A stretch of DNA of 64,000 nt from Spirometra erinaceieuropaei (taxonomy: Eukaryota; Platyhelminthes; Cestoda; Diphyllobothriidea; Diphyllobothriidae), in assembly GCA_902702965.1 (NCBI GenBank), contig CACRXP010001242.1, positions 51,430-115,429 on the forward strand, written 5' to 3'. A program made the translations under genes and the position numbers. The notes beneath the pieces were generated by a model. That model saw only the letters and a list, made by a program, of their open reading frames with translations, was not told the origin of the DNA and ran no database searches. Position 1 is the first letter of the stretch; every line of letters starts with the position of its first letter. Below are positions 1 to 64,000 of this stretch, piece by piece.

Positions 1-560
1 CCGGACCCAACCACAAATTCAAGTTTTAAAAGGCCGAAATTCTCGCTAGAGGTGACAATCGCGTCATCTGCGAACTGCTCAAATCATGGCTTTTCGGTCC
101 TAAGTCAGTCGACGAACGCAACGCCTTCCGCGATTCATATTCTGTCCTGAGCCTTTGTGTAAGCAGAGTGTTTCGCAGCGCGGAGTGCGTACGAACGACT
201 GCTATTCCTGGTTTCAATTTTGTAAGCCAAATTGCCTAATAGTCCACACGCGTGAAGAAAATTGTGGTTGGCAACTCGACTGCGTACAATGATCGTGGTA
301 GCTTATAACTTTGACCGGCACACGGGCGCATATCAACCGCACAGCGCTCAATACTGCAACATCTGCCAGTCGGACCGGGATGCACTCAGACGGTACCAGT
401 TGTGGTGAGCATGTAGTGGGCTAACAGTTGCATTCTGTAAGTACTGCAACACCTGGGCAACCCAATACCTTTATCTGACTCTGCCTCTGATGATGGATTC
501 GAGTGAGAACCCGAAACTAATAAAGTTTTGCCCCATCAATTGTGTCTTTTTCTGCGCTAA
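1..560 (+). mobile_element. Penelope-like element 3' end (GIY-YIG tail plus terminal repeat)
   Basis: From about base 3 to 165 the + strand encodes a degenerate C-terminal part of a PLE GIY-YIG endonuclease. The run AEILARGDNRV followed by ELLKSWLFGPKSV and SYSVLS lines up with the intact-looking endonuclease at 44.5-45.0 kb, and an in-frame TAA precedes it. The stretch to about 480 has no readable frame and is probably 3' non-coding. A hammerhead-like core follows at 487-516. The element starts outside the window. It occupies the place where gene A exons equivalent to 40944-41038 and 41159-41243 would be expected, so those exons lie upstream or were displaced. Confidence 0.75.
487..516 (+). 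ncRNA. Hammerhead ribozyme-like core (copy 1)
   Basis: CTGATGA is followed by a stem II-like GGATTC, a GAGTGA loop, an imperfect closing strand and then GAAA. This is the order of a hammerhead catalytic core (CUGANGA, stem II, GAAA). AATAAA follows a few bases later, as in the other copies. PLEs are known to carry hammerhead motifs in their terminal repeats. Stem II has mismatches here, so activity is doubtful. Confidence 0.6.
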
Positions 561-902
561 AACTTCCTGCAACTCACTTTTTCGCACCTATTAGCAAGGG
601 AAGACTATGCTCTTAATGAAATATGTGATTATAGAGTGTGATGCGAAAAGTAAAGCAAAAAAATTAAAAGTAAATAAACTAAAAGAAGAAAACAATGCGG
701 CGCATTTAAAGTTTTGCAAACATTGACAGCGTCTTGAACCCACGAATGCCATCAAACATGGCAGCGCAAATAGAACACTAGGGAGTACCGACAAAGTCAG
801 GTGAGACTGAAATGGTCATAACTAAGTTATTATTATTGACACAAACTGTAAAGTTTCTGCCTGTCATCGCTGTTGCAATAAGCATTTTCTACCCCTTTTC
901 AG
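561..902 (+). other. Intronic sequence before exon D1 of gene A
   Basis: AT-rich sequence with no supported exon. It ends in a pyrimidine-rich stretch and AG acceptor at 901-902. Confidence 0.5.
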
Positions 903-1043
903 TTCCGGGATCAAGTATATTCAAATTCGAGATATTCAATCTCACCAGAAGAGAGATACAAGCTATTCACTTCTCCGACCCAAATGCTGAAAGTCCACAA
1001 TTTTATATTCTTTATCGGAAACCTCTGACAAATCTGCCCCAAT
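903..1043 (+). CDS. Gene A exon D1 (X-domain third exon, 47 codons)
   Basis: The exon is 141 nt, phase 1 in and phase 1 out. The acceptor is TTTTCAG and the donor is gtacgt. It encodes VPGSSIFKFEIFNLTRRE and onward to FYILYRKPLTNLPQ. The gene B counterpart at 41767-41907 has identical length and phase, with mostly conservative changes (VPGSNIFKFEIFNVSKRD). It is also related to exons at 14570, 31939 and 53240, which share V-x-x-S-x-F-x-x-E-I near the start. NLT is an N-glycosylation sequon. Confidence 0.85.
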
Positions 1044-2735
1044 GTACGTTAAACGTACTGCGCCCTTAAACTGTGAAATCATATGCAATAACTATACTGC
1101 AATACATTGTTTAGAGGCCGCCTGGCGTGACATCGAAATTTCGTACTTGTTCTAAAACACTGTGACAGCAAACCTGAAACATTGATCCCAGCAGAGAATA
1201 TCCCTGAAGCGTTCAAAAAGCTTCAGGCGGGCGTTTCAAAGTCGCTGATTAACAGAAACCTAACGCTTATGAGTTTCATACTAGGCCTGGGAAGCTGGTT
1301 TACAAAATGTTTAATATACAGGCATCAACCGCAGCTTTCCACCGAAGGACCTTCTTTTATGTATGTTTGTGCAGATGCCAATTTTCATAATTAGGTGTCG
1401 TAATTATAACCCGATTTAGAGAGTCAGATGCCAGTGAAATTATTCCAAGTTCATTAAGTAATTGTCTTGCGCACAAATTATGAGCCTAATGCTTTTGTCC
1501 GCAAGATATTTGTTGCATTGCTGGTCAAATAACGTGAAAGAAACGTCTTCGCAAGCACATAAATAACTTTTATTCTTAGGTTCGTTCGTTTGAGGACGTA
1601 AAGTAAAATGTTAGTTATGATTCGGAAAGGCCCTTACAACTGGAAAGACAAATATAGGTGGGGTTGTGAAAGTAATTATCATGCCGCATAATCCTATAAT
1701 ATTTCGAACTCGCCACAACGTTGGTATCTGAATGCGCCTCACTTCGACCCCTATAGGAACCGCAGACTTAGCGCCACGCACTTTCACATTGGTTTTCGGT
1801 AGCCTTATAATTTCAAAAATATTTTATAGAAAACATGCAAAAAGCATGCACTGCTACTCCTCTGGTATAAATTCACGTCCTATTTTTATTTCGCAGCCGA
1901 AAAGGGAGTACCTTTTAGGTTTTAAACTTTCCAATTAAGAAATTTTGTAAGATTGTTTAATAACCATTCATTTAGCATTTTACCACTCCATTTATTAAAA
2001 TTTCTCATAAAGCATACAACAAAGTTTGCATCCACCGCAAAGTCTTATAAGCCCTGCATGATATTTTCTCAAAGACAGAGCGAGATGTGATTTTTATCAC
2101 GCATAAAGTCCGCACCCTACAGACTGAAATCGACAGACGCTAATGTAACGACCGATTCGGCTCAAAACCTTTCAGAAATTGGAAAACTTTACCAAAACCT
2201 TGTTTTGCTTTTCCCGCGAAACTGCATTGTAAAGAAAATACTGTTTTATACCAAATGAGTGAATGAATGCATATTTTTTGCACGTGGTGTCTATAAACTA
2301 TAAAATGTGCATAAGGTAAGCGAAAATAACTGTGAAAGGGGTTTAAGAATGTGCGGTTAAAAGTCAACTTCTGACAAGTCCAACATACTATGGGATTAGA
2401 CTGCTTGTCAGTTACCATTAAAATTCCACCAAAGTAATCATTCCTAATCTAAGACGCATTTCGTGGGACCGGCCACTGACTCTATCTCTGGCTGGCATGC
2501 CTATTTGGCATTTTAGTATTTTAATAAGCACTGCAAACTTACCCACTAATCGATCGAATTAAAACCTAGCTTGTCCATTTCATTCAATGTCGCATGGCAA
2601 GGAGCACAAAAACTTCGCTTTATAAATCATTCAGATCTTACATCCTTTTAGATTGCATCAAAATTTATTCTGCCCATATTAACCGTTTTTGTCTATTACC
2701 TGATAGAGATAATTAATGCGGCTTCATATTTTCAG
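1044..2735 (+). other. Gene A intron D1-E
   Basis: No coding exon is supported. About 1600-1950 resembles one diverged arm of the TIR element family seen at 24794-25313 (GGTTGTGAAAGTAATTATC, then CATAATCC). The remainder is AT-rich intronic DNA. The last ~100 bp before the acceptor is similar to the gene B intron. Confidence 0.5.
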
Positions 2736-2836
2736 TTCTGTTTTCACCGGAATTCTCCGCACCATTTGTCCACTGTCCACCACCCGCCTCATACAGTGCT
2801 GAAATCAGTTGCGCGACGTTCCAAAAACAACTGCTG
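2736..2836 (+). CDS. Gene A exon E (Y-domain first exon)
   Basis: The exon is 101 nt, phase 1 in and phase 0 out. The acceptor is ATTTTCAG and the donor is gtaata. It encodes FLFSPEFSAPFVHCPPPASY and continues to ISCATFQKQLL. The gene B copy (42823-42923) is also 101 nt, with Cys and the SAPFVHC motif conserved. Related exons at 16860, 32480 and 55044 keep a hydrophobic-PFV signature. Confidence 0.85.
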
Positions 2837-3403
2837 GTAATATGCAGCCCATTTATCTAAAATGATCTTTTCTTCAAGTTGTGATCCAAACTTTTACAGC
2901 GTACTCTAACAATAATGATATTTTCCTAAACTACGAAAGTCAACTCGCAAAATATCAGAGTTCGACTTTTGGACAATTAGACCTGCGCTTCAGTATAATC
3001 CAAATTTCAAATCAATGCTGGTCAACTATAATATCGGCCTTGCCTGGTTTAATATATTCCAGACAACTTTTAGGAACATGTAATGGTGTTTTCCGGCTTC
3101 TACTTTGCACGACTGTTTGTTGATTGTTGGGAATAATAAGGCATTTGGTCTTCATATTCGAGTCCTTTTATTCCGTTCTGTCTGGGGTTATCGGTTGGTT
3201 ATTTTTTCCGCAGTAGCCTTAGACGAATCACATTTGCAAGACTTTACAGGAATAGAAACGTATTTGGCCTTTTGGGTTAACTTTCTCAAAACTTCATTTT
3301 TCAGCAATCTGAAGGCTAGAAAACGCATATCGTCTATCTCATGTTGCCATAGTTATTCTAACGCAATGCTATATTTTCTTTGGAGAATTTGACAATTCAC
3401 AAG
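2837..3403 (+). other. Gene A intron E-F
   Basis: Sequence of 567 bp with no supported gene. Scattered similarity to the gene B intron at 42924-43511 is visible, especially in the 40 bp before the next exon. Confidence 0.5.
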
Positions 3404-3452
3404 GCAGACGCTGTTCTCTGCGGCGGCAAACGTGCTGGTAGTCCCAAATGCT
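3404..3452 (+). CDS. Gene A exon F (Y-domain Cys exon, 49 nt)
   Basis: Phase 0 in and phase 1 out; donor gtaagt, weak acceptor CACAAG. It encodes ADAVLCGGKRAGSPKC plus one base. The gene B counterpart reads GNTVLCDAKHAGSPKC in the same frame, so the frame and both Cys are conserved although the acceptor context differs. The last base plus the first two of exon A give Tyr. Confidence 0.72.
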
Positions 3453-5059
3453 GTAAGTTGCTATGAAAGTAGCTTATTTTCTTATTTAATTGTTCTGGAT
3501 TCACTGTGAGTTCAGGTGACACTCAAATTTCCTCATGCGCAGGGGTTACGCCCCTTCAGCGCTTTTACGCAATTTACTCCGTTTCTGTTCCGTTAACTGC
3601 GTTAGTCATGCCGAAAGACTAAGTCAGTAATCAACATAATCAAGCTTTACCCTCGGCAAAAAGCTCCTAGTCTTATTAACGGATGTGTAAATTTCAGTTC
3701 TTGCATTTGGGGTACTAGCCGACAGATTATTTCGACCAACTGTGATCTAGGTCGATGGAACATGTCGGGCACTAAGCACATATGGGCAACAGACAGCAAA
3801 CCTACCAGGCATATCAAAATGCCTTTTAATCGCCTCAATTTGTCCCGTAATGCAAAATTTTTGTAGACTTACTAAGCTTCTGATTATGGATGTTTGGGAT
3901 TTTATTCAAAAATCTGGACCGAATCGAACCCATCTTAAAACTGCCTTTTTTCTTTTTGGCTTTTACTCTTTGGATTGACACGCCCACTGCAGTCATATAT
4001 GAAAAACAGTTGGGCATTCATCGTTCTCCATTATTTTAATTCTCTAAACAAATAATCGAAATTGTGTCATCGCTGATAATCTACAGTGCCTAGTCGTTAA
4101 ATTGTAAATAGGCATGTGGCAATCTTCTGTCAACTCAGACTGAAAGCTGAGTAGAGGACAGAGGGGATCACTTTGCACAAGTGGAGGGAGAAACTGCGTG
4201 CTAGAAATCACGCCAGTCCAGAAAACTTGTTGATCTTCCACATCTCAGTGCTAAATGGTCCTCTGGATGTGCTCTTCTCTATATGCAGCATTCGGCCTTC
4301 TGGTTTGTCTTTAAGCTTTACAAAACGTGCGGACAATTGAATTCTCAGGAGATACCGGATGTGTCGGTCTTCCGGTCGCTTGTGCAATATGAATTCTCAG
4401 CAGGGTTCCCACTACTTAACGTGACTACCGGGGAGGGTTATATAAATGAAATAAATCCTCCGATGTCCTTAAACGGAACGTCTTTGCTAATTCTGGAAGA
4501 TTTACGGATCATGACATGTTATTACACCACGTTTGACAATTTTTTTAACGCAGACCAAAGAAAACAGGGAAACTTGAGTTGAGCAGTAAAATCGAAATAC
4601 CGACCCTGTCTACTTGCTTTGATTCCCCAGCATACAGATATGTACTTTATTTTTGAACAGCCCCACCAATCATATGTAAGGTGACATTTGCTAGTCAGTC
4701 ACGTGGTGTTTTAAATTGTAAGAATGAGACAGAAAAGACTGGGATCTCCTATTCTAAAGCAGTCCAATATTATTAGAAAGGCACGTTAATAGAATGTATT
4801 TCAAGTGGTAGTCGCAATTGATATGACAGATTTATCGTTTTGTGGTTTACCTACGCACATAGTTTCTGAAAAAGACTTAAAAGCCTCTCATCTAGTAAGA
4901 CTAAAACAGGAATCCAAGTGAAACTGTCGTATTCTTGTATGAAGGGGACGCAAAACTAAAACGATTCGAGTCAGACGCCGTCTTAAAACTTTTTTGGGGT
5001 TTCACAGAATAGTCATTTTTTGTAAATATAAAATTGTCTAACGAGGAATTATTTCTTAG
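3453..5059 (+). other. Gene A intron F-A with empty PLE target site
   Basis: No exon is supported. At about 4304-4320 the sequence TTTGTCTTTAAGCTTTACA is the uninterrupted equivalent of the site where the PLE sits in gene B (44282-45913). The open frame at 4283-4582 has stop codons in the paralogous copy and is treated as chance. Confidence 0.6.
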
Positions 5060-5206
5060 ACACGACGGAAGAAGTTCTTAGGACAACTGTGCGTCAGCAG
5101 ATATACAAAACCCTACCAACGGACCGGTTTGTATTCGTTACGTGCAAATTAACGGTTGGAGATCAGAAAGGCTACATGACGCATCTGATTGATTTTGGCA
5201 GAAAAG
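5060..5206 (+). CDS. Gene A exon A (Y-domain third exon, 49 codons)
   Basis: The exon is 147 nt, phase 1 to 1, with acceptor TTTCTTAG and donor gtaagt. It encodes a segment with RFVFVTCKLTV and GYMTHLIDFGRK. The gene B copy (46630-46776) has the same length, and in the second half most differences are synonymous, indicating purifying selection. The (L/I)-(I/V)-D-F-G ending recurs in the exons at 19599, 36174 and 59411. Confidence 0.88.
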
Positions 5207-5389
5207 GTAAGTGGAGACGATATAATTTGAAATTTTCCATCCGAAAATTTCCTACTTACATACCCAGGTCGAGGATTCAAATCGACAAGTACCAGCAAAT
5301 AGCTTAATAAGCGGCCTTGATTGACTATACAGTTAGTTACAAATTCTTCAAGGCTGTGTGTAGATGTCATTTTTGGAAGACCAAATAAC

Positions 5390-5900
5390 ATTTACAGGTG
5401 TGCTAAGTCATGAAATTTTAACCAAAGCTATGAAATGTGTTTTTGGTTAGAAAAGGCTACTTAAGTAGGATTGTAATAGTACTTTTTTTGCAGCATAATC
5501 TCAAAATATTTCGATTACTTCAGGATGCCGGCTTTCAAACGAATTTATTTCCGGCCGTCTGCAAAAAATAACACTCGTAAAAAGGGCCGCTTATGTAAAA
5601 TTTGATGCTCTTATTGATTTTTGGTGCCCTTATGAATTCAAACATATTTCGTGGAAAACATATATAACAGTATTTCTTTTCTACTGATTTGATATAAAAT
5701 CACCTATTATTAAAATTTTATTCTCAAGGAACTAGCTTAATTTGGTTTTAAAAAACGTTTCTAATAACGAGATTTTTTAAGATCGTTAAATGGCATGCCA
5801 TTTGGAAAGGATTCCCTCCGTTGGTAGTTCATAGGCATCAGATTTCTCAGTTCCCTATTTAATCTTAGCCGACTCTAAAGTTCATAGCATAGACTATATC
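5390..5900. repeat. Diverged TIR element, one arm
   Basis: GTGCTAAGTCATGAAAT, AAAAGGCTACTTAAGTAGG, TTGTAATAGTA, GCATAATC and CAGGATGCCGGCTTTC occur in the same order and spacing as in the TIR family at 50580-51574. No clear second arm is visible. Confidence 0.55.
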
Positions 5901-6970
5901 AAGGGTCTTAGAAAAACCCGGGCAGCTGAAAAATGTTGTGAACAGGACAGGCGGAACCCTTAATGACCCTCTTCAAGGACAGCTAGGATTATGAATGTAA
6001 CTATATACAACCAGTATAAAATAAAGTCTTTTCTGATGTCTACGAAAAAATATCGCTAAAAACGTGTAGTGACAGGATGCATATTAAATAAAATGAGGAA
6101 GCAAAGTTCATGAGTGGCCATAGATAATCCTGCAATGAGAGACGTCGTTCGTCAAACGTCAAACGGTCTGATTGTCTTTTGAACACAACCATGGTGTCAA
6201 AAGTCATTATTGCATTTACGAGTAAGGTTCCACGATCGAACTGCCTGTTTACTGAGAGAAAGCTTTTGTTGGTCGAGGTGCATACATTTGCGTTGAACCT
6301 TATACGGCCGACCTCTCAGGCGACTCATGCTTCCTAACTCGGAGAAATCTTCAAATTAAAGCCAAAACTCGTGTCCGCAGATAATGCGGACTGTCCACAG
6401 AAGGTTGAACCTCATCTGCCTGTAGGATATTAGAAGCGAGTACGGCTTCACCAGTCTTCCGAGATATCAGTGACTTCTAATGCCGTATACCAGTCTTATT
6501 GTCCGTCGTTGCACCTGCTTCATGGGTTCACTGTCTTTCTTTATCCCTGGCAGCTTGGCTGGTCTAACGAACTTATCAAGAATCCACGCGACCAGTTTGG
6601 GAGGAAACGTCGCGATAGTACGCCTTATTCATGACGTCATGCTCGTTGTTCTCTGGACAACTCTTTTGCAGTGTTCAGAGGGCAGGAAATTTGAAGCTGT
6701 CCAAATGCCTAGGTCATTTGTGTTTATCCACTTCTTTTAATGAAAATCCACTTAACTGGCACGGTTGTCTTGGGAAACGTCTCTGAGCAACTTCCTAGCG
6801 TAAGACTATACATTTGGATGCGTTGAACGGCAGACGTTACTTGACGGACTATGTAGACAACTTATCGGCGTTTTCTTGTAGTTTCTGTGCACCATCAACA
6901 CACCAGATTGTTTTCCATATTTATTCACTAGCTGCAAACGTGATGGCATGGCAGCCAAGATGCTCTGTGC

Positions 6971-7217
6971 TGGTAGAGGGGCGTTCACCGATAGTTTCTA
7001 CGGAACTCACTAGCCCCGTTGTGCCTTAGGGATCTCTCTCGTGACCAACCAGCAGCCGCACAGCGGCGCATGATATATTCCATTCCAGTCTCCCTGGACT
7101 TTGTCAGTAATACCATTCTGCCATTATATCATGCGCCGTTGTGCGGCTGCTAACTGGACTCCAAAGAGCCCGAAGGAGTGAGTTCCGTAGAAACGATCGG
7201 TAAGCACCCCTCTACCA
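6971..7217. repeat. Nested inverted repeat in the LINE remnant
   Basis: Outer arms start TGGTAGAGGGGCGTTCACCG (6971) and end with the near reverse complement at 7217. Inner arms, CAGCAGCCGCACAGCGGCGC (7048) and GCGCCGTTGTGCGGCTGCT (~7134), are near-perfect. A CAGCGGCGCGA-type fragment also occurs at 42428. It interrupts the LINE between its RT parts. Confidence 0.7.
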
Positions 7218-7247
7218 TTGTTTATTCCCGATGGCAATTGAGGGAAG

Positions 7248-7400
7248 AACGGGCCCGTGGCCCAGTGGTTAGAGTCGTGAGCTTCTAACTAACAGGTTGC
7301 GATTTTGAGCCTCGGGTGTTCCACATTTTGGGGTTGGGTATGACTGGCTGATGACGGCTAATAAGCCAAAAATGGCCATGCCAATCTCCCTTTTCTATGT
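7248..7400 (+). mobile_element. tRNA-derived SINE (head and partial body)
   Basis: GTGGCCCAGTGGTTAGAG resembles a pol III A box, and GGTTGCGATTTTGAGCC a B box at the usual spacing (~30 bp). The following body (GGGTTGGGTATGACTGGCTG, then ATGACGGCTAATAAG) recurs at 42540-42600. The acceptor-stem ends do not pair and there is no CCA-type end, so this is a SINE, not a functional tRNA. Confidence 0.6.
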
Positions 7401-9856
7401 CGGTAATACCCTTTTCAGTCCTATTGTTTATATAGATGAAGAAGAGAATATGACCTTAGCTCGAACACCGCACTTTACTGGTACTGACAATGATGTTCTG
7501 ATATCAACAATTCCTTTTTACAGCCTGGATGAAAGGCACCTTTTAATCCGCTAAAAAATATTGCTCTGCATTCCATACTGCCAAAGGTTTGCAGTAGCAG
7601 TCGAAAAGACACTCTATCGAAAGTCTTTTGATGTTGAGAAGGACATGATATCCACTGGATGGCCCTGGTCTAGAGCCTTTGTTCATTTTTCCTACGAGTA
7701 AGGATCGCTCGTAAGACATGAGTGAACACGGCGGAGTTCTTGCTGGGCATAATTAAGTACGGTTTTTCTGCTCCAGATATGTCATTAAATACTTCTTTTT
7801 AGGTCGTTTCACGGCCTTGAACAAGCTTCAGGTTAAATTTGTTGGACGATAGTTTTCCGGTATTAACTTGGGCTCTCCTTTCTAGATCAGGGGTATACAG
7901 TCAGTTTTCCTATTTCTTCAGTAATTCACCCTCTCCTATTGACTTCTGAAATATCATAAACATCGGCTCTTACAGTACATTGCCCAATTCTCTGAGGGCG
8001 AGTTGATGGGTTCTATCCGGACCAGGTTATTTGGCAGCTCATAGTCGGAGTGATTCTTACGTCACTGATATAACCAAAATGAACATGTTGTTTTTGAATA
8101 CCAAACATGAAGAATCTTGTTAGTAATCTTAGTGGATGGGAACGAGAAAGCTTTGTTTCGTGAGTGAATGCCGACCGAAAGAGTCCAGAGAGGACTGGTG
8201 TCTTCGTTCGGTCACATGTCTCCCTCACTCCGTTTTGGGACATCCGCGTCGGAATCGTGTCACGTGTTGAAATGTTCCAAAGAGTTCTGCAGCATTCTTA
8301 GCTAATAATGTCTTAATAGCGTGCTGGCGTCATGATTACACACATCCCGATGTCTTTTGTACTCCTGCAACTATTAGATACTCTGCGTTAATTGAAGACG
8401 CTTTTTAATATTATTTATTCCCTTAACTGTGATTTGAATTTCCCGGTTGTCCACAGTGGGCGGTTTCTTGTTTTCTACCATCTGAATGGACATTTTAGAC
8501 CTATGGTTCTTTTAGTTAACAAACGGAACTTACTCCAGTTGTCTTTAAATTTTTCCCCCCAATGAAGTTGTCCACGATCTTGCTGATGCTTGCTTTGGAA
8601 TGCTGGAATGATCTCCTTTTGAGATGCTTTATCCCAATTGTTTGGTCGAGTCAGGCTAAGAGATCATGGAGTACTCGAGATGCATTACGACATCATTAAT
8701 AACACCCATTGAAGAGAGATCTTGTAGGTCCAACACAATCGTCTCATCTCGAGTGGACACCAGGTCTGCGCAATTTGAGCGTTTTCCTTCCCCAACACGT
8801 GTTCTGGGGATAAATTATCGGAAAAGTAGTTTTCCGTTGCCCTCTCGAGTAAATAATGACCGAGAGTATATGGTAGATCCGAAACAGTCCACGCTTGCCA
8901 GTCGACATTCGGAGCGTTAGTCTCCAACTATTAGGCCATCATTGTTCAGGCAGCTCTTAATCGGTACTTTTGGTTGAAGTCCATCGCGCTGGGCAATCTG
9001 GTTTGGGGGACGGAATTCAATTGCAAATGCCAGTGGCCAGGCGCACTAGGTAAGAAGGTTAATAATAAAAGCTCCCCTTCCATTGTCGTTGGATGTTGTT
9101 CGAAGAGTGCGGTTAAATTCAGACTAGGATAGACAACAACTCCACCTCCTTCGATTTTCCTGTCTCTTCTAAGGAGATGATAACCTAAGAGGGATACCAC
9201 ACGTTCTCCAACAGCTCCCGAAAGCCAAGGTTTCTCATAGTGCCCTGCCCCTCGGTCTCTTTGGCATGCGAGACCAACTGTATAATTTGAGTTCTCTCCA
9301 GCCTCTGTAGTAAATTTCCTACTCACGCGATACTTAGACGGCTGTGACAATATCTAAGCAGAATTGGCAATGGGATGCTGCAAGTCAATATATCGGATAG
9401 CCAGAGAATGTGGTACTCAATGATTTAAAATCCCATCACTTGTCAGAACATTCTCTGAATGCGTAAACCTTTAGAATTTCTGGATTCTCCTATCCCTATT
9501 TCTGTGTGCTGTGCAATCCTGCGGAAATGAATTTTGTACCCAAATAGTTGATAAATCTACACTGACAGTTTTCTTTACTTTAACTGATTTCAACCAATAC
9601 GCACGGAACAGGCTGATGTGTGGAAAGTCAAGTAAAGACAAACGTAGAAAAATTTGCAACCGATTTGCGAAAACGTTTCGGTGAGACATCTTCACTGATC
9701 CAGTTTACACAAGGCGAATTCAGAAATTTTCACCATAATAACAACGAACTGAGGACACACTGTGTCATCATTATCTAAACCTCCTGATTCTAGACAAAAT
9801 TAATCACTGTTAAGATTCGCTAGATTATTAGCCTAAAGTGTATTTCATTATTTCAG

Positions 9857-9871
9857 ATGCCTACGATATAG
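9857..9871 (+). CDS. Gene A micro-exon 1 (15 nt)
   Basis: ATGCCTACGATATAG lies between TTTCAG and gtaagt. It enters and leaves in phase 1, adding A-Y-D-I after the Asp formed at the junction with exon A. The gene B copy (48424-48438) differs by one base (D to E) and keeps both splice sites inside otherwise diverged introns. Confidence 0.78.
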   Translation: MPTI

Positions 9872-10670
9872 GTAAGTTTCCAAACTTTAATCGTCCAGGT
9901 TCACACTTCTTAAAGTGATGGAGAAAAATATTCAAGGACCGCAAATCTCTCACTTCTAAATTAGTCTCCAATGCATTTTTATTTAGACACAGTCTGTCGC
10001 TACTGAAGCATTGTTTACTTAGACTTGATAAGCTGAGTTAAATTCATTGGAACATCCAGCTCTTTGGACTGTCTCTCTACCTCGATAGAAAGCATCAAAT
10101 GTATTGAATTTTGTCGTCAATACATTAAATTAGCGGTAAAGTTTTTTGCACAGCAGTGATTCACTGGCCTGCTGCGGGGTCCCCTTCAACAATCAGAGGG
10201 ATTCAGGACGTTGTAGCATATATTGAGCGGAAACCTCTGGTTTAAACGACCAGATTACCTAGTCATGCAATTTGTCAATGCACACACTGGCCGCCTTATG
10301 AACTAGTAATACTAAATATTAATCGGCCGTCGCACAAATAATTGGCTTTTGTCATGCTCCGTAATAAATGCTTCAGTCTTCTCTGATTATCTTGTTAAGA
10401 AAGGTGACATGGTCACCCAAGTTATCTTTTATACAGTATATCTAATAAGCAATGTATGGACACCAAAGTTCCATATCTTACCCACTAGTAAACAAACAAA
10501 GCAGCTTGAGAAAAGTTTTATAAACCAGTGAGACGACTTTATGGACCTTGTAGAAACAACTAAACTTTCCGTAGGGTGTCTAAACTGTTTTTTAGTTTTA
10601 TCTCAAATTTATGGACATTTATATTTTTTAACGACAGCCTTGTTTTTCCTTATCTAATTATCTAACTTAG
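9872..10670 (+). other. Gene A intron micro-1 to micro-2
   Basis: A 799 bp intron. Parts are alignable with gene B 48439-49216 (for example the AACTAGTAATACTAAATATT region). No other exon is supported. Confidence 0.5.
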
Positions 10671-10688
10671 GCAAAGACGATATCGATG
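10671..10688 (+). CDS. Gene A micro-exon 2 (18 nt)
   Basis: GCAAAGACGATATCGATG lies between ACTTAG and gtaagt, phase 1 to 1. With the preceding G it adds G-K-D-D-I-D. The gene B copy at 49217-49234 encodes G-K-E-D-I-D. Conservation of an 18 nt acidic exon with both splice sites in diverged introns is strong evidence. Confidence 0.78.
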
Positions 10689-11013
10689 GTAAGTCTGCGT
10701 CAGATTGAATTTTCGAGGAATTATTTTGGCAGTGTGTCATTCAAATGTTACCAAAATTAGTAAGGGAGAAGTAGCTAAAGTAAAAGCATGAGTCGCTTTT
10801 CCATCTCTAATGCTTTCTTTTTTACCTACGAAATTTCTCCTCTTACCGACACCCTTGTTATTTGCATACTGCCTCTTCATTTTTGCCTTCAAGATACTCT
10901 TTGCTAAAATAAACATTTCGAAATATTCCCCAAACGTGGAAAACCTTATTTGCACGTAAGAATCTACAAGCAAAAAATCAGCAGCTTTAGTGGTTCAACT
11001 ATGTGACTTGTAG
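10689..11013 (+). other. Gene A intron micro-2 to B
   Basis: A 325 bp intron, alignable with gene B 49235-49561. Nothing else is seen. Confidence 0.5.
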
Positions 11014-11108
11014 AAACATGGGTCCACCTTGGTCTCGTTTACAATGGAACTTACCAACGTAATTCAAGTGCCGACTACTTCTATGCTTTCATGGATTTCA
11101 GGCCGAGG
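11014..11108 (+). CDS. Gene A exon B (X-domain first exon)
   Basis: The exon is 95 nt, phase 1 to 0, with acceptor CTTGTAG and donor gtaggc. It encodes (E)TWVHLGLVYNGTYQ and then YFYAFMDFRPR. NGT is an N-glycosylation sequon, also present in gene B (49562-49656). Two other 95 nt exons in gene B (30583 and 40944) are paralogous, sharing D/N-x-T-F/Y near the middle and an F-x-P ending. Confidence 0.85.
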
Positions 11109-13880
11109 GTAGGCATTAAATTTTAAAATCCAGTTGCTATTAGTGTTTTCATAAATAAAAGCGAACATTGATCCAATGGTTTCGAAAAACTACCTCCAAA
11201 ACCCTAGCAAGTCCATACGTTAGGAAAAACCCTGGACCAGTCAATACTTAGGACATCACGAAGAACAAATACCATGTATGAACGCACAAGCAATTTATTT
11301 GGAGCGACTTTAAAACTCACCTGTTCCCTGTTCCTTTTAGAGAGAAAATAGTTACAAAGTGCATGAGTATCGATCATGCTATAAAATAGATTTGACGTCC
11401 TACGTCCAATCGATCGCTTACCAATATTTGCTTTATTTTGAAAAAGAAGAATGCTCTGGCATTTTGACTAACGGAAAGATAACCTCGGTAGCTTCTTCAC
11501 TCTCTTTTAAAGACTCAGATCTCACCAGACTCGGTTGTCTCCTACAGTGAGTGACCGATCTCATGAAATGTTGGCTGAAATTCTAAAGTGCGTTTTCGAC
11601 TAGGAAGGATTACTTGGTCGCGGTTGTAATACTGCTTATCTTTCGGCATACTCTTATGACATTTCGGACTCGACAGGATGTCGGCTTTTAAATGCGCATC
11701 TTTTCAATCTCCTGTAGAAAGCGCGCTCGGTAAAAAATGGCTACTTAAGTAGCATGCATTTTTCCTATTGATTTTCGAGAGTCTTGGAAATTCAGATATA
11801 TTTTATAGAAACCATAAACATAAATATGCTTTCTTTAAGTCAATTAATAGAAAATCACGTCTTATTTATATTTTATACTTAAGGAAGGAGTATAGTAAGG
11901 TATTAAAAAAGTTTTCTAATTGCCAAATAATTTTAAGCCTGATCATTCGTTGCATTAACGCTTAGTGATTTTACTCTACAAAGTGCATGCGTTCTGCGTA
12001 TAGAAAATCCCATATTTTTCTATGCTATTAAAGAGATATCATACAGAGTCCAAAAAAGTTTGAAATGGATGCGGACCATGTCGTACATTTCATGAGGAGC
12101 AGTGGTAAACGGCCAGGTACGATGCTATGTGAATGGACATTTCGCGGTCTTAAAAAGTCCCATAATAAAAAACTTTGTAAAAACCTAATTATACTCCTTC
12201 CTTAAGTAAAAAATATAAACAAGACGTGATTTTCTATTGACTGACTAAGAAAAAGCATATTTATGTTTATGGTTTCTATAAAATATATTTGCATTTACAA
12301 GACCCTCGAAAATCAGTGGCAAAAATGCATGCTACATAAGTAGTCATTTCATACCGAGCACGCTTTCTACAGGAGATTGAAAAGAAGTGCATTTAAAAGC
12401 CGACATCCTGTCGAGTCCGAAATGTCATAAGAGTATGCCACAAGGTAAGCAGTATTACAACCGCGACCAAGTAATCCTTCCCAGTCGAAAACGCATCTTA
12501 GAAGTTCAGCCAACATTTCATGAGATGGGTCACTCACCGTAATTTGGTCTAAAACGTACCCTCATTAAAGAAAGGATTTGTTGGAAGCTTTAGTTACTTC
12601 CGCGTGCATGCTACGCCTTCCTGCAAACAACAGCCGGATGCGAGTTTCGCATAGGCTAGCTAACCACAATCACTAAATTTCCTCACATGTATTCAGCGCA
12701 GGTGATATTTAAGCGTTCCACCGAAATCTAAAAGAATTACGCCTTCTCTCCAAGGTCAGTGTAATTTCCCTTCTGCATAGGTGGCTTTAAACGTCTAATG
12801 AAATGTCTGTCAATTATGGCCGACAACATCCAATTTCGTCCCTCCGATAATTAATTGAAGAGGTCTCATGAAGTGTAATATGCGCAGGATAAAGCTGCGA
12901 AGGTGTTTGTACTTTTGGCCGTTCTTAACCTTTCAGAAAACGTACCAAAATTTATCTGCGGCAGACCGAATAACTGATTTTTGTCCTCATACTGTAGCCT
13001 TTTGCGTCATCTTTACATCCCTTTAGGTTCTATACTTTGATTTTGAATGTACAATAGAGTGGCCATGAAATAATGACATAGCGCTCAAACTGTTTGCTTC
13101 GTCCGTTTTGTTTGTGGCCTACCTATATGCAGATACCGTGCCGCACAAGGGGTTCCCCTACGTTCAAAGTTTAAAATGACCGTTATTTTGACGATTGCTT
13201 ATAGTGTATTCGCACATGGCAGACAATATCCGGATGTTTAAGTAAAAGACTGCCTGCAAGCTTTATTACTGCAGCTTAGAAAACAAAATCACAAAGACTT
13301 AAAAACCTACTTTTAAAAAATCTATAGAACGTCTGATTTTCTGAAAACAGCCCGTTTTTTGGAATCCGCTTTGCCCGATTTTACAATAGACAAAAAAACA
13401 ATTCTAACTGCGTCAAATTTAGTTTATAAGACACTTTGGGTTAAATTATTCTCATCTGAAAGAAAAACAACTTCAGAGGAGTCATTCAAATCTATGACAG
13501 CTAGTAACTTAGGAGATTGCTGGAATATAAGGCAACGTAGATTTCTGCTTAAATGTTTTAAACATTTTGTTTGATAAAATTATTAAAACACATATTCTAC
13601 ACGAAAAAATGACGTCACCCGAAAAAAGCTTGACGAATGAGCAAAGTGCACAACGTTTTAAACGTAGAAACTGTCATATTGGTTTCATTCTTCATGAGTC
13701 AGGAGTTAGGTAGCATAATGTAGCTATCTTTTCACAAGAAAACACTATTACAGACGGCACCGAACGTGTTTTTTATCCTTTTATTAAACTATTCATTAAG
13801 TTGATGGAGTGGAAATAGTAGGAATAATGGTCACAGTGTGTGGGATGATCTAAAACGTTAGTAAATCGTGAATGTTTCAG
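11109..13880 (+). other. Gene A intron B-C
   Basis: A 2.77 kb intron dominated by a palindromic TIR element (11544-12541). The rest shows no exon. The AT-rich 13000-13560 part aligns with gene B 51830-52250. Confidence 0.55.
11544..12541. mobile_element. ~1.0 kb palindromic TIR element, non-autonomous
   Basis: The left end reads ACAGTGAGTGACCGATCTCA and TGAAATGTTGGCTGAA. The right end is its near inverse complement (TTCAGCCAACATTTCATGAG, then CACTCACCGT). The arms extend several hundred bases inward (for example GACTCGACAGGATGTCGGCT against its complement at ~12400). No transposase frame is present. It belongs to the family at 24794, 50580, 55590 and 63551. Confidence 0.75.
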
Positions 13881-13959
13881 TATTTCAGGTGGTTTTACCG
13901 AATGGATGGCGAAAAATGTATTGGCGGCACGCAGAACCTTACATGCAAGGTTCGAAAAG
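13881..13959 (+). CDS. Gene A exon C (X-domain Cys exon)
   Basis: The exon is 79 nt, phase 0 to 1, with acceptor TGTTTCAG and donor gttaga. It encodes YFRWFYRMDGEKC and NLTCKVRK. The two Cys match those in C2 (41159) and in the F exons. NLT is a glycosylation sequon. The gene B copy at 52529 is one base longer. Confidence 0.85.
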
Positions 13960-14569
13960 GTTAGAGACGAAAGTATATGAAAAAAATATTTGCTAGCGGG
14001 AAGGTTTTTGGAATTTTGGTTCATACCAAATTCGATTTTCTGTCCGTTATTTATATGGCAGGAACTCATTGCCTATGTCACTTATACTCATGCCCATGAC
14101 TGAGTTGTTGAAGTTAATAACATTTTGACTAAAAAAATATAGAGTTATATTTCTTTTGGAATTCGAGTGGTATTTACCGCCAACTCTAGTATACTTGGTC
14201 ATTATTTGCACATCTTTTGTCTTCCATCACTGACAACACAAATTTAGTCCAGCATTTTTAGGCTTTTAAGTCGAAAGCTCTCCTGCCTGAACTAAAGACT
14301 GCATGTCCGTTCGATTACAATTAGAAATGTCTCAAGTCACAAATGATCAGAGTTCACAGATTTCTGCAAAATAGCAAAACTCAAAATACCAATTCTGTTT
14401 TCCCAAAAATCCTAGGTGCGGAGCCCTTAAAATAAGATTCAAGTTGCTAAATAGTCTTATTTTTTAAACTGAAGATAGAAAGATGTGAGTGGGCAACTGA
14501 AAGCTATTTAGGCATCGCAGTTTGTAAGCTACCTGACCACATAAACCTAAAAGTCGTTCTCCCAAACAG
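13960..14569 (+). other. Gene A intron C-D2
   Basis: A 610 bp intron, alignable with gene B 52609-53239. No other feature is seen. Confidence 0.5.
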
Positions 14570-14710
14570 TTACTGGATCTTCCTTTTGGCGCGTGGAGAT
14601 CAGATCGCCTGAATCACTAGAAGCAAGCGAACTGTTATTCCAAGACACAAGGCCTCATCCTTCGAGACGATACATCATGTACAGCACTCCTTTCACTTAC
14701 AAGACCGAAA
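14570..14710 (+). CDS. Gene A exon D2 (X-domain third exon)
   Basis: The exon is 141 nt, phase 1 to 1, with acceptor CCAAACAG and donor gtgagt. It encodes VTGSSFWRVEIRSPESLEAS and an IMYSTPFTYKTE end. It has the same length and pattern as D1, so it is an internal duplicate. The gene B copy is 53240-53380. Confidence 0.87.
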
Positions 14711-16859
14711 GTGAGTGCTTACGCAAACTTCTCACGATTTTGCCCAATAAACCAGTATAGGTGCTTTCATAACTCTTTTCATCTGTATAATTATTTGCGA
14801 TCTATAACATAGAGGGGCAACAGTTTGTGCTTTTAAATATAAGTGAGTTGCATTTGCGGTCGAAAACAGTCGCTTGAGAAAAATCATTAACGTTCTAGGC
14901 ATTCTTCTTTTCTGCTTGATCGTTTTGTTCAGTCGCCAACTGAAGGGAAACTTAAACTGACGACGGCACCTTATGAGGTGTTCGGTATGCCATTTTAGTC
15001 AACATTACAATAAAGGCTATGCAAACTACAAAAGGTGGAAATTGTCATCCCGCGGACTAAAATTAAGGCTTTGTCAAACGGTTCTAGAAACATCTGTTAG
15101 ACTATTGCGCACCAAATGACTACTTGCGACCGAGTATTATTTAAGTAAGATTGTGGAGCTAATAAGCTTAATAGAATTGACGGCGGGAATACAGTGTCGC
15201 AACACTTAGAATTGTCTATTCCCCCACCAGCCTGTCTTACGGGCGGACTACTACTACTACCACTAATACTACTACTACCACCACCACTACTACTGCTACT
15301 ACTACCACTACTACAGCTGTTACTACTAATACTACTACCACTGGCGGGAATACAGTGTCGCAACACTGAAGAAAACTTTTTCCCCCGTCTACCACCACTG
15401 ATACGGCGAATACTACTAATAATCCTACTATTAGTACTACTACTACTACCACCGCCACCACGACTGCCAATGCTACTCTACCAACGCTTACAGTATGGGT
15501 AACTAACTGCAATAATACTAGCATTAGTAACGGAGTGTTGCGACACTGGTATCCAACCGAATTGACTGATACATGTCTACCAGGGAAAAGCTTTAGTGAT
15601 AATATGTGTGGCTACGAAACCCTAAAAACAAGCAGAAACCTTTGAACGCTTAACACATGCGTTGTTAGAAAACCACCTCCAAAATAAAAACTTTCTTCAA
15701 ACCAATATCATCTATCAAGTACCACATTTGAAAGTGACGCTAGTTCTCGATGGAGGTAATGCATGCAACAAACGATTTGGCTGTCCTTCCATGCAACATG
15801 ATTTAGCTTCCCAGAATCTACAGAATAAGTGAATAAGTGCACACTGTTTAGAGAAATTCTTGTGAACTGGCTTCACTATATTAGATGGAGGAACGCCCAG
15901 CTCTTATGTACAGAGTCCGTATTTCGCGATTCCTTCTACGGCATGCGTGTAGAAAAATTTTCGGAGAAAAAGTAACAGATTATCGTGAAGAAACGCGCTT
16001 TGGGGAGTGTTAGCTCTTTATTAGCTAGTCAAAGTCATCTGACGTATATTGAGTCAAAACCTAAACCATGACTGTCATTCATGTGAATTAGCCTCAAACG
16101 TGTGTTCAGGCAACTGAGTAAGCACTCCGCTATAAACCAAGTCAGGTTCGTGTGTTTGCTAGTTGCAAATGCCATTAATTCTAACGTTTAAATACAAAGT
16201 ACTTGTTCATCTGTTTGGTCCTCCGCCCTAGAGTCTAGAATAAACTAATATGACCATGGTTCAGTCCGGGAGGTCGTTCATCTGCTATTTTGCAAAAAAT
16301 ACTTACTAAAACTGCGTGATTTTTAAGTATAGATAACACGCATACGCTCCTTACGTATGACACCCTATAGAAACAATCTAACGAGAAAACCATTTCCCGT
16401 TATTTGCTTTTTTGGTGAAGGGTACCGGGGTGGACTGGGCCACTTGCTAAGATCCCAGCTGTTGGCACCGCTGTTTGGACGGTGGTGGGTGCTTTGTGGC
16501 TTCTAGGGCTAGTGAATTAATTACAAGAATACTCTGACAATAAACTATTACGGAATCCCGTCTCGCAACCTAAATTAACTATTCCACGGGCTGCTTGAAC
16601 TCAACTTTTGGACATGGATGTTATTTTGCGAGAATAACCACTGACCTCATCCAATGTTCCCGATGGATGCTTTTTGTCTGTTGACGGAGTAAAAACTCGC
16701 TTGAATCTAAACTTCCAAATGCGTACCGTTTTAAGCCATTGCACGTTAGGTGAATACTTAATTGTTTCTGTATGGACTACTATTAACGATCGAATAGTAT
16801 ATTTTTCTGCCGTCTTCTGCGGAGGTTATGTTTGAAGCTCAAATGTGCCTTTCCCTCAG
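14711..16859 (+). other. Gene A intron D2-E2
   Basis: A 2.15 kb intron containing the ACT-rich repeat block (15181-15550). 15600-16800 aligns in patches with gene B 53950-55000, including GGACTGGGCC and GTTGGCACCG at ~16430 and ~54610. No exon is supported. Confidence 0.55.
15181..15550. repeat. ACT/ACC trinucleotide block bounded by a repeated 25-mer
   Basis: Two arrays of imperfect ACT/ACC triplets. GGCGGGAATACAGTGTCGCA is repeated directly at ~15182 and ~15343, and its core returns inverted (AGTGTTGCGACACT) at ~15534. Open frames here are low-complexity poly-Leu or poly-Val. Confidence 0.85.
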
Positions 16860-16969
16860 GTCGCTTTCTCCTCGAACTCTCTCACCCCTTTGTCCATCAC
16901 GCAACTAAATGTTCATCTGCCTCGATCAGATGTGCTTTTGAACACAAGGGGGAAAGCGAACATGTTCGG
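16860..16969 (+). CDS. Gene A exon E2 (terminal Y-domain first exon)
   Basis: The exon is 110 nt, phase 1 to 0, with acceptor TCCCTCAG and donor gtatgt. It encodes RFLLELSHPFVHHATKCSS and IRCAFEHKGESEHVR. The gene B copy at 55044-55153 has identical length. The HPFVH block matches APFVH in exon E. Confidence 0.85.
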
Positions 16970-16979
16970 GTATGTACAA

Positions 16980-17085
16980 GATAATCAGTATTAAAAGATA
17001 TTAGTATTAAATCGGTATTAATCAGTATTAATCAGAATTAATCAAAATTAATCAGTATTAATCAATATTAAAGACAATCAGTACT
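16980..17085. repeat. AT-rich minisatellite
   Basis: About seven imperfect copies of a ~10-mer like ATCAGTATTA or ATCAGAATTA in tandem. Confidence 0.8.
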
Positions 17086-17182
17086 ATAACCGCGACAAAG
17101 TAATTCTTCCTAATCGAATGCGCACTTCAGAATGATCAGAAGAAGAAGCGATCGCTGGAACAAGGGCTTTATTCGCCTGACG

Positions 17183-17212
17183 TTTCGGACTCTCACTTGA
17201 ATCCATCATCAG
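17183..17212 (-). ncRNA. Hammerhead ribozyme-like core (copy 2, left palindrome arm)
   Basis: On the minus strand: CTGATGA, a six-base-pair stem GGATTC/GAGTCC with loop AAGTGA, then GAAA. All core bases are intact. Confidence 0.72.
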
Positions 17213-17253
17213 AGGCAGTGGCAGAAAAGGCAGACCCTTTTCTGCCACTGTAT

Positions 17254-17283
17254 CTGATGATGGATTCAAGTGAGAGTCCGAAA
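17254..17283 (+). ncRNA. Hammerhead ribozyme-like core (copy 3, right palindrome arm)
   Basis: Same core and stem II as copy 2 on the opposite strand. AATAAAGCCC follows 10 bp downstream. Confidence 0.72.
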
Positions 17284-17899
17284 CGTCAGGCGAATAAAGC
17301 CCTTGTTCCAGCGATCGCTTCTTCTTCTGATCAACTAGTTCCTGGAACTCGCATCATCGCTTGTATCGGCATTTCAGAATTTCAGCCAACATTTCATGAG
17401 ATCCGTCACTCACTGTATACGTGGACTTTTCTGAACTGGGATTTTGTAAACATTCGGGAAACAAACATCGTCTCAAAAAGCCTTTGTTCATTAACCTATT
17501 TATTAATGTCAGGCAATCATAGGACAAAATCTCAGTTAATATGGATCAGTGGCATGTAATCCTGATTAAGAATATTTGATTAACCGGTGGCAATGCTGCC
17601 ATTTTTGTACAAACATAAACACATATACGTCGGGATATTTTAGTAGCATATATCACTGTCACGTCTGATATGAATAACTTCCGGGCATATAAGAGAAGGA
17701 GTCTCATTTGTAAAATATCAGAGAGGACGAGGTTTCTAGAAGCCTGGAAAGCATGTAATAGTCGTCTACTAGGACAATAATCTGAGTCTCATCAAATGAC
17801 AAGCTTGTCTAGTTTATAGATATATATTCTGCAAATCTGGATTAACTACAAGATGTGTCACAAATATCGCCTGTATCCGCAGCTGTTGCGTAGTTCAAC

Positions 17900-19200
17900 A
17901 GATCATCCTTGGCTGGGCCCTTGGATGCCGTCACTCTGTAACATTCGACATCGCATGCTTCTGCACCCTTCTTTTGTAAGAAAACAGTCATTTATCAGGG
18001 CATTTATCGGTTAGCGACGCACATTCAGGTGGCAGTCTGCGTGACGCCATATGTGACTTCCGATTCAGTGGTCGCACTACAGCCAAGTAAAGTTGAGTTT
18101 TCTTGTCGTCTGCGTTCCCGCCCTCACTTGTACACCAGCTCCTCCGATATGCTGCGCTTTTCGTGCTCCTGACGCTGAGGCAGTTGACCCCCTGCAGACG
18201 GTCATAACTTCTTAATTCGGACCAGACAGAACACAACATTCCTCCAGACTGACGGTCGAGTCCAGGCCACAAGGAAGGCCTTCGTATGAGCAGGTATATT
18301 GAGAATCAAACGAGATGCGATAGCCACGCTGTTACGAGACCACCAAAAACACGACTAGGGGAGTATGCGTCGCGCGAGACTTACGAGTCTGCGGAAGCGT
18401 GTATTTGACATGAATCAAGACGCCAATAATTTGAGACTGAGACACATGTTTGCGGTTGGTGCCGGAGTAATAAAGTGTTCAGTTTTTGCAATACTTATCC
18501 ACTCATTGTAATGCCAGTCTGGTTGAGCTCTCTTTGATCATACGGATGGATATCAAATAATCCCCCCCCCATGTAATTCATGGGACCCGTCGGTTTGACC
18601 GTCGCGAGCGACGATGTCCACAGTTTGCTTCAAAACGCAATGGACACAGGGCGGTGACTTCTGCGTGTGCTGCTCACGAAGGTGGTCTGTGCACGATGGA
18701 TTACGTTTTGCCAGAACAAAAGGGGGACAACTTGTATCCCATCTGAATGGGAGTGCCCTACAGGCCAAATTCAGAAGAAGCCACTACAACCTGATCTTCC
18801 ATCCTAAAAGAAGGCCCGAATTATTCAGTCAGGTGACAACGTCCCCAGCCCCGACGTTTGGCACGTCACGATAGATTTAGGCGTTTTAGATTTTGTTGTA
18901 ATGTGGAATGCGCTGAGGGACAGGAGGCCCCCCGAGAGTCGACTCCATCCTCTGTTCCCATTCACTAGTCCCCTCTCCAATCCTGTCAGCCACCTAGGGC
19001 TTCGATTTGACGCAAGTAGCTGGCGCAGCGTGCAGTCGAAGCCGCCTGTTTTGGCACTTTTTACGAGATGCGCAGTCTCACCAATACGTGCCTCGCGTTG
19101 GTCCATCGCACGTCCAGTGAGGCTCCCAGCCATGTGATGAAGGTTGACATACCGCCTTTCGTGCCATCCTTTGTTAATGAGTTGGAAAGACCTGATCACA
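17900..19200. repeat. GC-richer repeat block, gene A copy
   Basis: Low-stop but frame-inconsistent sequence matching ~56800-58260 in the equivalent intron of gene B (for example GACAACTTGTATCCCATCTG against GACGACTTGTATCCCACCTG). No protein frame is conserved between the copies. Confidence 0.6.
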
Positions 19201-19452
19201 ATTGTAACGGCGTTCGAAACAACTTAACAGACAAATAGGCCTAAAATCCAACACGGGAAACGTCGTATATGACGTGGAGGACGTGTGTGATCACGTTCAC
19301 GTATGAGATCCTGTCGACCTTCACGAGTAACTTTGTCCGTCGCCTAAACTTGAGAGCAGTCACCCAAGTCATTATTAGAAGAACCTATTTACATTGGAAC
19401 CTTCTGTACGGTAACTTTGTCAGCATAACCGTCCCCCTTTATTTCGATGTAG

Positions 19453-19516
19453 TTCAGGCTTTACACAAAATACCGGACGATTTGTGGAATCGGCCATCGA
19501 GACCTGCCACCTTGTA
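19453..19516 (+). CDS. Gene A exon F2 (terminal Y-domain Cys exon, 64 nt)
   Basis: Phase 0 to 1; acceptor GATGTAG, donor gtgagt. It encodes FRLYTKYRTICGIGHRDLPP ending in Cys, with two Cys as in C and F. The gene B copy is 59265-59328, same length. Confidence 0.83.
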
Positions 19517-19598
19517 GTGAGTGCTTTGAGTTTGCTACGCAAACCTTTGTCAGAGCATCAGTGACCCTACTAATTATCTAACCTCGTTTATTCTCCAG
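19517..19598 (+). other. Gene A last coding intron (82 bp)
   Basis: gtgagt...ttctccag. By eye only one base differs from the gene B intron (59329-59410), far fewer than in other introns. Confidence 0.85.
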
Positions 19599-19762
19599 AA
19601 AAGGTGGTTTTCGACACCGAGGCTGGTACTGTTACGGTGACTGCTGATGTTTACAGGGGCGATATTAATGGAGAACGGTATGGGATTTTTACTTGTGAAT
19701 CAAAGGACCTTGAGGATCTCCATCACCTGGTTGATTTCGGACACGACAACGTCGCAGAATAG
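19599..19762 (+). CDS. Gene A exon A2 (last coding exon, TAG stop)
   Basis: Phase 1 in. It encodes KVVFDTEAGTVTVTADVYRG, RYGIFTCESKDLED and LHHLVDFGHDNVAE, then TAG at 19760-19762. The LVDFG block places it as an A-type exon. The stop abuts gtaagc, a good donor, so the exon most likely ends at the stop and splices to a 3'UTR exon. Confidence 0.87.
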
Positions 19763-20048
19763 GTAAGCATTTGGAAAGAGGTTGTAAAATTAACATTAAC
19801 AATTTAAAGTTTGGTGAGGAATGACGCAATAAGTCTGTTTTTAATCATTTACAGAAGGTTTTGAGCAGGTTTATCCTTCCCTAGCAACCTTTGCTAAAGC
19901 TGTAACAACTGTAAGGCTTTATATATTTTTATGTAATGAAGCAAATACTTCAAGTGTATCAACACATGTCATTTATTATTATCATAAAAAGATTGCCAAC
20001 TGGAATTCTATCAGGCGTCATAACGAATTCTCATCTTCCATATTTCAG
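19763..20048 (+). other. Probable 3'UTR intron of gene A
   Basis: Begins gtaagc and ends TATTTCAG. The same arrangement is seen in gene B (59575-59856). Confidence 0.6.
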
Positions 20049-20150
20049 TCATTCGGCCTCGACGGGAGGAGAAAAACAGACGTGGAAAGTTATTTTAACT
20101 GTTTTGATGTCTTCTGTCTTCAGACTAAATAAAACATGAAATTCCTTCCC
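20049..20150 (+). other. Probable 3'UTR exon of gene A
   Basis: Starts TCATTCGGCCTC after TTTCAG; the gene B equivalent starts TCATTCAGCCTC. It ends shortly after AATAAA. Confidence 0.6.
20128..20133 (+). promoter_or_regulatory. Polyadenylation signal, gene A
   Basis: AATAAA in the context CTAAATAAAAC; gene B has AATAAA in the same context (59936). Confidence 0.7.
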
Positions 20151-23100
20151 CTTATTTGCCTTTAGTCAGCTTGGCTTATCCTCCAAGAACATGACACGGG
20201 TCCTCGGCAAACTGATTAAGCTCTCTCATGGCTAACCACAGTGGAAACGTATTTTGACGATTGTGACTAAACCGATGTAACATTGCAATCTTTTCATAGA
20301 TTATAGAGATCTCCGGACATCGTTAACTATATGTTACTATTTAAAATGGTCACCAGACAAGATCCTCGCGTACATTTCCTCCTCCTGAAAAACTACTAGA
20401 CGTCAACGGAACATCTTCTGTGACCCTTCATGTGTCTGCATGTGGGGGCACCTTTACCTTTTCTGTTTTAACGTTCTCTTCTGTTTATATTATCACAGGG
20501 ACAAAGCGCATAGCTAAGACAGGTCATACTCTGTGAGTTTTTGCTTCCCAATGAACCCTCCTCCAGTGGGATAATGCAGACAAAGTGTGGCACTCAAAAA
20601 ATAACTCATTCCTCTAGCTGATAAGCACAATTATTAGATGGAAGGTTAGACAATTTATTTCATAATTTACAGCGCGGACATTTTTCACAAATCGATAATG
20701 TTGAATGTCAATTTACAGGCGTAATTAAAATAACTATGCTGCGTGAGCCGAGCAAATTGGGGAAAAAACCCCTAACGTGACAGTGCAAATTTGGTTCAGT
20801 ATATTTTAGAGTTATGGGCGTTGGCGAGCAGGATTGTGCTGAATATGATGCATACCGTATTCGAATTCAAACAAGCATATTACTATGTTGTTGTTAGTAG
20901 CCATTTATTGTGCGGAACAATGTTGTGAAGGTTGGGACCGAATTGCAATGGAAGCTAATTCGGCACCCAAGTGATGTGAAAGTTGCTCTGCATGAGGAAG
21001 CCGAGTAATATTTCTTTTAGACTGAAGAGAATATCCTAGAACTGTATGCCTCCGGATAACTTATCCTAAAAGCCAATTGCGCTAGCTGGAAGAAAACGAC
21101 GATGCTTAGCTTCTCATGCTAGAAGAAAGGATAAAAGACTTCGCTGTGGCCCAGATGCTAACAAGGTCAGAGGTTAAAAGGCAGGATATTTTACTAGCCC
21201 AAACAATGTCAGTAGTCCTTTTTAGTAGGCACTGATGGTAAGTCAAGTCCAGGTGTCTCAAGGTTAAGCTTCTTCTTGTTATTATGTTGTGCAGACTCGA
21301 TTGTTTTCCTCCAGGCGGGCGCATGAGACTAAAAAGCAAGCAGTATTCTAGTCCACGCTAGTCTAAAATTTAAAGGGGAAATTGGCTCGTTGTACGTGTT
21401 TTTCAGTCAGTCCCTCCACAATGCCCCGCGAAATGGAGACCCTTGCACCAGGATATGCCCATATACTTAATAACTGCTGGTGAAAAATCAAGGCTGATGG
21501 CTGTAGAGAGTTAGGGCAGGACAACACGTGCATCATCACGTGAACAATAGTCAGTATGTCGTTTGTAAATTTACGATAATAATGTCATATTCTGCTGCAT
21601 GCGTCAATAGGAAACAACTAGATAGTCGCCATACATAAGAGGCCTACCACTTTGAAGTACGGTAGACCTGCCATCTGATAGTGTTGGCTAAAACTCTAAA
21701 AAGGATTTCAATTTGAAAAGATTACTTACGTATGGTTATGCCAATCATCCAACGGGATAATTCCAAGATATTTCAAACATGTCAGGATGCCGGCTTTATA
21801 ATGCGATTATTCTCGACCCCCCGCACAAAAAAATCCCATAAGAAACGGTTTGCTAAGAAGCGTAACCTTTTCTCGTTGATTTTAAATAGCCATATGAATT
21901 CAAATTCATTTTAGACAGAACAGAAAAGCGTTTTTTTTATTTTCCCGTTTGTAAACAAATTCCGCCTCCCTTAGATTTCTACTTGAACAAAAAGTGGCAA
22001 TCATTATTTTAAAAAACTTTTAAACTTCCCGAGTAGTTTTAAAACGATCTGCCATTATACTTGCATTCGGGGTTTTCAAACTTCCAGTTCCATGCCTTTT
22101 ATGTAAAGTTAACCGCAATTTTCTATGCACCGCTATGGATGATGTATAAAACGCTCATTGAATTCTCTAACGGATTTGGATCATGTAGACCACTTTATAA
22201 ACAGTTTTAATAAATGTTCTGAAGCAATGCCGCCCGGTTGGACACTTTTGATTCATAAACTCCATAATTACAAGCATTTTAAAATCCAAATATACTCTTT
22301 CTTTAGGCATAAAATGAGAGGAGACGATATTTTCTGCCAAATAAGTAAAAAAGGGTATTTTTGTGGCCTTTTTCATGAAATCTGAGAACGGGAACTGATG
22401 CGAAAATTTCTGGACGCCTTTAACGTTGCGTATTTTGTTCGCTCATCCACTTACTTTAATAAAATGTCCTTGCGCAGAAATTGTGTTTACGTAATTGCAT
22501 CAAGTAAAGTATACGTAGATTTTAGTGAAAATGGACGTTGGAATATACTTGTGTAATTTTCTATGCTACGACATGGCCTAGACTCCAATTACGCATCCGA
22601 ACGACTTTTTCATTGAAAGGATAGTAAATTACCCGCGAAAGTTTTAATAAACAGAGTTAGGCGAAATTGAGAATTTATCTTATGCCCGATGTTAATCGTG
22701 GTCATAAACCCGATAACACAGAGGTTATTTTAAGAAAACCCGGGATTTTGTCAATGCCTTAATGTCATATTAGCAGATCTGTGTGCTTTGTGCCCTAACG
22801 TGCAGTAATAAGGCAGATGGGAATTTCTTTGCTTAAAAGGGATGAAATTGTTTTGCCGTTTGAAAAATTATACCTAATGTCAAATAAATGACTACTACCG
22901 ATTAGTCATTTCCAGTTTTGAACATATGAAACGCTATTTGTCGTGTAGTATATTTTCTATGCAAATCGTATTCTAGAATAGAACGAGCGAGACATTAATT
23001 GTTCCAGAAAAAATTTCAATATTTATATGGCGCTCGGTCGTGCATTCATAATCGATTAACGGAGTCTAAAAGCGAGAAAAAACAGTGGAAATGGCCTCAG

Positions 23101-24180
23101 TGTATAGAGAAATGCATGTTCGTACGTTTACGTTAGAAGCAACAGTATTGTTCAGGAACGGGAAAGAAACGGGCAAAAATGTCAAATTTTACTTGTCCCA
23201 CTGTGCAAAAATGCAAAGTCCACGAAGATCCGTCAACTGAGTGCAGTAATAAAGCACTTCTTAGAGAGGTATCTTATTAAGGAAGGTTTTTTATCGATCA
23301 AAGGCACATTCGTCGCTGACTTTCGTTGTGGACAGCCGTTTTTCTCGAAAATGAAGTTTATTGTTCGAATGAATCTTCACATGGGAACCAAACGACCATC
23401 ATCGTGAAAACGAGCGCCCGAACACTCATTAATTCGGTAAATGCCTTCAAGCGTAATCTTATTTAAAGGTCGCCAACGGCCAGGTAATTCAGAGTCTGTC
23501 TTTATGGATGATCGGGTGAAAACACTGAAAATCATAAAGTATTCAGCAATATTCCGAGGCCGATCTGAAACTCAGCGTAATCCAAAACAAACAAAAAGCG
23601 TAAATCAATTTAACGGAGGGGATGTTCACTCTATAAACACAAAATGGTATGTTTACGATCACGCCTGTCAATTCTACTTAAATTTACTAGGCACCGATCG
23701 GCCTGGCAGCATGTCATCTTAGGAAAACCTTTGTTCCTACGAGGTCCTTATCGGTGAACTCAAGCAAAATTTAGTTTCTCTTGTTGAACCCCACATCATT
23801 TAATTCAAACGAGTCAAGAATAATACGAATCTCTGGAAAATTGTTTTGGAATCTACAGTCAGAATGAGGGCAATTGATAAACCGTCATATATGAAATCAC
23901 AGTAATTATTAAACGATATGTAGATGTACACTTCATTAAAGCACTATTATTAAATATTTTAATCTCCACTTTTATACTTACTACGTTTTTGGTATGATAA
24001 TACATTCTGTACATCTAAAAAAGAACTCTATTTAATTAGAGCCTTTTCTGACGTTTTCGGGATATTGCGCTTTTCAAAATAAATCGGCATCTCTAAAAAC
24101 CGAAACACTGCCTTTAACAATTCTCTTATGTTTTTAATTCTTTTAAACTTGTACTTAATTAACATAGAAATCAGACTCAT
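20151..24180. other. Intergenic region A-B, first part
   Basis: No gene is supported. 20390-20830 matches sequence downstream of gene B (62000-62460 and 63060-63350), so the duplicated block extends past the genes. About 21640-22130 resembles an arm of the TIR family (CAGGATGCCGGCTTTATAAT). The rest is AT-rich and unassigned. Confidence 0.5.
23430..23900 (+). repeat. Dispersed repeat, copy 1
   Basis: Similar at translated level to the reverse strand of 35250-35790: YSAIFRGRSETQRNPKQT here against YPAIFQGHSKTQRDTEQT there, and QFYLNLLGTD against QFYLNLSVTD. It may be a fragment of a coding transposable element. The family is not recognised. Confidence 0.55.
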
Positions 24181-24420
24181 GAAATAGTGTCGGTTTGCGA
24201 GTGATTGGCAATCGTTCGTAAATTTCGATACATTTCATGGCGGCCAAAATTAAAGCATTCAAAAGCCAACATTCTATCGTGATTTAAATATCTTGGGAAA
24301 TTTCCGCATGGCAATTAATATTGCAACACTACGCAAGGGATATTTTCGGGGCGAAGACATATTTTAGAATTTCAGTCAACATTTCATGAGATAGCACATC
24401 TGTAAGTCTTCTGTTTCATT
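24181..24420. repeat. Right arm of a TIR element
   Basis: AAAGCCAACATTCTATCGTG and AATTTCAGTCAACATTTCAT match the right arm of the family, with about 25% divergence by eye. Confidence 0.55.
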
Positions 24421-24616
24421 CATGAAAAGATGGAACGGAAACGGGACAAGCGCACCTATGTTAAGTTTTAGATAACGCTGGGCTCTTGGCTCACTGATTA
24501 CGAGAACCCAGGAAAAAACACCTACATGTTGGTGGAAGCGAACAGACGAGTTTTAGGAGCAGTTCGGAAGAAGAAGAAGATACGGCCACTGAAACTAGAA
24601 GTTTATTGGACTGACG

Positions 24617-24646
24617 GCTCGGATTCTCACGCGAACCCATCATCGG
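24617..24646 (-). ncRNA. Degenerate hammerhead-like core (copy 4)
   Basis: On the minus strand CCGATGA replaces CTGATGA and GAGC replaces GAAA. The flanking TTATT..GAC and AGAAGAAGAAG context of the PLE terminal repeat remains (24565-24615). It is probably inactive. Confidence 0.55.
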
Positions 24647-24793
24647 AGACAGCCGCAAATGTCTTACTGAAATAGGAATTGTGCAAGGGGCGAAATCCTC
24701 GATCCGAGATAGCAAACCATGGCCAAAGAAAGAAAGCTGACATGTGTCCTGGAGTGAGCTTTTACGGGTCCATACGAAGCATAAGCTTAATTG

Positions 24794-25313
24794 CAGTAGG
24801 TGGGCTAACTCATGAAATGTCAACCGAAATTTCGAAATGTGTTCTCGTTTCGAAAAGATCAGTTAAGTAGGGTTGTAAAGCTAATCATAATGCAACATAA
24901 TTCTGTAATTATCCAGTTACCTCAGGGTGTTGGATCTCGAATGAAATTATTTCTGACTGCATGCAAGAACTATACTCTGCGAAAATGATTACTTATTTAG
25001 AATGCAATTTTCTCACCGATTTTCGATGGTCTTAAAAGTTTTATTTTATTTCATAGAAAACATGCATAAAAATATTCATCCTTTTACTTATTCGGTAGAA
25101 AACCACGTAATTTTCCGATTTTATACTTGAAATAAGAGTATAATTCGGTTTCAAGAAACTTCTTATTTAGGAGACTTTTTAATTCGGTAACTGGATAATT
25201 ACAGAATTATGCTGCATTATGATTAGTTTTACAACCCTACTTAACTGATCTTTTCTAAACGAGAACGCATTTCGAAATTTCAGTTGACATTTCATGGGTT
25301 AGCCCGCCTACTG
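24794..25313. mobile_element. ~520 bp TIR element
   Basis: The left arm GCAGTAGGTGGGCTAACTCA with TGAAATGTCAACC is inverted at 25270-25313 (GGTTAGCCCGCCTACTG). Arms are about 120 bp (AGTAGGGTTGTAAAGCTAAT against its complement at ~25225). The ~280 bp interior has no ORF. Confidence 0.8.
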
Positions 25314-26889
25314 TATATTTGGTCAATTTACCCGCCCCAGCCGACTGAAATCCGCCAATTCTGACAAAGTAAACTGTCTGTCCAAGCAGGATTCTTGACC
25401 GTCGTCAGGCAGTTTTATATATGTCAATAGGACTAAACTATGGGAAAAATATTGCCCTGAAACAACACAAATACTCTGAAGCTTCTTTATGCTCCTTCAA
25501 TTGTGTGTCACGTGTCAAACATTTTTCATTGCTTTTAATGATAAAGTGACCTTTGGGTCATCATGTACAAACAACTACTATTGTAAGTAGCATAATTTAA
25601 AATATTACAATGGCTCCAGTGTAGCTGGAAGCCCGACTACGTTTACCCAGATCCCTCCTTAAACTAGTGGAGTATTTTTTTAAAGAGCACATGAATCTGG
25701 CATCCATGCTAATGTTAAGTGAATTGCGCCTGTGGGGACTTCTTTTAAATTAAACCCCTTAGCATCAATTGCTTTCTTCGAAATTTCTTTTGCTGGGATG
25801 CACTGAAGTGACTATCGTGCCATTTTACTAAAACTATGACCGCTTCCCAAAAAGGAAAGTACATGTTCGTTTCCATCGCGTATAGACGCCGTGCACACTA
25901 TTTTCTGGTGTGACTCAGGACCCCTATTTTCATATGGATAGTAGCGGGCAGCCATCATGACCGGTCTGGAGTCATTGGTCAAGACCTCGCCACCTCGAGG
26001 TCATTCAGCCTTTTACAGTGAGCCGTTCCAGATGCGCTGCCCTGAAGCCTCCGATAACGCAGCACACACTGACTGGACACCAATTGAGCTTGGTCCACGG
26101 GCCTACAAAAGTGGCTGCTACCACTGTCCCAGTTACTTTCAGGCCTGACTGGACGCAGTCAATACCAGCTCTGGCTTGGCCAGTGACCACTTTCGTCTGA
26201 GAGGAAAACTCCGAGTTCTGTGGACAATAAACCCCTCATTCTGGTGCCTTCTGTCTTCTCCTACCAACACTAGGATTTGCTCTGATTATGGTAGCGCTCA
26301 GACAACACACAATCACACCGCCTGGTCACAACAGTATTCTGCGTCTACGTGAGGTTAGTCCCTCTCCCCTTGTAGAATAAAAAACAGTCCACATAGGTTT
26401 AGATTGTTCAATGCTTTGCTGTAGGTTAAACAGAGGATCTTGTATTCATCTTTTTCGCTCGTCAATGAGGTGGGCATTTTGAGACTGAGAGGTCATCCAA
26501 TGATTTTCACATTTTGTAGCAGCATGGATGAAGAATTTGTAGCGACGAAAGAAAGGAATTTTATCTAAAGTTAGAGTTTTATTGGTGTGGTAAATATGAA
26601 CATTAGGGGGAGATCTAGGGCTTAGACGACTTTCAGACCATCAGAAGACGTAAGGAGCAAAAAAAGAGTTCTTTGGACCTGGACCATGACTAGCTTTTCA
26701 TTAATTCAGTTGCGTTTTCTTAATATTACAGTGATGCATAGTAAAAGGCGTGTGCAAGCATACCTCGCCGATTGCTTTTTCGACATGATTCGGGTGAAAC
26801 CAGCCAGTCTCTCCCTTCAGAAGACTTTCCAACCAAGGTGAGCGGGGACGAAACTATGGAAGCTGAAAAATCAACATTTTGCATTGCCA
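25314..26889. other. Intergenic region A-B up to the gap
   Basis: No exon is supported. 25950-26200 is GC-richer with short open frames but has no recognisable motif or second copy. Confidence 0.5.
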
Positions 26890-27885
26890 NNNNNNNNNNN
26901 NNNNNNNNNNNNNNNNNNNNNNNNNNNNNNNNNNNNNNNNNNNNNNNNNNNNNNNNNNNNNNNNNNNNNNNNNNNNNNNNNNNNNNNNNNNNNNNNNNNN
27001 NNNNNNNNNNNNNNNNNNNNNNNNNNNNNNNNNNNNNNNNNNNNNNNNNNNNNNNNNNNNNNNNNNNNNNNNNNNNNNNNNNNNNNNNNNNNNNNNNNNN
27101 NNNNNNNNNNNNNNNNNNNNNNNNNNNNNNNNNNNNNNNNNNNNNNNNNNNNNNNNNNNNNNNNNNNNNNNNNNNNNNNNNNNNNNNNNNNNNNNNNNNN
27201 NNNNNNNNNNNNNNNNNNNNNNNNNNNNNNNNNNNNNNNNNNNNNNNNNNNNNNNNNNNNNNNNNNNNNNNNNNNNNNNNNNNNNNNNNNNNNNNNNNNN
27301 NNNNNNNNNNNNNNNNNNNNNNNNNNNNNNNNNNNNNNNNNNNNNNNNNNNNNNNNNNNNNNNNNNNNNNNNNNNNNNNNNNNNNNNNNNNNNNNNNNNN
27401 NNNNNNNNNNNNNNNNNNNNNNNNNNNNNNNNNNNNNNNNNNNNNNNNNNNNNNNNNNNNNNNNNNNNNNNNNNNNNNNNNNNNNNNNNNNNNNNNNNNN
27501 NNNNNNNNNNNNNNNNNNNNNNNNNNNNNNNNNNNNNNNNNNNNNNNNNNNNNNNNNNNNNNNNNNNNNNNNNNNNNNNNNNNNNNNNNNNNNNNNNNNN
27601 NNNNNNNNNNNNNNNNNNNNNNNNNNNNNNNNNNNNNNNNNNNNNNNNNNNNNNNNNNNNNNNNNNNNNNNNNNNNNNNNNNNNNNNNNNNNNNNNNNNN
27701 NNNNNNNNNNNNNNNNNNNNNNNNNNNNNNNNNNNNNNNNNNNNNNNNNNNNNNNNNNNNNNNNNNNNNNNNNNNNNNNNNNNNNNNNNNNNNNNNNNNN
27801 NNNNNNNNNNNNNNNNNNNNNNNNNNNNNNNNNNNNNNNNNNNNNNNNNNNNNNNNNNNNNNNNNNNNNNNNNNNNNNNNNNNNN
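26890..27885. other. Assembly gap (996 N)
   Basis: An unbroken run of N. A degenerate PLE terminal repeat touches its right edge, so unresolved repeat DNA is likely. One or more 5' exons of gene B could lie here. Confidence 0.99.
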
Positions 27886-27950
27886 CTGGGACAGTAAATA
27901 CATTGGCCTGACGTTCTGGATTCTTCCTCTGAACCCATTTTTAAAGGCAA
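27886..27950 (-). mobile_element. Degenerate PLE terminal repeat at the gap edge
   Basis: GGCCTGACGTTCTGGATTCT, then CTGAACCCA, matches the inverse of the hammerhead repeat (compare 44338-44366). It is truncated by the gap. Confidence 0.5.
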
Positions 27951-29206
27951 TCGCAGTCTGTTTTAACCTCTGACCTCGGGCGTAACATAAACAGTTTTTC
28001 TAAAGGTCGTCTATAGCAGAGATATTGTTGCAACTGAAATGCAGTTATGTTGGTTTAGATGATTTTTATAGTTAACAAGCATAATTTTAAAGCAAAACTG
28101 AATACGCCCAGGATTTGAATAATCTACAAGTGCTCCACTCGGCTAAAACGTATTTACGAACTTAATTAATGCATATTTTGGAAGTGCAAGGGAATCGCTG
28201 CCTCAGTCTAAGAACATTTAACCAACATAATTGAAAAAAATACAAAACTCCACTAAGTCATTCGATTTCATCAGAAATGTAATTACATCAGCAAAGCTGA
28301 TTACGAGGTAAAACCCTAAAAGTATTGTTTGCTTTGATGCATGCAATTATTTACGAGTAATTTGTAACCAAGGCCGGAACAAATTAAGGCAACCTACATA
28401 GATTACATTCTGGGCATTTCACGTCAGTAGATCCACAGTGTACACTCACTGACATAAAACTGACGTGGTATCACTTTTCAAGGATTCAGCCAAATGTCCA
28501 GTGGTCGTAAAAAGCGTTTAAGTCGACTATGTCCGGTCAAGTCAGTGGCCTGTCAAACATCATTAAGGCAAAACAGGAAGATGTGCATAGATTGATAGCT
28601 TTTTGACCAGATGACTCGCTCATTGTTTGCACCAAGTTTGGTGTGCCTTCGAGGAAGGTTGGCAAGACAAGATTCGACGGAGGCTTCAAAATTCATGAAT
28701 TCAGCAGTCTCAAACGGCGTGAAGGGCAACGTTGAGAGCTGTTGTCCTTCAACAACTGCCATTCATATGGAAAGGGAAAAACTACCACCAATTGACCCAG
28801 CTTTTCTCCTCTTACAATAAACACCAAAAACTTGTTTTGCCAAGGAAAGTTGTCGTACAGGGGGGGGCTAGCGAAAACTAAAATCGAACTGTTTTGCAGC
28901 AAAGTTTAATCTTCAAAGTCATAACTGTAACCGATAGACTGCCACGTCCCGATCGCGATTAATGAATGTCAGAAAAATAATGTGGATTCTGTATTAATCC
29001 CCTCTATCAAGGAGTTGTTGCAGTTAAGGTGACAATATCAGTCGCCTGGGCACTTTGTACGCCAATTTTGACATATTTGGAAATTTTGTAGTCAAAAATA
29101 CTAGACAACGATAGGTAGAGCTTGTTCTACTTTTTCACGCCGAGTTTTCTGAGATGAAACTTGACACACTTTTTTAAAGTAATCCTGAATAATTTTCTTT
29201 TTTCAG
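27951..29206. other. Sequence between gap and first visible gene B exon
   Basis: AT-rich. An A-type exon ending in D-F-G is expected upstream of the 29207 micro-exon but was not found here. Confidence 0.4.
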
Positions 29207-29227
29207 ATTTCACCGGAACTACAGCTG
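29207..29227 (+). CDS. Gene B micro-exon (21 nt)
   Basis: ATTTCACCGGAACTACAGCT followed by G, between TTTTTTCAG and gtatgc, phase 1 to 1. It encodes F-T-G-T-T-A and joins exon B1 in frame (Ala at the junction). It takes the place of the 15+18 nt pair in unit 3. No second copy exists in the window to confirm it. Confidence 0.62.
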
Positions 29228-29455
29228 GTATGCACTTGGTCGCTTAAAGTCAGACAAAATTAAATTTAATTACATTAATTTCTCATTTCTAAAACATTTC
29301 AAAACTGCATTAATTTGCCAACCCTCAGTGTTTTATCCCTAAGCAGTCTGCTGCGATAGAGCATATTTTTTTCAAAATTGGGCCGTGGGTACAACATAAA
29401 AATGCATTCTAAAGACAATGAGCTGGAGGTGGACAGTAAAATGTAAGTTGTGGTT

Positions 29456-30410
29456 TGGTAGCCCCACCCGGCAGAAATGGTACAACTGTTCGACCTACCT
29501 ATACGCCTTTAAGTAGCCGTGATTTAGGGTTTAGAAATTGGGGTTTGGTTGAAGGACTAGGGTTAAGGGGATAGGGCTTAGGTTTTAGGGTATATTCTAC
29601 AGATATGGTTAGGGTTTAGGGTTAGGATTTAGTTTTAAGGTTAGAGTTTACTGTTAGGGCTTAAGGCTAGCTAAGGGGTTTTGTGTTTACAGTCATAGTT
29701 TAAGCTTAGGGTTTAGGGTCAGGGTTAGGGCTTTATGTTGGCGTTTAGGTTTACGATTATGGCTTAAGGTTTGGAATCAGGATTTAGGGCTGAATTTGGG
29801 TTTTAGAGTTAAGGTTAGAGTTTGCGGTTTAAGATTGAAACTTAGGGTTTGGGTGGGATTTAGGGTTATTGTTTCTGGCTTATTGGTTAGGATTTAGGCC
29901 TACAGTTTATGCTCCTGATTTAGAGCTCTTGCTAAGGTTATGTTTAGAGTTAGCATTATGATTTACGGGTACATTTAGGGTTGTGATTTACAGTTTACGT
30001 TCTTTCGGTTGCGGCTATGGCTACGGTTTAGAGTTAGGATTTAGAGCATAGGTTTACAATTGGGAAGTTAGGTTGCGAGTCCGCAACGGTTTTTTCATTC
30101 TTAAGGTATGTACTTTTTGTGCTGTTCAAGATCATATCATTTTCCATCACGTCTTGTCTAACCGTAAGCCGCACTACGCCCCACGCCCATTCGCTTAGCT
30201 ACGTTAATATGTCATTGTTCTGTAGGTGACAAGGGGTTTCGTTCACTAGTCTCTGTTTCTCGTCCAGTTCAGTCACCGAGTTAAGCCCGTAGCTCCGCCT
30301 GCGTCATAGCCCGCTCCCTGCACGTTCTGAGGACCTACCGATAAAACCCTCTTATCGTTTGTCCCGTAATATAGGCAACCGGGGTTTGATTTTTCCAGGT
30401 GGGGCTACCA
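29456..30410. mobile_element. 955 bp TIR-bounded element carrying telomere-like repeats
   Basis: TGGTAGCCCCACC at 29456-29468 is perfectly inverted at 30398-30410, extending to 17 bp with one mismatch. The interior includes the telomere-like block. No ORF of note is present. It lies in the intron between the 21 nt micro-exon and exon B1. Confidence 0.6.
29515..30080 (+). repeat. Degenerate telomere-like minisatellite
   Basis: About 560 bp of imperfect TTTAGGG, TTAGGG and TTAGGATT units (for example GGTTAGGGTTTAGGGTTAGG). All are on the + strand. Units decay toward both ends. Confidence 0.85.
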
Positions 30411-30582
30411 ACCCAAATCCGACCCGTGTTAAGCAGGCAACTGCTGTGACCACTATGCATATTGCGTTGACCCTATGACATCTTGAGTAATGAGTTTAAG
30501 AGAAAGCGTAAGAACGCTGACCAATTTGCTGCAATACATGGATTTTCTGACATCTCTCCTCTGGATGCGAAATGCATCTTAG

Positions 30583-30677
30583 CCAACGAAGAAGGACTTT
30601 GCAGAAGCTTTGATGCAACTTTCGCGAAAACCGAAGAACCGCAGACGCTCCGGCTGTACACGGATTTCGTTCCTGAT
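30583..30677 (+). CDS. Gene B exon B1 (unit 1, X-domain first exon)
   Basis: The exon is 95 nt, phase 1 to 0, with acceptor CATCTTAG and donor gtaagt. It encodes (A)NEEGLCRSFDATFAKTEE and LRLYTDFVPD. It has the same length as all other B exons, and F-D-A-T-F and D-F-V-P-D match Y-N-G-T-Y and D-F-R-P. Confidence 0.78.
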
Positions 30678-31938
30678 GTAAGTTTGCATCTTGATAAAGC
30701 TCGCGTTTGGGTCACTTATAATTGCGTTAAAGTCATGTAAGTAACTACCCTGTATCAAGACAATTTCATACAAATAGCGCTAGTTTTGACCTCTACGAGA
30801 ACTGTGGTAACAATTTTTGCGCAAATAGAATGCGTAAGCAGTGGATGAAGCAGATACCGCCTGACGATGGACCTGCTCCTTATAAGATTAAAGAACGAGC
30901 TTGTTAAAATTGGACACATTAGAAACAAATTATGACGATAATGTGTCTCGATAGCGTTCAGACTTTTAACACATCGGGTTCATTAACGGAGTTTAGGTAA
31001 TGGTGCTGCATCTTACCCATTTTAGTTAAGGATCGGGTTAAGGTCCCCAAACATCTGTGACATGCAAACACTACCTACTTATTGAAGTGGATTTAGGTCC
31101 GGCACGATTGCTTCGGCTTGGTGTTTCATCGTATAAGGTTGGGTCGTCTGTTGTAGACGGTCTGGTGCATAATCTACAATGACCTCAACCCAGAGAGTTG
31201 AGAAGCGATCGTTGTAGACAACTACAGTTTGTTTTTTTAATTTTCCTGATTACTTTGGCTGCTACGTGTTAATGCATTTAAACTTTTCTGACAGAAAAAC
31301 AAATCTACTAACTACCTATATGTATTTAGCCATTCCTCTATGCGTACATAGACCTCGCTCGTAAAATCCATATTACCACATTCCCCGTAAGACAGGCACC
31401 CGTAAAATCCCTATTACTACATTTCCCGTAGGACAGGCACCTTTGGCTGGTCGTGTGTGTTTGGGGGCCTTCTCCCGATCGTCGCCCCATTTTATACTAA
31501 AAATGCACGACGAAAAGTTGGGACTAGGAGGGCTGATTTTGACCATCGTGTTTCTTACTTCTATGACCCAAAAGTAGCTGTGCTCCTAATATGCCTTTTT
31601 GTGATTTCAGAATGCATGGTTTTCGACTTTTTCATTTAAGTCCACTGATCCAAAGCGAAACCTGTTTGTAATGATTGCTTCTTTACCTGACTTCTCATTT
31701 TGAAGAGAGTAAGGATTGGGACTCTGGAACTCAACTTAGGAGAAAATGACTGTACCTACGAAAATCAAGTTTATTCATGCCGACTGATTCAGGGTAAGGA
31801 ATGGCGCTTTTCATCACTATATTACCTGAAAAAGAAGGATTAGTAGAAAAGAAATATGCGCTAGAACCTTTGGAATTAGGCAGATTAAAATTCTTTAAAA
31901 TATCCTCCAACGGCTGATTGTTATGTTTCCTCGAATAG
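30678..31938 (+). other. Gene B intron(s) B1-D of unit 1
   Basis: A C-type exon (phase 0 to 1, two Cys) is required here but not convincingly found. A 41 bp tandem duplication lies at 31361-31441. Confidence 0.45.
31361..31441 (+). repeat. Tandem duplication of a ~41 bp unit
   Basis: GTAAAATCC(A/C)TATTAC starts each copy and GACAGGCAC ends each copy. A handful of substitutions separate the copies. Confidence 0.85.
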
Positions 31939-32076
31939 TGCACGAGTCCGGTTTTTGGAGTTTTGAAATCGATGGCATTGTGACAGCCGATCTCAAAAAT
32001 GTTGTGCTATCTTCGGATTCGGAATACATTCCACCAGTTGCCATCCAGGCTCGGCCACTTGCTGACAAAGTTGAAG
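31939..32076 (+). CDS. Gene B exon D (unit 1)
   Basis: The exon is 138 nt, phase 1 to 1, with acceptor GAATAG and donor gtgagt. It encodes VHESGFWSFEIDGIVTADLK and ends LADKVE. It aligns with VTGSSFWRVEI of exon D2. It is one codon shorter than the other D exons. Confidence 0.78.
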
Positions 32077-32479
32077 GTGAGTCATTATTAGCTGTCTTTC
32101 AGGCCACATAAGTTTTGAGTAGAAGACATAATGTCCTATGGACGGTGAATACCGCTTCCACGCTGTAATTTCTTGCCTGCCTAGCTCAAGGCACTAGCGG
32201 ATATTCACTCCAACATTTTCGTGGATTCCTGTAGGTTGCAGACCTGGGGTAGGAAGTGACTTGTATACCAGAACGCAAACAGTACAGGGATCCGAACCTA
32301 TAAGGTGTGCGGACACATCAACGATACATATCACTGTTTGTTTACCACGGATTTTTTCGACCAATTTACAGACAACTCTATCCCCGGTTCATAGTTTGGT
32401 TTAAACTAGTGGATATTTATTACCCCTAAACGCTGTTTCTCCTGCTATCCCTCGTCTACCTCCCGCCTCTGCCGTCTAG

Positions 32480-32592
32480 ACAACATTTTCCTTCGATCAT
32501 CCGCTCCATTTGTGATATGTCCAAGGCTCGAACAAAAAGGCGTCGACGTTGACTTCGTCTTTCCAGCCAGTATTTTGGATCAGTCTGTGAAG
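32480..32592 (+). CDS. Gene B exon E1 (unit 1)
   Basis: The exon is 113 nt, phase 1 to 0, with acceptor GTCTAG and donor gtaaga. It encodes (D)NIFLRSSAPFVICPRLEQ and ends LDQSVK. SAPFV-x-C is identical to exon E. It is diverged but has an intact frame. Confidence 0.75.
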
Positions 32593-33589
32593 GTAAGACC
32601 CTATACCAGAATTCACATTTACTGTGGTTGCACGTGGCGAATCAAGAGCTTAGACTTATGATACGCCCACCTTTCATTTTTCGGTTGTGTCTCTGTGGGT
32701 GTTGCGGTACGTGCGATCCGCGACTCTGATTTTTAGTCAAAGGCCAAATCCACAGCTACTGCCCAGAAATACTGCATAACCAGGAACAGTGTTAATTCAC
32801 ATTTTAATGTGGAAGAATAAAATTGAATCCTACCGATAGGGTCGTTTAATGTGGCAAAACAGTTTTTTTTAATTTGACATGCACGGCTAACTGTTTAATG
32901 TCCCATATTGGGGAACAGACTGCATCCTAGTTTACACAAAAAAGAGCTTAAACTTGTCGAGTGCTACAGTGTGGTCTGCACTGCCGTACAGCCGTGCAAA
33001 TTAGTCCTTCTTTCGTTATCAGACAACCGCTGGCCTTTTGTATTCTAAGATGCTTTAGAATACAACGTTTTCATTAATTCTTGAGTTACTAGCGAATGCG
33101 TAAAAGGCTTATTTACAAAATAACAGGGCATATGAAAGGGTTTATTTGGATTCCATGTTTTTACTGCTCAGCTGTCTGTAGCCTCACGTGATTTAGTGAT
33201 TTATCCATTCATCCAAACAGGCACACGCTTCTTATTAACGACAAAACATTGAACTAACCTGTTATATCAGTTAAAAAAAGTTGATTTATTTTTTTTTCTA
33301 AGTATGTCTTACATACAATCTGTAAGAAGAAATTTCCTGAGAAGCCATGCTACCCTAATGAGCATTTAAATAGAAACGAAAGTCTTACCTAGTTGCAAAG
33401 GATAGTTGATAAGACACTAAACACAGGTGATGGTAATCCTTTGAAAAATGCTACCAATACTGTCCATTTCACCTTAAAACCTGCACCTTATTTACAAAGA
33501 TTTAGTCAACGGTTATAGTAGCAGGACTTGTCCACGAACACAAGTTATTAAAATGTCTCAAGTCTGGAACCGAAGTTGTCGAACGCAAT

Positions 33590-33912
33590 AAATTTGAAAG
33601 ACAATTTGACGAGCATACGTCTACTTCCGATAGATTCTCCTCAGGCCTGTACATTTATATGTTTATTGAAGTAATGAATTAAAAAATACGGGCAAATAGA
33701 TAATTATGCTATAGCTCGGGTCTAGATAGGGGAGAGGGGGAGCAAAACACCACAGCACTTTCCCCCCTCCTCTTGCCTCCCTAAATTATCTTCTTGACCG
33801 TATCTTTTGATTCCTCACTTCAATAAGCATATAAATGTACAGGCCTGAAGAGAATTTATCGAAAGCAGACGTGTGCTCGCCAAATTGCCTTTTGAATTGT
33901 ACAGCGGAAGTA
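33590..33912. mobile_element. ~320 bp MITE-like foldback
   Basis: The left arm includes CTCAGGCCTGTACATTTATA, inverted on the right as TATAAATGTACAGGCCTGA. Arms extend ~90 bp outward to CAATTTGACGAGC and GCTCGCCAAATTG. No ORF. Confidence 0.8.
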
Positions 33913-34114
33913 TCCGTAACTCTAAAACGAACGCAATAAAGTTAAAAATGGTGGTCATCTATGCGACATATACCACTTTGTACACTAACTCGAATGTGTG
34001 CAGTTTTGTCTACTTACCTGGTCTTTCAAAGTGCTTATTGCAGCCGTTCAGTTAATTTCTTAAGTTTTTGAATTTCTTCTCCCGTCCAATATAATGATTC
34101 GAAGGAAGTCCTCA

Positions 34115-34198
34115 TGTGCAATGATTTACCGTACTAACCACACAGGTATTGGGCTTTTAGCTAATACCTGTGTTGTTAGTACGGTAAATCACTGCACA
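34115..34198. ncRNA. 84 nt near-perfect hairpin
   Basis: Arms of ~36 nt (GATTTACCGTACTAACCACA and its complement, two mismatches) flank a 12 nt loop. The size and pairing resemble a small-RNA precursor or a very short MITE. Expression is not shown. Confidence 0.5.
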
Positions 34199-35249
34199 GT
34201 TCTATACTACTGGCTGCATGTTGGCGGTTTATGAATATTAAGCGGATATTCCGCAGTAGCTGGTGGATTTCAGCTCAAATATTCATATCAACTTTTGGAC
34301 CGTGTCTGAAAGCGCCCGTTTCGAAAGATTCACTCCAAGTGCGCGCATTAATTTCCTCGGGAATTAAACAAGGCAAGACGTCTTCATGATAAAGAGAGCA
34401 GGGATATAGTGTTGAATCCTCAGAACAGGCATGCTTGTTTTCACAGCGCTAGATGAATGTATTATTTGGAGAGACATCATTGTGTTTTCGATATTCAAAC
34501 TACGAATGGGTGTTTATTTCCCGAAAACCAGTTTTTCGGAAAAATCGATCAAAAAGCACTTAGCAAAGGAGCCATCAATAAGTATTGGTATGCCACACAT
34601 ACACGTACTTTCATGCAACTTGTCTGGGAGGAGATTCTGATTACTGGCTCATGTTGATAAAGAAGTTGCACGTTTTCGAAGTCATGCTCTCTGAAGGAAT
34701 TATGGGCCATTCGGTATGTCCACTTGGATGCTACACACGAAAGCTCACGAATAAAGGAAATTGACAAGAACCAAATGCACATGGAACGCTGACATGGAGT
34801 TTGTCATTGCTATTTGGATCCGTTTATAGTTTTGCACATGTGTTGTACAGTGGGTGACCTAACTCCTGAAAACTGTCGGAATTTACGAGTACTTCCTTAC
34901 CATCCGCAAACCGACACGACTGTGTGAATTCAATATCTCCGTTAATAAAAAAAAACAAATTTAGAAGCGTTAAAGGCATCGAATAAGCATTATAGGCAGT
35001 GCTGCGTTGTTTGAAAATGCCAATGTTTTTAGAAAAACGCAAAATTCCGAAAAAGGCAAAAATGGTTGAAATATATCAAACTTTATTTTTAAATGTGCGA
35101 AATGTCTACTCATGCAAAATATTGGATAAATAAAAACCACAAATAGAATAACTTTAGAGAATATTTTTGCATTGAATTTTGCATTTGGGTATCCTTTAAG
35201 AATTAAGTCAATTTCAGGTATGGTGTTTTGCCAACAGCCCCCATTCTGA

Positions 35250-35790
35250 GCATAGAGTCCAAGGCATTTTTCCAGGGAATCGTCTTGTTCCTCATGCTTT
35301 TGAATTGACTTAGATTGGGTTCAATAAGGGAAGCAAGGTTCTTCTTGATTTCGCCGATAAGGACATCATAGCAAAAAAAGGTTTCATAAGATCACATGCC
35401 ACCAAGCCAATCGGTGACTGACAAATTTAGATAGAACTGTCCAGTGTTACCGTAAAAATGCCAATTTTTGTTTGTGAGGTCAGCTTTTCGCCCGTAAAAG
35501 TAATTCGTACTTCTCGTTTGTTCTGTATCACGTTGAGTTTTAGAGTGACCCTGAAATATCGCTGGATACTTTAAGATTTGCAATAGGTTCATTCGATTGC
35601 CCGTAGAGACTGATTCTTTATTATGTAAATATTAAAACCTTTAACATAAGGTACCGTCTGAAAGCATTTACCTACGTGAAGTGTTTGGACACATTTTTTA
35701 ATGTAAAACGTCGTCTGGGTCATATTTGAAGACCCACGAAAACCCACAAACTGAGCGTCCACAACAAATGGCAATAACAAATATGCTTTC
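35250..35790 (-). repeat. Dispersed repeat, copy 2 (inverted)
   Basis: The reverse strand encodes KYPAIFQGHSKTQRDTEQ and TGQFYLNLSVTD, matching copy 1 at 23430-23900. Flanking non-coding parts also match in patches. Confidence 0.55.
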
Positions 35791-36173
35791 AGTCAATTAG
35801 AAATATTTTTTTAATAAGTTTCCTTTTCAAGAAGTGCTTTGATACTTTATTCCTCTGGCAGATGTCTGCGTATTTTAGTTTTTGTAGGATGAGGCTAAGA
35901 AAATAATTGATACTTTCGGCCGTTTCTTTCAAGTTGCCGAAAGTTACCGATATTTTTCCGCCGAAAACGTGAGAACATGCCGTTTTCTTTCTTTATTTTT
36001 ATTCTCTTATTTAACTACCACTTAGGTATCGTTTTATGTGGATTGGAACATCCAATGCGAAATTGGCGAACATCCCATAAGAAGATGCGGTATGAAATTT
36101 GAGTGTATCATGCGTTCTTGGTATGCTAATTTTGTCAAAATCTGCCTAACCAGTATTGCATTCACTGCTGTAG

Positions 36174-36329
36174 AAAACGAAGTACATGACAGTGCGCGCT
36201 CAATGCTGACGGTTTCCCTTCACGTTACGAGGTTTCAAGCCCCAAGCAAGCGCTACAGAACTGTGCGTGCAATCGTTGTCCAAGGAGAAACAAAAAACAT
36301 CCTAACAAAAATTGTTGACTTTGGTTCAA
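36174..36329 (+). CDS. Gene B exon A1 (unit 1)
   Basis: The exon is 156 nt, phase 1 to 1, with acceptor GCTGTAG and donor gtgagt. It encodes NEVHDSARSMLTVSLHVTRF, RYRTVRAIVVQGE and LTKIVDFGS. The A-type ending DFG is present. It can join exon B2 directly in frame (Thr at the junction). Confidence 0.8.
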
Positions 36330-39300
36330 GTGAGTCTTCCAGTTTTGGCATTGTTCCATAGCATGATCCCAGGAAACTTTGCAAATATGTTACGACTGGC
36401 TAGCTCTCACATTCGGACCAAAACAGAAGAGATGCTTGGTATAAAAAGATGACCAGGAATGCCTTTAAAAATAATAGTGCTGGTTGGTAGGCAGAACAGG
36501 AAAATTGCGGCTGTGGCAGAGCCTGTGGTTAAGTGGACTTTAAAATCCAAATGCCTTCCAAGAATAGAAGCGGTAGACGGAACTCGTAACATTCCAAGTG
36601 ACAAGGCCTACTTTATGCGGCTCTCCGGATAGTAGAGATTTTGAACTAATGGGTTGCAAATGTCGTCCATTTGGAATTTTATTGAGATTGCAGTACTGTA
36701 ACGGCATTTACTGGTCATATAGTCTGATCTTCATTGTTTGTTTTAAACGGACTGTCCTCAATTGAACTTTAAACTGAAGGATTATTTTTAGGAATACCCG
36801 TCACCATGTTATAAATTTCTTATTTTTTGCTCAATTTTTGGTATGGGAATTTAGATTTTCTAGAATTAAATGGACATCATAAGCAAAATATTTAACATTC
36901 AGAGTTGAAATAACAGTGTTTTTTAAGCATTCGTCGAGGCTGATACCCTTGAAAGTTACAGCCGATGAACTTGTCATACAGAAACTTGTGCCTACTTGAA
37001 GGCAGAGGAAAAGAATAAAAAACTACAAATGGCAGGTCTTGCAGTCCAATAAAAAGGAGTCTAATTTAAGGCACGCTGTATCACGCGATGTTAACAAAAG
37101 TACACAGAAAGGGGGGCTGTCACGAGCCGGAATATTAAGTAAATCCAAAGCACCACAGTAAAACACCTAAATCCTAGTACTGGACAGCATCAGGTGTCAC
37201 TGTTGTTAGTCTTATCACTGTGCACCAGATTTTAAAAGACGCAATTTTTCATTTCGTTGTAATTTTCTCCGCCTTCTTGGTTGTTTTTCATTTGCAAGCT
37301 GTCTTTCTCCGGCAAGTATTAGTACAATTACTCACACGCTTAATTTTGTTACGCGTTTTTGCCTATTGTGGTCCACGAAGAGAATACCGAATTATAAATG
37401 TAATCGGAAGGATTGGTTTTATTGACGCCTGCCTGAGACAATATTATTATCAACTACACGTTATTACGTCTACCACATGTTGCATTGTGAGCAAATAAAA
37501 CTTGGTTTTCGGCTTATGTTTCTGTAGAAACCTTGCATTGCTCTTGACTTAGAATATTGTTCCTAGATTGAAGATGGTCAGTTACAGTTGAGAAAACCTT
37601 TTAACAGCAACGGCAAATGGTGCTACTACAATTTATTACGCTTCCTACAGGCCTCAGTCTTTTATGTTTGTTGAGAAGCACTGGATTTCTAGCAAAGGAA
37701 ACGTGGCATAGGGTTTAATTTATTGAGCAATCCTTTCACTGTTACCAACTTGGAATTTTCCTTCCAGATCGAAGATAATAAGTTGTTTGTGGTGAATCCC
37801 TCTGTTAGTAGTCAGCAATATTTTTCCATTGGCCTTATATAAATGACCTCAAAAGAAGATAAATCATCGCCAACTTCAAGGGGACAATCAGTGGTTAAAC
37901 TTTAACTGTACTCAGTAAAGAAGATCAAATACGTTGCACTGATCATTTTAGAAAGTTAATTTTCAGCAAAGCCATTGCATGCATTCTGACAACGGTAAAG
38001 TGGTTTAAGTAGCAAGACGATCTCGACTCATCAGCGACTACTCGGAGTTGTCTGCGTGCTCGAACACTGAGTCAAAAACATGTCGCATGTAATTTATTTT
38101 TGCCAAAACATGCCAAACAAAACTGCCATTGTAAGATTTTATTTGGTTCGTGGGTTCTCGGTTAGTCGTGCTCTGTGGAGCCTTAGCTAAGTCCCATTTG
38201 CAGACTCGACCAAATATGCATCCTTAAAGTCGAAGGCGATATATGTCCTCAACAAAGACATGTGAGTAATATGCTCTCGAGGAGATAAAAAAATATTGTT
38301 GTAATAGGTTTGCCCGTTTAAAGTTGTTTTGAAAGCATATGCTGCAAATGGAAGAAAGTGAAATGTCGCCCTCCTTCCTGCAATCCCCGGTGTTTCTGCC
38401 TCAGATGGCCAAACCTTGTATCCACGTATTCAAGTCAATTTGGTATTCTTGCCTGATGTTAGACCGCACAGGATGGCCCTGCGAATGTTACAATATCTTT
38501 AACATAGCTAATTTGGCATATTTGTCTTTCTTGGTTTTTTTTCATTCAAAATAAGCCGTAAAAAATGCTTACCAATTAAGAAGGACTAAAACTACCAGAC
38601 AGGGTTAGTTTGTTTGGGATTTCCCCTAAAACGTTTAGATATACAAAGGCATTGTGAGTGTATTAAGGCAAACGAGATTCTTACTGGTATTGTCATGATT
38701 TTAGAACAAAGTAGTTTAAAGAGGCTGTCTCTGTTTACCTAAAGATCAAAAAGAAATAATATGGTAACTCGCAGCTGCATGAGTGGAGGCTATTTTTGGG
38801 CCGTTTTTGTTCCCTTACTGTTCCCATTGCTTATATGCAGATGTTGGCCTGGGAAGTTGATAATATCGGATCTGCTGCGGTTGTAAATACACGTTCTAGT
38901 TAATTACATAGTCTGAAGATATTTTCCGTTCGAGAAGACTGTATCTTACCTAAAACACAATAAATTGAGCCATTGCATGTCGTTAGTGCGTTTTTGGAAA
39001 TAATATACCCGTGGCGTCGAGGTCTGAGCGATTTTCTGAAACGTTTGTAAAATTTCTTTGTGGAACGTTCCCACTTGCAAACCGCATCCGATGTCACACG
39101 TTTTTAGTAGTAGTCCTGCTTTTTAACATGCGCTCTCAACATCTTTTCGTTTGCTCAAAATTTTAAATGGCCATTTGATGATAACTGGGGCAGAGCTGAC
39201 GGACATTTCGAGAGAGACCTGGTTTCTAAAAATAATCACTTTGTTCGCAACCTGTTTCTTGGGGTTTTTCAAGCCCAAGGTGCCAATTTTGAAGTGCGCC

Positions 39301-40943
39301 AATTCGTGGTTGGCAAAACTTCCGATGTCTAATGAGAGGAGAAGAGGATCGAATACTCATACCGAGGCTAGGATAGCTAGCAAATGGGAAATTGCCCGAA
39401 TATAGGCTGAAGTGATTTCCGTTCAAACTTATAGACACTTTATCTGATTTAATTACATAGACACTTTCATATGACAAAAGAACTATCTTCGAAATAGGTC
39501 AGATGAATAAGCAAAATACTTTACACTACAGACGACAAAAAACTATCCTGTCAGTTCTCGCTATCACCTTTCATATGCTGTTGGTGACGAGTCTAACGAG
39601 TGCTTGCATAAATAAAATACCTTCTGTAATTTAATCAGCTTTGGGTGATCCACCGAAGTACCAGCATCCCGAACTATGTGCAAACCCACGATAAACCCCC
39701 AATTTCACGAAGCCGCCCCAGGTCTGTCGAATAAAGCGTCTCCTCGACGATAAGTAAACGTTAGCCAAGTGAGAATACAAAAATCGTGCAAAAAAATGAA
39801 AATCCGGGCAGAAATAGCATTTTCCTAAGGAAAACAAACATTCGAAATATAGTCAAACGTGCTAAATTATTGAAATTGATTTTTAGTGCGTGGTATTGAT
39901 GCTGTGCGGACGCCTACTTACAGTGAAGGCAGCATGAAGTCAAGAAAAAAGACCAGCCATGATCTTTATCTTGACACATTTCCCCAAATTTAGCGTATAA
40001 TGCAGTAGTCTACGAAACCAGCTACCAGATGTTTGAAAGGTTTGTCATGGTAGACCTTTAAAATTTTAATGAGAACCTTCCGCCTTTCGTATTACTTAAT
40101 ATGTGGCGGACTCAGACATAAATGACATTTCGATTTCATGGTTGGTGATCAACAAATTTCTGACTCTTCGTGAGGTCTTGTGTTGACGGACCGTTCAGTG
40201 GTCGGAAAACAAAGTAAAACCAGCAGATGTGGCGGCCAGCGAACATTTGGCTGTGTTCCAGTTGTATTTTTTTTTATTTCATTATCCTAAACTTTCTGAA
40301 TACGTTGAAGCGTTTCGTTTATCAGGAGCTCTTTAATTGTGATGGTGAATTCTCGGAGATTTTTGCGCCCTTTTTCTCTTAAGAGCTGCGAAATTCGCTA
40401 GGCCTTATGAGCGAAACCGTATTCTGAAGTGGTCATGTAATGCGTAAAATGTAAAATTTCCGTAGTCCATATACGTCCGCCGGTCACATGAAGTGCCGAA
40501 CTCGAAGTTCTGAGGGTATGTTTTCGGAATGAGTTTTTCGGGTTTAGGAGCCGAGACAGTTCTAGCCATTATAAGCTAGATGTCTCATTGGAGCTAAGTA
40601 TATGCGTTGTCTAAAATGAAGCCTAAAATGATGTCACCGTGTTCTCCCCCCGTTTTAGCCCTATTCAGATGCCTTTTTTGCAGTTTGATGCCATTATGTT
40701 TTTACCGTAGTTTCACCGTTTGTTTATAGATATGTTTTAGTGATGCTTTGCAGACAAAGCAAATATTACTGTAAAAGTAATTTGAATTCAGTGAGAGCCA
40801 CCAGTGGGACACATCATCCGTCTGTAGCGGCAAAAGTATTGTATTTGCATGAATCATTATCAATCACCCAATATCAGAACTTTTCATATTCACTTTCTGT
40901 CACCGGTTTCTAGAGTAAGCTTAGTTTCCGTCTGTGTTTTCAG
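36330..40943 (+). other. Gene B intron A1-B2
   Basis: A 4.6 kb AT-rich intron with no recognised repeat or exon. Micro-exons, if any, were not found. Confidence 0.45.
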
Positions 40944-41038
40944 CTGTATGGGATCCGATATGCAATACATACGACGGCACGTTTTCTTTCGCTGAGGAAC
41001 CAACGGACATAACGGCGTACCTTCCATTTAAGCCGCAG
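40944..41038 (+). CDS. Gene B exon B2 (unit 2)
   Basis: The exon is 95 nt, phase 1 to 0, with acceptor TTTTCAG and donor gttagt. It encodes VWDPICNTYDGTFSFAEEPT and AYLPFKPQ. It is paralogous to exons B and B1 (YDGTF against YNGTY). Confidence 0.8.
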
Positions 41039-41158
41039 GTTAGTCGCATGCAAGCCTAAATAATGCACACATTTTAAAGCAAATATCAACAAAACTATTC
41101 AACAAAAAATCTGCCACTTTATATTTCTTTGATAAAGACATTGTGAATGCATTTTTAG

Positions 41159-41243
41159 ACAGTCGTGATCGGACATGCTTACACCTTTACCAAAAATAAA
41201 TGTCAAAGTGAAAATGAAGTCCTTCAGTGTAAGCTGACTAACG
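41159..41243 (+). CDS. Gene B exon C2 (unit 2)
   Basis: The exon is 85 nt, phase 0 to 1, with acceptor TTTTTAG and donor gtacgt. It encodes TVVIGHAYTFTKNKCQSE and VLQCKLTN. The two Cys match KC...LTCK in exon C. Its last G completes the Val codon of exon D3. Confidence 0.8.
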
Positions 41244-41766
41244 GTACGTGCCTCATATATGCAGAAGTGATAAAAGTGTCACAAGAGTCGTTCGATATTG
41301 CTTATAGTCCTTATTGCTGGCACGAATTGTTTTATAAATTTCATTTTATCCTAGGATATTTATTGTGTTATAATGCAGAAGTGGTATTAAGATTCTAATA
41401 ACCAAGGTTAATTAATACGTTGAGCAATTTCTTTGGATGCTTAGTTCGGTTAAACATCCAACAGAGAGATGTTGGAGGGTATCAAGGAAATAATTTAGAA
41501 TTTCAGTCGATTCAGTCAATTTCCCGGTTGAGCTCCACAAGAGTCTAAGCGAGAGGCCGTCGGTCTAACGACAAGAATTCAATCCTGCCTAACAGGAAGC
41601 CCGTTAGCGTGTGCAGTAATGGCGTACAGCGATTTTAACGAATCACGCCAATCAAGAGTGCGATGTAATTAGAAAACGAGAAAAATTAAAAGGCATTTAC
41701 ACATACATAAAATAAAGTTCCTGGCTATCATCCCTGTTACAGCAAACACTTTTTGCTTGTTTCCAG
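41244..41766 (+). other. Gene B intron C2-D3
   Basis: A 523 bp intron. A tRNA-like flavour at 41525-41620 was not strong enough to call. No other feature is seen. Confidence 0.4.
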
Positions 41767-41907
41767 TTCCGGGATCGAATATATTCAAATTTGAAATCTT
41801 CAACGTCAGCAAAAGGGACATTCAAACTATCCGCTTCGATAACTCAGATGTCGAAAGTCCACAGTTCTATATTCTCTATCGGAAATTGCTGACCAGTCTT
41901 CCACAAT
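41767..41907 (+). CDS. Gene B exon D3 (unit 2; counterpart of gene A D1)
   Basis: The exon is 141 nt, phase 1 to 1, with acceptor TTTCCAG and donor gtgcgt. It encodes VPGSNIFKFEIFNVSKRDIQ and ends LLTSLPQ. NVS is a glycosylation sequon at the same place as NLT in D1. Confidence 0.85.
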
Positions 41908-42822
41908 GTGCGTTAAACATGCTGTGCATTGACCTATGTATAAATATGCAATAGCGCTATTTTTCAAGATGTTTCTGGTCGGTAGTTGAAAGTCACTGGC
42001 CAACGGACGCAAAGAGTTTATGAATTTAAGACGATGTTTGCAGAGCTGACTTAGAAATTTTTACTATACAAGCATTAGCTACAACTTTCTACTGAAGAAT
42101 CTTCTATTATTTATTAGTATATGACAATTTGTAGTTATCAGGGGTCGGATTTTATCTGAATTTCAGGGGCCATATCCCAGTTTTTTAACTCCGAATTTGT
42201 TAAATTATCGTCCTATGCATAAAGTATGTGCCTGATGGTTGTATATACAGGCCGTATTGGCTGCATCGATAATCGATTATATTAAGAGTATTGTATCTGA
42301 AAGTATGTAATCTACCATGGTGTTTAGGTTCATTCGTTAGAGGACATACTTCTAATTGAAATACCTAATCTGCAATTGATAGGGAGCGCGTCCCGTTGGA
42401 CTCTCTCGAGCCTAAATGGCAGCCGTACAGCGGCGCGAGACATATGCAAAATAGCACTACTAACAAAAACAAGGAAGATTCGAATGGCCCTTCCGGCCTG
42501 TTAGCCGTCGTCAGCCAGTCATGTTTACATTTCTGGGTTGGGTATTGTTGGCTGACGACGGTAAATAAGGCAGAAATGGCTATCTCCGTCTCCCTCGTCT
42601 TTGTCAGTTAAGCTATTCTGTCCTTAACGTGCCTACCAATCCTCGAAATTAAGGTCTATCTCGTCTGTTAAGCCAATGTCGTTTAGCATGCAACGTAGTG
42701 CGTTTCCCCACTAATCTCCCACAGTGTGAACTCTGGCCGGTTGCACTAAATCCCTCTCAGTCCATACAAACCGATGTCGTCTATCGTCTGGCAGAGGTAA
42801 TCAATGCTGCTTCATATTTTAG
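41908..42822 (+). other. Gene B intron D3-E
   Basis: A 915 bp intron, shorter than the 1.69 kb gene A intron. 42380-42610 carries pieces related to the SINE body and to the 6971-7217 inverted repeat. Confidence 0.5.
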
Positions 42823-42923
42823 TCCTGTTTTCACCGGAATTCTCCGCACCATTTGTGCACTGTCCACCACCATCCTCATACTACACCGACGTCAGTTGCA
42901 CGACCTTCCACAAACAACCGTTG
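42823..42923 (+). CDS. Gene B exon E (unit 2)
   Basis: The exon is 101 nt, phase 1 to 0, with acceptor ATTTTAG and donor gtaagc. It encodes LFSPEFSAPFVHCPPPSSYY and ends TFHKQPL. It is nearly identical to gene A exon E over its first half. Confidence 0.85.
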
Positions 42924-43511
42924 GTAAGCCAAGTGGGTCCGTTTAAATTAATCTCTGCTTTAGACACAAATTCAAACCTCTAGAGGATGGCATTAGTGTG
43001 TCGACGACTTCCTAAACTGCATAGCCGTTGCCCTAGTTAACTCGCATAAAGATGGAAGCGCGACTTCTGAGATAATGCACTGCTGGACAAGTAGACCTAC
43101 GCGTTAGTAGAGTCCGAACTTCGACTTAATGCTAGCCAACCATAATATCGCTCTTGGTATGTTTAAAAAATCGTGACCGGCTTCAAGGGCATATTTTGAC
43201 GTGTTTGCGGTCTTCGATTTGCAGAATGTTTTGTTAGCTGTGGACAAATATAAGACATTTGTTCCTTCTTTAGCTCTTCTTTGTTCTACCTGCAGTTGGC
43301 AGTTGTTAACTCAACTTCGTTGTAGTCTTAGACAAGGTGCATCCGCAAATTCTGACATATGAATGGAAACGCTTTTCGTTTGTTGATTTCCTGTTTTTAA
43401 AAAATATGTTGTCGTCCTATTCGAAGACCAGAAACCTCCCATTGATGCTTATCTGTAATCATGGTTATCCTTACGCAATGCTATATTTTTTGAGGATTTG
43501 ACGGTTCTCAG
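42924..43511 (+). other. Gene B intron E-F
   Basis: A 588 bp intron with patches alignable to gene A 2837-3403. Confidence 0.5.
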
Positions 43512-43561
43512 GGGAAACACTGTTCTTTGTGACGCGAAACATGCCGGCAGTCCAAAATGCC
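43512..43561 (+). CDS. Gene B exon F (unit 2), one base out of frame
   Basis: Acceptor TTCTCAG and donor gtgagt. The conserved frame reads GNTVLCDAKHAGSPKC, as in gene A exon F. From the only visible acceptor the exon is 50 nt, not 49. In frame with exon E it meets TGA after six codons. Either an unseen acceptor is used, the assembly has an indel, or the copy is damaged. Confidence 0.55.
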
Positions 43562-44281
43562 GTGAGTAACTATGAAAGAAAGTGATTTTTTTCTTTTGAT
43601 TTCACTATAGGTTCTAGAGACACCCAGACTTTCATGTGGGTGGTGTCGTCGCATATTTCACACTTTGAATCTGTACCTGTCCATCTGTTTCACATATTTC
43701 TTAGATGTTCTGTTAATCGTACTAGTCACGCCAATGGTGTTAAAGCATGACATATAGACAGAAATATGCCAGGGACATCAAAATATCTTTCCATCTACTC
43801 AACTCAGCCACTTAGGCAAGAACTCGTAGAATTAATCAGATTTTGACGCTGGACGACTCGGAGTTTATTTAAAAAATCAAATGCAAAATAAACAAATCTT
43901 TAAGACCGCCCCTCTCTTTTCCGGTTTTCATTCTTCGCAGTCAGATCTAAAAAGCTAGTAGGCTTTTATCATACTCAATAACTTTCGCATTCTTTTATAA
44001 ACAATCAAAATACAAACGTTCTGGGATTGGGCCTTTTCTTGAGTGTTGGCATACAGCTGTGCTTAGCTGTCAAGTTGCAAAAACACATGCGACAACGGTC
44101 CACCGACTCAGACTGCAGAACAGAAAAAAAGACAAAGGCGATAATTTCGCCCAGAGGTCGGAGGGCTTGCATACTAGGAATTATGCCGATCTGGGAATTA
44201 GTTGAACTTTCTACAAAGAGGCCTTCTGAGTGTGGGCTTCCTTATTTGCCAAGTTGGACCGTCAATTCCCGGCCCATTGGG

Positions 44282-44294
44282 TTGTATTTAAGCT
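44282..44294 (+). repeat. Target-site duplication, left
   Basis: TTGTATTTAAGCT, identical to 45901-45913. The unduplicated relative in gene A is at ~4305-4317. Confidence 0.85.
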
Positions 44295-44343
44295 GATCAG
44301 AAGAAGAAGCGATCGCTGGAACAATGGCTTTATTCGCCTGACG

Positions 44344-44373
44344 TTTCGGATTCTCTCTTGAATCCATCATCAG
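44344..44373 (-). ncRNA. Hammerhead ribozyme-like core (copy 5)
   Basis: On the minus strand: CTGATGA, stem II GGATTC/GAATCC with loop AAGAGA, then GAAA. Stem II is six perfect Watson-Crick pairs. It uses U-A where copies 2 and 3 have a U-G pair, a covariation-type change. Confidence 0.74.
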
Positions 44374-44439
44374 AGACAGTTGCAGAAAAGGGTGGCTTGT
44401 GTACAGGAAGTCGCAGTATTTATAGGATGCGGTCGCCAT

Positions 44440-45021
44440 GCTATCGCATACCTACAGCAATTAACCGTGCTCACTTCATCAAGGATTGTTGCCCGCTGGT
44501 GCGCTAATTGCTTGATGGCCGGCATGCAAGTTGTTAATTGCTGACATCTCATCACCCGTGTTGGATGCTGGCGTGATGATTGCTCGGCCATCTGGCTCAC
44601 GTGCTTGCGCGCTCCTTGAGTGGTCAATATCTTTGGCCAGTCTATGCCTCAGGACAGAATATGGAGTGGGGATGTCGTTGCACTTGTTGATAGACTGAGG
44701 TCCCGTGAACCATGACTCAAGCAACTCGCGGCTCACGCGATTATCCCCTCTCGCGAGAATTTCGGCATCATCGAACTTGAATGTGTGGCCGGGTCTCGTC
44801 GAATGGGCCGCGACCTGAGAGTTGGCGTCATTTCTCCGTACAGCTGCCACGTGTTCGGCGATTCGCGTCCGGAGCAGTCTTCCAGTTTCTCCGACGTAGT
44901 TGCTTTGTCCGCAACTGCACCAGATCCGGTAAACGACTCCAGATGTTTCTTGCCGTGGCAGTGGGTCTTTTGGTCTCATCACTTGACGCCTCATGGTGGC
45001 CTCCGGTCTGTACGCAACTCC
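44440..45021 (-). CDS. PLE GIY-YIG endonuclease domain
   Basis: The minus-strand frame gives TSGVVYRIWCSCGQSNYVGE followed by TGRLLRTRIAEHVAAV, the GIY-YIG motif (VVYRI...NYVGET) with the catalytic-type Arg. CSCGQ retains Cys typical of PLE endonucleases, and LLESWFTGPQSIN carries the Glu of the family. The frame begins at the GVGVAYRPEA join and stays open through the domain. It cuts DNA for element insertion (family knowledge). It is separated from, and inverted relative to, the RT next to it, so no full polyprotein is made. Confidence 0.8.
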
Positions 45022-45780
45022 AACCCCGAGACCGTCCAGCTACTCCTACGAAACAAATACGATGAAACGGAGAATCGTCTCGGACATGCCCAAGTCCTTC
45101 AGCTCCTAAAGTTCTGTCTCAGGACGTACTTCACGTTTGACGGAACAATCTACGAGCAAGTGAAAGGAACACCAATGGGCTCGCCGATTTCGGGATTCAT
45201 CGCCGAGGCGGTGCTACAGCGGTTGGAGTCGCTGGTCTTCCAACACCACAGACCGAAATTCTGGGCTCGGTATGTGGACGATATCTTCGTCGTCATCGAA
45301 CGGGATCAGGTGCTAACGTTCAAAGAACGTCTCAACAGCGTCTTCCCGGACATACAATTCACGATGGAGGAGGAAGAGAATAACGAGCTGGCATTCCTTG
45401 ATGTCCTCGTCTGTCGCAAAGATTGTGGTGGCCTAAAGACCAAAGTGTTCAGAAAAGCAACGAACACGACGCAAATTCTGAACTTCAACAGTAACCACCC
45501 AATCTGCCACCAACGCAGTTGCGTAAGAACGCTATTTCGGCGTGGTGAGACGCGCTGCAGTGAACCGGAAGACAAGGTTGCCGAATCCCAATATCTTTGA
45601 CGGGTTTTCAGAGAAAACGGTTACCCGCGCAACTTCGTCAACCAGTGCCTGCGCAAACGAGACGATCGACAAAATCGTGCCGACCCCAAATTCTGGCGAG
45701 CGATCCCGTACATCAAGAACGTCTCCGAGGCCGTTAGCCGCCTTCTTGCACCACTTGGGGTTGGAGTTGCGCACACCTTT
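45022..45780 (+). pseudogene. PLE reverse transcriptase fragment
   Basis: Open from about 45022 to 45600: QVKGTPMGSPISGFIAEAVL and FWARYVDDIFVVIE contain the conserved GxPMGSP and YVDD catalytic motifs, with FLDVLVCRKDCG downstream. After a frame change near 45530-45600 it continues as GYPRNFVNQCLRKRDD and FWRAIPYIKNVSEAVSRLL, ending at GVGVAH. The RT N-terminus (RFYGLPKIHK-type block) is missing and the endonuclease is absent from this arm. The active-site Asp residues are intact. Confidence 0.82.
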
Positions 45781-45793
45781 TCTGCAACTGTCT

Positions 45794-45823
45794 CTGACGA
45801 TGGATTCAAGAGAGAATCCGAAA
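45794..45823 (+). ncRNA. Hammerhead ribozyme-like core (copy 6)
   Basis: CTGACGA (position 7 is variable in hammerheads), stem GGATTC/GAATCC with loop AAGAGA, then GAAA. It is followed by AATAAAGCCATTG. Confidence 0.73.
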
Positions 45824-45900
45824 CGTCAGGCGAATAAAGCCATTGTTCCAGCGATCGCTTTTTCTTCTGATCAACTAGTTCCTGGAACTCGCATTTTCGC

Positions 45901-45913
45901 TTGTATTTAAGCT
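45901..45913 (+). repeat. Target-site duplication, right
   Basis: TTGTATTTAAGCT, identical to 44282-44294. Confidence 0.85.
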
Positions 45914-46629
45914 TTACAGAACGTGAGGATGATTTATTTTTCAGAAGATACTGGGTACGTTAATCTTTCAGTCACCTATGCAGTGTCAATTCCAGTTAGG
46001 ATTTTAATCACCTGATATGACTGCCAAGAGGGGGATGACAGATGACACGAATCCTCCAATGCCCCTCAAGAGAATGGTTTTGGAAATGCCGAAGTATTTA
46101 CGGCTTGTAGTTTGGGATAACACCGAGTGTTCATTAATTTCTCAACGTAAGCCAAGGAAAACAGGGGGACATAAACCGCCCTGTAAAATTAATCTACCGA
46201 CCCTTCTTCTTCATTTAGGTATTTTATTTCTTGAACAGCCGCACGATTTAACTGTGAAGTGAGATTTGACAGTCATTGACATTTTGCTATTAATTGTAGG
46301 GGTTAGACAGAACAACTGAAATATCTTATCCCAAATCGTATAGTAAAAGCAAGCTAACTTAAGTGAACGTTGTTCAAATAGAAGTTACAATTGGTCGCCC
46401 AGATTTACCATTTTTAAAAAACACGCAAACGTCTCTCGCTCAGAAGCTGTAATCCAATGATAAGAATAAAACATTACTCTAAGTCGTCAGCGAGATGGTC
46501 GAGTTTCTTTATAATAGAAACGCACAACTTATGCGATTTTAATCAACAGCTGTTTTCAAATTTTTCGGGGTTCCACGAAATGATCACCTGCCGTAAATAT
46601 AAAATTGTTCAACAAAGACTCGTTTTTAG

Positions 46630-46776
46630 ACATGATGGAACACGATAATAGGATATCGGTGCGCCAACACGTGTACAAGGCCCCAACAACGAACCGGTTT
46701 GTATTCATAACGTGTGAATTGACGGTTGGAGATCAGAAAGGCTACATGACGCACCTGATTGACTTCGGCAGAAAAG
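46630..46776 (+). CDS. Gene B exon A (unit 2)
   Basis: The exon is 147 nt, phase 1 to 1, with acceptor TTTTTAG and donor gtaagt. It encodes RFVFITCELTVGDQKGYMTH and LIDFGRK. Differences from gene A in this half are mostly third-position. Confidence 0.87.
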
Positions 46777-48423
46777 GTAAGTGCGAACTGTAGATAATTA
46801 AGAATTCTGAAGCTGCGAATTGCCTAAAACCCTGGAGAAATTATTTCGACTGCGTATGAGAAATATGTGCGCAAATCAAAAATTCAAGACGGTAGAAAAC
46901 TGCACATAACTTAATAGGCGGCTCTATTATACCGCATGGCTAGTTTCAAGTCCTTCAACGTTTTGTGTAGATGGCATTTTTCGGAAAACCAAATAGATTC
47001 CCTCCAAGTAAATTTCCTCGCGTAGATTAAAAGATGACCAAAATCAAATTTTATAAAATAACGGAGTTTGAGAAATGGTTTGAGGTCGTGGGAGGCAATT
47101 GTTATTAGCAGTGCACCGCCTGCATTGCCCTGCAAATGGGTGTTAAGATAAAAACCTCATACGGCACGGTCCACAATCTCCCAACAGCCAAGTGGGGTCC
47201 TTCACCCTATCGTTGCTATTTTTAACTCTGCAATTTTAAAGACCTCGAAATGCCTTGTAATAAAACATCGTGACTCTGCTTTTACCAATGTTGCTTGTGA
47301 AGTTTACAGCAAGACTAAAATCCACTGCTAAATTTCACGAACCCTATATGGTCTCCTCTGGATAGCCAGTAGAAACATATGCTTTTTGTACACGGAAAAT
47401 ATACAACTTGTAGTTTGAAAACCCTGATTGCAAGTATAACGTTTAGTTAGGTTCGAAATTAGTTGGATATTAGAAGTGTTTTTTAAACTAAAATATTCCC
47501 TTGTATAACACTTGGAGAAGACGCTGTTGTCTTCTAAACGAGAAGGTGGATAAATATTGTTATGCATTTTGTCTACTAAATATATTTGAATTAATAAGCT
47601 CTTCGAAAATTAATAAGAAAAACTCTTGCTGTTACAGTAGTCGTCTTCTACAGAACGTGACTTTTGTAGGCGGTAGTCTGGTTTGGCGGACGGTGTGCAG
47701 CTGCCAATGAAAGTGGCCGGGCGCACTTAATAGATATATTTGAGGATGAAAATTCCACCTCTGCTCCTCGGAGACGATGGTAAAGTTGCAGCTAACATAG
47801 AGAATGAGCCCTCCCTTGTCTCCTATCTCTTTAATACGGTGTGATAACTTCTGAGTGGTACTTTAGGTTCTTCAGAAGGCTCAGAAGGCCATGTTTCCAC
47901 CTTGTGCTCTACTTTTCGAGAAATCTGGTGTGCAACTGTCAGCGGTCCAGTTTTATTTACCTTCAGACTGAAGATTGCGGTTTTTTTAATTCTTTCATGT
48001 GTTGAAACGTTCTCTGAATGTGAATATCTCTTGCATTTCTAAAGTTTTCTAGAAACTCTTATTTGGCGTGCGGTAAACGCCTCCGTTGTGTGTTGCGCAA
48101 TCCTGTCGAAGTCAATATTGCATGCAGGGAGTTCATAAACCTACATTGACTAGTTACTTTGCTTTAAACCAATTCTCAACAAGTTGGCGGGTTAAGAGTT
48201 TTTTTGAAAATAAGCATAGAAATTATTACAACCGATTCACAAAAACCATTTAGAGAGCCCTATTCATTGATCCACCTTCCAAACGAAATCGGATATTTTC
48301 GCCTTTATTTTAACGAAATGAGGACAAAGTATGCGAAGATTATTAAAATGCTTGGGTTCCGGTAAACATCCGTAACCACTGATGACTGCTAGATTATTTT
48401 TTCAAAAGTATTTTTCATTTCAG
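46777..48423 (+). other. Gene B intron A-micro-1
   Basis: A 1.65 kb intron. 47650-48040 is a remnant of the same minus-strand LINE endonuclease as at 8946-9350. It lacks the 3' LINE part and the SINE present in gene A. Confidence 0.6.
47650..48040 (-). mobile_element. LINE endonuclease remnant shared with gene A
   Basis: CTGGTTTGGCGGACGG, GTGGCCGGGCGCACTTA and the following sequence align with 8998-9220. It is heavily decayed with no open frame. Confidence 0.65.
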
Positions 48424-48438
48424 ATGCCTACGAAATAG
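48424..48438 (+). CDS. Gene B micro-exon 1 (15 nt)
   Basis: ATGCCTACGAAATAG between TTTCAG and gtaagt, phase 1 to 1. It encodes A-Y-E-I. One substitution separates it from gene A. Confidence 0.78.
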   Translation: MPTK

Positions 48439-49216
48439 GTAAGTTTCCAGAAACCAGTCGTTTAGGTTCATGTTCCCCAAAATTGTTGAAAAAAAGATAT
48501 TACAAAGTCTCAATGCTCGCACTTCTGAGTTAATCTCCAATGAGTTTTTAGTCGTGTATATATTATTATTACCAAGGAACTGTTTGCCTTGGTCTGCTTA
48601 ATTGAGTTAAATTTGTCGGAGCACTGAGCTCGTTGGATTGACTATTTACCTTCAATTTTGCTGGCTATGCACTGTATTGTGTCTCATTTGACTACTGTAT
48701 TGTTTTCTTTAGTACTCAAGGTGGTGTCGGATATTGTGAAATATTTTTTTAATTTAACCCTCAGTCTTTAACGGCCGGATTCCACCAGTCATGCAAAATA
48801 TCAATGTTAAAAATGGCCACCTTATGAACTAATTATTCTAGACAGTAGCCGGCTGTTGCGCAAAAAGTTGTACTTTATCATACTCTTTAACGAAAATTCC
48901 AACTTATTTAGTCTGTCTTCTAAGAAATATGATATAGTTCACTGCTCACTTTTACTACGCAAAATTTTTTTTAAAAAATGTCTTATAAGTAACTCAAGAA
49001 CCCCTTGGATTCCATATCTCAAAACCCCGTTAACCGATAGATTAGCGTGCAGTCTGTGAAAATTTTGCAAACCAGGGAAGTAACTCCGGTGATTTTAAAA
49101 AACCACTAATATTTCAGTAGAATACCTAATTGCATTCCAGTTTTATTTTAAATATTTGCGTATCATTTTATTTTTAACAAATTCTTTTAATTCCTCTAAC
49201 TAATATTCCAATTTAG
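48439..49216 (+). other. Gene B intron micro-1 to micro-2
   Basis: A 778 bp intron, alignable in patches to gene A. Nothing else is seen. Confidence 0.5.
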
Positions 49217-49234
49217 GCAAAGAAGACATCGATG
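49217..49234 (+). CDS. Gene B micro-exon 2 (18 nt)
   Basis: GCAAAGAAGACATCGATG between TTTAG and gtaagt, phase 1 to 1. It encodes G-K-E-D-I-D with the preceding G. Confidence 0.78.
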
Positions 49235-49561
49235 GTAAGTCATCGCCAGACTAAATTTGGAAGGAGAAATATGCCATCTGTATGTCGTTATTATTAAAAA
49301 TACTGAAGGAGAAACGATTAAAGTAAATGCAAGAGCAACATCTTTTTTGTCTATAATGTACCTTTTTTATTATCATATTTTCTCCTTCTACTGGCAGCCG
49401 TTACGATTTACACAGTGTCTTTTTCTTTTCGCTTTCATGGTACTCTTGTAATACGATGGACATTTAAAAAATACTCTGTAAACTCGTAAAAGCTTGTTCA
49501 CCTGTAAGGATCTGCGGGGAAGAAATCAACAGTTTTAATGATTCAGTTATATGGCTTGTAG
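49235..49561 (+). other. Gene B intron micro-2 to B
   Basis: A 327 bp intron, alignable to gene A 10689-11013. Nothing else is seen. Confidence 0.5.
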
Positions 49562-49656
49562 AAACATGGGCCCATCTCGGCCTCGTTTACAACGGGACCT
49601 ACCAAAGCAAATCAGGCGCGGACCACTTTTATGCCTTCATGGATTTCGAGCCGAAG
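49562..49656 (+). CDS. Gene B exon B (unit 3)
   Basis: The exon is 95 nt, phase 1 to 0, with acceptor CTTGTAG and donor gtaggc. It encodes (E)TWAHLGLVYNGTYQSKSG and HFYAFMDFEPK. The NGT sequon is conserved. Confidence 0.85.
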
Positions 49657-50125
49657 GTAGGCCCCAAATTTAAAAATTCAGTTGCTGTCTGTTGCTGTGT
49701 GCTGACTTTCTAGGAAATGAACTCGGATACTGAGGCACTCATTTTAAAAGATAATCTCCAAATTCCGACAACAGACGCGTCTGTACTGAAGACATCATTA
49801 AGCCAAAACAATATGTATAAACGCGCATACACTTTATTTGGAGCGAATTAAAACCTCACCGGAGAAAATGTCTTACTAACAAAATACAGGTGCAGGAGGG
49901 CCAACGTCTAGTTGGCCGCTCGTTAGCATTTATCCAACTTGGAAGGAAAAGAGTACTCTGCCATCCGGATCAAAGGAGAGAGAATTTTTTCGTCATTAAA
50001 CACTGATTTTGAGAGATTTGGAACTCGTTAGATGCGGTCGTCACCCGGTTCACAACTGATTTCCTAATTTGGCACAAAATGTCTTCGCATTCTAAGAGGG
50101 ATGTACTGAAAGTCTTTACGTGTAA

Positions 50126-50560
50126 TAGGTGCGCTCTCTCATGAAATTTCAACAGAAATTTCGAAATTCGCTTTCAACTTGAAAAGGCCACTTGGGTAGG
50201 ATTGTAGTATTGATTATCCTTTAGCATAATCCAATGAGATTTCAGTCGTCCTTAGAATGAGCTCCTTTCTGACTGTCGGAAAGAACTGCATTTTGCAAAA
50301 AGGCTACATAAGTGCTTTGGATTTTTCCAATTGATCTTCGGTGTCTATATAAATTCAATTATATTTGATAAACGACATGCATAAAAGCGTCCTTCTAATA
50401 GTGAATAACGTCTTTTATCAAATTTAACAATCGAAGATAGGTATCATTCGACTTCAAAAAATTCCTAATTATGATGTTCTTAAGACCGTGAAATTTCCAT
50501 TCACACAACATCATATTGGCACGCTTAACATTGCTTCTTATAAAGCACACGACTTGATCC
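50126..50560. repeat. Diverged TIR element, one arm
   Basis: TAGGTGCGCTCTCTCATGAA, CACTTGGGTAGGATTGTAGT and following sequence match the family left arm. No clear right arm. Confidence 0.55.
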
Positions 50561-50579
50561 ATATCCAATGGACAACTCT

Positions 50580-51574
50580 ACAGTAGGTGGGCTAACTCAT
50601 GAAATGTCGACCGAAATCCCGAAATGCATTTTCGTTTCGAAAAGATTAATTGAGTGGGGTTGTAAAAATAGTTAGCCTGCAACATGATTCCATAATAATT
50701 CGGTTACCTCAGAATGCCGGCTTTCGAACGAACTTCCTTCCGGCTGCATGCAAAAGCTACAATCTGCAAAAAATGACCACTTGCTTAGCATGAATTTTCC
50801 CTGCTCGATTTCCGATGCCCTAAAAGTCCAATTATATTTCATGGAAAACATGCATACAAAATGCATTCTTTCGCTCATTCGGTAGCAAATGACGTCTTCT
50901 TCCAATCTAATACTCGACGAAGGGACATAATTCGGTTTTTAATAACTTTTCCAATTCCCGAATAATTTTGAACCCGCTCTACCGTTACGCTTGGATTCAG
51001 GGTTACCAAACAACAAGCCGTTTATTTTCCGCGTACGTAAAACCACACATTTCTCTAAGCTAGTAAAGGGGGACCATATAGGGTTCATAAAATTTAGTAG
51101 TGGATTTAATCCATGTTGTTAACTTTACGAGCCATATTGTTAAATGCAGAGGCATGACGATTTATGAACGGCCATATGACGGTACTTAAAAGTCCCGCAA
51201 TCAGAAGCTTTATTAAAACCGACTCATGTACCTCCTTCGAGTATAAAATTAAAAGAAGACGTAATTGTCTACCGAATGAGCAATAGAATGAATATTTTTA
51301 TGAATGTTTTTCGTCAAATATAACTGGACGTTTAGGGCATCGAAACTCGAGGAGGAAAATTCATGCTAATTAAGTAGTCATTTTTACAGAGCGGTGTTTT
51401 TGTACGCAGCCGGAAGGAAGTTTGTTCGAAAGCCGGCATCCTGAGGTAACTGAAATATTATGGAATCATGTTGCAGGCTAACTATTTTTACAACCCCATT
51501 TAATTAATCTTCTCAAAACGGAAACGCATTTCGGAATTTCGGCCGACATTTCCTGCGTTATAACGCCTACCGTA
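50580..51574. mobile_element. ~1.0 kb palindromic TIR element
   Basis: Left arm ACAGTAGGTGGGCTAACTCA; the inverse at the right end is degraded (AACGCCTACCGT). Inner arms match well: CCTCAGAATGCCGGCTTTCG at 50706 against CGAAAGCCGGCATCCTGAGG at 51428. No transposase. Confidence 0.8.
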
Positions 51575-52528
51575 CTTAAAAGAGCTTTTGAACTACATTT
51601 GTTTATGAATGTCCACAAACTCTGTCTTTTTTATGTGATGAATCTCGGAAAGTATTTGCAGTTTCCTGATATATGTCAAACAAATTTTCTGCTGCAGACG
51701 GAAAATCTTATTCTCATCCTTGTATTGCAGCCATTTTTTGTCTAAATTCTGTATTGCGTACAACCAAAAACTATGCTGCACAATAGATATCTTTCAATAT
51801 GCTCGAAATTTAAAATTATTGTTTGACGATAGTCAAGTTGATGGTTTTTAAAATGTATCCGCAAATGACAAGATAATATCAATGTGGTTACACATAAGAC
51901 TGCCTGCGGGCGTTATTACTGCGATTCAGAGGACGAAATCACATAGACGTCTAAAGGCTACTTTTAAAAATCGATAAAATTGTCTGGTTTTCTAAAAGTA
52001 ACAGGTTTGTTTAAAACCTGCTTTACATGGCTTACGCAAGACAAAAAATCAATTTTAAATTACGATTACGTTGGTATGCTAAAACTGCCGAAGTTAAATT
52101 ACTCTCTTCTGAAAGAAAAACAAGCCCAGATGAATCGACCATGTCTAGGACAGCTATCAACGTAGGAGATTTCCGGAACATAGGCTGGCGTAAATGCCTG
52201 CTTAAATTTGCAAACATTTTGCTTGATCAAATTACCTTAACACGTATTTCGCACTAAAAGGGCGCTTTCCCGAAGGAGCTGGGCGAACAAGCACAGTGAA
52301 GGATGTATAAAGGGTTAAAAATTATCAACTCTGCCCCAGTATTCGGGATTTTTGAGTAAGATCGCGCGGAGTAGTTAACGTTCCGTATGAGATAACCATC
52401 ACAGACAACATCGAACGTCTTGATTCATCTTCTTTTAAAACTTTAAGGAGGTAGAATGTAAAGAGTAAGAACAGTGATCAGAATGTCAAGGACTAATTTC
52501 TCATGCTTTTGTTTTGTGAATTTTGCAG

Positions 52529-52608
52529 TATTTCAGGTGGTTTTATCGCATGGACGGTGAAAGTTGCATTATCAGCACACACAATTTTACGTGCAAGATT
52601 CGAAAAGG
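52529..52608 (+). CDS. Gene B exon C (unit 3), +1 length change
   Basis: Acceptor TTTTGCAG and donor gttggt, with the same borders as gene A exon C. It starts YFRWFYRMDGE identically, but an extra base after GGTGAAAAG makes the exon 80 nt instead of 79 and shifts the frame. Ignoring that base, the frame would restore two Cys and an NFT sequon. It is a sequencing or assembly indel or a real frameshift. Confidence 0.65.
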
Positions 52609-53239
52609 TTGGTGATAAAAATATGTTAGTTTAATATGTATGTATGCATAGAATCTGCTAACAGTGCGTCTTTCGGAATTTTCCCTCGGACCAAATCAAG
52701 TATTTTGACTGCTGACAGTATATCGTCAAATTATTCTCTATGCCACCTATATTGATGCCTAGTTTACTGAATCGCTTAGGTCATTTATGTTTTATCCAAT
52801 GCGTGTTCCTGTTTTGCGTTTCTTTTCGGTGTCAAGTGGTGCTTGCCATCGAGCGCAAGTAAAATTTGTTGCATATTTTTTCGTCATCATTGACCGATAT
52901 TACAAACTCAGAGCAGCTCCCGAGATTCAGTTGACGTTAGTAAGCCGGTAGGCTTTAAAGTCAAAAGCTTTTCCGCCTGAACTAAGGGCCCCATATCCGG
53001 TCGACTGGGATCAGAAATGTCTGAGGTCACATGTAGTTAAGTTTAACGAATTTCTCCGTATTTGCTGAACGAAAAATATCATATTCGCTTCTGGAATATT
53101 CCGGGTGCAGAAAGCACAAAATATGTCCGGGTCTGTCAAGTCATCCTACTTGTTTTAACAAAAACTGGCAATGCGGGCTTGCGTTGCAGCCAGTAAACTC
53201 TATTGACAGCATAAGTCTGATTATTATTCTTCCAAACAG
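52609..53239 (+). other. Gene B intron C-D
   Basis: A 631 bp intron similar in size to gene A. Nothing else is seen. Confidence 0.5.
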
Positions 53240-53380
53240 TTGTTGGATCATCCTTCTGGCGCGTGGAGATCAGATCACCCGAAGCTCTAACGGCAAGCGA
53301 GCTGTCATTTCAGGACTCAAAGCCTTACCCTTCAAGACAGTACACTATATACAGCACTCCTTTCGCTGACAAGACCAAAG
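53240..53380 (+). CDS. Gene B exon D (unit 3)
   Basis: The exon is 141 nt, phase 1 to 1, with acceptor CCAAACAG and donor gtaagt. It encodes VVGSSFWRVEIRSPEALTAS and ends YSTPFADKTK. Confidence 0.86.
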
Positions 53381-55043
53381 GTAAGTGATTTCTTAAACAT
53401 ATCCATATTTTTTCTTCAATAAATCAGCACTCATGCTGCAATATGCGTGTTATTTATTATTGTTTTTGACCTGCCACATCTCGTTAGTATAGACAGGCAA
53501 TTGGTGGTGTGTGGAGATCGAAGAACAATCGCCTGAGAAGTGTCCTTGGGGTTTCATGCATTCCGCTTTTCTTCCAGATCATATATTCTAGACACCAGGG
53601 ATGGGAAAATTTTACGTGATGCCAGCGCCTTATGAGGTATTCGGTAGATAATTTTAGACAACGTTCTGGGATAGACTGATCAAGGTAGAAGAAGCTCGAG
53701 CACTTGGAACGCGGTAGATTTCAAAAAGAGTAAAAGTCAAAACAAAAACCGAACTTTCCATCCCGGAGACCAAGAATTTTTATTTTGCCAAAGCGGTTCA
53801 AAAAGATACTTTAGAAAATCATTTGATCAACCACTTGTGTTGAACTACTTCACGTATAAAGACCATTTTGACGGATCATTATTTAGACTAGACTGTGAAG
53901 CTTATTGGTATAGCAGAATTAGCTGTCCAAAGCCTGTCGGGAGGAATCTTTAGGGACCACGTGTGAGATTTAAAACTTTTGAAACCGAACAAAAAAGTTT
54001 AAAGTCTCAAAATAAACGTTTCTGAAAAACGACCCTAAAAATGAAAACCTACTTGCATCAAATACCGCATTTAAAAGCCATTTCACTTTACAGTGGAAAT
54101 AATACATGTAAGGGACGATAGTGCTGAACATTTTGAATTTATTATTTCAAAATAGAGCGAATTTCTCTCTCTCTCTCTCTCTGATACAACATGACTGCAC
54201 TTCTCACACTCCAACAATCAAGTGAATAGCGCACATTGCATGGAAGGATTTTGTGATCTAGCCTTACTATAGTAACTGGATGAAAGTTCGACACTTACTG
54301 ATGCAGCCCATATTTCGCGATTTCTACTGAAGCATGTTAGTAGAAAGATTTTTCTGGGAAAAGTGACAGAATTCCGCGTAGGAACGTGCTTTGGAGAATG
54401 CTGGCTCTTTATTAGGTAGCCGGCGTCATTTGGTATGCGTTGAGTCAAATGCTGAACCCAGGTTGTCATCCATGTGCGTTGACCTGAAAATGTGTGATTA
54501 GGTAGCTGAGTGAGGTCAAAAACTTGCTTCATGTTTAGATCATGTTGCAGAAACGAGCGAACGAGTCGACTAATTCCCGTTATTTCCTTCTATGTGGGCT
54601 GGGATGGACTGGGCCCCTCTATCGAAATCCCAACCGTTGGCACCGACACTTGGACGGGTGTTGGTTCTTTGTAATTCCCAGGAACAACAAAATGGTCTCA
54701 ATGATACTTTGTTAATAAATTATTACGAAATGTGGTCCTGTAGCCCAAACTAACCTTTCCACGGGTCGTTTGGACTCAACTTATGAACATGTATGTGTTT
54801 TGCCAAAGTAATTACCGTGTCCCTCCAATGTTTTCGATAGATATTTTGTCCATTGTTTAGCAAAGAACTCGCATGGAACTTGTGAACAAATCAAAATTCC
54901 TAAATGCAAACCTCTTCAAGCGATTGTATTTCAAGTGAAGTCTTAATTCTGTTTATAAGGACTACTATCGTCGATCGAGCAGTATGTTTTATGCCGTATT
55001 TAACAAAGACCACACGCAAAGCTAAAGTGTGCCTTTCTGTTAG
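53381..55043 (+). other. Gene B intron D-E2
   Basis: No exon. A short (CT)n run at ~54161-54181. The ACT-repeat block of the gene A intron is absent here. Confidence 0.5.
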
Positions 55044-55153
55044 GTCGCTTCCTCCTCGAACTCTCTCAGCCTTTTGTCCACCACGCAACAAACTGCTCAA
55101 CTATCTCGATCAAATGTGCTTTTGAGCACACGGAGGAAGGTGAACACGTTCGG
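55044..55153 (+). CDS. Gene B exon E2 (terminal Y-domain)
   Basis: The exon is 110 nt, phase 1 to 0, with acceptor TCTGTTAG and donor gtatgc. It encodes RFLLELSQPFVHHATNCST and IKCAFEHTEEGEHVR. NCS is an extra sequon relative to gene A. Confidence 0.85.
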
Positions 55154-55589
55154 GTATGCCTATGTTAATTAATTAGAACGAGGATTTTATAAATACTTGA
55201 CAAACGAACTACGCAGTCGCGATTGCATAAATCGGCCAAAAGACCCTTTTTTCATGAGACTATTTATTACTCTTGGGCAGGTATACGACAAATCTCAATT
55301 ATTCACGGGATTTTGCAATAAATATGGATCATTCGCATGGAAACATGGATATAAATATGCTGAAATATTTTACCAACCTGAATTAAAACAGTCACCTTTG
55401 TGCAAGTATAAACCAACACACACCAGCACATTTTAATGATCTATATCACTTTTGCGCCTGGCGTTTTCGCCTCCCGTGAATTTAAGAAGAACCACTTTTC
55501 CAATTAAAATATCGAAGACGACACGGAGTCTTGAAGCCTAAAAGTGTGTAAAAATCGTCTTGTTGGGACATGGATTGCCAATAAACTAA

Positions 55590-56575
55590 GTCTTGTCAAA
55601 CGATAAGGTTTATGCTATGCCGCCTTATGAAAAGTTAATTGGGATTCTGAAGTGTATCTTCAGTTCGAGAAGATTCCATAAGTATGGGTGTCATAGTAAG
55701 TATCTCGCCGCAAAACTTTAAGATAATCCAGTCGGCTTCCGTACCAGTTTCTTATCAACCGCTTGCATAATCTATTTTCGGCGAAAGATGACTGCCTAAA
55801 TGGCATGGATTTCTCCCACTAATATTTGATATCCTTATAAACACATGCAAAAAATATTCTTCTTAGGCTCGACTGTTAGCAAATCACGCCTTTTTAAAAT
55901 TTTACACTTGAAGAAAGAGTATATTTCGGTTTTGAAAGCTTTCTCAATCCCCGAATAATTTTGGTCTCAATCTGCCATCACACTTGAATTCAGGGTTTCC
56001 GAACTTCAAGCTGTATACCTTTTGTGTGAATAAAAGTCATAGATTTCTATATACTGTTAAGAAGAAAACACAAAGGATTCATGAAACTTTGCAATGACTC
56101 TGGACGGCATTGTCTACTTTATAAATAACAACAATAAATGAACTGACGCGGTGCTGTACAACCGGACATTTCTCGCTCCTGTAAAAGCCCTTACTGAGAA
56201 AACCTTTTATAACCAAAGGGAATTCGTCCTTCAAGGATATAGTTTAAAGAATATGCCGTGTGCTATCAAACGAGTAAAAAAGGATTAATTTTGAGCATGT
56301 TTTCAATAAAATATATTCCAATTTATTAAGACCTCGAAAATCAATGAGGGGGGCTTCACGCTATATATGCAATCATTTTTTACAAAAAAGTAATTATTGT
56401 AGGCAGCCGATAAGGAACCCCTTCAAAAAACGGCATCCTGGCGTGACTAAATTATATTTAAATTGTACGACACGCTAATTGGCATGAAAACCACACTTAA
56501 GTCATCCTTTATAGTTGAAAAAGCACTTGAAAATTTCAATTAACACTTTATGAGATAGCAAATGTACTGTCATAT
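55590..56575. repeat. Decayed ~1 kb TIR element
   Basis: Left arm pieces at 55650-55740 (AGTATGGGTGTCATAGTAAG) and right arm pieces at 56430-56570 (AACGGCATCCTGGCGTGACT, CACTTTATGAGATAGCA) follow the family order. Confidence 0.55.
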
Positions 56576-56799
56576 TGGACTAACCCAGATTAGCTTCCTT
56601 ACGTGTGTGTTTGAAATGTGTAATAACTGGTAGCCGTACCCCTCTCCCCAGCTGCTATGCAGTTTTACTAGCCTTCTTCGTCAAATTAGCTTATTATCAG
56701 TACGGAAAATAAACTCAAGCTGGGAAACGTTCTTCGGTCGTTTTGACAGGAGAAAATGAAAACACTCATTTCCCTCCCCTCCGTGACAAAACAACAGCT

Positions 56800-59075
56800 G
56801 GGTGCCTCGCGCCTCATCACACCAGGATTACACAATGTCCTTGATAGTTCTGCTGAATATCGTCACTCTGCGACATTCTGATCTCTTTCCACATAGCATG
56901 CTTCTCCATCCTTCTTTTGCTAGGACGATCATGGTCTCTACAAGCGAGTGCTAGGTCATGACGCTTATACGTTAGCGACGCACATCCAAGTCGCGGTCTG
57001 CGCGTTGCCAGATGTGGCGTCCGGTTCACTCGAGTTGTCTTGTCATCTGCCTCCCCGCTTCTCTGATGTGGTTGTGCTTTATGTGCTGTTGGCAGCAGGT
57101 CCCTCCAGACGGTCAACAGTTCTTTAAGCGGACTAGACAGAACATAAAATACTCCCGAAGCGATTTACGAGGCCAGGTCGCAAAGTAGACGTGCGTATGA
57201 ACACTTATATAGAGAAAGAAATAAAGAGATCTATCAACGCTGTTACAAAACCCTCCATAACTCCATCAGGGGTTAGCGGTGCGCAGAACTTACGAACCTC
57301 CAGTAGCGTGCATTCGACATGTAGCAGGGCAATGTTGATCTGATGGCGAGATGCAGACTTGCGACCTGTGCCCAAATAACAAGGCAGCCAGTGATTGCAA
57401 CACTTACCCAATCATTGTGATGTCCCTTTTCATCGATCATACTGACGGACACCAAGTAACCCACACAGATAATTCATGAGACCGAAAGCAAGACGATGTC
57501 CACCGTTCGCTGCAGGGTATAGTGGACATAGGGTGGCAATTTGCATCCACTTACCGACTTCCGCATCATCTCTCACCCTCCAGAGTCCGGTGGGAAGACA
57601 CAGTCAGGGCTCTACCGCAGACGGGTTTGGACGCAACGACCGACAAAGCTAAACTGCCCGTCTGTGTGTGCCACAGAAGAACTGGCCCGACCACAGTGGG
57701 CCGACTTGCGACAGAACAAAAGGGGACGACTTGTATCCCACCTGAGTGGGAGTGCGCTAGAGACCATTTTCAGAAAAAAGTCATTGCCGCCTTGCTGTCC
57801 GTCCTTACAGTAGGACTGAATTAGTCTGCTAGGTCCGTCATGGTAGATTCAAGCGTCTCAGACGTTATAGTGCAAAATGCGCTGAAGTGCTGTGGGGACT
57901 CGACTGCAACCTCTCATCTACCTCTCAGACATCATTTCGCTGTCCGTACCTGTCAGCTATCTGGTGCTCTAACTGGACGTAAATGCATGGCGCGTCATGA
58001 AACCTGCGCCTAGGCGTGCAACCACAGCCCCCTAAATTTAGCACTTTTTATAGGATATGCAGCCCGACTAATGCGTGCCCCGTCCGATCCTGCCTCCTTG
58101 TGCTGGTCCGGCGTATCTCTTGTGTGTCCCGTTGCGGGAACACTCGAGTGACCCGAGAGCTACCTGCCATGTCATTAAAAGCCACATGTCATCATTCGTG
58201 CCATCCTGTGTTAGTGAGATGGAAGACCTGGTCATAACTGTAGCGGCGTTCGAAACAGCACACCAAGACAATGTAGATGAGGGATCCTCTGCCTCTGATA
58301 ACCGGCCAATTTCCGACGTCCACATGACAGTTCGACCGTCGGTTTCGCCGATGTCCACCGTGTGCTGCACCAGGAGGGTGGGGCAGGGACGGTGACTTGT
58401 GCGAAAATTTAGTTTAGAGTGATAGTAGACTTGCGCAGTATCTGTCGCACTCTCTTCTCCTCCCCTATCTGGACCCGTTGTTAAAACAAATTCAAGGAGA
58501 CCAGAGGCAGGGGGTGGCACAGGTGGATGGCGCGGCCTAACCCGCACCTTGACGTTCCACTCCACACCCCCTGGTCCACAGAACAAATGACCAGGTCCTT
58601 GATTAACAGCAACAATGGGTGGTGGCGGGGGCCCAGCGTGCGCGACGTACGCCGGCAACCGGGTCCGCCACCGCACCCCAAAACGCAGGCATTTGTTACG
58701 GTGCGCAAAGCCGATAACGCCTGCCAGAATCCGATATGCTCCCCCCGTGTTGGTCCAGCGCAACTACCACATGGCCCGTTTGGGGTGCACTTCCACTCAC
58801 CCCCCCACACAAACATACACGACGGCTCGACCGTCGGCTTCGACGGTGCTCCAAATTAGAGGGAGTGCAGCGATGGTGCCTTGCGCGTGAGTTAGTTTGA
58901 AGTAGCAATAGGCTTGCGCCGCATCTACTGCACTACGGCAACCAGGTCCGTAGTCAAACCCCGAACTTTTGGCATTTGTTACGGTGCGCAAAGCCGATAA
59001 CGCCTACCAGAGTTCAATATGGACCTCGTGTTAGCCCAGCGCATCTACTACGTGGCCCGTTTGGGGGGCACCAAC
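56800..59075. repeat. GC-richer repeat block, gene B copy with internal duplication
   Basis: 56800-58260 matches gene A 17900-19200. 58290-59075 contains local duplications: TTTGTTACGGTGCGCAAAGC at ~58691 and ~58977, and GACCGTCGG(T/C)TTCG at ~58336 and ~58828. Overlapping open frames here are not conserved and look like GC-driven artefacts. Confidence 0.65.
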
Positions 59076-59264
59076 GTCGTCATACAACTTGACTGACAAA
59101 CACGCCTAAAGTCAAGGTGGCGAAGCACAAGAGCTTGCTCACGTATGAGTCGGTATGAGACAGTATGAGACTGTCACTGAGGTCATTATTAGTTGAATCG
59201 ATTTACATTGGAACTCTCTGTGTGAGGGGACACTTTTTAACATAATTCTCCTATTCCGTTGTAG

Positions 59265-59328
59265 TTCAAGGTTCACACAAAATACCGGACGATATGTGGA
59301 ATCGGCCACCGAGACCTGCCTCCTTGTA
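59265..59328 (+). CDS. Gene B exon F2 (64 nt)
   Basis: Phase 0 to 1; acceptor GTTGTAG, donor gtgagt. It encodes FKVHTKYRTICGIGHRDLPP ending in Cys. Confidence 0.83.
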
Positions 59329-59410
59329 GTGAGTGCTTTGAGTTTGCTACGCAAACCTTTGTCAGAGCATCAGTGACCCTTCTAATTATCTAACCTCGTT
59401 TATTCTCCAG

Positions 59411-59574
59411 AAAAGGTGGTTTTCGACACCGAGGCTGGTACTGTTACGGTGACTGCTGATGTTTACAGGGGAGACATTAATGGGGAGCGATATGGGATTT
59501 TTACTTGTCAATCCAAAGACCTTGAGGATCTCCATCACCTGGTTGATTTCGGACCCGAAAACGCCGCAGAATAG
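59411..59574 (+). CDS. Gene B exon A2 (last coding exon, TAG stop)
   Basis: Acceptor TTCTCCAG. It encodes KVVFDTEAGTVTVTADVYRG and LHHLVDFGPENAAE, with TAG at 59572-59574 abutting gtaaac. The first ~60 nt are identical to gene A. Confidence 0.87.
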
Positions 59575-59856
59575 GTAAACACTTGGAAAAAGGGTGTATA
59601 ATTAGCGTTATCAGTTTAGTGCCTATTGGTAATTTATTCCATAATCCTGTCTTCAGCCATCTTCAGAAAGTTTTGGGTTTGTTCAACATTCCTCAACAAA
59701 TTCTGCTATGACTAAACCATTGCTGTATAAAGCTTTATATGTTTTTTGTCCAATGAAATACTTTAAATTTATCAACGCATGTCATTTGTTCTCGCAAGGG
59801 GCTCTAGAGCTGGCATTCCGTCAGACCTCAGAAAGAATACATACTTTCTCTTTCAG
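59575..59856 (+). other. Probable 3'UTR intron of gene B
   Basis: Begins gtaaac at the stop and ends CTTTCAG, parallel to gene A. Confidence 0.55.
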
Positions 59857-59955
59857 TCATTCAGCCTCAAAAGGAGAAGGAAAACAGGCGTTGTAGTTCC
59901 TTTTTACTGGTTTGGTGTATTCTCTCTTCATATTAAATAAAACTTGTAATTCCTT
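59857..59955 (+). other. Probable 3'UTR exon of gene B
   Basis: Starts TCATTCAGCCTC and includes AATAAA at 59936-59941. Confidence 0.58.
59936..59941 (+). promoter_or_regulatory. Polyadenylation signal, gene B
   Basis: AATAAA in the context TTAAATAAAAC, parallel to gene A. Confidence 0.7.
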
Positions 59956-60217
59956 CCTCTTCAGTAGACTTTGCTAATTTTCTAAGATCATGACGTGGGG
60001 GTCGTCAACAAGCTTACTATATTCGCTCGCGGCCAATCACACAGGGGACATATTTTGCCTGATGGTGACTAATTCAATACAACATTATAATATTTTCAGG
60101 GATTTATAAAGACTTTTGACTGTTAGCAACTGTCGAATGGAAGAGAATATGCGCATCCCAGGTTCTATTTTAAAAGAAGACGAAGGCACGATCACTGGGA
60201 CGGTAGATTTTATTGAC

Positions 60218-60256
60218 CTTAGCTTTTGAAATCAAACTGGAGTTCATCATCAAAGA
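60218..60256 (-). ncRNA. Decayed hammerhead-like core (copy 7)
   Basis: On the minus strand: TTGATGA, an imperfect stem GAACTC/GATTTC, AAAAG, then GGTCAATAAAATC. It keeps the order and the trailing AATAAA, but the first core base and part of the GAAA are changed. Confidence 0.45.
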
Positions 60257-60284
60257 CTGCTAGAGTGCAGCAGCATGTGAACAT

Positions 60285-61043
60285 TTATGTCGTTGTGCCG
60301 TGAGGAGGAGGACTACGTCCGTGGCTAGGTCTGGTTTGTGCTGCCTGGCCCATAGTGGTCCCCGGCGTGGTGACGCCGTTTGTATTTCGCGGCGATGTGA
60401 GCTGCGCCACCTGGCTGCGTGGGCGAAGTGCGTGATAACACGCAGGCAAATCAATGTTTCTATCGATAGAATTGGTTTCCGACACCCACGCTTCCGACAG
60501 TTCTCGCCCTGTCTTGTTGCCGGCTCGCACCAATATCCGCGTGTTGTCGAAGTGGAACTCATGGCCTTCCTCCAGCGTGTGAGTGGCGACTTGAGATAGT
60601 GGATCGCCTCTCCGAACGGTTCGTTTTTGCTCAAGTATTCGTAAGCCGAGACGTCGTCCTGTTTGGCCTGTGTAGTGGCAACGGAAGTTATGGCACGGGA
60701 TTTGATAGACTACGCTCGACTGCTCATTTGCGCCCAGACGATCCTTCATTTTCATGATCATGCTACGCATGGTAGCCGCCGGATGATGAGCAATGCCCAC
60801 GCCTAACTCTGACGCAATTCGTTCCGTAGCCCTCGACACATACTTTATGTACGGTAAGGAGTGCCAAATTGTTGGTGTCTCTTTTCCGTTTGTCAGTCGT
60901 GGGTGCGTGCGTATGCGTATGCGGCTGATGAAACTAGTTGGGTAACCGTTCTTTGTTAATTGGTCCCTGAGATGCCGTAGTTCTTGCATCCGTCCTTTGG
61001 GCTCACTACAGGGCGTTTTAACCCGGTCGAAAAGCTCCCTCAA
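60285..61043 (-). pseudogene. PLE GIY-YIG endonuclease (decayed element)
   Basis: One open frame with IRIRTHPRL, SLPYIKYVSRATERIASELG, then VVYQIPCHNFRCHYTGQTGR and LGLRILEQKRTVRRGD. VVYQI..CHYTGQTGRRLGLR is the GIY-YIG core with the Arg. LSEAWVSETNSIDRNIDLP carries the Glu. CHNF-R-C keeps the two-Cys pattern. The domain itself is open, but the upstream RT is broken. Confidence 0.78.
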
Positions 61044-61700
61044 CCCCGTTTGTGCACCGATGGGTGGTTGCTATGATAGTTGAGGACCTGGGTTGCATTG
61101 GCCGCCTTTCTGTACACAGTAATGCCGCGTTTACCATCAGGTGTGCGCGTGACGAGCACACCAAGGAAGGGTAGTTTCTCGTCCTATTCGTCTTCTCTTG
61201 TAAACTGAATGTCGGAGGAGATGCGGTTAAGCAGGTCTTAAAACCCGATAACCTGTCCTTTTCAATAATGACGAATGTATAGTCCCCGTATCGGCGCCAA
61301 AACGCAGGTTTGTAGTGCTTGAAAGCTACCTTTTCCAGCTCTCGTAAGACCAATTCCGCAACTAGGCTGGATTTTGGGGAACCCATGGGTGTTCCTTTGA
61401 TTTGTTTGTCTGTTCTGCCATCGAGGGTGAAAAAAAGTTCATTGACAGAATGCACAGAGCTGCATTAGGTGCTGAATCTTAAGGGGCCTCATCGTTTCGT
61501 CGTACTTTTCTTCGAGGCGTTTACGTAGCACGCCGCGCGCCAAGTCTGGTGGGATAGACGCGAAAAGTGAGACGAAGTCGAAAGATATCATGATTTGGTC
61601 GGGTCGAATAGTTTTTCCCCGAATGTCGGCAAGGAATCGGGAGGCCGAATTGACTGACGTCACAGAGCGCTCTCGGAGAAAATTGAGTTTTTGGGACATC
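61018..61700 (-). pseudogene. PLE reverse transcriptase, dead active site
   Basis: MISFDFVSLFASIPPDLARG is RT motif A (FDvvSLFtsIP). QIKGTPMGSPKSSLVAEL is motif B. FWRRYGDYTFVIIEKDR is motif C, with YGDY in place of YVDD, losing the second catalytic Asp. The two parts are in different frames and overlap near 61440. Confidence 0.8.
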
Positions 61701-61900
61701 TATTTGGCTAGATTGTACGTAAAGCTGGGCAATGATTGGCCGCAGAGGAACGTTGGGTTTTGGATTTTCGGTAGTCCATAGAACCTGATCAATGCCGTGT
61801 CGGTTGGTTTTGTCTGGCGCTATTCGTCAAGCGAGATTACATTGTTGCGCCGGAGTCGGCTTAAGTGTCCAGTCAGCTGGCCACTCATCGATTAAGCCTG

Positions 61901-63550
61901 CGAGGTGGGTGCGGACTTATAGGACTGTTGGTCGTTCAGGGGAGCTTGTGTCAACTGTATATTGGTATTTACAGTGTTCACTACACCTGAACCCCCTGTA
62001 CGTTTCTTCCCCCTGCAAAACCACTTTACGTCACTGAATTTGTTTGGTCCTTTTTATGCCACTATACAGAGGTTCCCTTTTAACTGTTCTCTCCTCGCAT
62101 TCCTTTCTTTTTATGAACAGGACAGTATTCAAATTAATGAAGGCCGTATACTGCATGTACTCGCTGCCTCTAGACTCTCCTCAAGTAACCAAACGCAAAA
62201 GAGAGCAACTGTCAGAAAACGGTTCATTCCGCTAGCTGACAACTATCACTGGAGTAGATAATCTGTTTCATAATTTCCGCGAATATTTTTCCACACAGTG
62301 ATACTATCTGACGCCAGTTTAGAAGCATGATTAGAATTACTAATATGCTGTGTGGGTCGAACAACCAGTGGAAATACCCTTAATCTACCTCGGTATATTT
62401 TGGCTTCAGGGGCGTTCGCGTTGCAGACCATAGTGAATACGGTGCATTCCGCATTCAATTTCAACTGACCATCCTACTATGGTGCTTTCAGTAACACCTT
62501 CATTATTCGAAATGGTATTGTTAAGGCGAGTGCCGTTCGCCTCTTTGGGAGCATAATGTGACGATAGTGAGAAAAATAATAACTTCCTCTGAAAGCTTTC
62601 AAAATACTGGTGTACTGGTCGGCGTATCGAGATCAATCTGTTGAAAAATATGCTGAGTGCGGTCGATTAAACCTTGAATCTAATATACTACGATACTGCC
62701 AAAGTTGACTCCTACCTTTCCGTTGGTCCCAAACTAGCCGATGTTGAAATGCCCTAATCAACAACAGGTTCATTTTGTAGGCTAGTCTCGTCAGCAGACT
62801 CTTCACGCAGGCAAATTTCCGTCTCTGTTGCTGCGTTGCATTGGCTAAACAGGTATTTTGCCACTCTACAGTAAGAATCATTGAACTTACGCGGACGCTA
62901 GGACATCATCTTTTTCGACAGAAGCCACGCTCCAGCTTTATCCTTAATTTTCACTATCGTCCGAAAACACTTAACGACTCCATCGCTGATATGAGGAAAA
63001 ATGCGCCACGTTTATTTGCCTTCTTGGAACCCTTTTAAAGTAAACAAATGCAGCGATCTATGACCGTCAGAAAGCAGTTTGTTTCTTTTTGCAAAAAACC
63101 GCAAGTATCGGATAGAGAATTAAATAATATATCTCATCATTTCCGCGCAAATATTTTCCATATAATGATAATATTGAATGCAAATTTGCAGACATGGGTA
63201 GACTAGTTCTGCTGTGGGATTCAGAAAAAAACAGTGGAAAAACCCCTAACGTGACGGTTGAAGTTTAGTTAAGTATATTCTAGCATCGAGGTTGTTAACG
63301 TTGACGGCCATGGGAAATATGGCGCATGCAAAGGTCAGATCCAGATGAAAATATTACTAAGACATTTTCAGTAGCAGCTCCAGAATGCGTAATTGTATTG
63401 TGAAAGTGATTAAAATGACTATGCTTCGTGATTCGAACATAACGTCGAAAAACCCCTTAAGTGACGGTTAAAGTTTAGTTTATTCGATGGTGTTAACGTC
63501 GAGGACCATGGGAAATATGGTTCATATCAAGCTCAGACTTAAATGAAGGT
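61901..63550. other. Downstream flank of gene B with tandem repeats
   Basis: 62200-62470, 63060-63350 and 63395-63545 are related copies (CATAATTTCC, GTGGAAAAACCCCTAACGTG, GACCATGGGAAATATGG), also matching gene A 20590-20830. No gene is seen. Confidence 0.55.
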
Positions 63551-64000
63551 GCAGTAGGTGGGCTAACCATGAAATGTCTACTGACATTCCGAAATGCGTT
63601 TTCGTTTCGAAAACATTTATTAGTTAGGGTTGTAAAATTAGCCAGCCTGCAACATAATTCTATAATATATCAGTTACCTCGGGATGTCGACTTTCGAATG
63701 AACTTCCTTCCGGCTGCATTCAAAAACTACACTCTGTAAAAAACATCTGCTTAAGTAGCATGAATTTTTCCCATTGATTTTCGATGCCCCTAAAAGTTCA
63801 ATTATATTTCATGGAAAACATGCAGGAAATATTCATTCTTTCTCTCATTTTTAAAAAGTTTTCCAATTCCCGAATAATTTTGAACCTGCTCTACAGTCAC
63901 ACTTGCATTCAGGGTTTTGAAACTATAAGTCGTATATTTTCCGCGTGTGAAAACCACACATTTCTGTGCGGTAATAAAGGGGGACCATACAGGATTCATA
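63551..64000. mobile_element. TIR element, left part, truncated by window end
   Basis: Starts GCAGTAGGTGGGCTAACCAT and follows the 50580-51574 element closely (GAACTTCCTTCCGGCTGCAT, CATGGAAAACATGCA). The right arm is beyond base 64000. Confidence 0.75.

Follow-up and report, generated by a model that had tools for sequence, protein, structure and literature searches.

Tandem genes and their exon layout

In the 64,000-nt stretch of Spirometra erinaceieuropaei DNA analyzed here (hereafter designated the window), two same-strand paralogues are recognizable from the sequence as a tandem pair, designated genes A and B. In the blastn-aligned stretches, positions 849-20309 pair colinearly with 41713-60112, both on the + strand, which bears out the tandem arrangement proposed in the initial annotation. 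Gene A spans 903-20.1 kb, its 5′ end lying beyond the window, and gene B spans 29.2-59.9 kb; 12 and 21 coding exons were modeled, respectively (Table 1). These exons build modules of ~212-219 residues, each consisting of an X and a Y domain and encoded by six exons with the phases 1-0, 0-1, and 1-1 twice. The alternation of X and Y had been recognized from the outset, whereas the domain size given then, ~90 residues, was too small, X having 105-107 and Y 105-112 residues. Gene B holds a third X-Y module upstream, at 30.6-36.3 kb. The 15- and 18-nt micro-exons form a short hinge between two modules, and a 21-nt micro-exon precedes the first module. Each coding sequence ends with TAG (19760-19762 in gene A and 59572-59574 in gene B), directly followed by GT, and a 3′-untranslated exon likely follows each stop, with AATAAA near 20.1 and 59.9 kb. 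Retroelement fragments occur around and inside both genes, and a 996-N gap lies at 26890-27885. A search of the whole window against Rfam gave no match at the gathering score.

Table 1 Modeled exons of genes A and B, with positions in the window
Gene	Feature	Position	Strand	Remark
A	exon A2 (X, module 2)	903..1043	+	phase 1-1, 141 nt
A	exon B2 (Y)	2736..2836	+	phase 1-0
A	exon C2 (Y)	3386..3452	+	phase 0-1
A	exon D2 (Y)	5060..5206	+	phase 1-1
A	15-nt micro-exon mE (DAYDI)	9857..9871	+	identical residues in P0004
A	18-nt micro-exon mF (GKDDID)	10671..10688	+	near-identical in P0004
A	exon p3 (X, module 3)	11014..11108	+	phase 1-0
A	exon q3 (X)	13881..13959	+	phase 0-1
A	exon A3 (X)	14570..14710	+	phase 1-1
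A	exon B3 (Y)	16860..16969	+	phase 1-0
A	exon C3 (Y)	19453..19516	+	phase 0-1
A	exon D3 (Y)	19599..19762	+	TAG stop at splice border
A	likely 3′-untranslated exon with AATAAA	20048..20135	+	by eye, ends approximate
B	21-nt micro-exon (DFTGTTA)	29207..29227	+	DFTGATA in orthologue P0001
B	exon p1 (X, module 1)	30583..30677	+	exact in P0006; acceptor a few bases downstream possible
B	exon q1	31706..31793	+	
B	exon A1	31939..32076	+	exact in P0002, P0006
B	exon B1 (Y, module 1)	32480..32592	+	exact in P0002, P0006
B	exon C1	36026..36089	+	then 84-nt intron; junction as in P0001, P0002, P0003
B	exon D1	36174..36329	+	
B	exon p2 (X, module 2)	40944..41038	+	
B	exon q2	41159..41243	+	
B	exon A2	41767..41907	+	
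B	exon B2 (Y, module 2)	42823..42923	+	
B	exon C2	43495..43561	+	
B	exon D2	46630..46776	+	
B	15-nt micro-exon (DAYEI)	48424..48438	+	
B	18-nt micro-exon (GKEDID)	49217..49234	+	
B	exon p3 (X, module 3)	49562..49656	+	
B	exon q3	52529..52607	+	
B	exon A3	53240..53380	+	
B	exon B3 (Y, module 3)	55044..55153	+	
B	exon C3	59265..59328	+	
B	exon D3	59411..59574	+	TAG stop at splice border
B	likely 3′-untranslated exon with AATAAA	59857..59944	+	by eye, ends approximate

Integrity of the exon chain

Each of the 33 modeled coding exons of the two genes is flanked by AG on the acceptor side and GT on the donor side, with open frames and chaining phases; since the borders were picked to have AG and GT, they constitute no test by themselves. 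The 12 exons shared by genes A and B are all equal in length, and their alignment contains no gap column in 1142 exon columns, while gaps open 151 times over 7493 non-exon columns (counted in blastn-aligned stretches, unaligned intron being uncounted); identities are 82.8% and 67.4%, respectively. Over the same 12 exons, dN/dS is 0.248. Moreover, neither gene has an in-frame stop ahead of the terminal one, while the other two frames contain 9 and 16 stops in gene A and 22 and 34 in gene B; random non-coding pieces of matching lengths (2000 draws) averaged 20.2 stops for gene A and 35.5 for gene B and never had fewer than 6 and 20, respectively. The gene structure of A and B is almost certainly as modeled from the sequence, and by the pattern of their substitutions both genes are judged to be under purifying selection. 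A decayed duplication leaving pseudogenes would fit the retroelement fragments and the longer branch of gene A than of its homologue P0004 (0.159 vs 0.048 in the tree), but the exons carry no stop, frameshift, or indel, and with the dN/dS value given above this reading is exceedingly improbable.

The equal lengths and gap-free exons uphold the common chain with matching lengths, phases, and GT..AG borders described in the initial annotation, and its 15- and 18-nt micro-exons are found in both genes. Its exon sizes of 49-156 nt need correction to 64-164 nt for exons other than micro-exons, and its chain was incomplete, the additional X-Y module of gene B (30583-36329) and the 21-nt micro-exon having been overlooked. 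The suggested likeness to flatworm micro-exon genes did not hold. According to the available part of PMC7653826, such genes consist of 7 or more exons, of which no fewer than half are micro-exons (<70 nt, with a length that is a multiple of 3), and include a run of 4 or more. Genes A and B, with 12 and 21 modeled exons, are long enough, and their symmetric exons of 15, 18, and 21 nt, large introns, and probably secreted product would suit the class; nevertheless, micro-exons number 2/12 in gene A and 3/21 in gene B, with a longest run of 2, in the modeled parts with incomplete 5′ ends, which makes membership of this class very unlikely.

Homologues, cysteines, and missing 5′ ends

A search of a 90%-clustered protein collection found six homologues (P0001-P0006), all from Spirometra/Sparganum and entered as hypothetical or unnamed proteins without description. 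P0001 (SprV_0401456000) and P0004 (SprV_0401455900) are from Sparganum proliferum, P0002 is from S. erinaceieuropaei, and P0003 (AAHC03_09241) is from Spirometra sp. Aus1, whose gene set was built with BRAKER and sparganum RNA, according to the available part of PMC12249497. The two S. proliferum entries lie on one 85-Mb contig and bear neighboring locus tags, as A adjoins B. P0004 groups with gene A in the tree (support 0.996), on which its assignment rests because its identities to genes A and B are nearly equal (83% and 82%). P0001 is the gene B orthologue, but ends differently from the model, and P0003 and P0005 (from Spirometra sp. Aus1 and S. erinaceieuropaei) represent a third paralogue. 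Letter-exact matches in P0002 were found for 15 of the 21 exon peptides of gene B, border codons excluded and one peptide having just 4 residues. Both hinge micro-exons are present in P0001, P0003, P0004, and P0005 and partly in P0002. P0002, P0003, and P0006 lack some modeled exons or join them otherwise, owing to misprediction or isoforms. Orthologues in other cestodes, which the initial annotation had named as support, were found in Sparganum proliferum, together with the third paralogue in Spirometra sp. Aus1 and S. erinaceieuropaei, but none in this collection came from beyond Spirometra/Sparganum, and the family is most likely restricted to the Spirometra group as far as these sequences indicate. 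The four locus-tag strings of family entries occur in no paper of the literature searched.

Genes A and B might alternatively belong to the family of the plerocercoid-immunosuppressive factor (P-ISF), orthogroup OG0000083, which the available part of PMC8166898 describes as a secreted cysteine-rich Spirometra glycoprotein; however, the orthogroup comprises at least 17 S. proliferum genes in that source, vs 2 S. proliferum proteins in the clustered collection used here, and such membership is highly improbable.

In 11 of 11 tabulated modules, which share descent and include two composites (C_m2 and C_m3, the X of P0003 joined to the Y of P0005), four pairs of cysteine columns (7-122, 48-57, 134-200, and 157-167) are jointly present or absent. 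This pattern suggests four disulfides per module, one linking X to Y. X and Y are each encoded by three exons with phases 1-0, 0-1, and 1-1, the second of which carries a C-x8/9-C pair; profile comparison by hhalign found no relation between them (probability 0.1%). In the tree, module copies group by position, not by gene. Cysteines were correctly annotated as fixed, namely by position, but the N-glycosylation sequons claimed to be fixed as well vary among sequences, except for NGT of exon p3, kept in 7/7 sequences with that exon (genes A and B and P0001-P0005).

Of the 19-residue hydropathy windows in P0004, the three that score highest begin at residues 1, 2, and 5, and no other exceeds 1.33. 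Since the N terminus is hydrophobic and no stronger hydrophobic stretch occurs elsewhere in P0004, the proteins are predicted, with good confidence, to be secreted rather than membrane-anchored. A signal-peptide exon of gene A or B was not found in the window; scanning ~20-30.7 kb with the N-terminal peptides of P0001, P0003, and P0006, and positions 1-905 with that of P0004, brought up nothing beyond exon p1 and the 21-nt exon at 29207. At a guess, the missing exon lies in the 996-N gap for gene B and to the left of the window for gene A. The short extra N-terminal peptides of P0001 and P0006 may represent a few more micro-exons. The available portion of the main text of an excretory-secretory proteome paper (PMC13104597) contains no match for the family and is silent on both genes.

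Fold, proposed role, and comparison with known systems

No scored Pfam match above the cut-off was obtained for the window genes and their homologues, nor any PDB match above the cut-off, in line with the initial annotation, in which the family was not recognized. The best scored immunoglobulin (Ig) match was PF25776 (Ig_VWDE) on Y3 of P0005 (E 0.0035; 17.7 bits vs a gathering cut-off of 28.1), with E values of 0.008 in P0003 and 0.07 for Y3 of gene B alone. This value may be due to chance because an implausible phage head family, Mu-like gpT, scored alike (E 0.0049 on 3/11 modules), and on this account we lowered our estimate for an Ig-like fold slightly from an even chance. An AlphaFold2 model (one run, five sequences) contained 17 strands and 3 helices at a mean pLDDT of 34, which makes it nearly no evidence. 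In a Foldseek search with this model the best E value was 0.095, and none was <0.09 among the matches listed; many Ig V-type domains occur among the 50 listed of 929 matches (E ≤10), which were not counted as evidence, given the pLDDT of the query. Ig disulfide cysteines are ~55-75 residues apart. Cysteine columns 134 and 200, 66 columns apart, are found in Y2 and Y3 and are absent from Y1, and X has no such pair; Y3 also contains a G-x-F-T-C motif, which we take to resemble the Ig F strand. X and Y could be immunoglobulin-like beta-sandwiches, for which we put the chance at a little under even. The egg protein CP391S was considered as a lead and dropped, the literature search on it having yielded nothing that could be tested.

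Alternatively, X and Y may constitute a new non-immunoglobulin extracellular fold in proteins that serve as material for the internal matrix, eggshell, or tegument and have no host contact. The confinement of the family to a single genus group, the lack of any family above the cut-off, and the Ig_VWDE match below the curated score speak for this reading, against which stand the 66-column cysteine pair of Y2 and Y3, the F strand-like motif of Y3 and, for the nearly nothing that it counts at its pLDDT, the strand-rich model; we consider it unlikely but by no means negligible.

The explanation that we prefer is one of two intact tandem duplicates whose products are secreted glycoproteins with a repeating unit of two domains (X-Y), each unit being locked by up to four predicted disulfides, with one tying X to Y, as the co-varying cysteines indicate. 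The products would form a beaded string of rigid X-Y units, two in gene A and three in gene B, with a short, acidic micro-exon hinge ahead of the last unit, and the string would bind an extracellular ligand, most likely at the host-parasite surface. As a whole, this picture of Spirometra-restricted, secreted, perhaps Ig-like multidomain glycoproteins is moderately probable, whereas a host-facing binding role is inferred only tentatively. It is a long shot that X and Y are halves of a new extracellular fold from the Spirometra lineage and that in-frame skipping of A, D, and the hinge micro-exons, all of phase 1-1, yields secreted isoforms that would vary, at the host surface, in their reach and in the faces they offer for binding. 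The exon logic is now given for a probably secreted family of the Spirometra group that the database models (P0002, P0003, and P0006) show incompletely. Moreover, with the disulfides and domain borders predicted here, clean recombinant modules can be made, which opens the fold, the ligand, and a use as sparganosis antigen to direct testing.

Compared with known systems, genes A and B share with P-ISF, as far as the available part of PMC8166898 describes it, the character of a secreted Spirometra glycoprotein family and differ from it in family size, the feature compared, the P-ISF orthogroup being much larger. Short symmetric exons and secreted products are common to flatworm micro-exon genes, but in genes A and B the micro-exons are a small minority and the repeated domain makes up the bulk. 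Y3 aligns with the VWDE-type Ig domain at the same offset (positions 8-40 of both profile and Y3), but below the cut-off and as the sole domain matched among the proteins scanned, in which no other VWDE domains were seen. In kind, the product is one more of the many lineage-specific secreted proteins with repeated domains that parasites possess.

Two colinear genes and their coding integrity

Comparison of the window with itself revealed a single tandem duplication (Table), in which the exon borders of the left copy (gene A) and the right copy (gene B) were read off the aligned blocks and then checked by script. All 33 modelled exons have AG and GT at their borders, which were chosen to have them, and give an open frame with chaining phases. 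The same-strand pair with matching exon lengths and phases described in the initial annotation was thus borne out, the two copies being colinear on the plus strand and the 12 exons common to both genes being equal in length (12/12). Moreover, the aligned stretches contain no gap in 1142 exon columns, versus 151 gap openings in 7493 non-exon columns, and the dN/dS value between the genes is 0.248 for the 12 shared exons (0.244 without the last two). Because of the equal exon lengths, the gap-free exons, and this dN/dS value, genes A and B look like two functional genes rather than products of chance.

In both genes, GTAAGC or GTAAAC comes directly after the TAG stop codon of the last coding exon. 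A conserved stretch containing AATAAA, about 0.3 kb downstream of the stop, is read here as a 3'-untranslated exon. At the border of exons C3 and D3 (about 19471-19650), the genes are 95-100% identical, including the 82-nt intron, and only 62-76% identical in 60-base bins outside 19471-19770. Since the identity peak spans the intron as well as the exons, a conversion tract between the genes around this border is likely.

Table. Positions of the genes and of other features in the window
Feature	Position	Strand	Remarks
Gene A	903-19762	+	12 coding exons inside the window
Gene B	29207-59574	+	21 coding exons
Duplicated segments	849-20309; 41713-60112	+	Colinear
Exons C3-D3 with intron	19439-19720; 59251-59532		Far closer between genes than adjoining 60-base bins
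Short related fragments	20640-20920; 62260-62500; 63120-63400; 63380-63560		Downstream of genes A and B; certain reading frames (VNVDGHGKYGACKGQ, VNVEDHGKYGSYQAQ) resemble the end of an Ig domain, interrupted by stops
N run (996 bases)	26890-27885		Upstream of gene B; could hold a missing 5' exon
Degenerate tract	29500-30100		In gene B, in the intron preceding module 1; many TTTAGGG/TTAGGG-like units by eye, resembling an interstitial telomere repeat
Retroelement fragments	44479-45600; 60285-61464		Presumably Penelope-like; reverse-transcriptase and GIY-YIG-like reading frames
Retroelement traces	1-151		
Inverted-repeat pairs	50579-51574; 24794-25313; 11543-12541		Mutually related, in introns and between genes; resemble a small transposon family

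Module architecture, micro-exons, and cysteines

Gene B encodes three modules, each consisting of an X domain (exons p, q, and A) and a Y domain (exons B, C, and D), and gene A, as judged by its homologue P0004, encodes two (modules 2 and 3), of which module 2 starts within the window only at its last X exon. Each domain shows the phases 1-0, 0-1, and 1-1; the modules are therefore of class 1-1, so that in-frame shuffling or skipping would be possible for whole modules as well as for exons A and D and the micro-exons individually. Two micro-exons of 15 nt (mE) and 18 nt (mF), encoding DAYEI and GKEDID in gene B, lie between modules 2 and 3; both occur in the homologues P0001, P0003, P0004, and P0005, and only the first in P0002. 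A 21-nt micro-exon preceding module 1 of gene B has a counterpart in P0001.

Profiles built from the window exons and their homologues recovered, by construction, 13/13 X and 14/14 Y open frames, and on neither strand of the window did anything else pass the inclusion threshold; with the X-Y profile of 11 modules, exon C2 of gene A fell short of it (E 0.054). When these modules were placed in a FastTree tree, the copies of module 1 (support 0.998) and of module 2 (0.997) grouped by position, with supports inside the groups dropping to 0.32 and 0.46, which argues that the modules multiplied before the paralogues split.

Cysteine co-occurrence was counted over the same 11 modules, which are related by descent and include two composites of P0003 and P0005 (modules 2 and 3 of paralogue C). 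Four column pairs are jointly present or jointly absent: 7-122 (absent in module 3), 48-57 (present in all), 134-200 (absent in module 1), and 157-167 (absent only in module 1 of paralogue C). A ninth, partnerless column (126) holds a cysteine only in module 3 of A and B. Disulfide-bonded pairs would be expected to produce such co-occurrence; four disulfides are thus predicted, not proven, and that of 7-122 would join X to Y.

Homologues and database models

Searches of 5.77 billion proteins, which depend on shared five-residue words and can let more distant kin escape, gave six homologues (P0001-P0006), all from Spirometra or Sparganum. The family is already present in databases, as hypothetical or unnamed proteins. 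In Sparganum proliferum, the counterpart of gene A is SprV_0401455900 (P0004) and that of gene B is SprV_0401456000 (P0001), two entries with adjoining locus tags on an 85-Mb contig. P0001 shares 89% identity with gene B. For P0004 the values are close, 83% with gene A and 82% with gene B, and it was assigned to gene A because the tree joins them (support 0.996). P0002, an unnamed S. erinaceieuropaei protein, matches gene B exactly in 15 of its 21 exon peptides (border codons omitted; one peptide has four residues), which places the window in that species or in a line with the same genotype. A third paralogue, C, is represented by P0003 from Spirometra sp. Aus1 and P0005 from S. erinaceieuropaei; the two share 97% identity and show 62-71% identity to the A and B copies.

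Several models deviate: P0002 is without exons A2 and mF and has a different end, P0003 is missing part of exon B2 and also ends differently, and P0006 runs from B1 to q2, all of which may be mispredictions or isoforms. P0001 seems spliced earlier in the last coding exon, reading on into the downstream exon with AATAAA, unlike P0004 and the open frame of the window; we preferred the TAG at the splice border as the end of the coding sequence, although the P0001-type end may also occur. The Aus1 gene set, as described in the part of PMC12249497 examined, was predicted by BRAKER from sparganum RNA together with protein sequences of the other two species, and about 72-78% of the genes in the set as a whole have RNA support. 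The annotation in the examined part of PMC8166898, which may not be the source of the SprV entries, used Augustus with RNA-seq hints. No paper naming the four locus tags searched was found, and the genes are unmentioned in the examined text of PMC8166898, PMC12249497, PMC4265353, and PMC7653826.

Family assignment and putative function

The joined proteins of both genes (gene B in an earlier exon model) gave no Pfam match at E up to 5. Weak matches over the 11 modules were to Mu-like gpT (three members, best E 0.0049), Ig_VWDE (one, E 0.0023), and HTH_NWD1 (one, E 0.12). In a second scan with scores, covering nine proteins or pieces, every match was below its cut-off: Ig_VWDE (P0003, E 0.008; P0005, E 0.0035; gene B Y3, E 0.07), Mu-like gpT (P0004, E 0.034), HTH_NWD1 (one module, E 0.12), and DUF4333 (gene B Y2, E 0.26). 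Such E-values mean little, because Mu-like gpT, a phage-head family, matches at a like level. A PDB search gave two bacterial chains with the sequence (E 0.98-0.99) and no match with the profile. The initial view of an unrecognised family therefore holds for the proteins and modules scanned. Assignment to the flatworm micro-exon genes does not, as the modelled parts of genes A and B fall outside the definition published in the examined part of PMC7653826.

P0004 has a hydrophobic N terminus, which holds the three highest-scoring hydropathy windows of the protein. Together with the predicted cysteine pairs and the sequons occurring in the family, this makes it probable that the proteins are secreted glycoproteins. 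At the host-parasite boundary, duplicated secreted glycoproteins restricted to one lineage are common, and for this reason a putative role outside the cell, in binding or as a decoy and probably facing the host, is suggested tentatively, as a minority possibility.
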